A stretch of 64,000 bases of DNA from the NCBI GenBank assembly GCA_029067085.1, contig JAIEFE010000013.1:1-64000 (forward strand), read 5' to 3'. Of the stretch, positions 1 to 64,000 are shown in pieces. The notes beneath the pieces were generated by a model that ran no database searches, had not been told where the DNA came from, and saw only the letters and a program-made list of their open reading frames with translations. Each line of letters starts with the position of its first letter. The stretch's first letter is position 1. The DNA comes from Lachnospiraceae bacterium. GTDB lineage: Bacteria > Bacillota > Clostridia > Lachnospirales > Lachnospiraceae. The position numbers were made by a program, and so were the translations under genes.

Positions 1-73
1 TATGTTGAACCGCCGTATGCCGAACGGCATGTACGGTGGTGTGAGAGGGGAGAGAAAATCTCCCCTACTCGAT
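1..73 (+). mobile_element. 3' end of a group II intron (domains V and VI)
   Basis: The first bases fold as a domain V-like hairpin (ACCGCCGTATGCC / GGCATGTACGGTGGT around a GAAC loop). A domain VI-like hairpin follows (GGGGAGA...TCTCCCC) and ends in CTACTCGAT, the typical 3' end of bacterial group II introns. The intron body and its reverse transcriptase would lie upstream of the window. The exact 3' splice point, near 73, is inferred from the family pattern. Confidence 0.75.
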
Positions 74-132
74 TGTGTTTGGAGGCAGGATGTACCGGTA
101 AAAAAATGATAAAAAATGAATTGATATAGATA

Positions 133-161
133 TTGACAAAAGCAACTTAGTGATGTAGAAT
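133..161 (+). promoter_or_regulatory. Sigma-A-type promoter of the lipoprotein gene
   Basis: TTGACA at 133-138 is separated by 17 bp from TAGAAT at 156-161, a near-consensus housekeeping promoter. It lies about 50 bp upstream of the ATG at 213, just outside the group II intron end. Confidence 0.75.
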
Positions 162-212
162 CACGACTTGTGTGAAAGCACTGTACAAAATTATATTGCG
201 GAGGAGATAATT

Positions 213-794
213 ATGAAAAGAAAAACAGTTAAGTTATTATTTTGTGCAGCTCTTATGGCCCTGACTCTGTCTGTGACCGCATGCGGCGGTTCCGGAGATG
301 GAACGAAAGAGACAGACGTTGCGGCAGAGGAAGAGACTTCTACAGAGGAAGAGACACCTGTGGAGGAAGAGACTTCTGCAGAGGAAGAGACGCCTGTGGA
401 GGAAGAGACTTCTGCAGAGGAAGAGGCAGCTGTGGAGGAAGAGAGCAGTGACTTAAAAACTCTTGAGGAGTATTTAAAAGAGGATTCGGCTGCGATGAAA
501 GATCTTGAGGATCAGGCGGCAGCGCAGAGTAACGATCAGATGGATATGGCAATCGAGATTACAGGAAATGATGTGATCTGTATTGCTACTTTTAAGGATA
601 CCGTAGAATTACCGGATGATGTGGCAGATACTCTGAATGAGGGTATGGATCAGATGGAAACTGCTTTTTCTGCAATTGCAGGTGTGTTGGATACTGCGAT
701 CGGTGCTGAAAAAGGAACAGTTTCATACGGTATCAGATATTGTGATGCGGATGGAAACGTTCTGGCGGAGGCTAGTTTCAGAGCGACAGAATAG
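213..794 (+). CDS. Glu-rich repeat lipoprotein of unknown function
   Basis: A 193-aa protein predicted to be exported and lipid-anchored. Residues 1-24 form a signal peptide (KRK start, hydrophobic core) with a lipobox ending VTAC, so Cys would be the modified first residue. A low-complexity acidic linker of EEE(T/S) repeats follows, encoded by 18-bp tandem DNA repeats at 327-446. The C-terminal 110 residues look globular and contain an ISYG/VSYGIRY-like strand and a DADGNVLAE segment. ATG 213 is chosen over the further upstream in-frame start because GGAGGA sits at 199-204 and the signal peptide begins there. A terminator follows directly, so the gene appears monocistronic. I do not recognise the C-terminal domain. 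Confidence 0.8.
   Translation: MKRKTVKLLFCAALMALTLSVTACGGSGDGTKETDVAAEEETSTEEETPVEEETSAEEETPVEEETSAEEEAAVEEESSDLKTLEEYLKEDSAAMKDLEDQAAAQSNDQMDMAIEITGNDVICIATFKDTVELPDDVADTLNEGMDQMETAFSAIAGVLDTAIGAEKGTVSYGIRYCDADGNVLAEASFRATE
327..446 (+). repeat. 18-bp tandem repeat inside the lipoprotein gene
   Basis: Six full copies plus a partial copy of a GAGGAAGAGACNNCTGNN unit start at 327, 345, 363, 381, 399, 417 and 435. They alternate between two versions and encode six-residue EEET(S/P)x units. Copies at 363 and 399 are identical, which suggests recent slippage. The length stays in frame. Confidence 0.9.
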
Positions 795-820
795 AAATGC
801 GGATATAATAGATAAAGTGA

Positions 821-849
821 GCCGGATCAGAAGAGATCCGGCTTTTTCT
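821..849 (+). terminator. Rho-independent terminator after the lipoprotein gene
   Basis: GCCGGATC (821-828) and GATCCGGC (835-842) form a perfect 8-bp stem with a 6-nt loop, followed by a T run. It separates the lipoprotein gene from leuB. Confidence 0.9.
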
Positions 850-852
850 GTA

Positions 853-881
853 TTGAAATTTAGATGGGAATAGTCTATGAT
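853..881 (+). promoter_or_regulatory. Likely promoter of leuB
   Basis: TTGAAA at 853-858, a 17-bp spacer and TATGAT at 876-881. It lies immediately after the upstream terminator and about 85 bp before the leuB start. No T-box or leader-peptide attenuator was recognised in the leader. Confidence 0.55.
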
Positions 882-967
882 ATATAAGTATTACTTTGTG
901 TTGAGATGGATTATAAAGAAAAGGATAGCGAGTGTTTATTGACAGTCGGCTCAGAACGGAGGGACCT

Positions 968-2053
968 ATGGAGTTAAAAATAACCTGTATTCCGGGGGAT
1001 GGAATCGGCCCGGAGATCGTGGCGCAAGCCAAGAGAGTGTTAGATGCAGTGGCGGAAAAATACGGACATACAATGCGGTATACGGATGTCCTGATGGGCG
1101 GCGCTTCCATTGACGTACACGGCGTACCGCTGACGGAGGAGACCATCGAGACGGCGAAGAGCGCGGATGCGGTGCTGATGGGTTCCATCGGCGGAGATAC
1201 CACCACTTCCCCATGGTATAAGCTGCCGCCGAATCTGCGGCCGGAGGCAGGACTTCTGGGCATCCGCAAGGCGCTTAATCTGTTTGCCAACTTAAGACCT
1301 GCGGTTTTATATGAGGAACTGGCGGGAGCATGTCCTCTGAAAGAGGAGATCTCAGCAGCCGGTTTTGATATGATGATCATGCGGGAGCTGACGGGCGGCC
1401 TGTATTTTGGTGAGAGAAAGACGGTAGAGGAAAACGGTGTGAGAAAGGCGATCGATACGCTGACCTATGATGAGAATGAGATCCGCAGGATCGCGATCAA
1501 GGGCTTCGACATTGCCAGAAAGCGCAGAAAGAAGGTGACCAGCGTAGATAAGGCCAATGTGCTGGACTCTTCCAGACTCTGGCGCAGCGTGGTGGAGGAA
1601 GTGGCGGCGGACTATCCCGATGTGACTTTAGAACATATGCTGGTGGATAACTGTGCCATGCAGCTGGTGAAGGATCCCGCGCAGTTCGATGTGATCCTGA
1701 CGGAGAATATGTTCGGAGATATCCTTTCCGATGAGGCAAGTATGGTGACCGGCTCCATCGGTATGCTGGCATCTGCTTCCTTAAATGATACCAAGTTTGG
1801 CCTGTACGAGCCGAGCCATGGCTCCGCGCCGGATATCGCGGGCAAAGACATTGCGAACCCTATCGCCACGATTCTTTCCGCATCCATGATGCTGCGCTAC
1901 AGCTTTGATCTGGACCGGGAAGCGGATGCGATTGATGCGGCAGTCAAGCAGGTATTGCAGGATGGCTTCCGCACAGGAGATATTATGTCTGAGGGCTGTG
2001 AACAGGTGGGTTGTAAACGGATGGGCGACCTGATCGTGGAGAGAATTAAATAA
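968..2053 (+). CDS. leuB: 3-isopropylmalate dehydrogenase
   Basis: Cytoplasmic NAD-dependent enzyme of leucine synthesis that oxidatively decarboxylates 3-isopropylmalate. The 361-aa protein is full length for the family. It opens with the nucleotide-fold motif [13 protein letters not shown], contains the Mg-binding stretch DNCAMQLV...[13 protein letters not shown] and ends with the NAD-binding [13 protein letters not shown] motif. ATG 968 is chosen because GGAGGG lies 5 bp upstream and the protein then starts in register with the family. The longer in-frame start at 932 has no ribosome site. leuA, leuC and leuD are not in the window. The neighbouring ilvD and ilvB serve the same branched-chain pathway. 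Confidence 0.95.
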
Positions 2054-2057
2054 AAGC

Positions 2058-3689
2058 ATGCGTTATTTTATAAAAAATTGGGATCGAAAAGGTACAGCCT
2101 TTTTTATCACCGGGAAAAAAAGGGAACGCGGCTGGGAGGAGGGAGCCTTTCTCCTGCTGTTTCTGGGCATGGCGATCTATTACGGATACAGAATGTTTGC
2201 TTTGACGCCCTGGTATGACGAACTGTACACTTACTACTACTTTATCAGCAGAGGATCGGTCTATGCGGCAATCCACTGGCCGCTGCCGAACAATCATGTG
2301 GGGTATTCAGCACTCTCAGCCTGTCTGGGAATATTTGGAAGCGCGCCTATTGCCCTGCGTGGTGTATCCTATCTGTGCAGTCTGGGGAGTCTGGTTCTTC
2401 TCTATCGGATCTCCCGGAAGTGCTTTACAAAGGGTGTTGCCCTGATTCCTGTGTTGGTGTTTGCGAGCCTGTATATAGTCAATCAGCTTGCAGCACAGGG
2501 CAGGGGGTATGCACTTGTCACGTTCTGCTATCTGACGGCGATCTTGACGCTGTACCATATGGTAGCGGAGAGAAAAGACAACAAGTGTGATTATATATGT
2601 TTCGGGCTGTCTCTGGTGATAGCGCTTTGGGCAATCCCCAGCAGTCTGTATGTGGTCATGCCGATCTGCCTGATTGGCGGTTTCCTGCTTCTGCTGCAGA
2701 AAGAGTACAGGCGGCTTGGCCGGTTGATCGGTGTCTCTCTGGTGAGTGCGGTCTGTACGGCGGGCCTTTACGGGATCCTGTGGCTGGCCATCGGTTCCAA
2801 TCTGCTCTCCAAGACGCCGGACGGGCCTTTTTATACGGCGGGACATATTGAGATTATATTGCATGCACCTTTTCGTGCATTGTCGGAAGGGATCAGCTAT
2901 ATGCTGGATACCCCATATATTCAGAGCATGACCAGACAGGCGTTTTCGGCGCAGGCAGTTCACTGGGGATGGACGCTGTTTAGAACCCAGCTTGCGCCGC
3001 TGTTCGGACTGCCGAGGAAGGGATGGTGCGTTCTCCTTGCGGCGGCACTGCTTTTGGCGGCAGGGTCTCTGATTAAAAAGCGGGGAAAACCTGCTTTTCT
3101 GGAATGGTTTTTTGTGCTGACGGCACTGCTTTTGGCATTAGCGCTTTTTATACAATGTAAGCTGCCCTATCAGAGAGTATTCTCCTTTCTGGGCGTGTGG
3201 GTGGCGCTTTTGCTGGGATGGCTGGTGCAGAAGCTTGCAGATTTTTTACAGAGACGCTGCGGTGTCTGGAAAAGGGGCAGTGCGGCAGGCTGTGTGGTTG
3301 TTTTGGCGTTGGGGATTGCCGGTATTTCCTGTGCGGGCATCTTTCTGGATCAATCGCCCTACAGTATGCGGGATGAGTTGATTCGGGACGCCTATGCACA
3401 GATCGATCTGGACGAGGCGGATGTGGTGGCGGTAACAGACTGCGATCAGGAGTATTTGATGCTTTATCTCTATGGCAGAGGGGAGGATCGGGTCACCAGA
3501 CAGATCGAGGAAGCGGACGTTGTGCTTTTGGACAAGGCGCTTTTGGGACAAAACTACGGTTACCGGGAAGATCCCGAAGAGTGGAAATTCTATCTGTCTA
3601 AGGAGGAAGTGGAGGCGCGGGCTGCGTATCTAAATGAGAATATGACGCAGGTATATGAAAACTGGCAGTTTATTGTATATCATAAATAG
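2058..3689 (+). CDS. Polytopic membrane glycosyltransferase, GT39/ArnT-like
   Basis: A 543-aa integral membrane protein with about ten hydrophobic segments, starting 4 bp after leuB and so probably co-transcribed. After the first membrane segment comes TPWYDELYT, the first-loop acidic motif typical of GT-C glycosyltransferases that use polyprenyl-phosphate sugars (DE followed by Y/T). The C-terminal 100 residues after the last membrane segment form a soluble domain. Such enzymes move a sugar from a lipid carrier onto a cell-surface acceptor; donor and acceptor cannot be read from sequence. It has no obvious role in the flanking amino-acid pathway. The family assignment rests on this one motif plus topology. 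Confidence 0.7.
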   Translation: MRYFIKNWDRKGTAFFITGKKRERGWEEGAFLLLFLGMAIYYGYRMFALTPWYDELYTYYYFISRGSVYAAIHWPLPNNHVGYSALSACLGIFGSAPIALRGVSYLCSLGSLVLLYRISRKCFTKGVALIPVLVFASLYIVNQLAAQGRGYALVTFCYLTAILTLYHMVAERKDNKCDYICFGLSLVIALWAIPSSLYVVMPICLIGGFLLLLQKEYRRLGRLIGVSLVSAVCTAGLYGILWLAIGSNLLSKTPDGPFYTAGHIEIILHAPFRALSEGISYMLDTPYIQSMTRQAFSAQAVHWGWTLFRTQLAPLFGLPRKGWCVLLAAALLLAAGSLIKKRGKPAFLEWFFVLTALLLALALFIQCKLPYQRVFSFLGVWVALLLGWLVQKLADFLQRRCGVWKRGSAAGCVVVLALGIAGISCAGIFLDQSPYSMRDELIRDAYAQIDLDEADVVAVTDCDQEYLMLYLYGRGEDRVTRQIEEADVVLLDKALLGQNYGYREDPEEWKFYLSKEEVEARAAYLNENMTQVYENWQFIVYHK

Positions 3690-3811
3690 ATGTTATATAG
3701 GTGATGACGAAACTACTTTATGTTTGTTGAGATTGTACACATAGTATAATCAACGCATACACGAGTTTTGCAAATACTTATAGAGATTATATTTAAGGAG
3801 GAAATATATAT

Positions 3812-5485
3812 ATGAGAAGTGATAACGTAAAGACGGGCGTACAGCAGGCGCCTCACAGAAGTTTGTTTAATGCCCTGGGATTTACCCAGGAGGAAATGAA
3901 AAAGCCTATGGTGGGTATTGTCAGCTCTTACAATGAGATCGTACCCGGACATATGAATCTGGATAAGATCGTGGACGCTGTGAAGCTGGGCGTGGCGGAG
4001 GCAGGCGGCGTGCCTGTGGTATTTCCGGCCATCGCTGTCTGCGACGGCATTGCGATGGGGCATATCGGCATGAAATACTCTCTGGTGACCAGGGATCTGA
4101 TCGCGGACTCCACGGAGTGTATGGCGCTGGCCCATCAGTTTGATGCGCTGGTGATGGTGCCAAACTGTGACAAGAACGTGCCGGGTCTTTTGATGGCGGC
4201 TGCCCGCATCAACGTGCCTACCGTGTTTGTATCGGGAGGTCCCATGCTGGCGGGACGCGTACAGGGCTGCAAGAGAAGCCTCTCCTCCATGTTTGAGGCG
4301 GTGGGTTCCCATGCGGCGGGAACCATGACGGACGAGGAACTTCTGGAGTTCGAGGAGAAGACCTGTCCCACCTGCGGTTCCTGTTCGGGCATGTATACCG
4401 CCAATTCCATGAACTGCCTCACGGAGGCGCTGGGCATGGGTCTTCGCGGCAACGGTACGATTCCGGCGGTGTATTCTGAGCGTATCAAGCTGGCAAAGCA
4501 CGCTGGTATGGCAGTGATGAGCCTTTTGGAGAAGAATATCAGACCCAGAGATATCATGACGAAGGACGCCATCTTAAATGCGCTCACGGTGGATATGGCG
4601 CTTGGCTGCTCTACGAATTCCATGCTGCATCTTCCGGCCATCGCACACGAGGTGGGTTTTGACTTTGATATTTCATTTGCCAATGAGATCAGCGAGAAGA
4701 CCCCGAATGTGTGCCATCTCGCGCCGGCAGGACCTACCTATATGGAGGACTTAAATGAGGCGGGCGGCGTTTATGCGGTGATGAAGGAGCTTGCGGATAT
4801 CGGTCTGCTCCATACAGACTGCATGACGGTCACGGGAAATACCATCGGTGAGAATATCAAAGATGCCGTAAATAAAAATACAGATGTGATTCGTACTGTG
4901 GAGAACCCTTACAGCAAGACCGGTGGTCTGGCTGTCTTAAAAGGAAATCTTGCCCCTGACGGCAGTGTGGTGAAACGCTCCGCCGTAGTGGAGGAGATGA
5001 TGGTTCACGAGGGCCCTGCCAGAGTCTTTGACTGTGAGGAGGATGCGATCGCGGCGATCAAGGGCGGTAAGATCGTAGCCGGTGATGTGGTAGTGATCCG
5101 TTATGAGGGACCCAAAGGCGGCCCGGGTATGCGGGAAATGTTAAATCCCACTTCGGCGATCGCCGGCATGGGACTTGGCTCCAGCGTGGCGTTGATCACC
5201 GACGGACGGTTTTCCGGTGCTTCCAGAGGCGCTTCCATCGGCCATGTGTCGCCTGAGGCGGCAGTGGGCGGTCCCATCGCACTGGTGGAGGAGGGAGATA
5301 TCATCAGTATTGATATCCCGAATATGAAGCTGGATATCAAAGTTTCCGATGAGGAACTTGCCGAGCGTAAGGCAAAATGGCAGCCCAGGGATCCAGAGGT
5401 GACAAGCGGTTATCTTGCAAGATATCGGGAGATGGTGACAAGCGGAAACAGAGGTGCGATTCTGGAGATCCCGAAAGGAAGATAA
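3812..5485 (+). CDS. ilvD: Dihydroxy-acid dehydratase
   Basis: Iron-sulfur enzyme that dehydrates 2,3-dihydroxy-isovalerate and its methylvalerate homologue in valine and isoleucine synthesis. The 557-aa length is normal. Cluster-ligand regions are clear: [10 protein letters not shown] (C119) and [19 protein letters not shown] (C185/C188/C191 region). The start has AAGGAGGAAA 9 bp upstream. A TATAAT hexamer at 3745-3750 in the 122-bp upstream gap may be its -10 box, but I see no good -35. ilvB follows after a 67-bp gap. ilvC and a small acetolactate synthase subunit gene are not in the window. Confidence 0.97.
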
Positions 5486-5552
5486 AAAATTAGAACACGC
5501 AACCCTAATAAATAGCATGTGTAATTTTGGAAAACAGGCAGGAGGAAGAAAA

Positions 5553-7223
5553 ATGACTTTAACAGGTGCGCAGATCGTTGTAGAGTGTCTGAAGGAACAG
5601 GGTGTGGATACCGTTTTCGGCTATCCCGGCGGCACGATTTTAAACGTGTATGACGCGCTGTATCAGCACAGCGAGGAGATTCATCATATTCTAACGTCCC
5701 ACGAACAGGGAGCGGCTCATGCGGCGGACGGTTATGCGAGAGCTACGGGAAGGGTGGGTGTCTGTCTGGCTACGAGCGGCCCCGGTGCGACCAATCTTGT
5801 GACGGGCATTGCGACAGCCTACATGGATTCGATACCTGTGGTGGCGATCACCTGTAACGTGAATCTTCCTCTTCTGGGTAAGGATTCCTTTCAGGAGGTG
5901 GATATCGCGGGTATCACCATGCCGATCACGAAGCATAATTATATTGTAAAAGATGTGAATATTCTGGCGGACACGCTCAGGAAGGCTTTTGCAATCGCGC
6001 GAAGCGGCAGACCCGGTCCTGTTCTGGTGGATATCACCAAGGATGTGACCGCCAATTCCTGTGAGTATGAGAAAAAGAAGCCGGAGAGTGCGGTACAGAC
6101 AGGAAATTACACGAAAGAGATGCTGGGTGAGGCTATTCAGCTGATCGAGAGTGCAAAGAAGCCGTTTGTCTATGTGGGCGGCGGCGCTGTGTTGTCAGGG
6201 GCATATCAGGAAGTACGTGACTTTGTCTCTCTTGTGGATGCGCCGGTCTGTGATACGCTGATGGGAAAGGGTGTCGTTGATGGCCGCGACGAACGATATA
6301 CGGGCATGATCGGGATGCACGGCACTAAGGCATCCAATTTTGGTGTCAGCGAATGCGATCTGCTGATCGCTCTCGGCGCACGCTTTTCTGATCGTGTGGT
6401 GGGCAACCCGAAGAAGTTTGCTGAGAATGCGAAGGTACTTCATATCGACATCGACGCGGCGGAGATCAACAAAAATATCAGGACTGACGTTTCGCTGGTG
6501 GGAGATTTGAAGGAAGTACTCACTGCACTCAATAAAAAGATGAAAAAACAGTCTCATGGCGAGTGGATGAGTCATATTGCCGAGCTGAAGGAGAAATATC
6601 CGCTTTCCTATGATACGTCTGTCCTGTCCTGTCCTTACATCATGGAAGAGATTGACCGGATCACAGAGGGAAAGGCTATCATTACCACGGATGTGGGACA
6701 GCATCAGATGTGGGCGGCACAGTATTATAAATTTGCGATGCCGCGTACGCTGCTCACTTCCGGAGGGCTGGGTACCATGGGTTATGGCCTGGGCGCCTGC
6801 ATCGGCGCAAAGATGGGGCAGCCTGACAGGATATGCATCAATATTGCCGGGGACGGATGCTTCCGCATGAACATGAACGAACTGGCAACGGCCAGCCGCT
6901 ATAATATTCCGATCATCCAGGTAGTCATCAACAACCATGTGCTGGGTATGGTGAGACAGTGGCAGACCTTATTTTACGGGAAGCGTTATTCTCAGACTGT
7001 CCTGGACGACGGAGTGGATTTCTGCAAGGTTGCGGAAGGGCTCGGCTGCGAGGCAATTTTAGTCTCTAAGAAGGAAGAAGTGGCGCCTGCCATTGAGAAA
7101 GCGATCTCCTTAAAAAAACCTGTGTTATTAAATTGCCTGATTCCTGAGGACGACAAGGTGTTTCCTATGGTGCCGGCGGGCGCGCCGATCAGCGAGGCCT
7201 TTGACGCTGCTGATTTGAAATAG
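5553..7223 (+). CDS. ilvB: Acetolactate synthase, large catalytic subunit
   Basis: Thiamine-diphosphate enzyme that condenses pyruvate with pyruvate or 2-oxobutyrate, the first common step of branched-chain amino-acid synthesis. The 556-aa protein has the N-terminal FGYPGG motif, the catalytic glutamate in the EQGAAHAADGYAR motif (about E51), a central FAD-type domain with GARFSDRVVGN, and the C-terminal ThDP/Mg motif GDGCFRMN...INNHVLGMV. ATG 5553 is preferred because GGAGGAAG lies 5 bp upstream; the longer frame overlaps ilvD. No ilvN regulatory subunit gene follows, so it must be elsewhere or absent. Confidence 0.95.
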   Translation: MTLTGAQIVVECLKEQGVDTVFGYPGGTILNVYDALYQHSEEIHHILTSHEQGAAHAADGYARATGRVGVCLATSGPGATNLVTGIATAYMDSIPVVAITCNVNLPLLGKDSFQEVDIAGITMPITKHNYIVKDVNILADTLRKAFAIARSGRPGPVLVDITKDVTANSCEYEKKKPESAVQTGNYTKEMLGEAIQLIESAKKPFVYVGGGAVLSGAYQEVRDFVSLVDAPVCDTLMGKGVVDGRDERYTGMIGMHGTKASNFGVSECDLLIALGARFSDRVVGNPKKFAENAKVLHIDIDAAEINKNIRTDVSLVGDLKEVLTALNKKMKKQSHGEWMSHIAELKEKYPLSYDTSVLSCPYIMEEIDRITEGKAIITTDVGQHQMWAAQYYKFAMPRTLLTSGGLGTMGYGLGACIGAKMGQPDRICINIAGDGCFRMNMNELATASRYNIPIIQVVINNHVLGMVRQWQTLFYGKRYSQTVLDDGVDFCKVAEGLGCEAILVSKKEEVAPAIEKAISLKKPVLLNCLIPEDDKVFPMVPAGAPISEAFDAADLK

Positions 7224-7265
7224 GAAAGAGCATTTTCTGTTCGCCGGAACTATGAAGGTTGAAAT

Positions 7266-8663
7266 ATGAAGAAATTACTAAAGCATATCATGGTCATACT
7301 GGGGATTACGCTGGTCAGCCTGATGGCGACTTATGTGGGACTCGCCGTGTATTATCATAATGCCTTTCCTTACGGGACTTGGATCAATGGCATCTATTGC
7401 ACGGGCCGGAGTATTCAGGAGGTCAATGACGATCTTGCAGAGCAGTTTACTTATGATGGTGTCACCGTGGAGGATAAGGACGGTAATCGTTATCTGATCA
7501 CTGCGGAGGATATCTGTTATCAATTTGATTTTAAAAGAGCGCTGGAGATTTATCAGAAGCAGCAGAATCCATGGATGTGGATCGACAGCCTCTTTGAAAG
7601 AAGACGGGTGGAGCTTGCGCCTGTGGTGTCCTATGACAGCAGGGCTTTTGATGCCTGTTTTGAGGCACTTCCCTTCTTTCAGGAAAGGCGGGCGGATAAG
7701 GATCGCAGAGTGGAGATCATTCGTACGCCGCAGGGGTTTGAACTTGTGAACGAGCGGACTGACGTACTCTTTTTGGACGAGGCAAAGGGAGTTGTACTTT
7801 CAGCCATTGAAGATTCCAGAAGCGAAGTGTCCTTAGTGGAGGAGGAATGTTATCACGATCTGGAGCTGACGACGCAAATGCAGGAGGCTCTGGATATCTG
7901 GGAGGAGCTTGAAAGCTTCCAGCAGTGCGGTATTGTTTATCGGATAGGGGATGAGGAGATTCCTGTGGATGCCTCCGTTGTCTGCGACTGGATCGCTGTG
8001 GATAATAACGGCTGTTTTTTATTGGATGAATCGGGCGGGCTGCAGTTAAAGGAGAATGCGATACAGGAGTTTGTGGGGATGCTGGCGTCAAAGTATGATA
8101 CTGTGGGCGCGAGCAGGCAATTTCTATCGACCAGAGGAGATTTGGTGACGGTGGAGGGCGGTCTCTACGGAAACAAAATCGATCAGGATGCGGAGACTGC
8201 TTATCTGAAAGAGGCTTTTGAGACAAAAAGAAATGAGGTGCATGAGCCAGTCTATCTTCAGGAAGCGAGAAAGCAGGGAAGCGAGGATATCGGTTCCACC
8301 TATATTGAAGTGGATATGACGGAGCAGAAGATGTACTATTATGTGGACGGCGTTCTGACCATTGACACGCCTATTGTGACGGGAAATACATCCCGCAGGA
8401 TGGGGACGCCCTCCGGGGTAAATTATGTGTATGCAAAACAGAAAAACCGCATTTTACGGGGCAGGGACTATGCCACTCACGTGGACTTCTGGATGCCGGT
8501 GAAGGGCAATATCGGCATTCATGACGCATCCTGGAGGGGAAAGTTCGGCGGCACCATCTATCAAACCAACGGTTCTCACGGATGCATCAATACACCCCGC
8601 GCGGCCATGGAGCAGCTTTTCGAGATGGCGGAAGTCGGGACACCGGTTATTATGTTTTATTAA
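7266..8663 (+). CDS. L,D-transpeptidase (YkuD family), membrane-anchored
   Basis: A 465-aa cell-wall enzyme. An N-terminal hydrophobic segment (about 8-30) anchors it outside the membrane. A long middle region (about 40-330) resembles the putative peptidoglycan-binding domain common in clostridial YkuD proteins. The C-terminal YkuD catalytic domain (about 340-465) has the GIHDASW histidine region and the SHGCIN active site, with Cys about 440. These enzymes form 3-3 peptide cross-links or anchor proteins to stem peptides. The start has only a weak ribosome site (GAAGGTTGAA). It is the only cell-wall gene in this stretch. Confidence 0.9.
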   Translation: MKKLLKHIMVILGITLVSLMATYVGLAVYYHNAFPYGTWINGIYCTGRSIQEVNDDLAEQFTYDGVTVEDKDGNRYLITAEDICYQFDFKRALEIYQKQQNPWMWIDSLFERRRVELAPVVSYDSRAFDACFEALPFFQERRADKDRRVEIIRTPQGFELVNERTDVLFLDEAKGVVLSAIEDSRSEVSLVEEECYHDLELTTQMQEALDIWEELESFQQCGIVYRIGDEEIPVDASVVCDWIAVDNNGCFLLDESGGLQLKENAIQEFVGMLASKYDTVGASRQFLSTRGDLVTVEGGLYGNKIDQDAETAYLKEAFETKRNEVHEPVYLQEARKQGSEDIGSTYIEVDMTEQKMYYYVDGVLTIDTPIVTGNTSRRMGTPSGVNYVYAKQKNRILRGRDYATHVDFWMPVKGNIGIHDASWRGKFGGTIYQTNGSHGCINTPRAAMEQLFEMAEVGTPVIMFY

Positions 8664-8668
8664 AGTAA

Positions 8669-8697
8669 TTGACTAAAGCGCGTGAAGAGCGTAAAAT
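8669..8697 (+). promoter_or_regulatory. Likely promoter of serC
   Basis: TTGACT at 8669-8674, a 17-bp spacer and TAAAAT at 8692-8697, about 45 bp before the serC start. It lies directly after the stop of the L,D-transpeptidase gene. Confidence 0.6.
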
Positions 8698-8742
8698 GTT
8701 TCTTGGTTTTGTTAAGTTGAATAAAGACGGGAGGAGAAAACA

Positions 8743-9825
8743 GTGTCCAGAGTATACAATTTTTCAGCAGGCCCTGCAGTTTTACCGGAGGAGGTACTCA
8801 GGGAAGCGGCGGAGGAAATGCTTGATTATAAGGGATCCGGCATGTCTGTCATGGAGATGAGCCATCGTTCCAAGGTCTATGACACGATCATCAAGGAGGC
8901 GGAGGCAGATCTTCGCACCCTATTAAAGATTCCTGATAACTACAAGGTGTTATTTTTGCAGGGCGGCGCCAGTCTTCTGTTTGCGTCCGTACCCATGAAT
9001 CTGATGAAAAATAAAAAGGCCGGCTATATCCTGACAGGCCAGTGGGCGAAGAAAGCCTTTGCAGAAGCGAAGCTATTTGGTGAAGCGGTGGAACTTGCAT
9101 CCTCAGCGGATGAGACTTTTTCTTACATTCCGGATTGCTCGGACCTTCCGATCACGGAGGATATGGATTACGTTTACATCTGCGAGAACAACACCATTTA
9201 CGGTACGAAGTTCCATGAGCTGCCGAACACGAAGGGCAAGATTCTGGTCTCCGACGTGTCCTCCTGCTTTTTGTCGGAGCCGATGGATGTGACAAAGTAC
9301 GGACTGATCTATGCGGGCGTGCAGAAAAATGTGGGACCTGCCGGTACCCAGGTGGTGATCATCAGAGAAGATCTTTTGACGGATGACGTGCTTCCGGGTA
9401 CACCGACCATGATGAAGTTTAAGGTGCATGCGGACAATGATTCTCTCTATAATACGCCTCCCTGCTATGGTATCTACATCTGTGGCAAGGTGTTTAAGTG
9501 GCTTCTGAAAAACGGCGGACTCGAGGCAATGAAGGCGTTAAATGAGAAAAAGGCAAAGATTCTCTATGATTTTCTGGATGAGAGCAGCCTCTTTAAGGGT
9601 ACGGTCAGAAAAGAGGACAGATCCCTTATGAATGTGCCTTTCGTGACGGGCGATGAGGAGATGGACGCGAAATTTATCAAGGAGGCGACTGCGGCAGGCT
9701 TTGTGAATCTGAAAGGACACAGAAGTGTGGGCGGTATGCGTGCCAGCATCTACAACGCGATGCCGGTTGAAGGCGTGGAGAAACTGGTTGCCTTTATGAA
9801 AGAATTCGAAAAGGCAAATGCCTAG
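8743..9825 (+). CDS. serC: Phosphoserine aminotransferase
   Basis: PLP enzyme that transaminates 3-phosphohydroxypyruvate to phosphoserine in serine synthesis. The 360-aa length is normal. It begins VYNFSAGPAVLPEEVL, the family's N-terminal signature, and carries MSHRS and the QGGAS phosphate/PLP loop. The PLP-lysine is in YAGVQKNVGPAG. The start codon is GTG 8743, supported by GGGAGGAG 7 bp upstream and by the family N-terminus; no ATG fits. serA follows 59 bp downstream. Confidence 0.96.
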   Translation: MSRVYNFSAGPAVLPEEVLREAAEEMLDYKGSGMSVMEMSHRSKVYDTIIKEAEADLRTLLKIPDNYKVLFLQGGASLLFASVPMNLMKNKKAGYILTGQWAKKAFAEAKLFGEAVELASSADETFSYIPDCSDLPITEDMDYVYICENNTIYGTKFHELPNTKGKILVSDVSSCFLSEPMDVTKYGLIYAGVQKNVGPAGTQVVIIREDLLTDDVLPGTPTMMKFKVHADNDSLYNTPPCYGIYICGKVFKWLLKNGGLEAMKALNEKKAKILYDFLDESSLFKGTVRKEDRSLMNVPFVTGDEEMDAKFIKEATAAGFVNLKGHRSVGGMRASIYNAMPVEGVEKLVAFMKEFEKANA

Positions 9826-9884
9826 ATAAATATTATATAAATAACGGATGCAATATAATAAATGAGTAAAGGAAGGCAGTACAA

Positions 9885-11048
9885 ATGTTTAAATATCATT
9901 GCTTAAATCCCATCGCGCAGGTGGGACTTGAAAAGTTCAGTGAGCAGTACACAAAAACAGATAATGTGGAGGAAGCGGACGGCATTTTGGTCAGAAGCGC
10001 GGCCATGCATGATATGGAGCTGCCGGATGGGCTTCTTGCCATTGCCCGCGCGGGCGCAGGCGTCAACAACATTCCTCTGGATAAGTGTGCAGAGAAAGGT
10101 ATCGTGGTCTTTAATACGCCCGGCGCCAATGCAAACGGCGTGAAGGAACTGGTGATCGCGGGGATGCTCCTTGCTTCCCGTGATGTTGTGGGCGGTATCG
10201 AATGGGTGAAAGAGAATCAGACGGATGAGAATGTAGGTAAGAATGCCGAGAAAGCAAAAAAGAATTTTGCGGGAACTGAGATCGAGGGCAAGAAGCTGGG
10301 TATCATCGGTCTGGGTGCCATTGGCGTGAGAGTGGCCAATGTAGCAAAACATCTGGGAATGGAAGTTTACGGTTACGATCCTTATGTATCCGTGGATGCG
10401 GCCTGGAACTTAAGCCGTGATGTGAAACATGTGCTCCATGTCGAGGAAATTTATCAGGAATGCGACATTATCACCATCCATGTGCCGCTGATGGACGCCA
10501 CTAAGGGTATGATCAACAGCGATGCGCTCTCTCAGATGAAGGACGGCGTGATCCTGTTGAATTTCGCGCGCGATCTTCTTGTGGATGAGAAGGCGGTGCT
10601 TGCCGCGATCAAGGCAGGCAAAGTGAGAAAGTATGTGTCGGATTTCCCGAACGCCGTGACTGCCGGACAGGAAGGGTGTATTGTAATTCCCCATCTGGGT
10701 GCGTCAACCGAGGAATCCGAAGACAACTGTGCGGTGATGGCTGTCAAGGAATTGAAAGACTATCTGGAAAACGGCAATATCAAAAACAGTGTAAATTATC
10801 CCAAGTGCGATATGGGTGTGTGCGAACAGGCAGGCCGCGTGGCAATCTTCCACAAGAACATTGCCAATATGATCACTAAATTCTCGGCCTGCTTCGGCGA
10901 TAACAATATCAACATCTCCGACATGACTAATAAGTCCAGAGGAGAGGTGGCCTACACCATGCTGGATATCGAGCAGCCGGCTTCAAAGGAGATCATCGAG
11001 AAACTGCAATCCATCGACGGAGTATTTCGCGTCAGAGTGGTGAAGTAA
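9885..11048 (+). CDS. serA: D-3-phosphoglycerate dehydrogenase
   Basis: NAD-dependent first enzyme of serine synthesis, which makes the substrate of SerC. The 387-aa protein has the short clostridial form: substrate and NAD-binding domains (GIIGLGAIGVRVANVAK Rossmann loop, about 145-160), then a C-terminal ACT domain (about 320-387, AIFHKNIANMI...VFRVRVVK). There is no intervening domain. The ACT domain is usually the serine feedback site in this family, so inhibition by serine is likely but not shown. GGAAGG lies upstream of ATG 9885. Confidence 0.95.
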   Translation: MFKYHCLNPIAQVGLEKFSEQYTKTDNVEEADGILVRSAAMHDMELPDGLLAIARAGAGVNNIPLDKCAEKGIVVFNTPGANANGVKELVIAGMLLASRDVVGGIEWVKENQTDENVGKNAEKAKKNFAGTEIEGKKLGIIGLGAIGVRVANVAKHLGMEVYGYDPYVSVDAAWNLSRDVKHVLHVEEIYQECDIITIHVPLMDATKGMINSDALSQMKDGVILLNFARDLLVDEKAVLAAIKAGKVRKYVSDFPNAVTAGQEGCIVIPHLGASTEESEDNCAVMAVKELKDYLENGNIKNSVNYPKCDMGVCEQAGRVAIFHKNIANMITKFSACFGDNNINISDMTNKSRGEVAYTMLDIEQPASKEIIEKLQSIDGVFRVRVVK

Positions 11049-11050
11049 CC

Positions 11051-11094
11051 GATCGAGTGCCAGCACACTCGATCCAGAGAATGTTCGCATTCTC
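11051..11094. repeat. Pair of small perfect hairpins after serA
   Basis: Two back-to-back inverted repeats: GATCGAGTG/CACTCGATC (11051-11059 and 11066-11074) and GAGAATG/CATTCTC around a TTCG loop (11077-11083 and 11088-11094). Neither has a T tract, so they are not standard terminators. Similar hairpin clusters occur at 11499-11583 and 45420-45487. Confidence 0.8.
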
Positions 11095-11125
11095 CTTAAA
11101 TGTTATATACTGTGGCATTAAATGA

Positions 11126-11157
11126 AAAGGGCTGCCAAATCCTGCAGCCCTTTCTCT
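11126..11157. terminator. Bidirectional terminator between serA and a convergent gene
   Basis: AAAGGGCTGC (11126-11135) and GCAGCCCTTT (11144-11153) form a 10-bp stem with A and T tracts on either side. It can serve serA on the + strand and the convergent small gene on the - strand. Confidence 0.85.
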
Positions 11158-11166
11158 TGCGTTTAA

Positions 11167-11451
11167 TCAGTTCAGGCGGTTCGCGATGGAGGAAAAATCG
11201 GCATTTTCATCATCCTCCAGAGACGCCTGCAATTGTTTTTCCGCTTCCACGGCAGCCTCGCTTGCCAGATCCATATAGAGGATAAAAATATCCTCGACAG
11301 ACTTACCTGTTTCCTTGGAAAGCTCCTCCATGACAGGCCTTAAGGCTTCAAGCTGAAAAGAAATGCGTGTCTTTTGCGGATCGATGTCTGCGAGGGCTTT
11401 TTCTGCGTAGGCGTTGATCCGATCCAGAATTTTTTTATCTTCAGGGGTCAT
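11167..11451 (-). CDS. Small helical acidic protein, function unknown
   Basis: A 94-aa soluble, strongly helical and acidic protein (MTPEDKKILDRINAYAEKALADI...) with no recognised motif, no Cys and no membrane segment. It is read away from the DUF1015 gene and ends against the bidirectional terminator after serA. AGGAAGTATAACG lies upstream of its ATG. Base use resembles the core genes around it, so it is likely a native gene. I do not recognise the family. Confidence 0.65.
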   Translation of the reverse strand: MTPEDKKILDRINAYAEKALADIDPQKTRISFQLEALRPVMEELSKETGKSVEDIFILYMDLASEAAVEAEKQLQASLEDDENADFSSIANRLN

Positions 11452-11498
11452 CGTTATACTTCCTTTCTTTTATGCTGAAATGTATTATCAACAGGCTA

Positions 11499-11583
11499 GA
11501 AATGCTGCGCATTTCCAGCTCGCGTTGCTCGTCATAAGCCGACACGGACAGCCTTGTGTGCAAGCACACATTCTGTCTGTGCC
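11499..11583. repeat. Hairpin cluster in the 250-bp gap before the DUF1015 gene
   Basis: GAAATGC-TGC-GCATTTC (11499-11515) is a perfect 7-bp hairpin. It is followed by an imperfect long hairpin spanning about 11540-11583, GACACGGACAG...GTGTGCAAGCACAC...CTGTCTGTGCC. No gene is seen in 11452-11701 apart from these structures. Confidence 0.7.
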
Positions 11584-11701
11584 GCCTTCTGACTCTGTTG
11601 ATACGCATATTTTACCACGATTCACTTGTAGTGCCTAGCAGAATTTGTTAAAATATTTATAAGTGTTTTTTGGATACGGACAGTGAAAGGACGGATAAAG
11701 G

Positions 11702-12949
11702 ATGGCGAATATTGTTCCATTTCAGGCGATCAGGCCCCGAGCGGACTTGGCGGAGAAGATTGCAGCTCTGCCATACGATGTTTACAACAGACGGGAGGCC
11801 AGAGAAGCGGTAGAGGGGGATGAATATACTTTCCTGCGAATCGACAGGCCGGAGACACAGTTTCCGGAAAATCATGATATGTATGCACCCGAGGTGTATG
11901 AAAAAGCGAGGGAGATACTCGGGCAGATGATGGAGGACGGACTCTTCATACAGGAGAAAAAGCGGGCATATTATGTCTATGAGCTGGTGATGGAGGGAAG
12001 GTCTCAGGTGGGAATCGGCGCCTGTGCCAGCGTGGATGACTATGATGCACAGGTGATCAAAAAGCATGAGAACACCCGTGCTGAGAAGGAAGCTGACCGT
12101 ATCCGCCACGTGGATGTCTGCAGTGCACAGACCGGTCCGATCTTTTTAGCATATAGAAGGCGGGAAGAGATTGAGCAGGAGATCAGACAGACTATGATGG
12201 GGACGCCTCCTGTTTACGATTTTACGGCGAACGACGGGATTACACACAGAATTTGGGTGATTGACGAGGAAGGGGCTGTAGAGCGGATACGCTCGGCCTT
12301 CGAGAAAGTGAATTCTATCTATATTGCGGATGGTCACCACAGATGTGCTTCGGCAGTGAACGTGTCAAAGAAGCGACGTGCTGCTTATCCGAATTATACG
12401 GGGCAGGAGGAGTTTAATTTCTTCTTATCCGTGCTTTTTCCGGACGATCAGCTTATGATCATGGACTATAACCGTGTAGTGAAGCCGGGAGAAGATTTTG
12501 ACGAAAAGAATTTTTATGCGGTTGCAGAGAAAAGTTTTATAATTGAAAAATTGGGGACGGAACCCTATCACCCGAAGAAAAAGGGTGAGATCGGTATGTA
12601 TTATGAGGATTGCTGGTATCGGCTCACAATAAATAGCGGGTGTTATACAGGTGATCCGGTCGCGGATCTTGATGTGGCTATTTTACAGAAATATCTTTTG
12701 GAACCGGCCTTTGCGATCAAGGATCCAAAGACAGATGAAAGAATCGACTTTGTGGGCGGAATCAGAGGCCTTGCAGAGCTGGAGCGGCGGGTGCACACGG
12801 ATGCGAAGGTGGCGTTTGCCATGTACCCAACGAATATTCATGAGCTCTTTGCCGTCTCGGATGCCGGAAAGCTGATGCCCCCGAAATCCACCTGGTTCGA
12901 ACCGAAACTGAGAAGCGGACTTTTGATCCACAGGATTGAGGACAGGTGA
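11702..12949 (+). CDS. DUF1015 family protein associated with serine genes
   Basis: A 415-aa cytoplasmic protein of the DUF1015 family. Typical motifs are present: an N-terminal IVPFQAIRP, a KKHENTR motif (about 120), and YIADGHHRCASA (about 210-221), a His-rich conserved core. Members often lie next to serA and serC in clostridia, as here, which suggests a role tied to serine or phosphoserine metabolism; the biochemical function is not established to my knowledge. The start has AAAGG 5 bp upstream and matches the family N-terminus. Confidence 0.85.
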   Translation: MANIVPFQAIRPRADLAEKIAALPYDVYNRREAREAVEGDEYTFLRIDRPETQFPENHDMYAPEVYEKAREILGQMMEDGLFIQEKKRAYYVYELVMEGRSQVGIGACASVDDYDAQVIKKHENTRAEKEADRIRHVDVCSAQTGPIFLAYRRREEIEQEIRQTMMGTPPVYDFTANDGITHRIWVIDEEGAVERIRSAFEKVNSIYIADGHHRCASAVNVSKKRRAAYPNYTGQEEFNFFLSVLFPDDQLMIMDYNRVVKPGEDFDEKNFYAVAEKSFIIEKLGTEPYHPKKKGEIGMYYEDCWYRLTINSGCYTGDPVADLDVAILQKYLLEPAFAIKDPKTDERIDFVGGIRGLAELERRVHTDAKVAFAMYPTNIHELFAVSDAGKLMPPKSTWFEPKLRSGLLIHRIEDR

Positions 12950-13039
12950 ACGTGAAAGAAAAGAGAATCTGCCGACAGCTTTGGCTGGCGGGTGAAAGAG
13001 GATGGAAGAGAGAAATGATAGAAAGGCGGAAGGATGCAG

Positions 13040-15682
13040 ATGAATAAAAAATTATACAAGCTGATGAACTGGGCACAGATTGAGGAGATCGTCTACTCGG
13101 AGTCGGATCATCCTCACGATATCTTAGGAGCTCATGTGACGGGAAGTTCAGTGTTGGTGCAGACCTTCCAGCCCGGTGCAAAGAGCGTGCGCTTACAGCT
13201 ATTGGATGGAGATAAGAGCTATCGTATGGAGGAGGCTGATGAGGAGGGCTATTTTGCCCTGCTGCTGCCCGGAAAAACGATCCCTGACTACGAGTATGTG
13301 GTGGAAGCGGACAACGGAAGTTTAAAGAAGATTCGCGATCCCTACAATTTTGCACCGCAGATCACAAAACAGGACACGGAAAAATTTACGGCAGGAATTC
13401 ATTATACTATCTATGAGAAGCTGGGTGCGCATCCAATGGTGATAGATGGAATTCCGGGTACGGCTTTTGCAGTCTGGGCGCCGAATGCGATGCGGGTCAG
13501 CGTGGTTGGAGACTTTAACGGATGGGACGGCAGAGCACATCAGATGCGGCGCCTGTGGGATTCCGGCATTTTTGAGATTTTTGTTCCCGATGTGAAGGCG
13601 GGAGAGTGTTATAAGTTTGAGATCAAAGCAAAGAGCGGACTGCTTTGTCTGAAGGCGGATCCTTATGGTTTCGGGGCGCAGCTTCGTCCGGACAGCGCTT
13701 CGGTGGTGCGGGATATTGCAGGTTATTCCTGGAGGGATCAGCAATGGCTGAAAGGAAGGGCGGCTTTGCAGGCGGAGGATAAGCCCATGAGTATCTACGA
13801 GGTTTATCTGGGTTCCTTCGAGAAGCCATCGGACGGCAGGGAGTTTTATACTTACAGAGAGCTTGCACCGAAGATCATTGATTATGTGAAGCGGATGGGT
13901 TATACCCATATTGAGCTGCTGCCCGTGATGGAACATCCGCTTGATGAATCCTGGGGCTATCAGGTGATCGGTTACTATGCGCCTACGGCCCGCTATGGCA
14001 CACCGGAGGATCTGATGTATTTTATGGACGAGATGCATGCCGCCGGGATCGGTGTGATCTTCGACTGGGTACCGGCGCATTTTCCAAGAGACACTTATGG
14101 ATTGTCAAACTTTGACGGTACCTGCCTCTATGAGCATCAGGATCCCAGACAGGGTTATCACCCTCACTGGGGTACGTTGATCTATAATTACGGCAGACCG
14201 CAGGTGAGTAACTATCTGATTGCCAACGCTCTCTACTGGGCGGAGAAATATCATGCGGACGGTATCCGTATCGACGCTGTGGCTTCCATGCTCTATCTGG
14301 ACTATGGGAAAAATGACGGCGAGTGGGTAGCGAACATCTACGGCGGCCATGAAAATCTGGAGGCAGTGGAACTCCTCAAGCATCTGAACTCCATTATGAA
14401 AAAGAGAAATCCCGGCGTGCTGATGATCGCAGAGGAGTCTACGGCTTGGCCAAAGGTCACGGGAGCGCTCACGGAGGACGGCCTTGGATTTGATCTGAAA
14501 TGGAACATGGGTTTTATGAACGATTACTTGGGATATATCGCAACGGATCCCTTCTTCCGATCAGGCAGGCACAATGACCTGACCTTCAGTATGATCTACG
14601 CTTACAGCGAAAAGTTTATTCTGGTCCTGTCGCACGATGAGGTGGTACACGGCAAGGGAACCCTTCTTGGCAGAATGCCCGGAGAGCGTAAAAAGCAGTT
14701 TGCCAATCTGCGCCTGACCTACGCATACCACATGACGCATCCCGGTAAGAAACTCTTCTTTATGGGACAGGATATCGGGGAGTACGGAGAGTTTAGTGAG
14801 AAACGAGCCGTGGAATGGGGGCTTTTGGAGCAGGATGATCACAAAAAGCTCAATCGGATGGTGGCGGCGTTAAATAAGTTCTATGTCGATTCGCCCGCTC
14901 TGTATGAGAAAGATACGTCATGGGAGGGGTTTGAGTGGATCAACTGTATCACACCAAATGCCTGCATGTTGTCATATATTCGGAAAACCGATGATCTCAA
15001 GGATATGCTGGTTGTGGTGGCAAACTTTGCCGATGCCAGACAGGAGTTCCGCGTCGGTGTGCCCTGTGAAGGTAAATATCAGGAGGTATTTAACACAGAT
15101 GATACGGCCTATGGCGGAGAAGGCATTATCAATAAATTTGTCTGTGAGACGATAGATACAGAGTGGGACGGCAAACCCTGCGCGATCGACATGGTGAGCG
15201 CTCCTTTGAGTATCAGTATTTTTTCTTATACTCCCTATACAAAGGAAGAGAAGGCGGCAATAGAACGAAGGCGTGCCGAAGAGAGAAGACTTGCGAAGGA
15301 AGCGGAGGAGAGAAGGCTTGCCGAGGAGGAGGCGGAACGCACGGCGAAAGCCGCAGCGGAGGCCAGAGAACAGGCAAAGCGGGCGGCTGCAGAGGCGAAG
15401 GAATTGGCAAAGAGAGCGGCAGCGGAGGCCAGAGAAAGCGCAAAGGCGGCAGATGTATTAGAGAAGGCAGCTGAGGCGGCGGCGCAGAAGCTGCAGGAGC
15501 TTACGGCGAAAACGACTGCAAAAAAGACGACAGCCCCAAAGAAGGCAGCTGAGAAGCCTTCTGTGAAAAAGGCTGCAGCGTCGAAAAAAACTACGGAGAA
15601 GCCGGCAGAGAAAAAGAAGACAGAAAAGAAAACAGATGTTATTAAAAACAGCATAAAGAAGATGCCGGAGGAGAAGAATTAA
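13040..15682 (+). CDS. glgB: 1,4-alpha-glucan branching enzyme with a long charged C-terminal tail
   Basis: Makes alpha-1,6 branches in glycogen. From this start (880 aa) it has two N-terminal carbohydrate-binding modules (about 15-230), the GH13 barrel with DGIRIDAVASM (nucleophile about D412), IAEEST (acid about E465) and LSHDEVVHGKG, and the usual C-terminal beta domain to about 730. The last 150 residues are extra: an Arg/Glu/Ala helix or coiled coil (RRRAEERRLAKEAEERRLAE...), then a Lys/Ala/Thr/Pro tail like histone H1. Such a tail is not part of a normal GlgB. ATG 13040 is chosen over 13034 because GCGGAAGG would directly abut the earlier ATG. No other glg gene is near. Confidence 0.92.
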   Translation: MNKKLYKLMNWAQIEEIVYSESDHPHDILGAHVTGSSVLVQTFQPGAKSVRLQLLDGDKSYRMEEADEEGYFALLLPGKTIPDYEYVVEADNGSLKKIRDPYNFAPQITKQDTEKFTAGIHYTIYEKLGAHPMVIDGIPGTAFAVWAPNAMRVSVVGDFNGWDGRAHQMRRLWDSGIFEIFVPDVKAGECYKFEIKAKSGLLCLKADPYGFGAQLRPDSASVVRDIAGYSWRDQQWLKGRAALQAEDKPMSIYEVYLGSFEKPSDGREFYTYRELAPKIIDYVKRMGYTHIELLPVMEHPLDESWGYQVIGYYAPTARYGTPEDLMYFMDEMHAAGIGVIFDWVPAHFPRDTYGLSNFDGTCLYEHQDPRQGYHPHWGTLIYNYGRPQVSNYLIANALYWAEKYHADGIRIDAVASMLYLDYGKNDGEWVANIYGGHENLEAVELLKHLNSIMKKRNPGVLMIAEESTAWPKVTGALTEDGLGFDLKWNMGFMNDYLGYIATDPFFRSGRHNDLTFSMIYAYSEKFILVLSHDEVVHGKGTLLGRMPGERKKQFANLRLTYAYHMTHPGKKLFFMGQDIGEYGEFSEKRAVEWGLLEQDDHKKLNRMVAALNKFYVDSPALYEKDTSWEGFEWINCITPNACMLSYIRKTDDLKDMLVVVANFADARQEFRVGVPCEGKYQEVFNTDDTAYGGEGIINKFVCETIDTEWDGKPCAIDMVSAPLSISIFSYTPYTKEEKAAIERRRAEERRLAKEAEERRLAEEEAERTAKAAAEAREQAKRAAAEAKELAKRAAAEARESAKAADVLEKAAEAAAQKLQELTAKTTAKKTTAPKKAAEKPSVKKAAASKKTTEKPAEKKKTEKKTDVIKNSIKKMPEEKN

Positions 15683-15722
15683 AGATATCCGGGAAACGGC
15701 AGGCGGAGGATAGCAAAGCGGC

Positions 15723-16613
15723 ATGGAACAGCAGATTATGGAGGAGCAGATCAAAGAAATCGAATCGATTGCATCGGATGAGTTGAGGATGGGGCTGATT
15801 GAGAATTATTTACAGGAGCTGCCCGATAAACTGCTCCGTTTCGGGATCAGGGTACTTTTGGCGCTGGTGGTATTTTTCATAGGGACACAGCTCATCAAAC
15901 TGATCCGCCGGATTCTGCGCAAATCCTTTCAGAGGCGCAATGTTGATATAGGTGTGAGCCGCTTTCTGGATTCGCTTGTGAAGGCAGTGCTCTATATTCT
16001 GCTGCTCTTTATGATCGCATCCTACTTTGGGCTTGATGCCACCAGCGTAGTAGCTCTGGTGGGGTCTGCCGGTGTTGCCATCGGTCTTGCAGTGCAGGGG
16101 AGCCTGTCAAACTTTGCGGGCGGTGTGTTGATCCTGCTCTTAAAGCCTTTTAAGATCGGAGACTATATCAGGGATGCTGCAGGAAACGAGGGGACGGTGG
16201 AGGAGGTACAGCTTTTTTACACCAGACTGATCACGCCCGACCGACATATCGTAATCGTGCCGAACGGAGCGCTAGCAAACTCTAATATCCTGAATATGAG
16301 CACTACAGAAGAAAGGCGGCTGGATCTGCAGATCAGCATATCTTATGATGCGGACATCCGTAGGGCAAAGGAAATCCTGCTTGCGGCAATGAATGCGGAT
16401 CAGGGAGTTTTGCAGGAGCAGGAAAAACAGGTGTTTGTGGAAGAACTGGCAGACAACGGCGTTGTTTTATGTATGCGATGCTACAGTAAAAACGAACTGT
16501 TCTGGGAGACGAAGTGGCGGCTTTTGGAAGCGGCAAAGTACGCGCTGGATGAGGCGGGCATTTCCATTCCCTTCCCGCAGCTGGATGTGCATATGCGGAA
16601 AGCGGAAAAATAG
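15723..16613 (+). CDS. Small-conductance mechanosensitive channel (MscS family)
   Basis: A 296-aa inner-membrane channel that opens under membrane tension and releases solutes after hypo-osmotic shock. It has three predicted membrane helices (about 38-60, 82-102, 108-138). The last is the Gly/Ala-rich pore helix GSAGVAIGLAVQGSLSNFAGG, followed by the LLLKPFKIGDYI and VPNGAL beta-domain signatures and a mixed alpha/beta cytoplasmic cage. The length is close to E. coli MscS. It starts 40 bp after glgB, so co-transcription is possible. Confidence 0.92.
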   Translation: MEQQIMEEQIKEIESIASDELRMGLIENYLQELPDKLLRFGIRVLLALVVFFIGTQLIKLIRRILRKSFQRRNVDIGVSRFLDSLVKAVLYILLLFMIASYFGLDATSVVALVGSAGVAIGLAVQGSLSNFAGGVLILLLKPFKIGDYIRDAAGNEGTVEEVQLFYTRLITPDRHIVIVPNGALANSNILNMSTTEERRLDLQISISYDADIRRAKEILLAAMNADQGVLQEQEKQVFVEELADNGVVLCMRCYSKNELFWETKWRLLEAAKYALDEAGISIPFPQLDVHMRKAEK

Positions 16614-16689
16614 AAAAAGCAGTTTTTCATGAAAAATCACTTGCAAAATAACACATTCCATCATATAATAATCTTTGTTGTAAGAATAG

Positions 16690-16762
16690 GCTGGAATAGC
16701 GCAGTCGGTAGCGCAACTGATTCGTAATCAGTAGGTCGAGGGTTCGAGTCCCTTTTCCAGCT
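16690..16762 (+). tRNA. tRNA-Thr (anticodon CGT)
   Basis: A complete 73-nt cloverleaf: acceptor GCTGGAA/TTCCAGC, D stem GCGC/GCGC, anticodon stem ACTGA/TCAGT with loop TTCGTAA (anticodon CGT, reads ACG), and T arm GAGGG-TTCGAGT-CCCTT. G1-C72 and C2-G71 agree with threonine identity elements. The CCA end is not encoded. It stands alone, followed by a strong terminator. Confidence 0.95.
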
Positions 16763-16773
16763 TTTGAGTAAAG

Positions 16774-16797
16774 CTCCGCATATGCGGAGTTTTTTTT
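16774..16797 (+). terminator. Terminator of tRNA-Thr
   Basis: The palindrome CTCCGCATATGCGGAG (16774-16789) is followed by eight T residues. It lies 12 bp after the tRNA. Confidence 0.9.
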
Positions 16798-16878
16798 ATA
16801 TACTGCTTTTCTATATTGACTAACTGAGTCATTCGAATGCGATTCTCTGGATTTTCTGGAAATAAATACCACAAGAAC

Positions 16879-16915
16879 TTGACATAATATTTTGTAGTGA
16901 TACAATATATAGTAC
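16879..16915 (+). promoter_or_regulatory. nrdD promoter with NrdR-like boxes
   Basis: TTGACA (16879-16884), a 16-bp spacer and TACAAT (16901-16906) form a promoter about 80 bp before nrdD. Two 16-mers resemble the NrdR box ACACWATATATWGTGT: 16882-16897 (12 of 16 matches by eye) and 16900-16915 (13 of 16). Both overlap the promoter, so NrdR repression of nrdDG is likely. Their 18-bp start-to-start spacing is shorter than the usual three helical turns. A weaker third match starts at 16944. Confidence 0.5.
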
Positions 16916-16986
16916 ATGCAGCAGGGGGAAGACGGGAAAATATACACAATATTGGGCATTAGTATAGAATATGGGGGCGTTATGGG

Positions 16987-19149
16987 ATGAAGATCATTAA
17001 GAGAAGCGGCGTGGAAGACAATTTTGACCTGAAAAAGATTGTTGCGGCGATCAGGAAAGCGAACAACAGTGTGAAGGATGAAGAGAAGCTGACGGAGACA
17101 GAGATTGAAGAGATCGCTTCCGTGGTAGCCGATCAATGTAAGGAAATGCGGCGGGCTCCAAATGTGGAGGAGATTCAAGATATGGTGGAGAACCAGCTGA
17201 TGAAGTACCGGGCATACACCATTTCCAGAAATTATATTACTTACCGCTACAAGAGGGCGCTGGTGCGTAAATCAAATTCCACGGACGAGCAGATCTTAAG
17301 TCTCTTGGAGTGCAACAACGAGGAGGTCAAACAGGAAAACTCCAACAAGAACCCTACCGTCAACAGCGTGCAGCGCGATTATATGGCAGGGGAAGTGAGT
17401 AAGGATATCACGAAACGTTTCCTCCTTACGCCTGACATTGTGGAAGCACACGAGCAGGGCGTGATCCATTTTCACGATGCGGACTATTTTGCCCAGCATA
17501 TGCATAACTGCTGTCTGGTCAATCTGGAGGATATGCTGCAGAACGGTACTGTGATCAGTGAGACCATGATCGACACGCCGAAGAGCTTTTCAACGGCATG
17601 TAATGTGGCGACCCAGAGCATCGCGCAGATTGCAAGCTGCCAGTACGGCGGACAGAGTATCTCCCTTTCTCATTTGGCCCCTTTTGTGAATGTGAGCAGG
17701 GAAAAATTCCGTGAAAAGGTACGCGCAGAGATGCGGGAAATGGGTGTGGATGCCACCGACGAGCAGATTAATGCGATCGCGGAGCGTCGCGTGAAGGACG
17801 AGATCAAACAGGGTGTGCAGATCATTCAGTATCAGGTCATCACCCTGATGACCACCAACGGACAGGCCCCTTTTATCACGGTTTTCATGTACATCGACGA
17901 GGTTCCCGAAGGACAGCTTCGGGACGATCTGGCGATGATCATAGAGGAGATGCTGAACCAGCGCATTCGCGGTGTCAAGAATGAGAAGGGCGTCTATATC
18001 ACTCCGGCATTCCCGAAGTTGATCTATGTACTGGAGGAGGACAATATCCGCGAGGGGAGCAAATACTGGTATCTGACGAAGCTTGCTGCAGCATGTACGG
18101 CAAAGCGTATGGTGCCTGATTATATTTCAGAGAAGATCATGAAGCAGTTAAAGGATGGCAACTGTTATACCTGTATGGGATGCCGCTCTTTCCTCACCGT
18201 ATATCATGATGAAAACGACGAGCCCAAATTTTACGGTAGGTTCAATCAGGGCGTAGTCACCCTGAATCTGGTGGACGTCGCCTGTTCTTCCGGGCGGAAC
18301 ATGGAACGCTTTTGGCAGATCATGGATGAGAGACTGGAGCTTTGCAGAAGGGCGTTGATGGCAAGGCATAACAGACTGAAAGGAACGCTGTCGGATGTTG
18401 CGCCGATCCTGTGGCAGAATGGCGCGCTCGCCAGACTGAAGAAGGGGGAGAAGATCGACAAACTCCTATACGGCGGTTATTCTACCATATCACTGGGATA
18501 CGCCGGGCTGTGCGAGTGTACCCGCTATATGACAGGCAAAAGTCACACGGATCCCGAGGCTACCCCCTTTGCGCTCAAGGTGATGCAGTATCTGAATAAC
18601 GCCTGTAAGGAATGGCGGGAGGAGACGAACATTGATTTCAGCCTTTACGGCACACCTTTGGAGTCCACTACTTACAAATTCGCGAAGTGTCTGCAGAAGC
18701 GCTTCGGAATCATTGAAGGCGTAACAGATAAGAATTATATCACAAACAGCTATCACGTCCATGTGACGGAGGATATCAATGCTTTTGACAAGCTGAAATT
18801 TGAAGCGCAGTTTCAAGAGCTTTCTCCCGGCGGTGCGATCAGCTATGTGGAAGTGCCTAACATGGAGAATAATCTGGATGCGGTGCTCACTTTGATGCAG
18901 TATATTTATGACAACATCATGTATGCGGAATTAAATACCAAGAGCGATTACTGTCAGGCCTGCGATTATCACGGTGAGATTGAGATCGTCAAGAACGGAG
19001 ACGGGAAGCTTATCTGGAAATGCCCTAATTGCGGCAATACAGATCAGAACAAGATGAATGTGGCAAGACGTACCTGCGGCTACATCGGTACGCAGTTCTG
19101 GAACCAGGGACGCACCCAGGAGATTAAGGAGCGCGTGCTGCATCTATGA
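16987..19149 (+). CDS. nrdD: Anaerobic ribonucleoside-triphosphate reductase
   Basis: Glycyl-radical enzyme that makes dNTPs without oxygen. The 720-aa protein has an N-terminal ATP-cone (MKIIKRSGVEDNFDLKKIVAAI...), a long catalytic barrel with a CMGCRSFL active-site cysteine region, the C-terminal zinc site CQACDYH...CPNCG, and the glycyl radical loop RRTCGYIGTQFW (Gly about 698). The C-terminus is intact. It overlaps nrdG by 4 bp (ATGA), so translation is coupled. The NrdR-like boxes upstream suggest repression when dATP is plentiful. Confidence 0.97.
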   Translation: MKIIKRSGVEDNFDLKKIVAAIRKANNSVKDEEKLTETEIEEIASVVADQCKEMRRAPNVEEIQDMVENQLMKYRAYTISRNYITYRYKRALVRKSNSTDEQILSLLECNNEEVKQENSNKNPTVNSVQRDYMAGEVSKDITKRFLLTPDIVEAHEQGVIHFHDADYFAQHMHNCCLVNLEDMLQNGTVISETMIDTPKSFSTACNVATQSIAQIASCQYGGQSISLSHLAPFVNVSREKFREKVRAEMREMGVDATDEQINAIAERRVKDEIKQGVQIIQYQVITLMTTNGQAPFITVFMYIDEVPEGQLRDDLAMIIEEMLNQRIRGVKNEKGVYITPAFPKLIYVLEEDNIREGSKYWYLTKLAAACTAKRMVPDYISEKIMKQLKDGNCYTCMGCRSFLTVYHDENDEPKFYGRFNQGVVTLNLVDVACSSGRNMERFWQIMDERLELCRRALMARHNRLKGTLSDVAPILWQNGALARLKKGEKIDKLLYGGYSTISLGYAGLCECTRYMTGKSHTDPEATPFALKVMQYLNNACKEWREETNIDFSLYGTPLESTTYKFAKCLQKRFGIIEGVTDKNYITNSYHVHVTEDINAFDKLKFEAQFQELSPGGAISYVEVPNMENNLDAVLTLMQYIYDNIMYAELNTKSDYCQACDYHGEIEIVKNGDGKLIWKCPNCGNTDQNKMNVARRTCGYIGTQFWNQGRTQEIKERVLHL

Positions 19150-19670
19150 ATTATTCAGAAATAAAGAAATACGATATAGCAGACGGACCCGGCGTGCGCG
19201 TGACCCTCTTTGTCAGCGGCTGTACTCATCATTGTGAGGGCTGTTTTAATCCCGAGACCTGGGATTTTCAGAACGGAGAGCCATTTACGGAGACAGTGGC
19301 AGACGAGATACTCAGAGCACTTTCACCGGACTATATCGCGGGGCTTACGCTGCTTGGCGGAGAACCCTTAGAATACGCAAACTGGACGGCGCTTCTTCCC
19401 TTTTTGAAAGAGGTGAAGGCGCGCTATCCGCATAAGGACATCTGGTGCTATACCGGATATCTCTTTGACAGGGACATTCTGGATGCTTTCTGCGAAAAGT
19501 GGGAGGACATGAAGGAGTTCCTGTCTTATTTGGATGTTATTGTAGACGGGGAATTTATACAGGCGAAAAAAAACATCAGTCTGCGCTTTCGGGGCTCGGA
19601 GAATCAGCGGATCATTGCCGTGCAGGAGTCTCTGCGACAGGGGAAGATCGTGCTGTGGGAGGAACAATAA
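19146..19670 (+). CDS. nrdG: Anaerobic ribonucleotide reductase activating protein
   Basis: Radical-SAM enzyme that generates the glycyl radical on NrdD. The 174-aa length is normal. The 4Fe-4S ligand motif is CTHHCEGC (CxxxCxxC, about residues 26-33), preceded by DGPGVRVTLFVSG and followed by NPETWDF; LTLLGGEPLE is the SAM-binding GGE motif. The start overlaps the nrdD stop in ATGA. Confidence 0.96.
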   Translation: MNYSEIKKYDIADGPGVRVTLFVSGCTHHCEGCFNPETWDFQNGEPFTETVADEILRALSPDYIAGLTLLGGEPLEYANWTALLPFLKEVKARYPHKDIWCYTGYLFDRDILDAFCEKWEDMKEFLSYLDVIVDGEFIQAKKNISLRFRGSENQRIIAVQESLRQGKIVLWEEQ

Positions 19671-19690
19671 GGAAAGAAAGAGGATAAAAT

Positions 19691-21256
19691 ATGTTCCATT
19701 TCGGATTTTCATATGTGGGACTTATCTACTTGTTGATGCTGTTTATACCGAATATGATCTGGACAAGACACCAGCCAAAAGGGTATGAGCAATACGCTCA
19801 AAAGGAAAGCAAAGTCTTGCAGGGGTTTGAAAGAATCGGTGAGATACTCGTATCTTGTTTTGGGTTGGTGTTTTCCGATTACAATATAAGGCTTGATTCT
19901 TTATGGTCTATCTGGCTGTTGCTCTCATTTATACTTATGCTGCTGTATGAAGTGTATTGGGTGCGATATTTCAAAAGTGAAAAGAATATGTCTGATTTTT
20001 ACAAGAGTATCTGTGGAATACCGGTAGCGGGAGCAACCCTTCCTGTTTGTGCCTTCTTTTTATTAGGAATCTATGGAAGCAATGCTTTTTTGCTGTTGGC
20101 GGTCATCATACTTGGCATTGGACACATCGGCATTCATTTACAGCACAGAAACCAAATAATACAAAAACACAAAAGCTGGCTGCCCATTCGGATCATGAAA
20201 TGGAGCGGAGGAATATTCGGGATTCTTCTCATTTATGTCAGTGTTTTTATTATAGGAGGCAGAAATCTCAATTATTTCAAGCATTATGAGATGATCGCGC
20301 AAGGTGTAGATGAGGGAACTTATGTGACTTTGGGCGGTCAGGAACAGTATGTGCTGATACGTGGAATGGACAGTGAAAATCCTGTTATGATCTATCTTCA
20401 TGGCGGTCCGTCGTCTCCCGACACCTATGTAACTTATGGGTTTACGGATCATCTTATCAATGACTACACGGTTGTTGCCTGGGATCAAAGGGGCTGCGGG
20501 AGAACTTATTTTCACAATATGAGAAACGATTCTGAAAATGCAACGGCAAGTTTTGAGCAGGCAAAGACCGATTTAGATGAACTGGTAGATTATGCAAGGG
20601 AGCGCTTTGGAAAAGAGAAGGTTATCATTCTCGGACATTCCTATGGAACAATCCTCGGAAGCAGGTATGCGCTGGAACACCCGGATAAAGTCTCTGCCTA
20701 CATAGGAGCCGCGTAGGTGGTTTCGCTTGAGAAAACGGACATCTACAGTTATGAAGATGCGCTTCAAAAGGCGACCGCGGCAGGAGATGATACGTCAGAA
20801 CTGATCAGTGCATTTGAGTCCTTTAAGGCCAGTGGTGATCTGATCGATATGATGCGGCTTCGGTCGTTGACATCCAAGTATCATCCTGCCGATGTTTCGG
20901 ATAAAGCGACTTGGATGGCTGTCATGTCTCCCTATTTTGGGATAGATGATCTGAGATGGTTTTTCAGGCAATTAGGGGATATGAATGCATATTTTGCATT
21001 AAACAGACAGTTGTTTGATGCTGCCTTTGCTTTTGATGCTTATGCTGACGGGTTAGTGTATGAAATGCCCGTTTATTTGATTTCGGGTACATGTGACTGG
21101 GTGTGCCCTGTTGATTCAGTTAGAGAATATGCAGAAGATTTATCGGCGCCGGACGTATGTTTGGAGCTCATTGAAGGCTGCGGACATAATGTGCAGTATT
21201 CCCTGTCGGAAGAATTTGCCGAAAGCGTAAGAAATGTGCTGAATAACCAGCGGTAA
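19691..21256 (+). pseudogene. Membrane-anchored alpha/beta hydrolase gene interrupted by an amber codon
   Basis: One continuous reading frame broken only by TAG at 20714-20716. Residues 1-210 contain six or so membrane segments. The following half carries HGGPSSPDTY, DQRGCGRT and the nucleophile elbow GHSYGTILG of a proline-iminopeptidase-like hydrolase. After the TAG the same frame continues with GTCDWVCP (acid) and GCGHNVQY (catalytic His), so the catalytic triad spans the stop. CAG to TAG is a single change that would restore the frame. A downstream GTG at 20717 could restart translation but has no ribosome site. Most likely a recent pseudogene; amber suppression or a sequencing error are alternatives. 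A GAGGATAAAAT ribosome site precedes the ATG. This starts an AT-rich stretch. Confidence 0.8.
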
Positions 21257-21445
21257 TTTGTATTTGGTTTTACTTAACATTTGATTGTACATGAGAATAA
21301 TGGTATGATGGTAAAGAAATTTCAGAGAGAAAGGGGCATTGTATATGAGAAGATATGTTATGTCTGCATAGCACTGGCTATTGCAAGAAATTAAAATTGT
21401 TATAGCCATTGCTATTCCTAAAAAATTAAAATTTAGGAGGCAGAC

Positions 21446-21715
21446 ATGGGCTATATAAGAGCAGAAGAAATTCTGCCCATTGAGGTAATAGAACTGATAC
21501 AGCAGTATGTTGACGGAGAAAATATTTATATCCCGCGCAAGTCGGCACATAGACAGGCATGGGGCGCTGGTACACAAATAAAGCAGGAACTTTTGATGCG
21601 TAACCGGCAAATCTACAAGGATTATCTTTCCGGAAGCAAGGCTTCGGAATTGGCCTGTAAATATTATCTGTCAGAGAAGAGCATACAGCGTATCCTGAGA
21701 AAAATGGGTGAGTAA
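21446..21715 (+). CDS. Small CD3324-type HTH protein
   Basis: An 89-aa basic protein, MGYIRAEEILPIEVIELIQQYVDGENIYIPRK..., of the type annotated as CD3324 family (Mor-activator-like) in clostridia. The first half predicts helices; the second half has a helix-turn-helix-like YLSGSKASELACKYYLSEKSIQRILRKMG. A DNA-binding role is inferred; no target is known. A strong TTAGGAGG site lies 6-7 bp before the ATG. The 190-bp gap upstream holds two near-repeats of GCTATTSCWARAAATTAAAAT and no gene. Confidence 0.7.
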   Translation: MGYIRAEEILPIEVIELIQQYVDGENIYIPRKSAHRQAWGAGTQIKQELLMRNRQIYKDYLSGSKASELACKYYLSEKSIQRILRKMGE

Positions 21716-21862
21716 TGATATGAGCTGATACTTTGTATCGGCTCATATTCTTTTATAAAAATGTATGAGGTAGAATGCAGTTTTAAAACATGCTATCCTA
21801 GCCAAAGAAAACATCAGTTGATATAAACTCGCTTTTCGTAAATGGAAGGAGAAATTCAGGAT

Positions 21863-22390
21863 ATGTTTTTAGAGACGAAAAGACTGATCATAAGAAGTAT
21901 ACAAACATCTGACGAAAAGGCATTTATTGCGATGGCATCTGACGGTAGTTTAACAGAAATTTATGGTGATTGCAGTGAGTGTGATCAATGGATGGGCGAC
22001 TTTATAAGGGAGGCAATTCAGTTAGAAACAGAAGATAATCCATATCATGAATATCTGGCCTTTGCTATAGAGGATAAAACAAGTCATCTGGTAATCGGTT
22101 CTGTAGGAAGTTCCTATTATGAGGATTTCAGGGAAGTCGGCGTTACCTATTTCATTGGTACAGACTATCGGGGAAATGGATATGCTGCGGAAGCACTGCA
22201 ATGTTTGGTAGACTATCTGTTTGCAAAATATAATCTGAAAAAACTTGTTGCGACACCTAATGTTCATAATATTGCTTCCTGCAAAACGCTGGAAAGGGCA
22301 GATTTCTCTCTGGTTGAAACGAAACCGTATCAGGATTTATATGATGAGAGAGAAGAAATGAGACATATCTATGAACGGATAAAGAATTGA
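21863..22390 (+). CDS. GNAT acetyltransferase, RimJ/RimL-like
   Basis: A 175-aa acetyl-CoA-dependent N-acetyltransferase. It begins with the typical LETKRLIIRS strand and has acetyl-CoA-binding motif A, YFIGTDYRGNGYAAEALQ (R/Q-x-x-G-x-A type), followed by LVATPNVHNIASCKTLERADF. The substrate is unknown; relatives modify ribosomal proteins, small molecules or antibiotics. ATG 21863 is preferred over 21842 because GGAAGGAGA falls 10 bp upstream of it and the family N-terminus begins there. Confidence 0.85.
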   Translation: MFLETKRLIIRSIQTSDEKAFIAMASDGSLTEIYGDCSECDQWMGDFIREAIQLETEDNPYHEYLAFAIEDKTSHLVIGSVGSSYYEDFREVGVTYFIGTDYRGNGYAAEALQCLVDYLFAKYNLKKLVATPNVHNIASCKTLERADFSLVETKPYQDLYDEREEMRHIYERIKN

Positions 22391-22449
22391 ATTGCTGATT
22401 CTTGTTACTTATAAGAAAAGAGATTATAAAATCATGGGAGGAAAACAGT

Positions 22450-23154
22450 ATGGAATCAACGGAACAATATTTACAGGGATTAATAAAATGGCTTCAGGAT
22501 ACGTCGGATTCTCCGTTGGAGGAAATGTCTGACTTTTTCGCAAAACGTTTGGATGATTATGAGGTGCACATGTCGATTTGGGAGCAGTCTTATCAGATGT
22601 TTGCGGAAGTCTTACCATCCAAATGTCAAAAAATATTAGACTTAGGGTGTGGAACCGGTTTGGAATTGGATCAAATCTGGAAGAAAAATCCGGACATAGA
22701 AGTAACCGGTGTTGATCTATGTCAGAGTATGCTGGATAAACTGCTGGAAAAGCATCCTGACAAACATCTCACCATAGTATGTCAGGATTATTTCAAATAC
22801 GATTTTGGCTGCGACAAGTGGGACGCTGTTATTTCTTTTGAGAGCCTGCATCATTTCCTGCCGGAGCGAAAAAAGGACTTGTATGAGAAGATTTATAATG
22901 GTCTGAAAAATGGCGGCATGTTCATTTTGGGAGATTACATTGCCTGTTGTGATGAGGAAGAAGAACTTTTGCGCAGTGAGTGCCTAAAGCGGAGAAAGCA
23001 GTTTGCAATACCGGATGATCGTTTTGTTCATTTTGACATTCCGATGACCTTGGAGCATGAAAGAGAACTGTTGCAAAACGCAGGGTTTGTGATCAAAAAA
23101 GTTTTGGATAATCCTGACGGTGCAACCATTATAGCAGCTGGAAAAGGAGACTGA
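22450..23154 (+). CDS. Class I SAM-dependent methyltransferase
   Basis: A 234-aa cytoplasmic protein with the Rossmann methyltransferase core. Motif I is ILDLGCGTGLELDQIW, then EVTGVDLCQSMLDKL (acidic loop binding the ribose), an ISFESLHHFLPE motif IV region and a GGMFILGDY strand. The acceptor is unknown. ATG 22450 has GGGAGGAAAA upstream; the longer frame from 22402 has no site. It is followed 3 bp later by a second methyltransferase gene. Confidence 0.85.
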   Translation: MESTEQYLQGLIKWLQDTSDSPLEEMSDFFAKRLDDYEVHMSIWEQSYQMFAEVLPSKCQKILDLGCGTGLELDQIWKKNPDIEVTGVDLCQSMLDKLLEKHPDKHLTIVCQDYFKYDFGCDKWDAVISFESLHHFLPERKKDLYEKIYNGLKNGGMFILGDYIACCDEEEELLRSECLKRRKQFAIPDDRFVHFDIPMTLEHERELLQNAGFVIKKVLDNPDGATIIAAGKGD

Positions 23155-23157
23155 TTT

Positions 23158-24087
23158 ATGGACTATAGCAGAAAAATATCGGAACGATTGTGGAATATGC
23201 CGGATAAAGGCGAACTTGAAAGTCACCGTGAGGAAACCTTTATGGATGACATTATTCAAAAAAGCCATATTGAAAAGGAATTGCTCTCTCATTTGGACGG
23301 GATAAAAACGGTGTTTGACGGTGGCGCAGGATGCGGCAGATTTTCCATTCTTCTTGCAAAACACGGTTGCGAAGTCACACATTTTGACATTTCGCAGCCT
23401 ATGATAGATAAGGCAAAGGAATTGGCAAAAAAGGAGGGGGTTCTTGACAGAATAACCTTTGTGAATGGAGCATTGGAGGATTTGAGCGATTTCATAGATA
23501 AATCGTTTGATATGGTTATTTCTTTTGATGCACCGATTTCCTATACCTATCCCAATCAGGAAAAAGTGATCAGCGAACTCATACGCATATGCCGCAAACG
23601 GATTATGATAAGTGTATCAAGTCGTTTAGGGTATCTTCCGTACTTGGCGAATCCGATACAAAAAAATCAATTTATACTAGATGAAAAAAGCGATGATCCT
23701 TTTGTTAAATGGAGCATCGGTAATAAGGCAAACGCAATCGAAGCTTTTCATTTCAGTAAAGATGCTGTTATGAAGTTGTGGAAGGAAGGCCTTATGGGAG
23801 GTGAGGACGAAATTGCCGAGTATGAAAACGGAGGTGTACCGTGGTGTATCACATACACCTTTATGCCGGATGAATTGAAAGACATATTAAAACGTCATGG
23901 CGTAAAAAACATCCAATTGGCAGGTCCCGGTGCCTATGCGAGAACGCTTCCAAATGAATTGCTTGTAAAGATTATGAAGGATTCAAAGCAGCGTTCCGAT
24001 TTTTTGGATTTTTGCCACGATTATGATTCTAATCCGTTTGTATGCGGTATGGGGAAAGATAATCTGTTTGCCCGGGGCGAACTTTAA
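23158..24087 (+). CDS. Class I SAM-dependent methyltransferase
   Basis: A 309-aa protein with motif I VFDGGAGCGRFSILLAKHG, the acidic VTHFDISQPMIDKA loop, and MVISFDAPISYTYPNQ in the motif IV position. It is not a close copy of its upstream neighbour, but the 3-bp gap and AAAAGGAGA site imply one transcript. The C-terminal 120 residues are extra to the core and may bind the substrate, which is unknown. Confidence 0.85.
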   Translation: MDYSRKISERLWNMPDKGELESHREETFMDDIIQKSHIEKELLSHLDGIKTVFDGGAGCGRFSILLAKHGCEVTHFDISQPMIDKAKELAKKEGVLDRITFVNGALEDLSDFIDKSFDMVISFDAPISYTYPNQEKVISELIRICRKRIMISVSSRLGYLPYLANPIQKNQFILDEKSDDPFVKWSIGNKANAIEAFHFSKDAVMKLWKEGLMGGEDEIAEYENGGVPWCITYTFMPDELKDILKRHGVKNIQLAGPGAYARTLPNELLVKIMKDSKQRSDFLDFCHDYDSNPFVCGMGKDNLFARGEL

Positions 24088-24093
24088 TCCTAA

Positions 24094-24315
24094 TACTGCG
24101 TAAAGCTGCATGAAACGGAAGAATACAGTGAGTCCGAGGAGCAGATCATAGTGGTGATCCATAATCCATTTCAGCTGAAAATCCGTCCGGAAAAACAAAT
24201 TGCTGAGGTATTAGGATTTTCCAGGAATCAGGTTAAAAGTTTGTTGGAGCAGGGGAAAATACAATGGAAGGCGCAGCTGCCGCAATCTATTTCTTTTTGT
24301 ATTAATACTGAATAA
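24094..24315 (+). pseudogene. Coding remnant, possibly the 3' end of a DUF1062-type gene
   Basis: 73 open codons without a usable start follow the methyltransferase gene. They read ...SEEQIIVVIHNPFQLKIRPEKQIAEVLGF..., then a helix-turn-helix or S4-like LGFSRNQVKSLLEQGKI. Codon usage looks real and the frame ends at TAA 24313, just before a terminator. The upstream half is missing, so it is best read as a decayed 3' fragment. The DUF1062 link is from memory of its C-terminus and is tentative. Confidence 0.4.
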
Positions 24316-24325
24316 AATTACTCTA

Positions 24326-24359
24326 AAAATGACTATGTGGTAATGCGTAGTCATTTTTT
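24326..24359 (+). terminator. Terminator after the gene remnant
   Basis: AAAATGACTA (24326-24335) pairs with TAGTCATTTT (24348-24357), with a T run at the end. It closes the methyltransferase transcript. Confidence 0.8.
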
Positions 24360-24414
24360 ATGCGGAGATATTCATTACGTGATATAATATATGAAAAATT
24401 TATGGAGACAGAAT

Positions 24415-25002
24415 ATGATACCTACAAGAGCAGAAGCGGAAAGATTATTATCGGAGGCCGAATCGTGCAATCCGGGACCTTGGGGAAATCACAGCCGAAT
24501 TGCAGCGCACTGCGGTGAAAAAATAACGGAAGCATGTGACGGGATGGATTCCGAGAAAGCATACATCTTTGGATTGCTTCATGATATCGGGAGAAAATTT
24601 GGCGTTAGCCATTTGAAGCACGTGTCGGACGGCTATACCTATATGATGTCCCTGGGATATGATGAAGTGGCAAAAATCTGCATGACACATTCTTTTAACA
24701 CGCAATCCGTAAAAGATTATATCGGGAATTTCGACGTCACAGAGGAAGAATTGAAACTGATCAACGCAGTATTGGATCAAGTGATCTTTGATGATTATGA
24801 CAGACTGATTCAGTTGTGCGACGCTTTAGCCGGCAGTGAGAGAGTATTGGATATCGAGGAACGTATGGGCGACGTCAAGAGAAGATACGGCGCATATCCA
24901 CAGGAAAAATGGGACACCAACATTAGGCTGAAAGAATATTTTGAACAGAAAGCCGGAAGGGACATTTATGCTATCGTAGAAAAAGAAACTTACAAAAGCT
25001 GA
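24415..25002 (+). CDS. HD-domain phosphohydrolase-like protein
   Basis: A 195-aa cytoplasmic protein with HD-type metal ligands: NHSRIAAHCGEKI (first His), GLLHDIGRK (the HD pair) and MTHSF (a later His). HD proteins hydrolyse nucleotides or phosphoesters; the exact substrate is unknown. ATG 24415 is chosen because GGAGA lies 7 bp upstream. A TATAAT at 24383-24388 probably marks its promoter. Confidence 0.75.
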   Translation: MIPTRAEAERLLSEAESCNPGPWGNHSRIAAHCGEKITEACDGMDSEKAYIFGLLHDIGRKFGVSHLKHVSDGYTYMMSLGYDEVAKICMTHSFNTQSVKDYIGNFDVTEEELKLINAVLDQVIFDDYDRLIQLCDALAGSERVLDIEERMGDVKRRYGAYPQEKWDTNIRLKEYFEQKAGRDIYAIVEKETYKS

Positions 25003-25010
25003 TTAATATA

Positions 25011-25703
25011 TTATATACATTTTTGGAAAAATAGCATTTCCAGTTGTTTAAAATCCTGCGGATTACGAAATTGCAAAATATTTCTTTGACTATCAATAAA
25101 AATAACGTCATCACAAAAATTCGAAACAAGGTCAAGGTTATGAGTTGAAAACAGCACAAGATTTCCGGCATTTCGGTATTCAATCAGTATTTGCTTTAAC
25201 GCAGCGGTACTTTCCGCATCAAGACCGTTAAAAGGTTCATCTAAAATTAAGTTTCCAGCGCCGGAAAGTAATGCTGCCATTAAATAGATTTTTTGTTTCA
25301 TACCCAAAGAATAATTTCCAATATTTTCATCAAGTGACTGCCCTAGGCGAAAGGCACACGTTAGTTTTTCAAATTCTTCAGCAGTTATTTTTGAAGTTTG
25401 ATGATACAGTTTCGCTACAAATTCCAGATATTCCCTGCCTGTTAAATTCAAAAACATATCCTTATTATCCGGGACATAGAAAAAATGAAATTTGGCTTCA
25501 AATTTTCGATTATCAATGTTATCAATTTCTATCATTCCGGTATCCATGCAGTCTGGTTGTGTGATCGCATTAAGTAATGTGGATTTTCCGATGCCATTGA
25601 TGCCTGCCAATCCGTAAATGTGATAGTTTTCCAGTGAGCAGAATACATTTTCAAATATAATGCTGTCGTTATACTTCTTTGATAATTCATTCACCTGTAT
25701 CAT
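25011..25703 (-). CDS. ABC transporter ATP-binding protein (export type)
   Basis: A 230-aa ATPase subunit: Walker A GINGIGKST (about 35-43), signature YSLGMKQK, Walker B LILDEPFNGLD and a switch His in FSTHNLD. The variant SLGM in place of the usual SGGQ signature is common in ABC-2 export systems. It overlaps the permease gene by 4 bp and ends the four-gene - strand operon regulator, DUF1648, permease, ATPase. A ribosome site AAGGAG precedes it. The exported substrate is unknown; peptide or bacteriocin immunity is plausible. Confidence 0.9.
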   Translation of the reverse strand: MIQVNELSKKYNDSIIFENVFCSLENYHIYGLAGINGIGKSTLLNAITQPDCMDTGMIEIDNIDNRKFEAKFHFFYVPDNKDMFLNLTGREYLEFVAKLYHQTSKITAEEFEKLTCAFRLGQSLDENIGNYSLGMKQKIYLMAALLSGAGNLILDEPFNGLDAESTAALKQILIEYRNAGNLVLFSTHNLDLVSNFCDDVIFIDSQRNILQFRNPQDFKQLEMLFFQKCI

Positions 25704-27112
25704 AAAAAAGCTCCTTTACAGAATAGCCAATAATACAATTCCAAACTGACTACAAATACATTTATAGCAATCAACGAAGGAAGCAGCGGAGCAGATACAA
25801 TATGATTATTTGCAAGATAAAAACATCCTATCGTGATTGCTGCCGCCGCAATCAAAACAATTACCTTGCTTATATTCCCATGCAGCAGTTCATTTGTACT
25901 ATTGACTGTCCGTGGCATTCTAAAATCTAAAAAAACACCAAGCCAGGAACAAGCATAATTCATAGAAGTTCCATACGCAAAAAGCAACCAGAAATCTAAT
26001 GCAGGAATATCTTTCATCACTATAATTCCTAATCCTAATAGGAATACCATGATTTCACCGTGCAAAAATCCCTGTAAGGTTTTCCATAAGAACATTCGTC
26101 TGGGAGAAATAGGAAGAATGGCATAAAATTTTCTGTTGGAATCACTGGAATAAGCTGTACTGGAAATCGTGTTTGTTCCACAACAGGATACCAATAAGAA
26201 TATCTCTAGTGCATATTTCTCATCAAGTGCGATCTGCCCAAAATTCTTAACCAGTAAGCGGCATAAAACGATAACGGTTATTACATTTTTGAAATTTGAA
26301 AAGAAGATCAATTCTTTATTTTGTAATACACGTTTCCATTCAATCAAAAAATAGGGGTGCTCTATCCGGATAATTGGATCATGCTTTCTAGGCACTTGTT
26401 TATGGAAACTCTGAATATTTAAATATCCTTTGACATACCAATGTTTAAAAACTATGGTCATAGCAATTCCCAATAAGACAGCAAGTGACGTTACAAATAG
26501 AAAAAAATATATAGAGACTGTTTTTTCATTTAACCATTGTAAAAAATCAGGCCGGCTCAATCCTAAAGCGATCATATTTCCAATAAATAAAGCCAATAGA
26601 AGGAAAGAAATGTACTGGAAAACCACAAAAGCATATCCAACAATCTGCCTGGCAAATACTCTGCTGATAATGACAGCGAAAAGTATGATCGCAAAATCCA
26701 TGGCGCAGACTACTACCATGCAGGTTAATATATTTTTCATGGCAGACAGCCAGTTATTATCCCTAAAAAGAAATTGTGGATATGTCATTGCCATACAGAT
26801 TTCAAACTGCAAAATAATCATTCGCACTAACAGAGTGCATAAAATGAGTTTCGTAGGAACAGGATAGCATAGAATATCCTTAATACAACGATTGGTGCAA
26901 AACTGGTCAGGCAAGTAATATATCGCTAAAAAAGTACTACTTACTACTGATATAAATGAAACGATCAACTTGTAGCAGGCTGCCGCTTCTGGGAAAAAAC
27001 GAGTCAGTATATACCAGAGAAAATATCCTGCATAAATCCCTATAATAGCACTGGATGCTTTTACGACAAAAGAATTTTTGCTTCTCAACAAAATTTTATA
27101 TATCATGTTCAC
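25700..27112 (-). CDS. ABC-2-like membrane permease
   Basis: A 470-aa polytopic membrane protein with about twelve hydrophobic segments, separated by a soluble middle stretch with an IRIEHPYFLIEWKR motif. It overlaps the ATPase gene and is its likely membrane partner. No recognisable family signature beyond topology. The ribosome site is weak, so coupling to the upstream gene is likely. Confidence 0.75.
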   Translation of the reverse strand: MNMIYKILLRSKNSFVVKASSAIIGIYAGYFLWYILTRFFPEAAACYKLIVSFISVVSSTFLAIYYLPDQFCTNRCIKDILCYPVPTKLILCTLLVRMIILQFEICMAMTYPQFLFRDNNWLSAMKNILTCMVVVCAMDFAIILFAVIISRVFARQIVGYAFVVFQYISFLLLALFIGNMIALGLSRPDFLQWLNEKTVSIYFFLFVTSLAVLLGIAMTIVFKHWYVKGYLNIQSFHKQVPRKHDPIIRIEHPYFLIEWKRVLQNKELIFFSNFKNVITVIVLCRLLVKNFGQIALDEKYALEIFLLVSCCGTNTISSTAYSSDSNRKFYAILPISPRRMFLWKTLQGFLHGEIMVFLLGLGIIVMKDIPALDFWLLFAYGTSMNYACSWLGVFLDFRMPRTVNSTNELLHGNISKVIVLIAAAAITIGCFYLANNHIVSAPLLPSLIAINVFVVSLELYYWLFCKGAFL

Positions 27113-27122
27113 ACCAAACTTA

Positions 27123-27449
27123 TTATATAAAGCTAATATAGAGAGCTATCATTACCATCAAAAGTACGGCAAAAATAATACTGTTTATCTTTGACAATCG
27201 GTTTTGCTTTATAAAAGAAATGTTAATGATCAAGGCAATGATCGGAAAGAGCCAAACTCCTAACGCAGAAGGAATCGGATATTCGATTGCTCCATTATGA
27301 AGTATCGGTATTTGTTCCGGCAAAAAGAAAAGCATAATACCCGAAACCAAGAACATGAAAAGAATAATTCCAAAATTTACGCATGCCAGTTTTGCATTAT
27401 TTTGGGTAAAATTTTCACCAAGGATATTTTTCATAAATTTACGGATCAT
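27123..27449 (-). CDS. DUF1648-like small membrane protein
   Basis: A 108-aa protein with three hydrophobic segments. The loop after the first has FLPEQIPILHNGAIEYPIPS, close to the LPxxIPxHxxxxG pattern of DUF1648, a module also found in SdpI immunity-type proteins. Its place between a regulator and an ABC permease in one operon suggests a role in sensing or immunity. AAGGAG sits 8 bp upstream of the ATG. Confidence 0.65.
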   Translation of the reverse strand: MIRKFMKNILGENFTQNNAKLACVNFGIILFMFLVSGIMLFFLPEQIPILHNGAIEYPIPSALGVWLFPIIALIINISFIKQNRLSKINSIIFAVLLMVMIALYISFI

Positions 27450-27465
27450 AATAGAATTCTCCTTG

Positions 27466-28587
27466 TCATACTCGGTTTGTTGTAATTGTTTTTAATTTCC
27501 GAATCATATTTTGAAAACGTGAATTATTTTGAAGCGGAAGAAAAATCTTACTGTTTTCTATTGATTTTAAGATGTTTTCCCGAATTGTATCAGAATCTCG
27601 TGGAAGAACATCACCAAGCGCAAGTGTATTCTCTAACCAATGATCCACTAAATCAAAAAACTTATCGCCATGTAAATGTAACGGATATATATTGCTGGTT
27701 GCTAAAAATGTATATTGCTCCAGTGTATCAAGTGCTTTTTCTGTATCCCCCAGCTTCATATATCCCTGTGAAGCTGTAAGATAAAAACTTAAAAGGATGC
27801 TCGGATGTAATTTTTCAAGTTGGAACGTGTCTGCTATATGGATCGCTTTCTGATATGTTTCATGGAAACGTTCTTTATCATCGAGACAAAGTCCCAGATA
27901 AATTGAAAACAAATTCATCATCACGATCATGTGATAATAAACCGCTATTTGCAGAATACTCTTTGCTTCTTTAGATTTTCCAAGCTGCTGATATGCAGAA
28001 GCCAGTAATGGTTCTGGCGCCGTCATGGAAAAATCCGGCTGCCCCAATAAATCCAGCACATCGTTTGGACGATTAAGTGATAACATACATAAGGCTTCCA
28101 TATTCAATGCCTGCTTTGCCAGATCAATATCATCAGTTCCCGCTTTGACACGTTCAAACAGTTCCTTGGCGTCCTCATATATTATTTTGACCTTTTCCTT
28201 TTCCCCGGCCATCATTCCATAATTGACATACAAACTGCCAATCTGATATAAAAGCGGAAAACAGGAAAAATATTTTTTAGTAATCTGACGGCAATGTTCA
28301 AGTACCTGTTCTATCGGTTGTGAAATAAATTCCTTAGACAGCTGGCTATAAATCTTCCGTATTTCCTCCCGTGTCATTTGAGGTTCATATCCCATCAATT
28401 TATCAATACTGATATTAAAATAGTCAGCAAGCTTAGGAAGCAACGTTATATCCGGATAGGTGGTACCCGTTTCCCACTTTGATACAGCAGCTTTTGAAAC
28501 ACCCATATAAGCAGCTAAATCATCTTGTGTAATTCCCAGGCGGCGGCGGTTTTTGATTAAAACATGACCAAGATTTATTTCTTTCAT
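27466..28587 (-). CDS. XRE-family regulator with a TPR-like C-terminal domain
   Basis: A 373-aa regulator. Residues 7-65 form a Cro/C1-type helix-turn-helix (KNRRRLGITQDDLAAYMGV SKAAVSKWE). The remainder is all helical with TPR-like repeats, as in regulators that bind small peptides. It heads the - strand ABC operon and likely controls it. Ribosome site GGGAGGT. A promoter is visible at 28608-28636. Confidence 0.85.
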   Translation of the reverse strand: MKEINLGHVLIKNRRRLGITQDDLAAYMGVSKAAVSKWETGTTYPDITLLPKLADYFNISIDKLMGYEPQMTREEIRKIYSQLSKEFISQPIEQVLEHCRQITKKYFSCFPLLYQIGSLYVNYGMMAGEKEKVKIIYEDAKELFERVKAGTDDIDLAKQALNMEALCMLSLNRPNDVLDLLGQPDFSMTAPEPLLASAYQQLGKSKEAKSILQIAVYYHMIVMMNLFSIYLGLCLDDKERFHETYQKAIHIADTFQLEKLHPSILLSFYLTASQGYMKLGDTEKALDTLEQYTFLATSNIYPLHLHGDKFFDLVDHWLENTLALGDVLPRDSDTIRENILKSIENSKIFLPLQNNSRFQNMIRKLKTITTNRV

Positions 28588-28607
28588 CTGTTTTACCTCC
28601 CATCAAC

Positions 28608-28636
28608 ATTATAAAAAATCGTAAATCAGAAAACAA
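28608..28636 (-). promoter_or_regulatory. Promoter of the XRE-ABC operon
   Basis: Reading the - strand, TTGTTT (28636-28631), a 17-bp spacer and TATAAT (28613-28608), about 20 bp before the regulator's start codon. The rest of the 205-bp divergent gap holds no gene. Confidence 0.65.
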
Positions 28637-28792
28637 TGGAGTAGAATTTAATTTGGGCTTGAAAGTTAACCAAGAGGAAACTTTTGCGTACGCAGCATTT
28701 TTGCAGATATTTTTAGTTTCTGCTTCTTTACCGTATATACGCATTGTGTTAGGATTTATATGTTGATCTGGCTATGAAAAGAGGGAATGAGG

Positions 28793-29689
28793 ATGCAGGA
28801 GAGCAGGTTATTTCGGATTGTATACTATCTATTGGAGCGGGGACAGGCTACTGCCCCGGAACTGGCGGAGCGATTTGAGGTGTCGGTCAGGACAATCTAC
28901 CGTGATATTGATGCTTTGAGCGGGGCGGGCATTCCCGTTTATGCGGAGGCGGGCAGAAACGGCGGCATTCGCTTGATGAATGACTTTGTTCTGGATCAGG
29001 CCGTACTGTCAGAAGAGGAAAAGCAGGAGATTCTTGCGGCACTGCAGAGCACCAATGTCACCCGGAATATCGGAGAAAGCCGGATCTTGCAGAAGCTTTC
29101 CGCTGTCTTTCACCTTTCCTCGGAGAACTGGCTTGAGGTGGATTTTTCCAGATGGGGTGATCATGAGCTGGACAATGAAAAGTTTGAGTTTTTGAAAATG
29201 GCGGTCATCCATTGCAGACATGTCAGAATCCGTTATGCGGGTGCTGACGGGACCGTGGGAGAAAGAACCGTGCAACCCTATAAACTTCTTTATAAATCAA
29301 AGGCATGGTATCTGCTGGCATTTTGTACGGAAAAGCAGGGCATGCGGACGTTCAAGCTGAATCGTATTTTAGATTATACGCTTCTAGAAGAGGGCTTTGC
29401 GCGCTGCAGTTTTCCGGCAGAGCCAGATGAACCGGAAGAAACTTACCCTTTGATCTCGCTTCGTTTTCCGAAAGAAATGGCATATCGGGTTTACGACGAG
29501 TTTGATAAAACACAGATCAGGAGAGAGGAGAACGGGGACATGCTTGTGTCCGCCAGAATGCCGGAAGGCACGTGGCTGACCGGGTTCCTTTTGTCTTTCG
29601 GGACGCAGGTGGAGATTCTTTCTCCGGTGCATCTGCGGAATGAGATTGCCCGGCAGGCAGAAATGATCGTTGAAAAATATAAAACCTGA
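28793..29689 (+). CDS. YafY-type transcriptional regulator (HTH_11 plus WYL)
   Basis: A 298-aa DNA-binding regulator. The N-terminal HTH_11 winged helix (LFRIVYYLLERGQATAPELAERFEVSVRTIYRDIDAL split over about 5-50) is followed by a WYL domain (about 135-210) with RIRYAGADG...VQPYKLLYKSKAWYL and a C-terminal extension. WYL domains sense ligands, often nucleic acids or small molecules. ATG 28793 is preferred over 28787 because AGAGGG then lies 7 bp upstream. It probably controls the ClbS-like gene that follows 85 bp later. Confidence 0.88.
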   Translation: MQESRLFRIVYYLLERGQATAPELAERFEVSVRTIYRDIDALSGAGIPVYAEAGRNGGIRLMNDFVLDQAVLSEEEKQEILAALQSTNVTRNIGESRILQKLSAVFHLSSENWLEVDFSRWGDHELDNEKFEFLKMAVIHCRHVRIRYAGADGTVGERTVQPYKLLYKSKAWYLLAFCTEKQGMRTFKLNRILDYTLLEEGFARCSFPAEPDEPEETYPLISLRFPKEMAYRVYDEFDKTQIRREENGDMLVSARMPEGTWLTGFLLSFGTQVEILSPVHLRNEIARQAEMIVEKYKT

Positions 29690-29774
29690 CATAGGGTGTC
29701 AATATTAATATCTTATCACGAGAAAAACAAATCCTGACATAGTAACAGGTCAGCGTACAGAAAGGAAGGATAAC

Positions 29775-30314
29775 ATGGCGAGGCCAACGACAAAAGCGGA
29801 TCTATTAACCGCAGCAGAGGAAAACTATGAAAAATTGAATGAGATGATTGCCGGAATGACGGAAGAGGAGTTAAATACACCCTTTGATTTTTCCGGCAGT
29901 GCGAAGAAGGAGGCTCACTGGAAAAGGGATAAAAACCTACGTGATGTGCTGGTTCATCTCTACGAGTGGCATCAGCTTTTGCTGACATGGGTACATGCCA
30001 ATCAGAGGGGTGATCATTGGCCCTTTCTTCCGAAGCCTTATAACTGGAAAACTTACGGTGATATGAACATGACGTTTTGGAAAAAGCATCAGGATACAAC
30101 CCTGGACGAGGCTAAGAGTATGCTTCAAAAATCCCATGCCGAGGTAATGGAACTTTTGGAGACTTTTTCCAATGAGGAGTTGTTTAGCAGGGATGTCTTT
30201 CCGTGGGTAGGTGGAAGCGTCCTTGGTTCTTACTTTGTCAGCAACACATCGAGTCACTATGAATGGGCGATGAAGAAACTGAAGGCGCACAGGAGAAATT
30301 GTGCTGGGAAGTGA
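29775..30314 (+). CDS. ClbS/DfsB family protein
   Basis: A 179-aa soluble four-helix protein. The start MARPTTKADLLTAAEENYEKL and the DVLVHLYEWHQLLLTWV histidine region match the ClbS/DfsB (formerly DUF1706) family. The best-known member, ClbS of E. coli, hydrolyses the colibactin cyclopropane and protects the producer; other members are bacillithiol or stress related. No colibactin-like cluster is present here, so this would be a stand-alone resistance or detoxification gene (inference). GGAAGG lies upstream of the ATG. Confidence 0.85.
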   Translation: MARPTTKADLLTAAEENYEKLNEMIAGMTEEELNTPFDFSGSAKKEAHWKRDKNLRDVLVHLYEWHQLLLTWVHANQRGDHWPFLPKPYNWKTYGDMNMTFWKKHQDTTLDEAKSMLQKSHAEVMELLETFSNEELFSRDVFPWVGGSVLGSYFVSNTSSHYEWAMKKLKAHRRNCAGK

Positions 30315-30374
30315 GGCGTAGACTAAGACAGACCGTGCTTTGTGGATGCCGGCAGACAGTTGAAATTATGCGAT

Positions 30375-30402
30375 CAGGGGCAGGCAAGACAGTCTGCCCC
30401 TG
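30375..30402. terminator. Hairpin between convergent genes
   Basis: CAGGGGCAG (30375-30383) pairs with CTGCCCCTG (30394-30402), a perfect 9-bp stem between the ClbS-like gene and the convergent AraC gene. The T tract is poor, so its terminator role is likely but not certain. Confidence 0.5.
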
Positions 30403-30435
30403 CATGTTCAATTTACAACAAAATGTCGATTTGAC

Positions 30436-31947
30436 TTATTCCGGCAAATATTTGAGCGGTTTTTTCATTTCTTCCGCAAGATACCGAACTGCGCCTCCAT
30501 ATACACCAAGCTCATCAGCCGTCACTATCATTTCTTCATATGCTTCATGTAAAAGTTTATCTATTTCACTGCCATCTGTTTCATCAGTTGCATTGTGTGC
30601 CATCCTTACAGCACTTTCCATTTTACCGCAGACAGCGTTCAGCGTAGATTTCTGTCTTTCATCCAGGTGTGCATTACCCAGCTTCTGGATTTCGCCTTTC
30701 AGGTAAAACAGTAAAATGCCCTCCTGAGCTGCCAGATCACGGTAGATCTTCTCTACCGTCCGTTTGATTTCGGAATCTTTTTTCACACCCACAATAGTCT
30801 CGGTTGTGTCCACTGACAGGTTCCGGAAAAATTCTGTCACATCGTCAAGCTTTTCTTTGAAATTCGAAATACCTGCAAAGAGTTGTCTGTGCTGCGGTGC
30901 GCGCAGGACATCCATATCGGCGGCACTCAGAATCGTCTCCATACGGAATACGGTGTCTTCCAGAAAGTAAACCGTCACCTCCTCCAACGCCAGAGAATGC
31001 AATGCCTCCGCAATCTCACGGACGCCATCCGCAATATAACCATAGGGCATGCTCGGATCCGACAGGCTTTCGGCGGCTGCCATGCCGGTTTCCGCCGCAT
31101 CCTGAATCTTCTGCGTCGCATTTTTCTTCATATCCTGAAAAATCAGCGCTGACAGTTCATTTAGGAAATCCACGATTTTGCCCGATCTGATCCGGGCATT
31201 TTGTGCCAGACGGTCATATTCTTCACACAGCGGCTGGAATGCGGCACGGTCCTCCGGCATGGCTCTGGCAATCATTAGTCCCATCTGAAATGCCGTGACG
31301 CTGGCTTCAAAAGCGATATCCTCCAAAGCTTTTACAATCAGAATGCGGGCTGATATCTCATCTATGCCCTGCGTTACGGAAGTGACACGCTCCAAAATGT
31401 TGGTCAGTTCCCTAGCCATCTTTTCCGCCCTTTCAGCGGCAAATTCCCAAACCTGTGCATAAATTGCCGTGACATTTCCGGCAACGCCTTTCTGCTTCCT
31501 CGTATCTGCTGCCGTCTCCTTTGCTTGTACGATCAGGCTGTTCAGTTCACGTATTATCTCATCTGTGTTTTTGGAATTTATCATTTCACTTTCCTCCTTT
31601 ATAGGACCCGGGAAGCCTATAGCAGAATGATATTTCCTGTATTCCGTCGGCGTCACACCCAGATACGCTTTGAAGCAGCGGGTAAACCCTTCATGGGAAT
31701 CGTAGCCGTATTTCAAGGCAATGGCAAGGACAGAATCTTCTGCTTCAGCAAGCTCTTTTGCAGCTAGGAAAAGCCTGCGTCTGGTCACATATCCCATTAC
31801 GGTTTCTCCAACGGTCTCACGGAAGATACGTTGGTAATGATATTTGGAAAAATGAATGCTTTCCGCAAGCATTTCCACAGTGAGCTTTTCCAGAATCCTT
31901 TCCTCTATCATGGCGAGGGAACGAAATATTGGAGTTTTATCCTTCAT
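30436..31947 (-). CDS. AraC-family regulator with a long all-helical C-terminal domain
   Basis: A 503-aa protein. Residues 10-108 form a complete two-HTH AraC DNA-binding domain (VEMLAESIHFSKYHYQRIFRE... and VLAIALKYGYDSHEGFTRCFKAYLGVTPTEYRK). About 380 residues of predicted helices follow, with heptad-like Ala/Glu spacing and few prolines, resembling a methyl-accepting-like helical bundle. AraC regulators usually carry the sensor before the DNA-binding domain, so this order is atypical. ATG 31947 is chosen over TTG 31953 because GGGAGG then sits 6 bp upstream. The ligand is unknown. Confidence 0.75.
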   Translation of the reverse strand: MKDKTPIFRSLAMIEERILEKLTVEMLAESIHFSKYHYQRIFRETVGETVMGYVTRRRLFLAAKELAEAEDSVLAIALKYGYDSHEGFTRCFKAYLGVTPTEYRKYHSAIGFPGPIKEESEMINSKNTDEIIRELNSLIVQAKETAADTRKQKGVAGNVTAIYAQVWEFAAERAEKMARELTNILERVTSVTQGIDEISARILIVKALEDIAFEASVTAFQMGLMIARAMPEDRAAFQPLCEEYDRLAQNARIRSGKIVDFLNELSALIFQDMKKNATQKIQDAAETGMAAAESLSDPSMPYGYIADGVREIAEALHSLALEEVTVYFLEDTVFRMETILSAADMDVLRAPQHRQLFAGISNFKEKLDDVTEFFRNLSVDTTETIVGVKKDSEIKRTVEKIYRDLAAQEGILLFYLKGEIQKLGNAHLDERQKSTLNAVCGKMESAVRMAHNATDETDGSEIDKLLHEAYEEMIVTADELGVYGGAVRYLAEEMKKPLKYLPE

Positions 31948-32045
31948 TTTCAACCTCCCGGTTCCTGCTAATAGAATATATATCAGCTGACAATTACAGT
32001 ATACAGGAAGAAAGGAAGTTTTTCTTGACGAAAAGTGCGGCTTTT

Positions 32046-32867
32046 TTAATACTTTTTCTTATAATAATGCTCAGCACTTTGGATCAGCCTATAAAATACC
32101 ATAGCGATCGCACACAGGATTATGATGGAGGTGATCACCATGCTTAACTGGAACACCTGTGATCCGTAGATGATCAGATATCCGAGTCCGCGCCTTGCAG
32201 CCAGAAATTCCCCGATGATGACGCCTACTAAGGAAAGGCCGATATTTACCTTCATGTTGCTTAAGATCAGGGGAATCGAGCTTGGCAGAATTACCTTGGT
32301 GAGAGCGTCCCTGCGATTGCCTCCCAGCGTGTAGATCAGTTTACACATCTCAGGATCCACCTGACAGAAGCCGGTGTATAGACTGATGATAGAGCCGAAG
32401 AGTGCAACGGAGATGCCCGCCACGATGATGGTATTCGTACCGGTTCCCAGCCACACGATGAGAAGGGGGGCAAGAGCGGATTTCGGGAGAGCATTTAGGA
32501 CGACCAGATATGGTTCCAGAATTTCCGAGAGGCTCTTTCGATACCAGAGAAGCGTGGCGGTAAGAAGGCTCAATGCTGTGACAAGGAGAAAGCTTACTAC
32601 GGTTTCAAGGAGTGTTATGCCAGTGTGGGTGAAAAAAGAGTGATCTAAAAGCATATCCCGAAGGTAGCGAAGGATTCCTGTGGGACTGCTGAAAAAGAAA
32701 CTGTCGATCCAGGAAAGGCGGGAAGCAGTCTCCCAGAGGCCGAGGAAGAGAAGCAGCAGGAATGCCCGGCAAAAGGCAACCTGATGATGGTGTCTGTGAT
32801 GAGCGCGCAGAAAGGCTTTCTGACGCGGGGAGACGGATGAAGCCGTCTCAGGGATTTGTTTTGCCAT
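32046..32867 (-). CDS. ABC importer permease, SsuC/TauC/ThiX-like
   Basis: A 273-aa inner-membrane protein with six membrane segments. The cytoplasmic loop has ALPKSALAPLLIVWLGTGTN followed by the EAA-type coupling loop CKLIYTLGGNRRDALTKVILPSS. This is the permease type used for nitrate, sulfonate, taurine or thiamine-precursor uptake; sequence alone does not decide the substrate. It overlaps the ATPase gene by 20 bp. No substrate-binding protein gene lies beside it. Confidence 0.85.
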   Translation of the reverse strand: MAKQIPETASSVSPRQKAFLRAHHRHHHQVAFCRAFLLLLFLGLWETASRLSWIDSFFFSSPTGILRYLRDMLLDHSFFTHTGITLLETVVSFLLVTALSLLTATLLWYRKSLSEILEPYLVVLNALPKSALAPLLIVWLGTGTNTIIVAGISVALFGSIISLYTGFCQVDPEMCKLIYTLGGNRRDALTKVILPSSIPLILSNMKVNIGLSLVGVIIGEFLAARRGLGYLIIYGSQVFQLSMVITSIIILCAIAMVFYRLIQSAEHYYKKKY

Positions 32868-33636
32868 CGTTTAGTACCTCCCATAACTGATTAAAATAGT
32901 CCTGATAGGCGGTGGTGCTGCGGATCTTCAGAGGATCCTCTCTGGTGAGCTCATAGCTGATCGGCATTTCACATCTGACGCTGGCAGGCCGCCCGGAGAG
33001 AACTACCACGCGATCGGCTAAAGTGACGGCTTCGGACAGATCGTGCGTGATGAGAAGAGCGGTCTTTTCCGTCTTTCGGATGATGGAAGCGATATCAGCA
33101 GATACAGCCAGTCTGGTTTGAAAGTCGAGGGCGCTGAAGGGCTCATCCAGAAGGAGGAGATCAGGATGGACTGCCATGGTTCGGATCAGAGCGGCCCGCT
33201 GCCGCATACCGCCTGATAGCTCAGAGGGCTTTTTGTCTTTGAAGGCGTAGAGGCCATAGTCATTCAGAAGCTTTTCTACATAATCAGTATTTTCTTTTGA
33301 GAGCGTGTGACTCAATTCCAAACCCAGGATCATATTTTGATACACTGTGCGCCATTCAAAGAGATGGTCTCTTTGCAGCATATAGCCGATCTTTATGGCT
33401 GTGTCTGCGCAGTAGTCTTTGGAGGATAAACCCCGGTAGAGAATTTCACCCGATTCCGGTGCAAGAAGACCAGCAATGATGGAGAGCAGGGTGGATTTGC
33501 CGCAGCCGCTGGGGCCCACGACCGCCACGAAGCTGCCCTCCGAAATCTGTAGGTCAATGTGAGAGAGAGCAGGTGTTTCCCCTTTTAGATTATGGTAGGA
33601 AAAGGAGATATCCCGCAGGGAAAGTATTGGCTGCAT
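32848..33636 (-). CDS. ABC importer ATPase, SsuB/TauB/ThiZ-like
   Basis: A 262-aa ATPase: Walker A GPSGCGKST (about 39-47), Q-loop MLQRDHLFEW, signature LSGGMRQR, Walker B LLLLDEPFSALD and the LLITHDLSEAVTLADRV switch region. First gene of a two-gene - strand operon with the permease. AAGGAGC precedes the ATG. No TPP riboswitch or other leader element was recognised in the short upstream gap shared with argH. Confidence 0.9.
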   Translation of the reverse strand: MQPILSLRDISFSYHNLKGETPALSHIDLQISEGSFVAVVGPSGCGKSTLLSIIAGLLAPESGEILYRGLSSKDYCADTAIKIGYMLQRDHLFEWRTVYQNMILGLELSHTLSKENTDYVEKLLNDYGLYAFKDKKPSELSGGMRQRAALIRTMAVHPDLLLLDEPFSALDFQTRLAVSADIASIIRKTEKTALLITHDLSEAVTLADRVVVLSGRPASVRCEMPISYELTREDPLKIRSTTAYQDYFNQLWEVLNDGKTNP

Positions 33637-33710
33637 AAAAAGAGGCTCCTTATGGTTATAGAATATTTTATGACCCGGAAGAAAAAATGTGTTTTGCTCA
33701 TGCTTTATGA

Positions 33711-33739
33711 TTGAAATGAAAATTGTTTTGTGATATCAT
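33711..33739 (+). promoter_or_regulatory. Promoter of argH
   Basis: TTGAAA (33711-33716), a 17-bp spacer and TATCAT (33734-33739), with a TGA just before the -10 that could act as an extended -10. It lies about 45 bp upstream of the argH start. Confidence 0.65.
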
Positions 33740-33785
33740 CAAATTTAGATTTAATTATAAGAGAATTATTGTGGAGGATTATCGC

Positions 33786-35225
33786 ATGGCACAGTTATGG
33801 GGCGGCCGTTTTACCAAGGAGACGGATCAGCTTGTGTACCGTTTTAATGCGTCGATCGCTTTTGACCAGAAGTTCTTCAAACAGGATATTGAGGGCAGTA
33901 TCGTACATACTGTTATGCTTGCAAAGCAGGGGATTCTGACGAAGGAGGAGAAGGATGCGATCTTAAAAGGACTCACCGGAATCCGACAGGATGTGGAGGA
34001 CGGAAAGCTCACGATCACAGAGGAATACGAGGACATTCACAGTTTTGTGGAAGCCAATCTGATCGAGCGGATCGGGGATGCGGGAAAGAAGCTTCACACC
34101 GGCAGAAGCCGGAACGATCAGGTGGCGCTCGATATGCGGTTGTATACCAGGCTTGAGGTGCTCTATGTGGATGCGCTCTTAAAAGAGCTTCTGCAGACCC
34201 TTCTTGCGATCATGGAGGAGCATGTGGAGACCTATATGCCGGGTTTTACACATCTGCAGAAAGCGCAGCCGGTGACACTTGCGCATCACATCGGCGCATA
34301 CTTTGAGATGTTTAAAAGAGACAGATCAAGACTCAAGGATATTTTTTACCGCATGAATTACTGCCCGCTTGGAGCAGGGGCGCTGGCAGGGACGACTTAT
34401 CCCTTGGACAGAGCCTATACGGCGTCCCTTCTTGGATTTGAAGGACCTACCTTAAATAGCATGGATTCTGTGGCCGACAGGGATTATGTGATCGAATTTT
34501 TATCGGCGCTCTCCACGATCATGATGCATCTGAGCCGTTTCTGTGAGGAGATCATCATCTGGAATTCTAATGAATACCGGTTTGTGGAGATCGACGATGC
34601 CTATTCCACGGGGAGCAGCATTATGCCCCAGAAGAAAAATCCGGATATCGCGGAGCTTGTGCGGGGAAAGACGGGGCGTGTCTACGGGGCGCTTATCTCT
34701 ATATTGACTACCATGAAAGGAATTCCTCTTGCTTATAATAAGGACATGCAGGAGGACAAGGAGCTGACCTTTGATGCCATCGATACCGTGAAGGGGTGTC
34801 TGGCATTGTTTGAAGGCATGATTCGAACGATGAAGTTCCGCAGGGACGTGATGGAAAAGAGTGCAGTCATGGGCTTTACCAACGCCACGGATGCAGCGGA
34901 CTATCTGGTTGGAAAGGGAGTGCCGTTCCGGGACGCTCACGGTATCATCGGCAGACTGGTACTTTCTTGTATCGAAAAAGACTGCAGCATAGATGAACTT
35001 ACCATAGAGGAACTGAAGAAGATCAGTCCTGCGTTTGAGGAGGACGTCTATCAGGCCATCAGTTTAAAGACATGCGTGGAAAAGCGGTTGACCATCGGTG
35101 CACCCGGGGCGGAAGCGATGCGTGAAGTCATACGGATACACAAAGAATATCTCACGAAGGACTGGCAGGATGAGGACAGCATGTTTGGCGGGCAGCTTGG
35201 TGAAATAGAGATAAAGGAAACATGA
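33786..35225 (+). CDS. argH: Argininosuccinate lyase
   Basis: Last enzyme of arginine synthesis; splits argininosuccinate into arginine and fumarate. The 479-aa protein begins LWGGRFTKETD and contains the LHTGRSRNDQVA motif, the FTHLQKAQP histidine region and the fumarase-superfamily signature GSSIMPQKKNPD. ATG 33786 is chosen (GGAGGA 7-8 bp upstream, family N-terminus); the frame opens earlier at 33723 without a site. argG is not adjacent. asd lies 71 bp downstream. Confidence 0.97.
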   Translation: MAQLWGGRFTKETDQLVYRFNASIAFDQKFFKQDIEGSIVHTVMLAKQGILTKEEKDAILKGLTGIRQDVEDGKLTITEEYEDIHSFVEANLIERIGDAGKKLHTGRSRNDQVALDMRLYTRLEVLYVDALLKELLQTLLAIMEEHVETYMPGFTHLQKAQPVTLAHHIGAYFEMFKRDRSRLKDIFYRMNYCPLGAGALAGTTYPLDRAYTASLLGFEGPTLNSMDSVADRDYVIEFLSALSTIMMHLSRFCEEIIIWNSNEYRFVEIDDAYSTGSSIMPQKKNPDIAELVRGKTGRVYGALISILTTMKGIPLAYNKDMQEDKELTFDAIDTVKGCLALFEGMIRTMKFRRDVMEKSAVMGFTNATDAADYLVGKGVPFRDAHGIIGRLVLSCIEKDCSIDELTIEELKKISPAFEEDVYQAISLKTCVEKRLTIGAPGAEAMREVIRIHKEYLTKDWQDEDSMFGGQLGEIEIKET

Positions 35226-35296
35226 CAAGAGTGGTTGTATAAATTCTCAGAAGAGAGATTTAAGGAATACTTTGACAATGAGGAGGACATGAAAAA

Positions 35297-36382
35297 ATGA
35301 GTGAGAAATTAAAAGTAGGAATCTTAGGCGGAACGGGCATGGTAGGGCAGCGCTTTATCGCCCTTTTAGAGAATCATCCATGGTTTGAAGTGACGACGAT
35401 CGCGGCGAGTCCGAGATCAGCGGGAAAGACTTATGAGGAGGCAGTGGGTGACCGCTGGAAAATGGATACGCCCATGCCGGAAGCTGTAAAGAATATAGTG
35501 GTGAAGAACGTCAATGAGGTGGATCACGTAGCGGCAGAAGTTGACTTTGTCTTCTCTGCGGTGGATATGACAAAGGATGAGATCAAAAAGATAGAAGAAG
35601 AATACGCGAAGACGGAGACGCCTGTAGTCTCCAACAACAGTGCGCACCGTTGGACTCCGGATGTGCCCATGGTGATTCCGGAGGTCAATCCTGAACATTT
35701 CGAGGTGATCGAGGATCAGAAAAAGCGTCTCGGCACAAAACGAGGCTTCATTGCCGTGAAACCCAACTGCTCCATTCAGAGCTATGCGCCGGTACTCACG
35801 GCATGGAAGGAGTTTGAACCCTACGAGGTGGTGGTCACGACATATCAGGCAATCTCGGGCGCGGGCAAAACCTTCAAGGATTGGCCGGAGATGGTGGAGA
35901 ATGTGATCCCTTACATCGGCGGTGAGGAGGAGAAGAGCGAAAAGGAGCCTCTGCGCATCTGGGGTAAGGTGGAGAACGGACAGATCGTGCCGGCAGCGAG
36001 CCCTGTTATCACCTGTCAATGCATCCGTATTCCGGTCTTAAACGGGCACACGGCGGCAGTGTTTGTCAAATTTAGAAAGAAGCCCACCAAGGAGCAGCTG
36101 GTAGAAAAGTTGATAAACTTCAAAGGACTTCCGCAGGAACTTGATCTTCCCAGTGCGCCGAAGCAGTTCATTCAGGTGATGGAGGAGGATAACAGACCTC
36201 AGGTGAAGCTGGATGTGGACTATGAGAACGGTATGGGGATCAGTATCGGTCGAATTCGCGAGGACAGCGTATACGACTGGAAGTTTGTGGGGCTTTCTCA
36301 CAATACCGTGCGCGGGGCAGCAGGGGGAGCTGTGCTGTGCGCTGAAACACTGAAAGCAAAGGGATATATTAACAAAAAGTAA
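35297..36382 (+). CDS. asd: Aspartate-semialdehyde dehydrogenase (archaeal/fungal-type)
   Basis: NADPH enzyme that reduces aspartyl phosphate in the lysine, threonine and methionine branch. The 361-aa protein has the nucleotide loop GILGGTGMVGQRF, the active-site Cys in VKPNCSIQSYAP (about C158) and the catalytic His region RIPVLNGHTAA. The motif pattern is that of the archaeal/fungal subgroup seen in some clostridia, rather than the E. coli type. GAGGAGGA lies 9 bp upstream. Confidence 0.94.
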   Translation: MSEKLKVGILGGTGMVGQRFIALLENHPWFEVTTIAASPRSAGKTYEEAVGDRWKMDTPMPEAVKNIVVKNVNEVDHVAAEVDFVFSAVDMTKDEIKKIEEEYAKTETPVVSNNSAHRWTPDVPMVIPEVNPEHFEVIEDQKKRLGTKRGFIAVKPNCSIQSYAPVLTAWKEFEPYEVVVTTYQAISGAGKTFKDWPEMVENVIPYIGGEEEKSEKEPLRIWGKVENGQIVPAASPVITCQCIRIPVLNGHTAAVFVKFRKKPTKEQLVEKLINFKGLPQELDLPSAPKQFIQVMEEDNRPQVKLDVDYENGMGISIGRIREDSVYDWKFVGLSHNTVRGAAGGAVLCAETLKAKGYINKK

Positions 36383-36409
36383 GGGTATGACTGGCGTTAC
36401 GTAAGAAAA

Positions 36410-38200
36410 ATGGGGAGGAATGCCCGGGAAACCGGGCATAAAACAGACAACGTGGGAGAAGTAAAAAACGACAGAAGGGGCGAGGAAGCTGTGGAGACGC
36501 TTGCGGCGGAAAATCAAGAGCTGCGCAGAGAGCAGAAAATGCTGCGTTTGATCTGTGACACCTCAAACAGCGCATTTATCTACTACAATTATCAGGAAGA
36601 CAGGATCGAAACGATTGCCAACTGGGATCATTTTTTTGATTTTACAGTTACGCGGATTGATGATCTTGAGAAACTCTATGAGCGGGTGGAGGAGCAATAT
36701 GTAATACCCCTCAAAGAGGGACTCTGTATTGAAAAGCAGAATCGGGAAAGACAGTCTTTTGAAATAAAACTGAATAACAGCGACCTGCGTATTGAGGTGG
36801 AGATCAACATCGTCTACGACGAACAGGGAAACCCCACAGACAAGATCGTACGTTTCAAGGATATTACGAGAATGATGGCGCAGAGGGATGAACTTACCTA
36901 CATGGCCTACTATGATGTCCTGACAGGACTTTATAACCGAAACTACTTCGTAAAGCTTTTGGGTGAGTTCCTGAGGCGTGCTGAGACGGAAAACTGTAAA
37001 GTGGCTGTGATGTTTCTTGATATCGATGATTTCCGCAGGGTGAACGATGGAATCGGCATCATGGCGGGAGATGATCTGGTTCAGCTTTTTGGACAATATC
37101 TGTGCAGTCTGATGAACAGTCACGTGATCATCTCTCATTTCAGCACGGATCTCTACTGTATCGGCATCTACGATCCTTGTGGAGCAAGGAGCGTGGAGAC
37201 CATTTATCAGGTGATCAGAGAACGCTTAAAAAAGCCTTTCAAGATGACAGACGGACAGGAAGTCAGCATGACGGTAAGTGTGGGTGTTTCTGAGTATCCC
37301 GAGGCTGCCACGGGAACGCTGGAGCTGATCAACTGTGCGGAAATCGTTATGTTTAAAGCGAAAAGCCAGGGAAAGGATGCAATTCAATATTTTGACAGTG
37401 CGATTCTGGAAGATTTTCTGCAGACGGTGACCATTCAGACTAAGCTGCGGGAAGTCGTGTTTGAGCAGAATTTTACCATGTATTTTCAACCGCAGTATTA
37501 TGCGTCGAACGGGCGGCTGCGCGGCGTGGAAGCCCTGATCCGCTGGAAGGATGAACAAGGCGATATGATAAGCCCTGCGGTCTTTATTCCCATTGCGGAG
37601 AAAAACGGCGCCATTGTTCCGATCGGAAACTGGGTGATCGAGAAGAGCGTACAAATCTACGCAAAATGGCGGGACAAATATGCTTACCCGCTGATCCTGT
37701 CCTTAAACATATCGGCAGTACAGTGTAAGCAGAACGATTTTATCGAAAATATTCTTCTTATATTAGAACGGTATCATATTCAGCCGGAGAAAGTAGAACT
37801 GGAAATAACGGAGACGATTCTGGTGGATGATTTTAAAGAGACAAAGAAACGTCTGGACGACTTGAGAAAGACGGGGATTCGAATTTCTCTGGATGATTTC
37901 GGCACGGGTTTTTCTTCGTTGTCTTATTTAAAAGGGCTGCCCATAGACACCTTAAAAATCGACAAAACTTTTGTGGATACGCTGCTCACGGACGTTAATA
38001 CAAAGATCATCACGGAATCCATTATCTATATGGTGAAGCGCCTTGGCTATGAAACGGTTGCGGAAGGTGTTGAGACAGAGGAACAGTATGCCTATCTGCG
38101 GGAACTTTCCTGCGATATAATCCAAGGCTATTATACGGGTAAGCCCATGCCGGCAGAAGGCATAGAGAACCTCTTGAAAGAGCTGACAGAGAAGGTATGA
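36410..38200 (+). CDS. c-di-GMP phosphodiesterase-type protein: PAS-like, degenerate GGDEF, EAL
   Basis: A 596-aa cytoplasmic signalling protein. A PAS-like region (about 45-160) leads into a GGDEF-fold domain (about 165-340). Its catalytic loop reads STDLY at 245-249 in place of GGDEF, so it should not make c-di-GMP. The EAL domain (about 350-596) looks active: E374-A-L-I-R-W, LEITETIL, SLDDFGTGFSSL, KIDKTFV, and AEGVETEEQ. The net activity is therefore probably c-di-GMP hydrolysis, with the GGDEF fold perhaps binding GTP as an activator. Followed 17 bp later by an ATPase gene. Confidence 0.88.
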   Translation: MGRNARETGHKTDNVGEVKNDRRGEEAVETLAAENQELRREQKMLRLICDTSNSAFIYYNYQEDRIETIANWDHFFDFTVTRIDDLEKLYERVEEQYVIPLKEGLCIEKQNRERQSFEIKLNNSDLRIEVEINIVYDEQGNPTDKIVRFKDITRMMAQRDELTYMAYYDVLTGLYNRNYFVKLLGEFLRRAETENCKVAVMFLDIDDFRRVNDGIGIMAGDDLVQLFGQYLCSLMNSHVIISHFSTDLYCIGIYDPCGARSVETIYQVIRERLKKPFKMTDGQEVSMTVSVGVSEYPEAATGTLELINCAEIVMFKAKSQGKDAIQYFDSAILEDFLQTVTIQTKLREVVFEQNFTMYFQPQYYASNGRLRGVEALIRWKDEQGDMISPAVFIPIAEKNGAIVPIGNWVIEKSVQIYAKWRDKYAYPLILSLNISAVQCKQNDFIENILLILERYHIQPEKVELEITETILVDDFKETKKRLDDLRKTGIRISLDDFGTGFSSLSYLKGLPIDTLKIDKTFVDTLLTDVNTKIITESIIYMVKRLGYETVAEGVETEEQYAYLRELSCDIIQGYYTGKPMPAEGIENLLKELTEKV

Positions 38201-38216
38201 TGAGGTAAGCGAAAAT

Positions 38217-39578
38217 ATGTTACTTGGCAGAACAACAGAACTTGGGTATCTGAATAATTATTATGACAGGGACGGCAGCCAGATTCTGATCGTTTACGGT
38301 CAGAAGCATATCGGGAAGACCGCGCTTGTCAGGGAATTTATGAAGGATCGTCCCGGCTATTACTATCTGGCGAAAGCATGTTCTGAGAGAGAGCAGGCCT
38401 ACCAATGGGGCAGGCAGCTTGCACATGACGGTTATATCATGGATAAGTTTCCGACCTTTCAGGACATTTTTGAGAAGATATCCCGCCGCGCCACGGGCAA
38501 AAAGGTCTTGGTGATCGACGAGTTTCAGAATATCGTCAGGACCAGTGATGCCTTTATGAAGGATCTGGTGGCCTTCGTGCACAGTCAGTGGAATCGGGAT
38601 AATGTGATGGTGATTTTAATCAGTTCCTCCATTGGCTGGATCGAGAACAGTATGATCACCAGGATCGGTGAGGCGGCCTATGAACTCTCAGGACTTCTCA
38701 AGATCAAGGAGATGCCGTTTGCGGATATTGTGGAGCGGTTTCCAAATTTCCGCATTGAGGAGTGTGTGGAAGCATACGCTATCTTAGGCGGGATTCCCGG
38801 TCTGTGGAATCAGTTTGACGACAGGCTCACGATCCAGCAGAATATCTGCAGAAATATTTTAGACAGTAACAGCTTTCTCTTCGAGGAGGGGGAGCGCATC
38901 CTGACAGAACAGCTCAGGGAACCGGGAGTCTATAACACCATCATGGCATCCATTGCAGCGGGTGCTCACAAGCTCAATGACCTCTATCTTCACACGGAAT
39001 TTTCACGGGCGAAGATCAGTGTGTATCTGAAGAATCTGATTGAGCTTGAGTTGGTGGAGAAGGTTTTCTCCTATGACACGGCAGGCAAGGAGAATGTACA
39101 GAAGGGAATCTATCGGATCAGTCATCCCTTTGTGGATTTTTATTACACCTATATCTACCCGCATCTGAGCGATCTGCAGATGCTTTCGGTGGGAGAGTTT
39201 TATAATCACTACATCATGCGGGATTTCAGGCGCTATGTATCCGGTTATTTTAAGCTTGTGTGCAGACAGCATTTGACGAGGCTGGGGGAGCGGAACAGGC
39301 TGCCCATCGCCTGCGGCACCATTGGAGAATGGATCGGCAAGGCGGGCTCCCTGGATATCATCGCACAGGATCAGGAAGGACGCACGCTGATCGGGCTGTG
39401 CAACTGGGAGAAGCCCATGACTTATGAAGACTATGAAAACCTTCTTCTCTATGCAAAAAAGGCGAAGATCAGCGCGGATTATATCTATATGTATACCGCC
39501 TTTCGGTTTGACGAGAAGCTGAATCTGGAGGCGAAAGTAAAATCGAACCTGAAACTGGTGCAGATTTCGGATCTGTAA
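38217..39578 (+). CDS. Archaeal-type ATPase with DUF234-like C-terminal domain
   Basis: A 453-aa protein of the archaeal ATPase (PF01637-like) group. It starts LLGRTTELGYLNNYY, Walker A is YGQKHIGKTALVREF (about 28-37), Walker B is VLVIDEFQNIV, and a winged-helix region follows (ISVYLKNLIELELVEKV). The C-terminal part resembles DUF234, a PD-(D/E)xK-type fold. Such proteins are frequent in Lachnospiraceae but their task is unknown; some act with mobile or defence functions. It lies between an EAL gene and topB on the same strand. Confidence 0.8.
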   Translation: MLLGRTTELGYLNNYYDRDGSQILIVYGQKHIGKTALVREFMKDRPGYYYLAKACSEREQAYQWGRQLAHDGYIMDKFPTFQDIFEKISRRATGKKVLVIDEFQNIVRTSDAFMKDLVAFVHSQWNRDNVMVILISSSIGWIENSMITRIGEAAYELSGLLKIKEMPFADIVERFPNFRIEECVEAYAILGGIPGLWNQFDDRLTIQQNICRNILDSNSFLFEEGERILTEQLREPGVYNTIMASIAAGAHKLNDLYLHTEFSRAKISVYLKNLIELELVEKVFSYDTAGKENVQKGIYRISHPFVDFYYTYIYPHLSDLQMLSVGEFYNHYIMRDFRRYVSGYFKLVCRQHLTRLGERNRLPIACGTIGEWIGKAGSLDIIAQDQEGRTLIGLCNWEKPMTYEDYENLLLYAKKAKISADYIYMYTAFRFDEKLNLEAKVKSNLKLVQISDL

Positions 39579-39601
39579 AACATGGCGAAATGTAGAAGAT
39601 T

Positions 39602-41644
39602 ATGGGAAAGAGTCTGTTTATTGCGGAGAAGCCCAGTGTGGCGAAAGAATTCGCGAAAGCACTAAAATATAATATGAAAAACCACGACGGTTATCTGGAG
39701 TCTGAGGAGGCTGTCGTGACCTGGTGTGTGGGGCATCTGGTGACAATGAGTTATCCGGAGGCCTATGACGAGAAATACAAAAGGTGGTCACTGGAGACGA
39801 TTCCTTTCATTCCGGAGAAGTTTAAATATGAAGTGATCGACAGTGTGAAGAAGCAGTTTGGCATTGTGAGCGGGCTGCTCAACAGGGCAGATGTGGAGAT
39901 CATCTACGTCTGCACCGACTCCGGGCGGGAAGGAGAGTACATCTACCGTCTGGTGGAGCAGCAGGCGGGCGTTAAGGGTAAGGACAGGAGAAGGGTTTGG
40001 ATTGACTCTCAGACCGAGGAGGAGATTTTACGCGGCATCCGCGAGGCAAAAGATCTGTCGGCTTATGACAATCTCTCAAACGCAGCCTACCTTCGTGCAA
40101 AAGAGGATTATCTCATGGGAATTAATTTTTCCCGTGCACTCACCCTGAAATACAGCTATTCGATTAAAAATTATCTGAATACAGACAGAGCTGTGGTCTC
40201 TGTGGGCCGTGTGATGACCTGTGTGCTTGGCATGGTGGTCAATCGTGAGCGGGAGATCAGAGAGTTTGAAAAGATTCCGTTTTATCGTGTGCTGATGAAG
40301 ACACGGATTGCAGGCTCTGACGTGAGTCTGGAGTGGAAAGCGGTGGAGACATCCGCCTACTATCAGTCGCCAAAGCTGTATAAGGATAACGGTTTTTTGC
40401 AGGAGGCGGACGCAGATGCCTTTATTGCCGGGATGGAAGAGGAACCGACCGAACCGGCGCAGATCGAGAAACTGGAAAAAAAGAAGGAGACTAAAAATCC
40501 TCCTCTATTATATAATCTGGCGGAATTGCAAAATGATTGTTCCAGGCTGTTTAAGATCAGCCCGGATGAGACACTGCGGATCGCGCAGGAACTATATGAA
40601 AAAAAATTGACCACCTATCCCAGAACGGATGCGAGAGTCCTCTCCACAGCGGTTGCGAAAGAAATCTGGAAAAATATCAAAGGCCTGCAAAACTATCCGC
40701 AGACGGCATCCTTTGCAGCGCAGATCTTGGAGAAGGAAAGTTTTCGGGGCATTGCAAAGACACGCTATGTGAACGACAAGCAGATCACGGATCACTATGC
40801 GATCATCCCGACAGGACAGGGGTTTTCGGCTCTGAACAGCCTGCATCCCACCGCGGCGAAGGTTTATGAGATCATAGTCAGGCGGTTTTTGAGCATTTTT
40901 TACCCGGCGGCGGTCTATCAGAGAATAGCCCTGACCGTCAAAATGAAGGGAGAAATCTTTACTTCAGCCTTTAAAGTGCTGATAAATTCGGGGTATCTGG
41001 ATGTGGCGCAAAATTCTTTTGCAAGAAAGCGCGCAGAGGAGTATACTGGAGAAGAGAGAGCGGATGAGGAGCGGCAGGAGGCATCCTGCGACGCGGGCTT
41101 CATGGAGGCGCTGGGATCCCTGAAAAAGGGAGATACGCTGGAAACCGGAGGTTTTGAAAAGAAGGAAGGGGAGACTTCCCCGCCCAAGCGTTACAATTCC
41201 GGCACCATGATTCTTACCATGGAGAATGCCGGACAGTTCATAGAGGACGAGGAACTGCGGGCACAGATCAAGGGAAGCGGGATCGGTACCTCCGCGACCA
41301 GAGCGGAGATATTAAAAAAGCTGGTACATATCAAATATCTGGAATTAAACAAAAAGACCCAGATCATCACCCCCACGCTATTAGGTGAGATGATCTATGA
41401 AGTGGTGGCGGGTTCCGTCAGGCCACTCCTCGATCCAAGACTGACGGCAAGCTGGGAGAAGGGCTTGACGCTGGTGGCCTCGGGAGAGATCACGGAGGCT
41501 GAGTATATGGGTAAGCTTGATGATTTTGTTACCAGAAGAACAAATGCCGTCAAACAGATGACGAATCAGGGGGCGTTATTTCACAGGTTCCAGTATGCGT
41601 CCCAGTTCTATCAGGATAAGGGCAGCAAAAAAGGGAAGGGATAA
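39602..41644 (+). CDS. topB: DNA topoisomerase III-type (type IA)
   Basis: A 680-aa topoisomerase that passes single strands through transient nicks, helping decatenation and recombination. Toprim motifs are LFIAEKPSVAKEF and CTDSGREGE; the catalytic tyrosine is in LTTYPRTDARVLS (about Y339). It has KGSGIGTSATRAEI and ITPTLLGE at the end of the core and no C-terminal zinc fingers. Plasmid and ICE elements often carry topB paralogues, but here base usage and neighbours are core-like. It starts 23 bp after the ATPase gene. Confidence 0.93.
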   Translation: MGKSLFIAEKPSVAKEFAKALKYNMKNHDGYLESEEAVVTWCVGHLVTMSYPEAYDEKYKRWSLETIPFIPEKFKYEVIDSVKKQFGIVSGLLNRADVEIIYVCTDSGREGEYIYRLVEQQAGVKGKDRRRVWIDSQTEEEILRGIREAKDLSAYDNLSNAAYLRAKEDYLMGINFSRALTLKYSYSIKNYLNTDRAVVSVGRVMTCVLGMVVNREREIREFEKIPFYRVLMKTRIAGSDVSLEWKAVETSAYYQSPKLYKDNGFLQEADADAFIAGMEEEPTEPAQIEKLEKKKETKNPPLLYNLAELQNDCSRLFKISPDETLRIAQELYEKKLTTYPRTDARVLSTAVAKEIWKNIKGLQNYPQTASFAAQILEKESFRGIAKTRYVNDKQITDHYAIIPTGQGFSALNSLHPTAAKVYEIIVRRFLSIFYPAAVYQRIALTVKMKGEIFTSAFKVLINSGYLDVAQNSFARKRAEEYTGEERADEERQEASCDAGFMEALGSLKKGDTLETGGFEKKEGETSPPKRYNSGTMILTMENAGQFIEDEELRAQIKGSGIGTSATRAEILKKLVHIKYLELNKKTQIITPTLLGEMIYEVVAGSVRPLLDPRLTASWEKGLTLVASGEITEAEYMGKLDDFVTRRTNAVKQMTNQGALFHRFQYASQFYQDKGSKKGKG

Positions 41645-41649
41645 GGCAT

Positions 41650-42324
41650 ATGATCGGATTACAGGATGCGGAGATCGCGGCTCTTTACACATTGGATGAG
41701 ACGATCGCGAAAGAATTGTTTGCAGGGCTTACCTACCCGTGGGAGGCTCTTCCTAAGATAAAGGATTTTATTCTTGCGCTGGGTGAGACGCTTCCTGCGG
41801 AGAAATTTGAGAAAAGAGCGGACGGCGTGTGGATCGCAAAGAGTGCAAAGGTTTTTCCGAGCGCTTATATCGGCGGCCCAGCCATCATTGACGAGGAAGC
41901 CGAGATCAGGCATTGTGCCTTTATCAGAGGCAGCGCCATTGTCGGAAAGGGCGCGGTTGTAGGCAATTCTACCGAACTGAAAAATGTGGTTCTGTTCAAT
42001 AAGGTACAGGTTCCTCATTATAATTATGTGGGAGACAGTATTCTGGGTTATAAGGCGCATATGGGGGCCGGTTCCATCACTTCAAATGTAAAGAGCGATA
42101 AAACGCTTGTCGTGGTGAAGGCGGGTGACGAGAGCTGTGAGACCGGACTGAAAAAATTCGGCGCTATGTTGGGTGACCAGGTGGAGGTCGGCTGTAATTC
42201 CGTTCTGAATCCCGGTACGGTGATCGGTAAAAACTCAAATATTTATCCAACGTCCATGGTAAGGGGTGTCGTCGCCGCTGACAGTATTTATAAACACCAG
42301 GGTGAGATTGCCGGAAAACGGTGA
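41650..42324 (+). CDS. Left-handed beta-helix (hexapeptide repeat) transferase-like protein
   Basis: A 224-aa protein. Residues 60-210 show hexapeptide repeats (IGGPAI, IDEEAE, IRHCAF, IRGSAI, VGKGAV, VGNSTE), as in the C-terminal acetyltransferase domain of GlmU-type proteins. The pyrophosphorylase domain is absent, despite the common annotation of such proteins as UDP-GlcNAc pyrophosphorylases. Most likely an acyl or acetyl transferase that works as a trimer; the substrate is unknown. It starts 5 bp after topB. Confidence 0.75.
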   Translation: MIGLQDAEIAALYTLDETIAKELFAGLTYPWEALPKIKDFILALGETLPAEKFEKRADGVWIAKSAKVFPSAYIGGPAIIDEEAEIRHCAFIRGSAIVGKGAVVGNSTELKNVVLFNKVQVPHYNYVGDSILGYKAHMGAGSITSNVKSDKTLVVVKAGDESCETGLKKFGAMLGDQVEVGCNSVLNPGTVIGKNSNIYPTSMVRGVVAADSIYKHQGEIAGKR

Positions 42325-42380
42325 GATGTTAGAAATCAAATTATGATAAACCGACAGAGAAGAGTGTTGAGGATGAGCGT

Positions 42381-44579
42381 ATGGCAACAGATTTAAGTAT
42401 TGAAAACTTTGGCTCTATGATCGACAATGTGATAGCGGGAATCTGCTTCTTTGAGTATGAGGATGGGAAGTTAACTCCTATCTATATCAACGAGGGATTT
42501 TTCCGTATGCTCGGCTATTCCAGAATTCAGGGCATGAAGTATCTGGAGAGGTTAGACCTCAGCATTATTCCGGAGGATCTCCCCAATTTTTATCAGGCAA
42601 TTGATGATGTTTTAAAAGATGACGGTGTGGTGGATGTGGAATTTCGGACCGTGACGGGCAGCGGCGGTCTGCGCTGGATCCATGTCAGAGGTAATCTCTA
42701 CGCAAGAGAGGGAAAGAAATACACTATCGTCTCGATCGTTGAGGACGTGACTGAGAGAAAAATTGTGGAGGAAGAGCTGCAAAGACAGGCGGAGCGGCTT
42801 CATATTCTCTCAGAGGCTGAGGGCGAAAAAATCATCGACTATAACGTGAAGACAGATGTTATGACCATAAGGGCATCCGATGACTATGGTATGGCCAAGG
42901 ACGAGATTATAAACAAGTATCTGGCAAAGTTCAGCGAAAAGACTATTTTTGAGGAAGACGTGGCTTATTACAGAGCGGTCTTAGACGGTCTTATGCGTTC
43001 GCCCAAACACGATACGATAGAGTTCCGGATCAAGCGGTTTGATGAGGATTATACGTGGTATCAGCTCAATCTGACTTCCCTTTTGGGAGCGGAAGGTTAT
43101 GTGACCCGTATTGTCGGCCGTATGATCAACATTAACGAGAGAAAAATGCGCGAGATGGATCTGCTTTTGCGGGCGGAAAAGGACGCGCTGACAGGTCTCT
43201 ATAATCAGGGAGCAACGGAGCAGCTGATTCGCAGCGCCATAGAGGGCAGCGGCGAAAATGATCTGAGTGCGCTGATGATCATTGATCTGGATAATTTCAA
43301 GGAGGCTAACGACCTTTTGGGGCATGCCAACGGCGATCAGCTGCTGGAGCAGACAGCCGGGATCCTGAACGATATGTTTAAGGGCGGCGATGTAATCGGC
43401 CGTATCGGCGGCGACGAATTTCTGGTTTATATGAGAAATCTCACAACCATTTCCGATGCGGACGAGATGGCCGGCGACATTGTGAAGAAGGTCAAATTTG
43501 AACTGGATTTTGAGGGACAGCCCATCCACGTGACCTGTAGTGTGGGCGTTGCAGTCTATCCGTATCACGGTGAGACTTATGAGACACTGTTTGAGAAGGC
43601 GGACAGAGCCGTGTATACGGTAAAGGCAAATGGAAAAGAGGGCTACCGCGTTTACCATGCGGCGACTACCACAGTCTATCACGCAAACAGAAAAGTCGGC
43701 TACGATATGTCCAAAACTTTGGACAGCGAGAGGAATATAGAAGATCAGGTAATGCAGATTCTGTTTGAGGACAGGGTGCTTGAGTCTGCTCTTCGGTCTT
43801 CCATCGAGCTTATGACAGCGAGGTATCAGTTCCACAGGGGGTATATCTGCGGAAACGATTCTCTGCCCATTTCCCGCACGATTCAATTCAGTGTGAAGGG
43901 GTATGCCGTTGGTAAGGAATCGGACGAACACTATGAGTTAAAACGGGCAGTAAATGAGATCCTTTACGCTTTCTTCCCCAGTGTGACCATGATTCATGAT
44001 TATGATCTGGTGGCGGAAGAGATGCGCGACTTCTTCCGGGCGGAAGGGATCAAGAGTATGCTCTATTATCCATTGACATCCAAGGGAGAGTTTCAGGGAG
44101 CCATTGTTTTTGAAAACCATGAGGATGTGCAGATGGAGTTGAAAACGAGTGAGATGGAAGAGATTCGCTCGCTGTTCCGCATCATGGAGGCAAATATCCT
44201 CCAGATCGGTCTTATGGACAGATTACAGAACTTCGTGACGCAGGTGGCTGTCTTTGACAATCTGGACAGTTACGTCTATGTGGTGAGTCCCGATACTTAT
44301 GAAATCAGTTTCATCAATAAAAAGGTAGTGATGAACTCGCCGGATGTCAAGATCGGAGACATCTGCTATAAGGCGTTGCAGAACAGAGACACGCCCTGCG
44401 AAAACTGCATTCTCAAGAATCTTGACAAGACGGATGCCCACTGCCGCTGCACGGAGGAGCTGTTTAATTACTCACTAAGAAGCTGGACCAGAAGCAGTGC
44501 AAGCTGGCTGGAATGCAGGGAGGAAGGCGGCCTTGCCCTCATAAACAGCTTTGATATTTCCGAGTATTTTATGGGATAG
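42381..44579 (+). CDS. PAS-GGDEF diguanylate cyclase
   Basis: A 732-aa signalling protein. PAS domains span about 8-130 (FFRMLGYSRI, VEDVTERK) and about 140-255 (INERKMREMD). A complete GGDEF domain (about 265-425) has DALTGLYNQGA, IDLDNFKEANDLLGHANGD and R-I-G-GDEF with GGDEF at 343-347, so c-di-GMP synthesis is expected. The C-terminal 290 residues hold a further sensor-like region and a Cys-rich stretch (CYKALQNRDTPCENC), which may bind metal or sense redox. TTGAGGA precedes the ATG. Confidence 0.9.
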   Translation: MATDLSIENFGSMIDNVIAGICFFEYEDGKLTPIYINEGFFRMLGYSRIQGMKYLERLDLSIIPEDLPNFYQAIDDVLKDDGVVDVEFRTVTGSGGLRWIHVRGNLYAREGKKYTIVSIVEDVTERKIVEEELQRQAERLHILSEAEGEKIIDYNVKTDVMTIRASDDYGMAKDEIINKYLAKFSEKTIFEEDVAYYRAVLDGLMRSPKHDTIEFRIKRFDEDYTWYQLNLTSLLGAEGYVTRIVGRMININERKMREMDLLLRAEKDALTGLYNQGATEQLIRSAIEGSGENDLSALMIIDLDNFKEANDLLGHANGDQLLEQTAGILNDMFKGGDVIGRIGGDEFLVYMRNLTTISDADEMAGDIVKKVKFELDFEGQPIHVTCSVGVAVYPYHGETYETLFEKADRAVYTVKANGKEGYRVYHAATTTVYHANRKVGYDMSKTLDSERNIEDQVMQILFEDRVLESALRSSIELMTARYQFHRGYICGNDSLPISRTIQFSVKGYAVGKESDEHYELKRAVNEILYAFFPSVTMIHDYDLVAEEMRDFFRAEGIKSMLYYPLTSKGEFQGAIVFENHEDVQMELKTSEMEEIRSLFRIMEANILQIGLMDRLQNFVTQVAVFDNLDSYVYVVSPDTYEISFINKKVVMNSPDVKIGDICYKALQNRDTPCENCILKNLDKTDAHCRCTEELFNYSLRSWTRSSASWLECREEGGLALINSFDISEYFMG

Positions 44580-44718
44580 CGGGAACGGATAAATTTGCGA
44601 AAAATATAGTCAAACATCTGGATTTTTTTACCGTGATGTGAGACAATGAGACTGGCGGTTATGACAGGCAAAAGACCTGTTATCAAATAATTATTACATA
44701 ATCGAAAGGAGTTATCAC

Positions 44719-45411
44719 ATGATCTATTCAAAAGAAGTTGAAGAAATGTGTACAGTGGCACAGGGTGTTCACCATGGCTGTGCGCCGATTCCCGAGGAAG
44801 CAAAGTGGGTGCAGGCAAAGGAAGTAAAAGATATTTCCGGTCTGACGCACGGTGTTGGCTGGTGTGCGCCTCAGCAGGGTGCATGTAAGCTGACCCTGAA
44901 TGTGAAAGAGGGCATCATTCAGGAGGCTCTCGTAGAGACTATCGGATGCTCCGGCATGACGCACTCCGCAGCGATGGCTTCCGAGATTCTTCCGGGACTC
45001 ACGGTTATGGAAGCGCTTAACACAGATCTGGTGTGCGATGCGATCAACACGGCTATGAGAGAGCTGTTCTTACAGATCGTGTATGGCCGTACACAGTCTG
45101 CATTCTCCGAGGATGGTCTTCCGGTAGGCGCAGGTCTTGAGGATCTGGGCAAGGGCTTAAGAAGCCAGGTTGGTACGATGTACGGTACGCTCAAGAAAGG
45201 CCCCCGTTATCTCGAGATGGCTGAGGGTTATGTGACAGGGATCGCTTTGGATGCGAATGATGAGATCATCGGCTATAAGTTTGTAAGTCTCGGCAAGATG
45301 ACCGACTTCATCAAGAAGGGCGACGACCCGAATACAGCGTATGAGAAGGCTTGCGGTCAGTACGGACGCGTGGATGACGCTGTGAAGATCATTGATCCCA
45401 GATGCGAATAA
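44719..45411 (+). CDS. NifU-like iron-sulfur scaffold-type protein, partner of GGGtGRT
   Basis: A 230-aa protein. The middle TIGCSGMTHSAAMASEILPG resembles the cysteine-containing core of NifU/IscU scaffold domains. Three further cysteines lie in the N-terminal third (CTVAQGVHHGC and GWCAPQQGAC). It is widely annotated as an iron-sulfur assembly scaffold and sits 5' of a GGGtGRT gene in many clostridia, as here. Its true substrate or partner is not established. GAAAGGAG precedes the start. Confidence 0.75.
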   Translation: MIYSKEVEEMCTVAQGVHHGCAPIPEEAKWVQAKEVKDISGLTHGVGWCAPQQGACKLTLNVKEGIIQEALVETIGCSGMTHSAAMASEILPGLTVMEALNTDLVCDAINTAMRELFLQIVYGRTQSAFSEDGLPVGAGLEDLGKGLRSQVGTMYGTLKKGPRYLEMAEGYVTGIALDANDEIIGYKFVSLGKMTDFIKKGDDPNTAYEKACGQYGRVDDAVKIIDPRCE

Positions 45412-45419
45412 CCGTAGTA

Positions 45420-45487
45420 AATTCCTGCGGAATTAACTACATAAATTTCTTCGAAATTAACCTCACGAGCACTGCTTCGCAGGCTCG
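45420..45487. repeat. Three perfect mini-hairpins between the scaffold and GGGtGRT genes
   Basis: AATTCC-TGC-GGAATT (45420-45434), AATTTC-TTC-GAAATT (45444-45458) and CGAGC(A)CTGC-TTC-GCAGGCTCG (45466-45487). All have 3-nt loops and none has a T tract. They sit between two co-oriented genes and may act as an RNA processing or stability element. Confidence 0.8.
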
Positions 45488-45533
45488 GAACTTTGAGAGA
45501 CTCTTTTAATACAAATAGGAGGATGAAAACAAG

Positions 45534-46544
45534 ATGGCTTTATTTGAATCATATGAAAGAAGAATTGACAAGATCAATTCCGTGTTGGCAAGCTATGGCA
45601 TTTCTTCCATTGAGGAAGCTGAGAAAATTACAAAGGATGCCGGTCTGGATGTATATGAGCAGGTGAAGAAGATCCAGCCGATCTGTTTTGAGAACGCATG
45701 CTGGGCTTATACCGTAGGTGCAGCGATCGCGATCAAGAAGGGTTGCAAGAAGGCAGCTGATGCTGCAGCAGCGATCGGTGAGGGCTTACAGGCATTCTGT
45801 ATTCCCGGTTCCGTGGCAGATACCCGTAAGGTTGGTCTGGGACACGGTAACTTGGGTAAGATGCTCCTTGAGGAGGAGACGGACTGCTTCGCATTCCTGG
45901 CAGGTCATGAGTCCTTTGCGGCGGCAGAGGGTGCAATCGGCATCGCAGAAAAGGCAAACAAGGTTCGTCAGAAGCCCCTGCGCGTTATCCTGAACGGTTT
46001 AGGCAAGGATGCAGCTAAGATCATCTCCAGAATCAATGGCTTCACCTTTGTGGAGACCGAGTATGATCCTTACACCAATGAGGTGAAAGAGGTAGACCGC
46101 ATCGCATATTCCGATGGCCTTCGTTCCAAAGTAAACTGCTACGGTGCAAACTCCGTTCCTGAGGGCGTTGCGATCATGTGGAAAGAGAACGTGGACGTAT
46201 CCATTACCGGTAACTCCACCAATCCTACCAGATTCCAGCATCCGGTAGCAGGTACATACAAGAAGGAGAGAACAGAGGCAAATAAGAAGTATTTCTCCGT
46301 GGCATCCGGCGGTGGTACAGGACGTACCCTTCACCCTGATAACATGGCTGCAGGTCCTGCTTCCTATGGCTTCACGGATACGCTGGGACGTATGCACTCC
46401 GACGCACAGTTCGCTGGTTCCTCTTCCGTACCGGCTCACGTAGAGATGATGGGTCTGATCGGTATGGGTAATAACCCGATGGTAGGCGCTACCGTGGCTG
46501 TAGCGGTTTCTATTGAGGAAGCTGCTAAGGCTGGCAAATTCTAA
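45534..46544 (+). CDS. GGGtGRT family protein
   Basis: A 336-aa conserved protein of unknown function, named after its VASGGGTGRTLHPDN motif (about 255-270). It is highly expressed-looking, with a strong AGGAGG site and biased codons. The last 12 codons and stop lie in the 39-bp attachment repeat, so the reading frame is kept complete after the element inserted. Its neighbour is the NifU-like gene. The stop is followed by the element's own terminator, not the native one. Confidence 0.9.
   Translation: MALFESYERRIDKINSVLASYGISSIEEAEKITKDAGLDVYEQVKKIQPICFENACWAYTVGAAIAIKKGCKKAADAAAAIGEGLQAFCIPGSVADTRKVGLGHGNLGKMLLEEETDCFAFLAGHESFAAAEGAIGIAEKANKVRQKPLRVILNGLGKDAAKIISRINGFTFVETEYDPYTNEVKEVDRIAYSDGLRSKVNCYGANSVPEGVAIMWKENVDVSITGNSTNPTRFQHPVAGTYKKERTEANKKYFSVASGGGTGRTLHPDNMAAGPASYGFTDTLGRMHSDAQFAGSSSVPAHVEMMGLIGMGNNPMVGATVAVAVSIEEAAKAGKF
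46506..46544 (+). repeat. attL: left 39-bp attachment repeat
   Basis: A 39-bp sequence beginning GTTTCTATTGAGG and ending GGCAAATTCTAA, the last codons and stop of the GGGtGRT gene. It recurs exactly at 62698-62736 in the same orientation. The sequences diverge on both sides, as expected for integrase-made attachment sites. Confidence 0.95.
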
Positions 46545-46560
46545 AGAATGTAGTAAAATC

Positions 46561-46599
46561 AAGGGCTATCGTTGATGCATATTGTCAACGATAGCCTTA
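46561..46599 (+). terminator. Element-borne terminator now serving the GGGtGRT gene
   Basis: GGCTATCGTTGA (46564-46575) pairs with TCAACGATAGCC (46585-46596), extended by AAG/CTT. It lies 20 bp after attL inside the element. Confidence 0.8.
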
Positions 46600-46611
46600 A
46601 ATTTTGCCACA

Positions 46612-46657
46612 TAGCACACAAGTAACACACAGGTAGCACACAAGAGGTAGCACACAA
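46612..46657 (+). repeat. Left arm-type repeats (four TAGCACACAA copies)
   Basis: TAGCACACAA at 46612, 46634 and 46648 and the variant TAACACACAG at 46623. The first three start points are 11 bp apart, one helical turn. Copies also occur at the right end (62643, 62654). They are likely binding sites for the N-terminal arm domain of the integrase. Confidence 0.7.
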
Positions 46658-46770
46658 ATATTTTGACCATGAAAAAGGGATATATAACTGATGTGACAGG
46701 TAGTAGAAGCATACATTGTATGAAAATATCAAAAATAAGACGGATTATCGGGAAAACTCATAAAAGTAAA

Positions 46771-46799
46771 TTGATATTTTGATAGGCTTATAGTATATT
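46771..46799 (+). promoter_or_regulatory. Promoter of the HExxH gene
   Basis: TTGATA (46771-46776), a 17-bp spacer and TATATT (46794-46799), about 45 bp before the ATG. The rest of 46545-46843 holds the terminator and arm repeats and no convincing gene. Confidence 0.6.
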
Positions 46800-46843
46800 T
46801 ACTACAATAATTTGATTAAATTGTTTTATATGGAGATTGTGAA

Positions 46844-47479
46844 ATGATAATGGATGAAAGCAAATTCATGGTATGGTATCATCAAGAGGCTTCTGCTTTT
46901 GAGCGAAAATTACATGATAAGCTCTACGAGTTTGAAGATTATTTTAGAGATATGTGTTTTGAGCAAGGAACGGCTACATATGAATTAATAAAGTGCCAAA
47001 GTAAATATAATGATTTGTGGATAGATGACGAGGCTCCTCGGCCAAATGAACTTGAATACTTTAGCTATACTTTCTTTAAAACAAGTGTTGAACAGTTATC
47101 AAATTGCGAAGGCTACTATAATCACGAGAAACAGATTCTTTGTATTTGCCCTGAATTGGTAGATAATGATGCAACTATTCTTCATGAGATGATCCATTTA
47201 CACGAAAGCGTAGTTAACGAATTGCCTTTATATTTTCATGATATGTTGTACTGGGCATTATATCAAGATTTAAGGGCAAAGATTGATGGGCTTGATGATG
47301 CTATTAATCAGCATGCACATATACTGAATGAATCAACCCTGTATACTTCTGGAGGATTGCATGACATTCTGTTTTTGTTAAAAAGTTTTGATTTGGATAT
47401 ACGAAGTGGATTTGCGCTTGGAACAGTTTTTGGTTATGGTCGTATAGATGAATTTAAATACTTAGAAAAAAATAAGTAA
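46844..47479 (+). CDS. Putative zinc metallopeptidase (HExxH), element cargo
   Basis: A 211-aa soluble protein without a signal peptide. The motif ATILHEMIHLHE gives HExxH with a nearby Glu, the usual zincin zinc-binding core. It has its own promoter and terminator and is the only gene between attL and the integrase module, the usual cargo spot of such elements. I do not recognise a family; peptidase activity is inferred from the motif alone. A role in host or phage interaction is a guess. GGAG lies 8 bp upstream of the ATG. Confidence 0.6.
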   Translation: MIMDESKFMVWYHQEASAFERKLHDKLYEFEDYFRDMCFEQGTATYELIKCQSKYNDLWIDDEAPRPNELEYFSYTFFKTSVEQLSNCEGYYNHEKQILCICPELVDNDATILHEMIHLHESVVNELPLYFHDMLYWALYQDLRAKIDGLDDAINQHAHILNESTLYTSGGLHDILFLLKSFDLDIRSGFALGTVFGYGRIDEFKYLEKNK

Positions 47480-47483
47480 AATA

Positions 47484-47508
47484 GGGTGTCTATATATTAC
47501 AGACACCC
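47484..47508. terminator. Terminator after the HExxH gene
   Basis: GGGTGTCT (47484-47491) pairs with AGACACCC (47501-47508). It lies between convergent genes and could serve both. Confidence 0.7.
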
Positions 47509-47536
47509 CTTGATACGGTTTTATGTTTTTTCTTTA

Positions 47537-48052
47537 CTATGTGTTAGAAAGAATACTTTTCTTGTAAGATCGTACAACGCTTAAAATAAAGCGTATCATG
47601 GCGATATTGCTTATGCCCTCGATTTCTTCAACAATTTCCTCAATAACCTGTTTTCTTTCGTCTGGTATATCAGTATCGCCTTTTTTGGAAAGTTCCTCGC
47701 ACTGTATTTTTACATCATCTGCGATTCTGGCAATAAATGCTTTTGGCATAATCGTTCCTTTTTCCGGCTTGTAGTATGTCCCGAAGTATTTTTCTAAAAA
47801 CTCAACATCTCCGTGCAACATAATATTTTCCATCAGAAATCTGGCTTCGGTATATGCACTCGTCCAACTTATTCCATACTTTTTTGCAACGGCTGTAAAT
47901 ACCTCGCACTGGCGTATACCAGAGGGGAGTTTATATTCCATATACACAAGGACTGCATCCCTTAATATATAGAATCCATTGTTTGCAGTGTCGGCTCCTA
48001 GCTTAATTAGTACATCTGTTATCAGTTTTTTTCTCGAAATAATATTATTCAT
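47537..48052 (-). CDS. Protein with a Spo0A C-terminal-like DNA-binding domain
   Basis: A 171-aa protein. Its first 85 residues (ITDVLIKLGADTANNGFYILRDAV...VFTAVAKKYGISWTSAYTEARFLMENIM) follow the pattern of the Spo0A effector domain: LG.....GF.YLRDA, then VAKKY and a recognition-helix region. There is no receiver domain. The C-terminal half is helical and acidic. It lies next to the integrase on the same strand, so it may regulate the element or couple it to sporulation (inference). ATG 48052 has AAAGGAAG upstream; the longer frame from 48097 lacks a site. Confidence 0.55.
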   Translation of the reverse strand: MNNIISRKKLITDVLIKLGADTANNGFYILRDAVLVYMEYKLPSGIRQCEVFTAVAKKYGISWTSAYTEARFLMENIMLHGDVEFLEKYFGTYYKPEKGTIMPKAFIARIADDVKIQCEELSKKGDTDIPDERKQVIEEIVEEIEGISNIAMIRFILSVVRSYKKSILSNT

Positions 48053-48205
48053 GATATCTTCCTTTCTTTTGGTTGGGAAGTATGCTATTATGAACATACT
48101 CCCTTTAATTTGCGTGGTAGCTTATTATTGGGTGTTGGCTCTATGGTATTTGCGGTACTATAGAGCCTTCTTAATCAATACAATCAATCTGCATCAACTC
48201 CTTTC

Positions 48206-49408
48206 CTATATTGTGATTTTTTCAATTTCGGATTTTAACTGATCTATGGTTCTATGGGTATATACCTTTTCGGTAATATCCTCTATAGCATGTCCTACAA
48301 TCAGTTTTAGGATATATTCATCAACATTGCAGGATTTTGCTTTTGTGATAAATGTATGCCGTGTCTCATGGGGGTGGTGATTCATTTTTAACCTATCCAT
48401 AACTTTTTTGAATCTGCCGCGGTATTTATCATATGTCATATGTGTACCCTGCTGACCGTTTACATCATTAAACAGGTATTCAGATTGTAGGGTAGTAGCC
48501 TCATGTACACGGTTTTCTATTAACGGTTTTATGAGTGAATGGATCGGAACAATCCTGTTTTTTCCCGCATCCGTTTTTAAGCCGCCTTTCATGGTTCCGG
48601 CTTCAAGATCTATATCTGCAATTTTCAGTATAGATAATTCTTGGGGCCGCCATCCGCTATATATGCCAATTAAAATCATATCAGTGAATGGTATTAAATC
48701 TTTATTATCCCATAGTTGAGATAATTCCTCTGCAGATAACGGAATAGGGTCTTTTACTCGTTCACGTTTAATAGGATTACCATTTGCGAACATAACAGAA
48801 GCGTAGTCTCTATCTACAATATCATGCGCTACAGCGTATTTATACATCATATTGAACAGACTTTTCATTCTGCCCTTTGTACTGTCACCGACATCTGCAT
48901 TTAAAATTGTACCCTCTAAATGAGATACCCTTATATCTTTCATTCGCATATCATAAAGCCCGTTACAATAAGCGTATGCCGCCTTGATTGTCCTAACGCT
49001 GGACGCATTGGAGAGAGTGGGAAAGTAACCCTCATTCCACTTTTCATATACTTCTGAGAATGTGATGCTATCCGCTTTTATATCGTATGGATTCTCGTTG
49101 TAGTCTGCGAGAGCAATCATGGCCTCTTCACGGGTGGCATAGTAGCCGATAGTAAAGCGTATCTGCTTGCTTTTGCCTGTAGTGCCATCCAGTACCCATT
49201 TATCGGTTTTGACAGCCCTAAAAGGCTTTGAACGCTTTCCGGGCAGTTTGTAGATCGTACCGTACCCGTTGGGTAACTTTGTAGGTCTACCATTCCTGAT
49301 ACGAGGTTTAGTACTGCTAGGACTGCTTATGGGATAACCGCAATGTGGGCAAGCGACAGCTTTATCTGATACATCATGTTGACATTCTGGGCATTTTAAT
49401 AATGCCAT
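48206..49408 (-). CDS. Tyrosine recombinase (integrase) with an N-terminal zinc ribbon
   Basis: A 400-aa integrase of the Tn916/lambdoid type. Residues 1-28 form a zinc ribbon (CPECQHDVSDKAVACPHCGYP). An arm-binding and core-binding part follows (SITFSEVYEKWNEGYFP). The catalytic domain has Arg in SGWRPQELS, His-x-x-Arg in HETRHTF, His in VGHA and the nucleophile Tyr in EKVYTHR. It presumably joins attP to the GGGtGRT 3' end. A near-perfect 12-bp inverted repeat at 48137-48166 lies beyond its stop. Confidence 0.95.
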   Translation of the reverse strand: MALLKCPECQHDVSDKAVACPHCGYPISSPSSTKPRIRNGRPTKLPNGYGTIYKLPGKRSKPFRAVKTDKWVLDGTTGKSKQIRFTIGYYATREEAMIALADYNENPYDIKADSITFSEVYEKWNEGYFPTLSNASSVRTIKAAYAYCNGLYDMRMKDIRVSHLEGTILNADVGDSTKGRMKSLFNMMYKYAVAHDIVDRDYASVMFANGNPIKRERVKDPIPLSAEELSQLWDNKDLIPFTDMILIGIYSGWRPQELSILKIADIDLEAGTMKGGLKTDAGKNRIVPIHSLIKPLIENRVHEATTLQSEYLFNDVNGQQGTHMTYDKYRGRFKKVMDRLKMNHHPHETRHTFITKAKSCNVDEYILKLIVGHAIEDITEKVYTHRTIDQLKSEIEKITI

Positions 49409-49444
49409 TAGATCACTTCCTTTCTATAGATAGAACAAAAGCCA

Positions 49445-50269
49445 TTAGGTAGTTTTATTTGCATCATTCCCTTTTTCTTCCAAATAGTTATTCCTGATTT
49501 CTCTTAAATATTTTTCGATTGTTTTCATAGCTACAGCTTCAAAAAAATCATCATCTAAAACAATTTGCGTATGATCCCATGTTTTTTCTTTGTCTTGAAC
49601 AAGTGTTAGTAGGTATAAATCGCTAAATTCGCCATGCCCCTTAATAACATCATGATCACTATCTGGAACAATATATTTAGGAGTTAAACAGTTACTGTAT
49701 TTTTTGTTGATATTTACGGTCTCATATTCTCCATTGTGATATGCAGGAATTTTGTAATTTGACTTTAATAAATCTTGAATACCACGTAACAACCATTCCA
49801 TATTGTCATCAGATAATAATGTATTTAGAGTTTCTATAGGAAAATATATTTGTTCTTGATAATCTTTTTTCATATTCCTTTCATATTCAAACCATGATGA
49901 AAGAGTATTTATGGCAGTATTATTTAAGCCTGTAATATCATATATACTTTGATTTTCTTGTGTGGGAAAATCAATAAATCCTAAAAGATAATCTGCTGAA
50001 CAGTGAAAAAAGTTACAGTATTCAATTAAATATATTGTAGAAAGACTTTCGCTACTATTTAGATTATCTAAAGAATTTAAATTTAAGTGATTTTTTATTG
50101 TGCGTTCCTTTTTCCTACATTCTCCATATTCTTCTGTATTGCTTTTGGGTTTTTTGGAATATCCAAGTAATTTTGCTGCTAAATCTAAACTACTGAGATT
50201 TTCGCGTGTCATCAGAGCGTTCAAACGATCACCAAATTTTTTTGATTTAGTGGGAAATAGTTTTCTCAT
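49445..50269 (-). CDS. Element repressor-type HTH protein
   Basis: A 274-aa protein with a divergent Cro/C1-like N-terminal part (FGDRLNALMTRENLSSLDLAAKLLGYSKK), then DYLLGFIDFPT, a phrase common in XRE repressors, and a long C-terminal region. It is transcribed away from the replication genes, as master repressors of prophages and islands are. ATG 50269 is chosen because the - strand promoter (TTGACG 50361-50356, 17 bp, TATAAT 50338-50333) would put the earlier ATG 50314 only about 10 nt from the transcript start. GAGG lies 12 bp upstream of 50269. Confidence 0.7.
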   Translation of the reverse strand: MRKLFPTKSKKFGDRLNALMTRENLSSLDLAAKLLGYSKKPKSNTEEYGECRKKERTIKNHLNLNSLDNLNSSESLSTIYLIEYCNFFHCSADYLLGFIDFPTQENQSIYDITGLNNTAINTLSSWFEYERNMKKDYQEQIYFPIETLNTLLSDDNMEWLLRGIQDLLKSNYKIPAYHNGEYETVNINKKYSNCLTPKYIVPDSDHDVIKGHGEFSDLYLLTLVQDKEKTWDHTQIVLDDDFFEAVAMKTIEKYLREIRNNYLEEKGNDANKTT

Positions 50270-50323
50270 TTTTGCTATAAAACCTCGATTTAGTGAAATA
50301 TTTGAGAATATCATTTCTCATTC

Positions 50324-50384
50324 ATTATTGCTATTATAACTATAAGACGGGCGCGCGTCAATCAGAAATTATAATTATTGCTAT
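50324..50384. promoter_or_regulatory. Divergent control region with operator-like repeats
   Basis: Between the repressor and the early operon. It contains the repressor promoter (TTGACG 50361-50356, TATAAT 50338-50333, - strand), a + strand TATAAT at 50370-50375, an 11-bp direct repeat ATTATTGCTAT at 50324 and 50374, and a GC-rich near-palindrome GACGGGCGCGCGTC at 50346-50359 in an otherwise AT-rich stretch. Likely operators of the switch. Confidence 0.55.
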
Positions 50385-50402
50385 CTTTTTAGGAGGTGTG
50401 AC

Positions 50403-50579
50403 ATGAAGAATGTTGATATAAGGAATTACGCGAGAGAGCGCAAAGTAAATCTATGGGAAGTATCAGAACGGTTAGGATATGCTCACGAAACGGCATTTTC
50501 GAGAGTATTACGGCACGAGTTACCAGAAGATAAGAAAACGCAAATTAAAGCCATCATTGACGATTTGGCGACAGAATAG
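50403..50579 (+). CDS. Small HTH protein, first early gene
   Basis: A 58-aa protein, MKNVDIRNYARERKVNLWEVSERLGYAHETAFSRVLRHELP..., with a clear helix-turn-helix (VSERLGYAHETAFSRVL). It is the first gene opposite the repressor, the position of Cro or excisionase-like regulators. TTAGGAGGTG precedes the ATG at the right distance. Confidence 0.75.
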   Translation: MKNVDIRNYARERKVNLWEVSERLGYAHETAFSRVLRHELPEDKKTQIKAIIDDLATE

Positions 50580-50591
50580 GCGGTGACACAT

Positions 50592-50819
50592 ATGACAGAA
50601 CCTATTTTTGAATGTGCAAACATTCCTGTTGCGGTTGCGGCTAAAGCATTAAAGATTGATTCTCAAACAGTGAGATTGCTTTTACAAAGTGGCGCTGTAG
50701 ATTGGGGCATTGCTTATAAAAGGGGAAATAGCCAACAGTACAGTTATCTGGTATATCCACGCAAATTTTATGAAGCAACGGGCTTTCTCTATAAAGCAAA
50801 TCGGAGGGCGGTTGAATGA
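50592..50819 (+). CDS. Excisionase-like small DNA-binding protein
   Basis: A 75-aa protein, MTEPIFECANIPVAVAAKALKIDSQTVRLLLQSGAVDWGIAYKR..., with a winged-helix or MerR-like helix (VAAKALKIDSQTVRLLLQSG), common in phage excisionase and early helper proteins. ATG 50592 is preferred to GTG 50583 because GGCGGTG is placed upstream of it. Overlaps the next gene by 4 bp. Confidence 0.65.
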   Translation: MTEPIFECANIPVAVAAKALKIDSQTVRLLLQSGAVDWGIAYKRGNSQQYSYLVYPRKFYEATGFLYKANRRAVE

Positions 50820-51010
50820 ATCTTATTAAACGTTATAAGCTGAAAAAATGTCAGAAAGAGTTAATGCGTAGATATGCAATCATGGAGCATTTACAGACAG
50901 AGCATAGTCAAGACGAGTATTTCTACAAATACACACAAAAAGAGATGGATGCCATTGATGAACAAGCCGAGCATATTCGAGGAATCTTAGAGGGGAAGCG
51001 GAGAGAATGA
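50816..51010 (+). CDS. Small charged helical protein
   Basis: A 64-aa Lys/Glu-rich helical protein with no recognised domain. It overlaps both neighbours by 4 bp, so it belongs to the early operon and is probably translated by coupling. Function unknown. Confidence 0.6.
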   Translation: MNLIKRYKLKKCQKELMRRYAIMEHLQTEHSQDEYFYKYTQKEMDAIDEQAEHIRGILEGKRRE

Positions 51011-53310
51011 CAGATAATGAAATTTTTGAAAGCAATCTGCTACCCTTCAAAATAGTAAAACGCTATGGTGACAAGGCACAATGCAGATGCTCGGCACATG
51101 ACGATAGGCAAGCCTCACTGACAATCACAAAAGGTAGAAAGTGTACATTGTTCTACTGTCATGCAGGGTGTTCCGTTGATGCTATATTGGCGGCAGCAGG
51201 AATTAAAAAGAAAGATACTTTTTATGATACAGAGCCAAGAAGCCCGAACTGGAAAGCCTACATTGAGGGTAGAGAAAAACGCAAAATTGAAGCAGTTTAT
51301 AACTACGTTTCTATTAACGGTGCTTATGCTTTTACAAAGATCAGGCTTGAGGGTAAGAAAATTCTATATGGAAGATTAGAGAATGAGCGTTTCACCTATG
51401 GATTGCCAAGAGATACACCAAGGAAGAGTTATAGAGCCATTTATGGAAGCCTACAAGCCATAAATAAGGCAGTTGCAGAGAGTAGACCTATTTTTATACC
51501 AGAGGGTGAAAAAGATGTTGATTCGCTGACAAAACAAGGCTATACGGCATTTACCTATGGCGGTGTGAATGATTGGCAGTCAGACTTTGCTACATTGGTG
51601 CAGGGTGCGGAGGTTTTTATATTGGCAGACAATGACGAAGCCGGAAAGCGTGTTGCTGAAACTATCCAAAATGACATTAAAGCAGTCGCAAAGAATAGCA
51701 AAATCATTGTACCAATGCCGGATGTACCTAAAGCGGATATAACGGATTATTTTAGTGCAGGACACAGCAAACAGGAGTTTGAGCAGATGTTACAGCAGGA
51801 GCAGAGTACCGTTACAGAAACCGTAAAGGAGGGAGTAGCGAAACACGACACCTCTATAACATCACAAGGGCAGCAGGACAGACCTTTAGAACAGGTGTTA
51901 AAGAATTTACACGCCGAACAGTATGAAACATCAGATAAAGGCTTTGGGCGGTTGTTTGCAGATGTATTTAAGGACAAGCACAGATATAATCCATCAAGAA
52001 AAGATTTTATGTGCTATGACGGTAAGCGGTGGATTGATGATATTGAGGGTTTGAGTGCGAGAGCATCAGCAAAAACCCTGTCAGATGCGCTTATCAAATA
52101 TGCAATAAGTGTTGATACAGAGGGTAAATATCTGAAAGCAGTAGCAACATTGTGTAATATCAGAAATCGAAACAATATGCTGCAGGATAGTAAGGATGTG
52201 TACTTTTTTAGTAATGAACAGTTAGATGTAAATGATTATCTTTTGAATGTGCAGAATGGTACGCTTGATCTGTCGGAGGATGCCCTGAAGTTTGTAGAGC
52301 ATAGGCCGGATATGCTTCTTTCAAAGATATGCAATGCTGAATATGATCCTACTGCCGATTGCAAAGAGTGGAAAAAGTTTTTAATGGAAATCATGCAGGA
52401 CGATAAAGAAAAGATATTGTATCTCCAAAAGATAGCAGGACTTTCATTGACCGGAAACACAGAGCAGGAAACTTGTTTTATTCTCTACGGAAGTACCACG
52501 CGAAACGGAAAAAGTACGTTTTGCGAAACGCTTATACATTTACTGGGTGATTATGCTTTGACAATGAAACCAGAGAGCTTGGCAGTAAAGCAAAATCTTG
52601 ACAGCCGACAGGCAAGCGGAGATATAGCACGATTAGCAGGGTGTAGGTTCTGTAATGCAAGTGAGCCGCCAAAGAGAATGCTATTTGATACTGCTTTATT
52701 AAAATCTTTGTTAGGCAGGGATAGCATCACAGCAAGGCATTTACACCAGAGGGAATTTTCATTCATTCCCAAATTTAAACTTGTGATAAATACAAATTAT
52801 TTACCAACGATTACAGATGATACGGTTTTTTCAAGTGGCAGGATAAATGTTATCAGCTTTGACCGACATTTTGAAGCACAGGAGCAGGACAAAGACTTGA
52901 AAAACAGATTGAGAGATAAACAGGAACTATCCGGCATCTTGAATTGGTGCATTGAGGGCTTGCGATTATACCGTAAAGAGGGATTAAAGCCCCCAGAGGC
53001 AGTGCAGACCGCCACGAACACTTATAGGACAGACAGCGATAAAATCGGTAACTTCATCAATGAATGTCTGACTAAGACAGGCAGGAACAGCAAGGCAAAA
53101 GATATTTATGAAGCCTATGCGAAGTGGTGCGATGATAACGGTTACGGTTGCGAAAACAAGGGTAATTTCTTTGCGGAACTTAAAGCAAAAGGATTATTTA
53201 TGAACAGCGGGACGGTGGATGGTAGGACTGTTAGAAATATCGTAAAAGGCTATACGATAAAGTCAGATTTTATTGAGTATGAGGGGCAGGAGCCAATACC
53301 TTTTGACTAA
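51007..53310 (+). CDS. Phage-type primase-helicase (toprim plus SF3/D5-like)
   Basis: A 767-aa replication protein. The N-terminus has a CHC2-like zinc site (CRCSAHDDRQASLTI and FYCHAGCS), then a toprim-type region with IPEGEKDVDSL and FILADNDEAGKRVA (about 170-245). The C-terminal half is a D5/SF3 helicase: Walker A is ILYGSTTRNGKSTF and a second motif is KLVINTNYLPTITDD. It would prime and unwind the element's own DNA, so the element can replicate autonomously after excision, as satellites do. Confidence 0.9.
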   Translation: MTDNEIFESNLLPFKIVKRYGDKAQCRCSAHDDRQASLTITKGRKCTLFYCHAGCSVDAILAAAGIKKKDTFYDTEPRSPNWKAYIEGREKRKIEAVYNYVSINGAYAFTKIRLEGKKILYGRLENERFTYGLPRDTPRKSYRAIYGSLQAINKAVAESRPIFIPEGEKDVDSLTKQGYTAFTYGGVNDWQSDFATLVQGAEVFILADNDEAGKRVAETIQNDIKAVAKNSKIIVPMPDVPKADITDYFSAGHSKQEFEQMLQQEQSTVTETVKEGVAKHDTSITSQGQQDRPLEQVLKNLHAEQYETSDKGFGRLFADVFKDKHRYNPSRKDFMCYDGKRWIDDIEGLSARASAKTLSDALIKYAISVDTEGKYLKAVATLCNIRNRNNMLQDSKDVYFFSNEQLDVNDYLLNVQNGTLDLSEDALKFVEHRPDMLLSKICNAEYDPTADCKEWKKFLMEIMQDDKEKILYLQKIAGLSLTGNTEQETCFILYGSTTRNGKSTFCETLIHLLGDYALTMKPESLAVKQNLDSRQASGDIARLAGCRFCNASEPPKRMLFDTALLKSLLGRDSITARHLHQREFSFIPKFKLVINTNYLPTITDDTVFSSGRINVISFDRHFEAQEQDKDLKNRLRDKQELSGILNWCIEGLRLYRKEGLKPPEAVQTATNTYRTDSDKIGNFINECLTKTGRNSKAKDIYEAYAKWCDDNGYGCENKGNFFAELKAKGLFMNSGTVDGRTVRNIVKGYTIKSDFIEYEGQEPIPFD

Positions 53311-53525
53311 GATTTTTTGGGAATGTGTAAAATTGTGCAAAGTAAATGTAAATTCCCTATAAGAGTTTAACTTAAAAACATCACATATGAAATGCACATT
53401 TTTACACAGTCTTATAAAAACCCAGTAAAATCAATGGTTTCAGGCACGTTGTAAAAATGAATGTGCAAAATGGATGTGAGCAATTTCACGGTTTTTGTAA
53501 CGGAATTTTGGGAGAAACAGACTTA

Positions 53526-53747
53526 ATGAATTATGTTGAGGTCTATAAAACAGTATTGGATTTTCACAGAAAATATTCCAATATTTTGAACACTGAGGGA
53601 TATTGGGATTCAGTAGTTGCAGAAAGTGATGCGATAGCAAAGCAGTATGGTAATGGTAGATTTGTTCGTGATCTGTTGCTGGCTGTGATAGGCGAACTTG
53701 AACGTAAGGCGAAGGAGATGATAAAAAATGCAGACACAGAAGTATAA
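53526..53747 (+). CDS. Small helical protein before the HNH gene
   Basis: A 73-aa acidic helical protein, MNYVEVYKTVLDFHRKYSNIL..., overlapping the HNH gene by 20 bp. ATG 53526 is chosen for a GGGAG 11 bp upstream; a longer frame starts at 53457. No recognised family. The 145-bp gap upstream holds no gene. Confidence 0.5.
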   Translation: MNYVEVYKTVLDFHRKYSNILNTEGYWDSVVAESDAIAKQYGNGRFVRDLLLAVIGELERKAKEMIKNADTEV

Positions 53748-53973
53748 AGATTATATGCGAAGTGATGAATGGGAAGCAAAAAAACAGGAACGCATAGCCA
53801 TTGATGGCGGCTGTGTGATGTGCGGCAGGCCAATTGAACGCATTAGAAGCGTACAGGTGCATCACATCACTTATAGCAGATTAGGTAATGAAAATGTGCT
53901 TACAGACCTTTGTACTTTGTGCGGTTCGTGTCATAAGAAGATACACGCCTATTACAATCGCAAGAGGGCGTGA
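53728..53973 (+). CDS. HNH endonuclease-type protein
   Basis: An 81-aa HNH-fold protein: a zinc-pair CVMCGRP, the catalytic VQVHHITYSR, NENVLTDL (the Asn), and CGSCHKKIH. In phages such proteins often sit beside terminase genes and assist DNA cutting at packaging. Here it precedes the small-terminase-like gene, which fits that role. Confidence 0.85.
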   Translation: MQTQKYKDYMRSDEWEAKKQERIAIDGGCVMCGRPIERIRSVQVHHITYSRLGNENVLTDLCTLCGSCHKKIHAYYNRKRA

Positions 53974-54056
53974 AGAGTTAAGTATCACGCGCAATCTTAA
54001 CATCATAAAAAGAAATATCAAAAAATAGCTGATAATCAGCGGAAAAGAGGTAAAAC

Positions 54057-54578
54057 ATGGGAAAAAACAGTTATCCACAAGGGCAGATTGACGATCTAGA
54101 GCAGTCAACAGTACAAGAGATTGTTACATCATTGAAACAGTTACATGACCGGGGAAAACCACAGACAGATGAAGAAATCAAACAGAGAATTGATGAATAT
54201 TTTCTGCTTTGTCAACAATCCAGTATCAGACCGGGTATTGAATCGCTTTGTTTGAGCTTGCATATCTCCCGAACAACGCTGTTTAACTGGAATAATGGAA
54301 CGAATTGCAGTGCAAAGTGTCAGGAGTATGTGCAATCGGCAAAAGCCTTTATAGGAGCTTTTATTGAACAGGCGATGTTAGGCGGTAAAATATCTCCACC
54401 TTCAGGAATTTTCTTAATGAAAAATTGGCTATCTTATAAAGATGCCGTCAGCATCGAGGAAAGCATACCAAATAGCGGAACAAGGCGTTTTATTTCCGCA
54501 GATAAACCGATATTCCTTGGAGAACCGGGCGCAAACATGGCAATTCCATTTTTAAGTGATGAAGAAAGTGAGGTATGA
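54057..54578 (+). CDS. Probable small terminase subunit (P22 gp3-like)
   Basis: A 173-aa protein. The order IKQRIDEYFLLCQ, RPGIESLCLSLHISRTTLFNW (helix-turn-helix), VQSAKAFIGAFIEQAMLGG and IFLMKNWLSYKDA mirrors the gp3-type DNA-packaging proteins that recognise phage pac DNA and usually end ...FNLKNNFGWKD. No large terminase follows, so the protein would have to redirect a helper phage's motor, as TerS of phage-inducible islands does (inference). Confidence 0.6.
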   Translation: MGKNSYPQGQIDDLEQSTVQEIVTSLKQLHDRGKPQTDEEIKQRIDEYFLLCQQSSIRPGIESLCLSLHISRTTLFNWNNGTNCSAKCQEYVQSAKAFIGAFIEQAMLGGKISPPSGIFLMKNWLSYKDAVSIEESIPNSGTRRFISADKPIFLGEPGANMAIPFLSDEESEV

Positions 54579-54579
54579 T

Positions 54580-54840
54580 ATGACATTTAGAAAGCACGTT
54601 GAAGAAATTGTACAGACCGTATTATTAGAAGCAATTAAGCAGCAAGGCTATGTCCTTGAAACTGAAATCTGCAATATGATATGTGAAAAATACAATATTT
54701 CCTCATATATCGTGCGTGGAACGCTTGGGAGGATTTATCCCGGAATGTCGTTGCTGAAAAGACGTATGTCGAACGATTTAAAACGGTTTTACGGACTGAA
54801 AACAAAGGGGTATCCGATTGTGTATATGCCAGAACAATAA
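54580..54840 (+). CDS. Small basic protein with winged-helix-like fold
   Basis: An 86-aa protein, MTFRKHVEEIVQTVLLEAI..., with ICEKYNISSYIVRGTLGRIYPG resembling a winged helix. It starts 1 bp after the small-terminase-like gene stop with AGTGAGG upstream. Function unknown. Confidence 0.55.
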   Translation: MTFRKHVEEIVQTVLLEAIKQQGYVLETEICNMICEKYNISSYIVRGTLGRIYPGMSLLKRRMSNDLKRFYGLKTKGYPIVYMPEQ

Positions 54841-54890
54841 TTTATTGGTAACTATTAAATTCATATAAAGAAAGAATGAGGTAAAACATT

Positions 54891-55139
54891 ATGACTTTTG
54901 AAGAATGGAAACAAATTAAAAAAATCAATGGTGAGGACAACAAAAAAGTTATTCGAGATTTTGAAAGAAAATATCCCATGTTGGCAGCGGCGTTTGAAGA
55001 AAAGGAGAAAGAGGAAGAAGATAAAATGAGGCAGACAATGAATATCGGTGACCGTATGGAAAGGTGGAAAGCAATAGCAGGACTGGAAGATAGCGACTAT
55101 GCGGAATGGAAAGCACGCCGGGAAAGAGAAGTAAGGTAG
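54891..55139 (+). CDS. Small highly charged helical protein
   Basis: An 82-aa protein rich in Glu, Lys and Arg (FEEKEKEEEDKMRQTM), likely coiled coil. It has its own ribosome site (GAATGAGG). Part of the small-gene run before the tape measure gene. Not recognised. Confidence 0.55.
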   Translation: MTFEEWKQIKKINGEDNKKVIRDFERKYPMLAAAFEEKEKEEEDKMRQTMNIGDRMERWKAIAGLEDSDYAEWKARREREVR

Positions 55140-55155
55140 AAAGGGGAAAAATATT

Positions 55156-55482
55156 ATGGATATTATAGAAATCGCAAAAGCAACGCTACATGAAATGACT
55201 GGAACAGCAGAAAAAGTTACAGAGGGGGAAGTGATAGCGGAAATTGGGAAACGTGGCTGTCACTTCGGATACTATGAAACGATTGAAGCATTGAAAAGTG
55301 TCTATAAAGAAATGGGACTAGAACGGACGGAGCCGCACACTGGAAGAATAATCTGCTATTACAAGCCAAAGAAAGAGCCAAAACAGCAGGAAACAGCCGC
55401 CACGATGATGGCAAAGAAAGCGGCGCAAAGCAATGTGAATGAGCGCAAAACGGCTGCAATCATCGGCAATTATCGGAGGTAG
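55156..55482 (+). CDS. Small basic protein of unknown function
   Basis: A 108-aa protein with a folded N-terminal half (MDIIEIAKATLHEMTG...HFGYYETIEALKS) and a basic, Gln/Ala-rich tail. The layout suggests nucleic-acid binding. AAAGGGG precedes the ATG. Not recognised. Confidence 0.55.
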   Translation: MDIIEIAKATLHEMTGTAEKVTEGEVIAEIGKRGCHFGYYETIEALKSVYKEMGLERTEPHTGRIICYYKPKKEPKQQETAATMMAKKAAQSNVNERKTAAIIGNYRR

Positions 55483-55488
55483 GCATAT

Positions 55489-55839
55489 ATGGACAAGGAA
55501 ACAATCATAAATAATCTGCTTGTAAGTTATGGGAAATACGGCATTACCAGAGCAGAATTAGCACATAGCATAGATAGCGGCATAAATGACTATGATTTGT
55601 CGTTAGAAGCAATCTATAATGGTTTAAGAATGAGTCTTGCATCTGAATTTAATGAGCATGAGTATTTCACGCTGGATGATGTAATGGCGATAACTGGGGA
55701 GAGCCGGGAGGAACTTTTACAGAGGATAGAGAGGTGCAGACAGGAGTTGATAGAAGCCGGAGAGAATCCAGACAACTATTTTAAGACTGTAGAGCCACAG
55801 ATGGCAACAATCTATTATTTTCCTGATGGCTTGCGTTAA
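55489..55839 (+). CDS. Small acidic protein of unknown function
   Basis: A 116-aa protein, MDKETIINNLLVSYGKYGITRAELAHSIDSG..., with ITGESREELLQRIERCRQELIEAG. The N-terminus looks like a helix-turn-helix arm. It starts 6 bp after the previous gene with GGAGG upstream. Not recognised. Confidence 0.55.
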   Translation: MDKETIINNLLVSYGKYGITRAELAHSIDSGINDYDLSLEAIYNGLRMSLASEFNEHEYFTLDDVMAITGESREELLQRIERCRQELIEAGENPDNYFKTVEPQMATIYYFPDGLR

Positions 55840-55865
55840 GGACAGAATAAGAAGGGGAGATAAAC

Positions 55866-56048
55866 ATGGAGATATTAAAAGAGGCGATCATTGCACCAGA
55901 TAAGAAAATCAAATGCCCGATCTGCGGCAAAACAAACGGAATAGTTACCGGGCAGGAAATAGTCAGAAACTACAAGATTCGATGTAGAGGGAGCCGGAGG
56001 GGCTTGGAGCATTATTTTGTACTAAATACAGAAATGGAGGAAAAATAA
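55866..56048 (+). CDS. Small zinc-ribbon-like protein (KTR/Com-like)
   Basis: A 60-aa protein with KIKCPICGKTNGIVTGQEIVRNYKIRC split across about 16-40: a first CxxC knuckle but only one cysteine in the second, so the ribbon may be incomplete. It resembles the Cys-rich KTR or Mu Com-like proteins found in mobile elements. GGGGAGA upstream. Confidence 0.5.
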   Translation: MEILKEAIIAPDKKIKCPICGKTNGIVTGQEIVRNYKIRCRGSRRGLEHYFVLNTEMEEK

Positions 56049-56049
56049 A

Positions 56050-56220
56050 ATGATTGTATTATTAACGTTATTGTGTGCGGCAAACATAATTATGCTCATT
56101 GCGCTTGTGTGTACGAGCAAAGAAAACATGAATAAGTCAACAAAAATAGCTTATGGATTCATGTCAACGGTTTTGATAATGGATATCGCGTTTGCGCTGG
56201 GAGGTGTGTTCCTATGGTAA
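56050..56220 (+). CDS. Two-segment membrane miniprotein
   Basis: A 56-aa protein with two membrane segments (about 2-20 and 33-55) split by a KENMNKSTK loop, reminiscent of small holins but unassigned. It begins 2 bp after the previous stop and overlaps the next gene by 7 bp, which supports it as real. Confidence 0.55.
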   Translation: MIVLLTLLCAANIIMLIALVCTSKENMNKSTKIAYGFMSTVLIMDIAFALGGVFLW

Positions 56221-56612
56221 AAATTTTGAAGAAAAGAAAAAAGGAGGAAGTATTTGCGGGTGGGCGAATTGTTGTAACGCCTTTTAGCAAATTAAACAAA
56301 GAGGATTTCCCACAGTATGAAGACGATGGTATGTTTTTCTTGCATTATGACGGGAAAATTTATATTGACTCAGAGGATCCGGCAAACGAGGCTATTGTTA
56401 TACTATTAAAGGATCTCGTGCAATATCCAAAGAAAGTGTTGAAGCAGTGGGAAAAAGAGCAAAAAAGGAGATATCCAGATATAAAAAAGATAGAAGATTT
56501 AGTTGCACTTAAAGAAGATAACGAGGCATTTATGAAAGCCCTGTCAGGGTTTCTTGTCCCGCTGGAGATTAAGAGCCGCGAAATGCAAAAAGAATATTAC
56601 GGCATTTTGTAA
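56214..56612 (+). CDS. Small basic protein upstream of the tape measure gene
   Basis: A 132-aa protein, MVKILKKRKKEEVFAGGRIVVTPFSKLNKEDFPQYED.... Its place directly before the tape measure gene is where tail assembly chaperones sit in tailed phages, but sequence alone does not prove this. No frameshift signal is needed or seen; the two frames are in the same register but separated by a TAA. GGGAGGTG precedes the ATG. Confidence 0.55.
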   Translation: MVKILKKRKKEEVFAGGRIVVTPFSKLNKEDFPQYEDDGMFFLHYDGKIYIDSEDPANEAIVILLKDLVQYPKKVLKQWEKEQKRRYPDIKKIEDLVALKEDNEAFMKALSGFLVPLEIKSREMQKEYYGIL

Positions 56613-56623
56613 CTGAATTTTCT

Positions 56624-56651
56624 TTGTTTTTCAACGCTTTTATGATATAAT
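56624..56651 (+). promoter_or_regulatory. Promoter before the tape measure gene
   Basis: TTGTTT (56624-56629), a 16-bp spacer and TATAAT (56646-56651). A transcript would start near 56658 and run straight into the hairpin at 56669-56713. Confidence 0.55.
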
Positions 56652-56668
56652 TATTATAGAGTGCAGAG

Positions 56669-56713
56669 ACACCATATATGCCTAAAAGGTTTATGTGGTG
56701 TTTTTCTTTTTTC
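56669..56713 (+). terminator. Terminator or attenuator between promoter and tape measure gene
   Basis: ACACCATATA (56669-56678) pairs with TATGTGGTGT (56692-56701) with one G-T pair and an inner CC/GG, followed by TTTTTCTTTTTTC. It ends transcripts from upstream and from the local promoter unless overridden, so the tape measure gene may need antitermination. Confidence 0.7.
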
Positions 56714-56771
56714 TAGCGTCCCGCGTTCTCGAAACCAGCGACCATTGCACAAGAAAGGGCGGTGCATTGCG

Positions 56772-59700
56772 TTGGTTGTGGATTCTCTGGAAGTCGAACT
56801 TCAATCAAAAGCGGATTCTGCGGTAAAATCACTTGATATTTTCATACAAAGGCTAGGGCTTATTTGCGAGGGTATATCCGCAATCGGAAAAAACTCTGGT
56901 CTAAATGACTTTGCAAAACAGGCGAGAGAAGCCACAAAAGGGCTTGACGGCTTTCGGGACGCGGGTAAGAGTATTCAGTCAAGCATAGAGCCACAAATGA
57001 AAAAGGTGGCGAAGAGTTTTGAAGAAATTGCAGAACAGTCTAAGGACTTGGGGAAAGGCTTTAGGTTTGCCGGTTCTACATCCGCAATTCAGAAACAGAT
57101 TGATAAATATTCTAATTCTTTGGAAATTGCAAAACTCAAAAAGCAGGAGTTAGAAGCCTCTGGCGATGTAAACGGAAAACAGTATGAACAGGCTGTTCGT
57201 GACGTTACAAAATACGCAAACATAATAGAAAGTCTTAAAAATCAATTAAAGGAACTTGAATCGGCGAAAATAGAAAATCCAATTAAAGACCTTAGTATCG
57301 AAGAATTTGCCGAGAGAGCAAAAACACAGATACAGCAGTCGCTTGACGGGTTAAGGATAGAAAACCCTATATCTGTAACCGAAATGAGTGACGAACAGTT
57401 ACAAGTATACAAGACGCTTGCAGAAGAAATGGAGGAAGCAAGAAGATCTCTTTCTGTTGTAGATGAAGAGATGCAAAAAGTCGGACAATCTGCGGAAGTT
57501 TTGGGCGGCAAGGCGAGGGAAGCGGCAAATGCAATCACATACAACGCGGACGCGATGCAGATGGTCTACGGCAAAGAAAACGCCGGAATACAAAATTTTC
57601 AGCAAGCACTAGATAAGTTTGGTGTAAAAAATGGCGGTCAATTAGGTGCGGCATTAAGCGATTCATTCCAAAACATCTCTAAGCAGGCAGAGAGCCTAAA
57701 AGAGAAACTGTCTAGGCTTGTTGTCCCAGAGATCAAAGAAGATAATCTCCAAAAGCTGGAAAGCGAATTAAAAAAGATAGAGGCATTAACAGACCAACTC
57801 AGAGCAAAACTTTCCAACGAAATAACAATGGGCAGAATTACTGAAAGCGCGGACGATACGAAGTTTGTAAAACTTTCAGAGCAGATCGCCCTTTCAGAAA
57901 AGCAAGCAGAAGCACTACGGCAGAAGATATCAGAAGTCGGCAATGCCTCAGAAACAGCAGACACAAGCGGATTTGAACGGCAAAGACAGTCTATGTCCAG
58001 TTTAGCCACCGTAGGAAAGCGGGTAATTGCTGTATTTTCTGGTATTCAAGCGGCTTTAAGTAAATTTGGAAGTGCGGTAAATAAGGCGTTTTCTGGCTTG
58101 AGAAGGCTTGCAAAATCCATGCTATCGCTTGGAACTGCCGCAAAAGCTTCCGGTAAAGGGTTCGACTTAAACCTTAAGACAATCCTTAAGTACGGGTTTG
58201 GAATCCGTAGCGTTTATGCCCTCGTGAATAAACTGCGAAACGCCATCAAGGATGGCATGAAGAACCTTGTCCAGTACAGCACAGAGACAAACGCAAGCGT
58301 TTCCATGCTTGTATCTTCCCTTGCAACGCTAAAAAATGCGTCTGCGGCGGCGGCATCACCACTTTTGAACGCGATCGCGCCCGCACTGAATCAACTCATT
58401 CAGTTGTTTATACGCGCAACAAACGCTGTGAATCAATTCCTTTCGGCACTTATGGGTCGCGGTACATGGATTAAGGCAAAAGACCAGATAATTGATTGGG
58501 GAGAGAGCGTATCTGATGCGGCAAAGGCGGCGAAAGGCGCATTACAGCCGTTTGACAAACTGAATAACCTTACAAGTCAGCAAGCGGCGGGTGGCGGAGT
58601 TGACCCGGGAGATATGTTTGAGACGCTTCCAATCGAAAAGAAATTCAAAGATTGGGCTGACCGCCTGAAAGATATGTGGAAAAACGCAGATTTTTATGAT
58701 CTGGGGAAACTGTTGGGAGAAAAATTAAAGAATGCGCTTGATAATATTCCGTGGGATGAAATCAAAAAAGCAGCCGGAAAACTCGGAAAAAGCCTTGCGA
58801 CTCTGATAAATGGCTTTATTGAAGTCGATGGGCTTGGATATTCCATAGGAAAGACACTTGCAGAGGCAATAAACACAGGATTTAAGTTCCTGAATGAGTT
58901 TGTCCATAATCTAAATTGGGCTTCTCTTGGTAAATTTATAGCGGATTCAATAAACGGACTCTTAAAGAACGTTGACTGGAAACTGATAAAAGATACTCTT
59001 ATCACATTGGCGAAAGGGCTTGGAGATGCGATAAACGCCTTTGTTGACAATCTGGATTGGGCTGTCGTAGCTTCTACTATCGCAAATTTAGTAAATACGC
59101 TTGCCGCTACTATACTAACTTTCTTTAACACAGTGGATTGGGAGGAACTTGGTACAAAAGTAGGAGAATCGCTGTCAAAAGCGATTAAAGGGATTGATTT
59201 TGAAAATGTAGGACGTGCGTTAGGAAGCATTATACAAGCAGGAATAGATTTTCTAAAAAATCTTTTATCTGAATTGTCGTTTGAAGATATAACAAGTGCT
59301 ATCAGCGATTTATTTACGGGATTTTTTGAGGCAGTAAACTGGCAGGATATCGCGGCAGTTGCACTAGGATTGCTTGCAGGTGCTTTGATCATGCAGTCGC
59401 CGGCATTAAAGTTATCTGCTCTTGCTCTGGCTGTCCTATCCACTTTTCAAGATGAATTACTGGCACTCGATTGGGTGAAAGCCGGAGAGACGGTCAGCAA
59501 AGCCTTTATAAAGTTCTTTGATTTCGTAACAACCGCTATCGAAAGTGTTGATTGGTGGTCGGTCGGCGAAAAAGTTAAAGAATTTTTAGTCGGTGTAGAT
59601 TGGGGCGGTGTGGCAGAATCATTCTTTGAAGCCATTGGAGCGGCACTTGGAGGTCTTGCGGCTTTTCTTGGAGGACTACTTGCAAATGCGGTGGCAGATG

Positions 59701-60491
59701 CAGGAGATTATTTTCAAACAAAAATTGAAGAAGCAGGCAGAAATATTGTACAAGGTATTTTAGTCGGAATATGTGAAAAACTTGTCGATATTGGCGAATG
59801 GATAAAGGAACACATTTTCAAGCCGTTTATGGATGGGTTTAAGAAAGCATTTGAGATTCACAGCCCGTCAAAAGTCATGGAGGGAATGGGCGGCTACATT
59901 GTTTCTGGATTGTTAAACGGATTAAAGGAAAAGTGGAGCGATGTAGTTGACTGGATAACAAAGAAAATCCAGTGGTTAAAGGATAAATTAAGCGGAATTA
60001 AGTTTTCGTTTTCTGGCGGAGGCGGTAAATTTGGCGGTGGAAATTCAAAAACATCAAGAGTATCAGTGCAAAACGTGTTCAGCGATTTAGCCGCGAATAT
60101 GCAGGATATATCTATTGCAAGTCCGAGAGTTGCTCTTGCTAAAGGCGGTATTGCGACAAGGTATACAGAAGCCGTTATTGGAGAAGCTGGAAGAGAAGCC
60201 GTATTGCCGTTAACGGATAGCAGGGCAATGAAGATGATCGCGGACGGAATAATGAGCCAGTACCAAGGCGCAGGAGCATACGGTTCAGAAGGATATCAAG
60301 TAAACGGGCAAGGCGACCCAGAGCTAAAAAAACTTTTGAGAAAAAATAATGAATTGCTTGAAGCCATATTGGAAAAACCAGTGTTGAGTGATAATGATAT
60401 TTTTGAAGCTGACAGAAGAGAATTTAGGAAAGAAGAAAAGAGACGGTACGGGAGTGGTGGAAGCGGAGTTCCGATTTTAGGGGCGAATTGA
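56772..60491 (+). CDS. Phage tail tape measure protein
   Basis: A 1239-aa protein. The N-terminal 450 residues are coiled-coil-rich. A hydrophobic middle follows (ASAAAASPLLNAIAPALNQL). Around residues 655-950 lie about ten tandem 30-40-residue repeats beginning with a x-(D/N)-W/F motif (NIPWDE, NLNWAS, NVDWKL, NLDWAV, TVDWEE, GIDFEN...). The C-terminal FEIHSPSKVMEGMG and GEAGREAVLPL motifs are diagnostic of tape measure proteins, which set tail length and reach into the tail tube. TTG 56772 is the probable start: GGGCGG lies just upstream, and the ATG at 56661 falls within the terminator. No other tail gene accompanies it. Confidence 0.9.
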   Translation: MVVDSLEVELQSKADSAVKSLDIFIQRLGLICEGISAIGKNSGLNDFAKQAREATKGLDGFRDAGKSIQSSIEPQMKKVAKSFEEIAEQSKDLGKGFRFAGSTSAIQKQIDKYSNSLEIAKLKKQELEASGDVNGKQYEQAVRDVTKYANIIESLKNQLKELESAKIENPIKDLSIEEFAERAKTQIQQSLDGLRIENPISVTEMSDEQLQVYKTLAEEMEEARRSLSVVDEEMQKVGQSAEVLGGKAREAANAITYNADAMQMVYGKENAGIQNFQQALDKFGVKNGGQLGAALSDSFQNISKQAESLKEKLSRLVVPEIKEDNLQKLESELKKIEALTDQLRAKLSNEITMGRITESADDTKFVKLSEQIALSEKQAEALRQKISEVGNASETADTSGFERQRQSMSSLATVGKRVIAVFSGIQAALSKFGSAVNKAFSGLRRLAKSMLSLGTAAKASGKGFDLNLKTILKYGFGIRSVYALVNKLRNAIKDGMKNLVQYSTETNASVSMLVSSLATLKNASAAAASPLLNAIAPALNQLIQLFIRATNAVNQFLSALMGRGTWIKAKDQIIDWGESVSDAAKAAKGALQPFDKLNNLTSQQAAGGGVDPGDMFETLPIEKKFKDWADRLKDMWKNADFYDLGKLLGEKLKNALDNIPWDEIKKAAGKLGKSLATLINGFIEVDGLGYSIGKTLAEAINTGFKFLNEFVHNLNWASLGKFIADSINGLLKNVDWKLIKDTLITLAKGLGDAINAFVDNLDWAVVASTIANLVNTLAATILTFFNTVDWEELGTKVGESLSKAIKGIDFENVGRALGSIIQAGIDFLKNLLSELSFEDITSAISDLFTGFFEAVNWQDIAAVALGLLAGALIMQSPALKLSALALAVLSTFQDELLALDWVKAGETVSKAFIKFFDFVTTAIESVDWWSVGEKVKEFLVGVDWGGVAESFFEAIGAALGGLAAFLGGLLANAVADAGDYFQTKIEEAGRNIVQGILVGICEKLVDIGEWIKEHIFKPFMDGFKKAFEIHSPSKVMEGMGGYIVSGLLNGLKEKWSDVVDWITKKIQWLKDKLSGIKFSFSGGGGKFGGGNSKTSRVSVQNVFSDLAANMQDISIASPRVALAKGGIATRYTEAVIGEAGREAVLPLTDSRAMKMIADGIMSQYQGAGAYGSEGYQVNGQGDPELKKLLRKNNELLEAILEKPVLSDNDIFEADRREFRKEEKRRYGSGGSGVPILGAN

Positions 60492-60579
60492 CGATTGTAA
60501 AGATTTTCTTAATATGATAATGTTAAATAAGTTATAATCGATTATATCCTTATCGGTTTGCATTAACGGATATTTATTC

Positions 60580-60720
60580 TTGAATTTATTCAAGGGATAT
60601 GCTATATTATGATTAAACAAAGGGAAAGCCAGAGAAGCGGCTACCCCTCACAATAACATTAGCGTGTTACAAAGCAACAGCCGTCAGCTACTGGGAATAG
60701 TTGGCGGCTATTTTCTTTTG
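60580..60720 (+). ncRNA. Antisense RNA (RatA-like) opposite the toxin gene 3' end
   Basis: Promoter TTGAAT (60580-60585), 17 bp, TATATT (60603-60608). The RNA would start near 60615 and end at the hairpin AGCCGTCAGCTA...TAGTTGGCGGCT followed by ATTTTCTTTT near 60720, overlapping the 3' end of the convergent toxin gene. This matches the TxpA/RatA layout of type I toxin-antitoxin loci. The 90 bp before it hold no gene. Confidence 0.65.
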
Positions 60721-60800
60721 TCCTTAAAAATCTGATATAGCAGACTGATAAGGGCAACAATGAACGTACAGAATAAAAAGAAATCCTGATATGTAATCAT
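60708..60800 (-). CDS. Type I toxin, putative holin-like (TxpA/Hol-Tox family)
   Basis: A 30-aa hydrophobic peptide, MITYQDFFLFCTFIVALISL plus a Lys/Arg tail: one membrane segment, then FKDKRK. This is the standard pattern of holin-like type I toxins in Firmicutes. GGAGGGC lies 6 bp before the ATG, and an upstream CCCTCC can pair with it and hide it. It would damage the membrane when its antisense RNA is lost, keeping the element in the cell. Confidence 0.8.
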   Translation of the reverse strand: MITYQDFFLFCTFIVALISLLYQIFKDKRK

Positions 60801-60896
60801 TGTATCGCCCTCCTTTCTTTCGTCTGGAGGGCTTTATACCCTCCGAAGAATAAGAGGGGTAATGCCGCCTTTGGCTCTCTGGTTTCCCTTGCTTCT

Positions 60897-60925
60897 AGTA
60901 TAACATATGTCTATTTTTCCAGCAA
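60897..60925 (-). promoter_or_regulatory. Toxin promoter
   Basis: Reading the - strand: TTGCTG (60925-60920), a 17-bp spacer, TATACT (60902-60897). The leader contains GGAGGG-TATAAA-GCCCTCC, able to form a hairpin that competes for the ribosome site. Confidence 0.5.
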
Positions 60926-60940
60926 TCACATATTTGTTTA

Positions 60941-61023
60941 GTATCAAAAGTAATGTTAATGAAAAATGTATCAAAAGTTATTGACAACAACAATAACAAG
61001 ATATAATATAGAAGTATCAAAAC
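60941..61023. repeat. Three GTATCAAAA repeats at the serine recombinase promoter
   Basis: GTATCAAAAG at 60941 and 60968 and GTATCAAAAC at 61014. They flank a promoter with TTGACA at 60981-60986 and TAATAT at 61004-61009 (17-bp spacer). Likely operators or recombinase-binding sites for the gene at 61066. Confidence 0.55.
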
Positions 61024-61065
61024 AAACGAACGATAGAAATGATACTACTAGAGAGGGCATTGTTT

Positions 61066-61743
61066 ATGTGTATGTATGGATATTGCAGAATAAGTACAAA
61101 ACAGCAGAGTATTGATAGACAGATAAGAAACATTAAGAGCAGTTATGATAATGCTGTTATAATACAGGAAGTATATACAGGGACAAAGCAGGACAGGCCA
61201 GAATGGAATAAGCTGTATAAGAAAGTAAAGGCAGGAGATATCATTATTTTTGACAGTGTATCACGAATGAGCAGGAATGCAGACGAGGGTTTTTGTCTGT
61301 ATGAGGAATTATATAATAAGGGTATAGAGCTTGTATTCTTGAAAGAGCCACATATCAACACAAACACATATAAGAAAGCATTAGAGAGCAACATATCAAT
61401 GACAGGGACAAATGTTGACTTTATCTTAGAGGGTGTGAATAAATATCTTATGTCTCTTGCAAAAGAACAGATAAGACTTGCGTTTGAACAATCAGAAAAG
61501 GAAGTACAGGATTTGCACCAGAGAACGAGAGAGGGTATAGAAACAGCAAGGCTGAATGGCAAGCAGATCGGACAGAAACAGGGGGCAAAGCTGACAACAA
61601 AGAAATCTATTGAAGCAAAGAAACAGATACAGAAGCATAGCAGAGATTTTAACGGTACTTTGTCAGATGCAGATTGTATGAAGCTGATAGGGCTTGCAAG
61701 AAATACATTCTATAAATATAAGAAGGAATTGAAAGCAGAATAA
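61066..61743 (+). CDS. Serine recombinase (resolvase/invertase family)
   Basis: A 225-aa recombinase. The catalytic Ser is in YCRISTKQQSIDRQ (about residue 9), followed by RPEWNKLYKKVKAGDIIIFDSVSRMSRNADEG with the conserved SR-x-SR motif, and a C-terminal helix-turn-helix (CMKLIGLARNTFYKYKKEL). It could resolve dimers, invert a segment or act on the helper. ATG 61066 has GAGAGGG 9 bp upstream; the earlier in-frame ATG 61039 has none. Confidence 0.9.
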   Translation: MCMYGYCRISTKQQSIDRQIRNIKSSYDNAVIIQEVYTGTKQDRPEWNKLYKKVKAGDIIIFDSVSRMSRNADEGFCLYEELYNKGIELVFLKEPHINTNTYKKALESNISMTGTNVDFILEGVNKYLMSLAKEQIRLAFEQSEKEVQDLHQRTREGIETARLNGKQIGQKQGAKLTTKKSIEAKKQIQKHSRDFNGTLSDADCMKLIGLARNTFYKYKKELKAE

Positions 61744-61754
61744 GGAATGCTTAG

Positions 61755-61785
61755 GGCAGAGTTCACATGAACTACTGCCTTTTTC
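61755..61785 (+). terminator. Terminator after the serine recombinase gene
   Basis: GGCAG-A-GTTC and GAAC-TA-CTGCC form a stem at 61755-61779 with T residues following. The rest of the 217-bp gap has no convincing gene; a 17-codon frame at 61812 has a good ribosome site but no other support. Confidence 0.65.
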
Positions 61786-61900
61786 CACCTATGTATAATG
61801 GGGAGGGGTTTATGCGAAAACGTATGTACTCCTACTTAGTGGGTTTTTCTTTTGGGAAATTTTAAAAAGCCCTTTTGTAAATATTTAAGAATGGTTACTC

Positions 61901-61929
61901 TGGACAGTTTATATTTTTTATGATATAGT
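61901..61929 (+). promoter_or_regulatory. Promoter of the right-end cargo gene
   Basis: TGGACA (61901-61906), a 17-bp spacer and TATAGT (61924-61929), about 32 bp before the ATG at 61961. Confidence 0.55.
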
Positions 61930-61960
61930 TTGATAAATTTGCCAGAGAGGTGTGATTTAC

Positions 61961-62554
61961 ATGGATAATAAACAAATTTTAGAGTATTTAGGGGAATGTG
62001 TTAGTCCTATGACTGTGGAAAGCATTTCAAATAAATTTAACTGTTCAAAGCAAGAAATGCAAAGAGCATTGGACGAATTAATGGTAGGCGAAAAAGTTAA
62101 AAAAATTACACCGGAAAATTCAAATACTGGCAGAGTTTATTATACTGTAAGAGGTGAAAAAACAGCTATATCCGATGAAAACGAGAAAACAAATTTAGAT
62201 AACGGAGAGACAAGGGAAAAAGCAGTAGTTGATCAAGCAATAGTAAATGCAAAAGACTATTATGAAGAATTAACAGACAATTATAAAGATTTAACAGTAA
62301 AGATAGAAGGGATTGATAAAAATGTAAATGGCATTTATGTAAATATAATATCGATGATGGCTATATTTGTTGCAATATTTGCTTTAATAACGGTAAACGC
62401 AAATATAGTTTTTACTTTAACAGAGGAAAATGCAAAAAATGTGTTTGATGGTATTATTGCAATTAATATATTTGTCGTAATATGCATTCTTGTATTATTA
62501 ATTGGTGTTAGATTATTTATTATAAACCCTTTATTGAAGAAGAAGCAAAGATAA
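61961..62554 (+). CDS. Winged-helix protein with two C-terminal membrane segments, element cargo
   Basis: A 197-aa protein. The N-terminal 65 residues look like a winged helix (ILEYLGECVSPMTVESISNKFNCSKQEMQRALDEL, then VYYTVRG). A charged helical linker follows (about 75-125), then two membrane segments (about 128-150 and 165-190) and a KKKQR end. The layout of a soluble sensor plus two membrane helices recalls SLATT-like or other membrane effectors of phage defence, but I recognise no family. It has its own promoter and lies against attR, a cargo position. ATG 61961 has AGAGAGGTG upstream. Confidence 0.6.
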   Translation: MDNKQILEYLGECVSPMTVESISNKFNCSKQEMQRALDELMVGEKVKKITPENSNTGRVYYTVRGEKTAISDENEKTNLDNGETREKAVVDQAIVNAKDYYEELTDNYKDLTVKIEGIDKNVNGIYVNIISMMAIFVAIFALITVNANIVFTLTEENAKNVFDGIIAINIFVVICILVLLIGVRLFIINPLLKKKQR

Positions 62555-62642
62555 ATAAAGATGTTTAGAGGAAGAACTCTGGCGGCAATGAATAAGAATG
62601 TGTATTTATAAGTGGCTAATAGTAGCTAAAAATGGTTTTTTG

Positions 62643-62663
62643 TCACACACAAGTAGCACACAA
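62643..62663 (+). repeat. Right arm-type repeats
   Basis: TCACACACAA at 62643-62652 and TAGCACACAA at 62654-62663, 11 bp apart and in the same orientation as the left arm repeats at 46612-46657. They end 34 bp before attR. Confidence 0.7.
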
Positions 62664-62697
62664 ATAGCCCATAAGACCCAGAAAATAGAGCATTACT

Positions 62698-62736
62698 GTT
62701 TCTATTGAGGAAGCTGCTAAGGCTGGCAAATTCTAA
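62698..62736 (+). repeat. attR: right 39-bp attachment repeat
   Basis: Exact copy of 46506-46544. It carries the last 12 codons and TAA of the GGGtGRT gene without the rest. Chromosomal sequence resumes at 62737. Confidence 0.95.
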
Positions 62737-62760
62737 GAAACAGCATAAAATAAGTATGGA

Positions 62761-62791
62761 AAAGCCCGCAAATTTAACGTTTGCGGGCTTT
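62761..62791 (+). terminator. Native terminator of the GGGtGRT gene, now separated
   Basis: AAAGCCCGCAAA (62761-62772) pairs with TTTGCGGGCTTT (62780-62791), a 12-bp perfect stem. It lies 25 bp after attR, where the GGGtGRT stop codon would have been before insertion. It is symmetric and could also serve the - strand channel gene. Confidence 0.85.
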
Positions 62792-62832
62792 CTTACGCGC
62801 TGAAAGGAAAAGGTGCAAAGAAATAGTGGATA

Positions 62833-63534
62833 TTATTTACCATCAATCTCTTCTTGATATCCTGATATTATGATACCAGAAGGGAGAGCAACAACAGCGA
62901 TACCTAAAAAAGATGAGATCATACTAATGATTCTACCTATATCAGAGATAGGGTATATGTCTCCGTAACCAACAGTTGTCAGAGAAACAGTAGCCCAGTA
63001 AATTGCTCGAAAAAAATTACCGAAAGTATCAGGCTCAATCTGAAAGACAATTAAAGCAGTGATAAATATATATGATAGCGCAAGCAAGCCGACGGTGACC
63101 AAAGCATCTTTCTTTTTAGATAACACATTTATAATGATCTGGATATTCTTTGAATATCTCACAAACTTAAAAACGCGAAAAGTCTTAAATAAGCGAAAAA
63201 CACGGAATACTTTAAGCGCATAGCTCAAGCCGGTTACAGATGGCAAAATTGCAAGCAAATCTATAATTGCCATAGGGCGAAAAGGATAAGTAATGAAAGA
63301 AATAACGCCATGTTTGGCTGATGAATAATCAGCCGTCAAAAGCCGAAGAAAATAGTCTATGATAAATATAAGAACCGTTATTCTATCAAGTAAAAACAAA
63401 ACAGGAGTCTGGTCAATAAAGCATAAGGGGATTATGCTTGCGATTATGGAAAGCATGATAAAAAAATCATAAATTTTACTTACTTTATCATCGCTTTCAG
63501 CTTTTTCTATGATTTCAAAAATTCTTTTGCGCAT
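62833..63534 (-). CDS. Voltage-gated-type potassium channel (six membrane segments)
   Basis: A 233-aa membrane protein with S1-S6 topology. S4 has positive residues about every third position (RVFRLFKTFRVFKFVRYSK). The pore loop has the potassium selectivity filter TTVGYGD, followed by the S6 helix with an ALPSGIIISG end. The stop of the upstream EAL gene and this ATG touch (TAAATG), so translation is coupled. A link between c-di-GMP breakdown and ion flux is possible but unproven. Confidence 0.93.
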   Translation of the reverse strand: MRKRIFEIIEKAESDDKVSKIYDFFIMLSIIASIIPLCFIDQTPVLFLLDRITVLIFIIDYFLRLLTADYSSAKHGVISFITYPFRPMAIIDLLAILPSVTGLSYALKVFRVFRLFKTFRVFKFVRYSKNIQIIINVLSKKKDALVTVGLLALSYIFITALIVFQIEPDTFGNFFRAIYWATVSLTTVGYGDIYPISDIGRIISMISSFLGIAVVALPSGIIISGYQEEIDGK

Positions 63535-64000
63535 TTAACCTTGCTCGCTCATGATCATCCGTTCAAACTCGTCGGCAGGAACAGGCTTGGAGTATAAATA
63601 ACCCTGAAGAAAAGAAACACCTATGCTGCGGATGATATCTTGAATTTCCTTCGTCTCTATTCCTTCCGCTACGGTCTGAATCGAGAGCTGGCGGCACATA
63701 TTAACTACATTTTCGATAATGGCCATGTCCGTCATATTTCCCTCGCGGACCAGACCGCGCACAAATTTCTGGTCAATTTTCAGGACATCCATGCTGACGT
63801 CGTGCAGTAGCCCAAAGGAAGCATATTCCGTTCCGAAATCGTCCATCGCGATCTTAAAACCGAGTTTTTGAAGCTTGTCGAATTGGTTGGATAGCATTTT
63901 CGTGTCATCAGCATTGCAGCTCTCCGTAAGCTCTACCATGACAAGACGCGGATCCACCTGCAATTCCTGGGCTTTTGCAATCAGCTTGTCAATAAATTCT
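63535..64000 (-). CDS. EAL-domain protein, 3' part only
   Basis: At least 155 codons enter from the window edge on the - strand. The C-terminal half of an EAL domain is visible: VELTESCN, AMDDFGTEYASFGLLHD, VLKIDQKFV, TVAEGIETKEI and FLQGYLYSKPVP. These are the metal- and substrate-binding blocks of c-di-GMP phosphodiesterases. The 5' part, including the EAL motif itself, lies beyond the window. DDFGTE deviates slightly from DDFGTG. Confidence 0.88.
   Translation of the reverse strand, partial: EFIDKLIAKAQELQVDPRLVMVELTESCNADDTKMLSNQFDKLQKLGFKIAMDDFGTEYASFGLLHDVSMDVLKIDQKFVRGLVREGNMTDMAIIENVVNMCRQLSIQTVAEGIETKEIQDIIRSIGVSFLQGYLYSKPVPADEFERMIMSEQG

Follow-up and report, generated by a model that had tools for sequence, protein, structure and literature searches.

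The window, the whole 64,000-nt stretch of Lachnospiraceae DNA that was analysed, carries a 16.2-kb element (46506..62736) at the 3' end of a GGGtGRT gene. The question raised by this locus is which kind of element it is, and what a phage tail gene does in it. Comparative analysis favored, with a probability of about two in three, a PICI-like satellite whose own small terminase subunit (TerS) would redirect the packaging of a helper phage and whose own tail tape measure protein (TMP) would be swapped into the tails of that helper. The features of the element are listed in Table 1.

Table 1 Features of the element and their positions in the window
Feature	Position	Strand	Evidence
attL	46506..46544	+	Final 39 nt of the GGGtGRT gene, including stop
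Replacement terminator for the GGGtGRT gene, element-borne (putative function)	46548..46612	+	28-nt inverted repeat, 82%
Left arm-type integrase sites, putative	46612..46660	+	3 × TAGCACACA, 1 × TAACACACA
Putative zinc metallopeptidase, accessory	46844..47479	+	PF14521 0.0036 (weak, under Pfam cut-off)
Spo0A C-terminal-like DNA-binding protein	47537..48097	-	PF08769 5.8e-9
Tyrosine integrase with N-terminal zinc ribbon	48206..49408	-	phrog_1 6.9e-51, PF00589 3.9e-15
Repressor-like regulator	49445..50314	-	phrog_8 1.7e-5 (weak)
Three small early genes e1-e3, divergent from repressor	50403..51010	+	phrog_17740 1.1e-9 (e1), phrog_6058 2.6e-12 (e2)
P4-family primase-helicase	51007..53310	+	TIGR01613 1e-73, phrog_6088 5.6e-126
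g96, small conserved gene	53457..53747	+	phrog_3745 6.7e-6
HNH endonuclease	53728..53973	+	PF01844 1.4e-9
TerS	54057..54578	+	phrog_606 7.9e-6; small terminase fold
g94, g82, g108, g116, small conserved genes	54556..55839	+	Differing subsets across relatives
Zinc-ribbon-like protein, cassette gene 1	55866..56048	+	Pfam matches at chance level only
Small membrane protein, cassette	56050..56220	+	Homologues in L005, L050
g132, cassette	56214..56612	+	Tail assembly chaperone position; five-member family
TMP leader	56643..56712	+	-10 like TATAAT, ATAGAG box, terminator hairpin with U-run
TMP, 1239 aa (TTG start, putative)	56772..60491	+	phrog_1535 6.9e-53
Small serine recombinase (resolvase)	61039..61743	+	PF00239 1.3e-22, phrog_125 7.2e-38
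Probable membrane protein	61952..62554	+	Pfam matches weak
Right arm-type sites, putative	62646..62676	+	TAGCACACA at 62654, TAGCCCATA at 62665
attR	62698..62736	+	Second copy of the exact 39-bp repeat

The element was bounded by perfect 39-bp direct repeats, as the original prediction had stated, and these were present in only two copies within the window. Their identity stopped at both edges and could be extended on neither side; an exact 39-mer pair of this kind is far beyond chance. The G+C content was 38.3% in the element versus 46.8% in the remaining window. The GGGtGRT label of the target gene was confirmed by PF14057 (E 2.6e-190). Directly 3' of attL, a sequence like the putative replacement terminator was seen by eye in loci L045, L046, L056, and L057. 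The arm repeats that had been proposed at both ends were recovered as TAGCACACA-type copies on the left (starts 46612, 46634, and 46648, with TAACACACA starting at 46623) and on the right; four relatives had three to four arm-type sites each on the left side, and a search of the other strand for the TAGCAC[A/C]CA motif revealed none.

The earlier integrase call was borne out by its profile match. The integrases of L045, L046, L056, L057, and L058 were 81-90% identical to that of the window, and these loci sit at GGGtGRT; occupied sites with att pairs were found in the window and in the first four of them. L046 belongs to Parablautia muri and L056 to an isolate of Mediterraneibacter glycyrrhizinilyticus. 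The little-related element L083/L148, with an integrase of 53% identity, was likewise located at GGGtGRT. Relatives with 37-40% identical integrases were sited elsewhere, where the locus extended far enough to tell. The proposed use of the GGGtGRT 3' end as attB thus held for the 81-90% group and for L083/L148, but not for the relatives with 37-40% identity. The original prediction had also suggested looking for an empty site in related genomes, and unoccupied GGGtGRT sites (empty attB) were present in genomes from the same genus. An open-access literature search, conducted mostly at listing level, led to TMP-bearing satellites of the PLE, cf-PICI, and E. coli kinds and gave no pointer to GGGtGRT integration or to a Lachnospiraceae satellite with a TMP.

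Sequence analysis of the backbone revealed the features of a PICI: an integrase and direct repeats that place it at a set chromosomal position, a repressor divergent from an early operon with a replication primase behind it, and an own small terminase identified by both profile and fold. The repressor/early-operon switch, the primase-helicase, the HNH protein, and the small-terminase-like gene had all been predicted, and each was matched, the repressor weakly. The order of the early genes was kept among relatives. The HNH protein also matched phrog_4581 (8.8e-6), a family that contains HNH but is classified under small terminases. TerS has a true small terminase fold, which indicates packaging and not conjugation. 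An integrative mobilizable element that spreads by conjugation would likewise have an integrase at one end and a similar size; it is scarcely credible here, however, given the TerS fold and given that scans of the element against Pfam, PHROGs, and NCBIfam yielded no above-cut-off match to a relaxase, a coupling protein, or a secretion family.

Comparison of 20 ORFs of the element (a set without the 56-aa ORF at 56050) with PHROGs and Pfam showed no capsid, portal, large terminase, lysis, or conjugation family above chance, in agreement with the original prediction. No match to a capsid, protease, or portal cluster as in cf-PICIs was obtained among these 20 ORFs, and no baseplate hub was recognised in the element scans. 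The genes listed in the earlier inventory stood, but the largest ORF of the element had been overlooked: it is intact and encodes the TMP.

The TMP was identified by PHROGs and annotated phages, including the annotated TMP of Blautia phage Montmirail; the Pfam and NCBIfam scans gave no match. The TTG start has a weak ribosome site, and L050 and L005 have ATG at this place. In the elements where the gene was complete, the TMP length was 1028-1533 aa. The middle and C-terminal part had 97 matches among 50,697 phage records and resembled ordinary siphophage TMPs, with 64-72% over two 150-aa pieces for prophages G268:C9 and G060:C109 and 26% for Montmirail. The N-terminus had no match among the same 50,697 records. 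The first 150 residues of the TMP matched three of the four other TMPs carried in the same cassette; a TMP N-terminus common to all cassettes was considered and narrowed, since the TMP of L065 did not match although L065 has the cassette.

The cassette consists of the zinc ribbon, the small membrane protein, g132, and the TMP, in this order, and was found in the window, L050, L005, L065, and G262 (there split across two contigs). Zinc-ribbon homologues precede g132 in L005, L050, L065, and L146. A small ORF similar to the membrane protein was seen by eye in L008; none was identified in G262. The AlphaFold model of g132 had a pLDDT of 83. Its identification as a proven tail assembly chaperone was dropped, as no profile match to two prophage tail assembly chaperones and no clear match in fold comparison were obtained. 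The hairpin of the TMP leader had a fold z of -5.0, and its stem showed covariation with compensatory changes across five sequences. A leader restricted to satellites was considered and given up because the TMP of an ordinary prophage (L126) is also preceded by a hairpin.

A compact gene order around primase-HNH-TerS-resolvase was common to at least 23 other loci, which supports a family of satellite-type elements in gut Lachnospiraceae; the original prediction had proposed one in gut Firmicutes. Many relatives carry a sigma-factor gene (phrog_351) at the place of the membrane protein near attR, and the window element is without it. Four relatives without a TMP spanned 10.2-12.6 kb versus 16.2 kb for the window element, so the TMP cassette looks like an add-on. 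As just 5 of the 31 TerS rows in the TerS tree carry a TMP, this gene appears not to be required for the life of the family. Four changes of the TMP label were needed on this tree, and 105 of 500 label shuffles were as little scattered; the TMP was probably gained or lost three to four times, the tree giving four events, of which one rests on the unsure row L005. A sixth element with TMP and TerS, of another type but from the same genus, was bounded by 79-bp exact repeats. A possible further TMP satellite, L134 (G223:C24), was left out of the counts, its TerS being unconfirmed.

These comparisons bear on whether the element is a decayed prophage that lost its head and most tail genes and kept a TMP. 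TMP and TerS are phage genes, and the few genes in which the element differs from its relatives would also fit such decay. The shared compact order, however, and the appearance of the cassette as an insertion when set against TMP-free relatives argue against it, as does the fact that no broken structural gene was recognised among the element ORFs. According to the original prediction, complete structural gene sets in close relatives would point to decay. No such sets were found: the contig with the element was without a portal in 7 of 7 G-handle genomes, and for 59 large ORFs (about 230 aa and above) of 21 related loci, no capsid, portal, large terminase, or tail family was among those listed (25 of 100 matched). 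We regard decay as highly improbable.

It is nearly as improbable that the cassette is a neutral passenger, acquired by recombination with a phage and still without a role. Its rarity (of 397 genomes of the family, 3 had a g132 match, namely that of the window, G262, and a third with a weak match) and the weak TTG start would suit a passenger, but the cassette was present in five elements with unlike backbones and a related TMP arrangement in the sixth. Moreover, the g132 and TMP genes showed a codon-position-3 excess, indicating codon constraint, and the leader stem has compensatory changes.

A role as a weapon was also weighed, in which the TMP (with g132), produced while the helper infects, would disrupt the assembly of helper tails or keep DNA from entering, and the satellite itself would rely on a different helper or on helper tails left as they are. 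Tail assembly is already targeted by the satellite and prophage defences Tai (described in PMC11364771) and Rta (described in PMC12987554), and a TMP with a center and C-terminus like those of ordinary phages would fit a dominant-negative protein. Complete TMPs of 1028 aa or more, with codon constraint where tested, nevertheless exceed the needs of a poison, and the satellite TMP of PLEs was described as a part of the virion (PMC12987554); a weapon is thus considered unlikely.

The preferred reading, a satellite that redirects packaging and swaps its TMP into helper tails, starts from the combination of an own TerS and an own TMP with absent shell genes, which suggests hybrid particles built from helper phage parts. 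Growth of a helper siphophage would relieve the switch, and the element would excise and replicate. TerS would direct the helper large terminase to satellite DNA, with which helper capsids would be filled. The leader, with its promoter-like box and immediate terminator, may hold the TMP silent until late, and an anti-terminator of the helper or the satellite could end this silencing. The satellite TMP would then take the place of the helper TMP within otherwise helper-made tails, its phage-like C-terminus docking onto the helper tail tip and its N-terminus giving selectivity or binding a satellite partner. Possible benefits of the swap are a tail assembly tied to the satellite, escape from blocks directed at the helper TMP, or a tail length or DNA entry set by the satellite.

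A broader proposal can be made tentatively: a mobile cassette, including its attenuated promoter, may move among unrelated Gram-positive satellites and make helper tails satellite-specific, with the TMP N-terminus of most cassettes acting as an exchange signal that excludes the helper TMP. It was weighted lower because of the L065 cassette, whose TMP is without that N-terminus. If the tail swap is real, it would suggest tail takeover as a general satellite strategy that was adopted repeatedly, and natural pairs with and without a TMP would be available for probing its purpose; the N-terminus is a concrete candidate for how a satellite TMP displaces that of the helper.

Gram-positive PICIs and SaPIs of about 15 kb have a site-specific integrase, att repeats, a divergent repressor, and a primase but no capsid set, and many Gram-positive PICIs redirect packaging by an own small terminase. 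The window element is like them in the content and arrangement of these genes, and differs in its TMP cassette, its resolvase, and the sigma-factor gene of many relatives. In the center and C-terminus of the TMP it resembles Montmirail and the Lachnospiraceae siphoprophages G268:C9 and G060:C109, whose tail loci include tube, chaperone, and tail-tip genes (ORFs read by eye) and whose TMPs have another N-terminus. PLE satellites of Vibrio cholerae use a large serine recombinase in place of a tyrosine integrase; this enzyme is absent here, the resolvase at 61039 being a small serine recombinase. Like PLEs, the window element has a TMP adjoining a small gene, with the rest of the tail absent, and TMP types that vary among related elements. 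Unlike them, it has a Gram-positive gut host, a tyrosine integrase, a P4-family primase, an own TerS, and no recognised baseplate hub. PLE1, PLE4, and PLE11 were described with an own TMP beside a tail assembly chaperone gene (PMC12987554); the parallel is positional only, since g132 is without profile or clear fold similarity to chaperones. Chimeric satellite tails were shown for these PLEs in 2026 and presented as the first such satellite family, and the mechanism by which the satellite TMP ousts that of the helper was called unknown there (PMC12987554). Among other proteobacterial satellites, putative tmp genes were also displayed for cf-PICIs (PMC12987554, Extended Data Fig. 10), which have their own capsids, and E. 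coli RepA_N satellites with a TMP were drawn with capsid and decoration proteins (PMC10448857); unlike in both of these, no capsid or decoration protein was recognised in the window element. To the TMPs of PLEs, cf-PICIs, and E. coli satellites, the predicted TMP described here adds that of an unrelated, probable Gram-positive satellite line in which no capsid genes were recognised.

The element was bounded by direct repeats of 39 bp, which were exact, unique within the window and without extension, and the left copy formed the end of a GGGtGRT gene, as the original prediction had claimed. Arm-type repeats, likewise predicted, numbered four within the left end and two within the right. The G+C content was 38.3% inside the element and 46.8% outside it. 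The minus strand of the element encoded a Spo0A-C-like DNA-binding protein, a tyrosine integrase with a zinc ribbon, and a repressor-like protein. The plus strand began on the left with a metallopeptidase-like gene. After it came, in order, three small early genes, a P4-family primase, a small gene, an HNH gene, a small terminase (TerS) gene and several further small genes; a large ORF followed, and then genes for a small serine recombinase and a probable membrane protein.

Coordinates of the element, its flanks and related features
Feature	Position	Strand	Remark
GGGtGRT gene	45534-46544		PF14057, E 2.6e-190; left repeat is its final 39 nt
Element	46506-62736		16,192 bp from repeat start to repeat start
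Left repeat (attL)	46506-46544		
Terminator at element end	46545-46612		resembles that 3' of GGGtGRT in related genome L082
g132	56214-56612	+	
Tape measure gene	56772 (probable start, TTG)	+	1239 aa
Resolvase	61039-61743		
Probable membrane protein	61952-62554	+	
Right repeat (attR)	62698-62736		
Ion-channel-like ORF	62833-63534		read by eye; between attR and EAL gene
p310 member	L052:10738-11670		
Sixth TMP element	L165:5686-16926		G481:C2, same genus
Locus L134	G223:C24:7000-26000		

The integrase, repressor, primase, HNH and small-terminase-like genes of the original inventory were all recognised with Pfam, PHROGs and NCBIfam; the large ORF had been left unmentioned in it. Beyond the HNH domain, virion or packaging families scored above chance in Pfam and PHROGs for two of the 20 ORFs. 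One was TerS (phrog_606, 7.9e-6); the other, the large ORF, was a tape measure protein for tail length (TMP; phrog_1535, 6.9e-53) without a match in Pfam and NCBIfam searches. The HNH protein also matched phrog_4581 (8.8e-6), a family that contains an HNH domain and is catalogued as small terminase. The window resolvase was 94-95% identical in six related loci (L041, L045, L046, L048, L049, and L062) whose primases, where present, were just 67-87% identical to that of the window, as if the resolvase had been exchanged recently. In many relatives a sigma-factor gene (phrog_351) occupied the position of the probable membrane protein, and in genome G262 the sigma gene lay directly 3' of the TMP gene.

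Three genes preceded the TMP gene: one for a zinc-ribbon-like protein of 60 aa, one for a membrane protein of 56 aa, and g132. This cassette was also present in loci L050 (where the contig end truncates the TMP), L005 and L065/L008, and in G262, where it was split: contig 107 carried the zinc ribbon and g132, and the leader and TMP lay at the extremity of contig 17. L065 had a window-type backbone, with 82% identity in the integrase and 74% in the primase, but its TMP belonged to a different type, and the replication genes of L005 and L050 differed from those of the window. The g132 gene was rare: it matched in 3 of 397 family genomes, of which one is the window's source, one is G262 and one gave a weak match; its one match in viral contigs was L005 again, and none was found among INPHARED phages. 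AlphaFold predicted a confident small fold for g132 (pLDDT 83), fold searches gave no clear relatives, and profiles showed no similarity to two prophage chaperones; only its position points to a possible chaperone role.

In all five cassette loci, the leader between g132 and TMP combined a box resembling TATAAT or TGTAAT with an AGAG[C/T]GC box and a hairpin that had a T-run on its 3' side. The hairpins folded far better than shuffled sequences (z -5.0 to -7.4). In the five-sequence alignment, entered by hand and with the spacer trimmed in two rows, 98.2% of stem cells were paired and three pairs were altered on both sides; the covariation score was reached by 2 of 500 shuffles, and the number of further pair types by 334 of 500. 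Ten other TMP loci served for comparison: L134 and nine regarded as phage or prophage, of which two are near-identical. Among them, a strong hairpin preceded the TMP in L126 and a weak one in L134; the script used missed the hairpin of L145 owing to the start position chosen. By ORF reading, L126 was an ordinary siphoprophage tail locus with tube, chaperones, TMP, tail tip, and amidase. The leader is therefore typical of TMP satellites, not exclusive to them. L134 itself, with an AAA ATPase, an HTH protein, 296-aa and 99-aa proteins and then a 967-aa TMP adjoining chromosomal genes, is possibly a further satellite.

A sixth TMP element, L165, had 79-bp exact repeats 11.16 kb apart and a related box and hairpin 5' of its TMP. 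It encoded an integrase, a repressor, a DnaD-like protein, TerS (phrog_606, 3.5e-10), a 1241-aa TMP, and p310; ten proteins scanned gave no capsid or portal match, and no primase was recognised. L165 appears to be a more minimal TMP satellite than the window element. The TerS tree had 31 rows, five with TMP; on it the TMP label needed four changes, four were forced by supported branches, and 105 of 500 label shuffles were as low; three is the safer count, because L005 was on a very long branch.

By sequence comparison, the window TMP is chimeric. Residues 1-150 were 59%, 60% and 45% identical to those of L005, L050 and G262, weakly similar (26%) to another TMP locus, L133, and without a match to the L065 TMP, while residues 601-750 and 901-1050 were 64-72% identical to ordinary prophage TMPs. 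Among 50,697 phage records, the N-terminus had no match and a 483-aa centre/C-terminal piece had 97, annotated TMPs included (e.g., Blautia phage Montmirail). Third codon positions were the most variable in g132 and the TMP N-terminus (0.42-0.57 versus 0.15-0.35), a pattern as would be expected of constrained coding sequence.

A TerS-alignment scan of 84,980 species genomes gave 24 loci, 20 of them with titles in Lachnospiraceae or in a genus that we placed there. Later additions brought the number of loci with TerS plus a minimum of two other genes in window order to at least 23, the window itself excluded, several of them ending at contig ends; the full pattern was int-rep-e1-e2-e3-primase-g96-HNH-TerS-...-resolvase-sigma. 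Within the window's genus, 6 of 77 genomes gave a TerS match; one of the six is the window's source genome, and one match was weak. Genome G303 had three TerS-bearing contigs and another integrase adjoining GGGtGRT (L162, L163, L164, and L148). About ten elements carried, 3' of TerS, a family of about 310 aa (p310) that was not in the window, with homologues in L054, L056, L057, L058, L063, L065, L061, L005, L051, L163, and L165. Scanned members had no Pfam and no named PHROG match; as a guess, p310 is a candidate capsid-size or scaffold factor.

Complete structural sets in close relatives, named by the original prediction as the sign of a decayed prophage, did not appear among the sequences scanned. 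A portal (PF04860) was present in 9 of 19 element-carrying genomes, and on the element's own contig in none of the seven genomes where this was checked. From 21 related loci, 59 ORFs of about 230 aa or more that did not match window genes hit 100 PHROG families at 1e-5. The best 25 comprised integrases, primases, helicases, sigma factors, DnaC-like loaders, one regulator, one protease and unknowns; capsid, portal, large terminase and tail families were absent from these 25. Ten ORFs of L063, L048, L061, and L054 checked singly gave no head or tail family.

The GGGtGRT gene lay at the left end of five loci (L045, L046, L056, L057, and L058), whose integrases share 81-90% identity with that of the window. 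L058 stopped at a contig edge; the other four, of 12,643, 12,086, 10,173, and 10,221 bp, had 39-nt att copies with 2-6 mismatches within the pair, arm repeats, and a similar terminator after attL, so the element appears to provide the host gene with a new terminator in place of its own. Relatives with 37-40% identical integrases had no GGGtGRT gene within the locus, some loci being too short on that side to judge, and one (L052) was surrounded by an 80-bp direct repeat, another site. The predicted attB at the GGGtGRT 3' end thus held for the first group, and members of the second whose loci extended far enough lay elsewhere.

GGGtGRT matched in 27 of 41 genomes searched. Among 19 same-genus loci (L068-L085 and L094; 1.0-1.5 kb downstream, about 200 bp in two), 18 had no element protein 3' of the stop within the available sequence; the other (L083, G303) had arm repeats together with an integrase of 53% identity. 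A homologue (85% identity) of the window's right-hand EAL gene lay about 95 bp 3' of GGGtGRT in L068 and L069, and one lay within 1.1 kb in L073 and L074; a stretch of 36 bp in L085 was 89% identical to part of the terminator on the right-hand side of attR. Empty sites therefore exist in the same genus, which answers the objection that no related strain might have one. The gap in L068 and L069 was too small for the ion-channel-like ORF.

A prophage fragment in the window's genome (L160, G000:C24) is a possible helper; it has a portal gene and the beginning of a capsid gene, and genes for TerS, TerL and protease were read in it by eye. The parts of the element fit a PICI-like satellite with its own TerS and its own TMP; the sequence itself shows the family, the site, TerS, TMP and the cassette. 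PMC12987554 describes Vibrio PLEs whose TMPs displace the helper TMP in chimeric tails, and tmp deletions that cut transfer by 96% (PLE1), 99% (PLE4) and about 99.9% (PLE11); it also names putative tmp genes in cf-PICIs, as PMC10448857 does in E. coli satellites. With its tyrosine integrase, own TerS and P4-family primase, the present element is not a PLE, and without a recognised capsid it is not a cf-PICI. We infer that it would be induced, packaged and able to exchange its TMP, working like a PLE-style tail swap on a Gram-positive PICI-like chassis.
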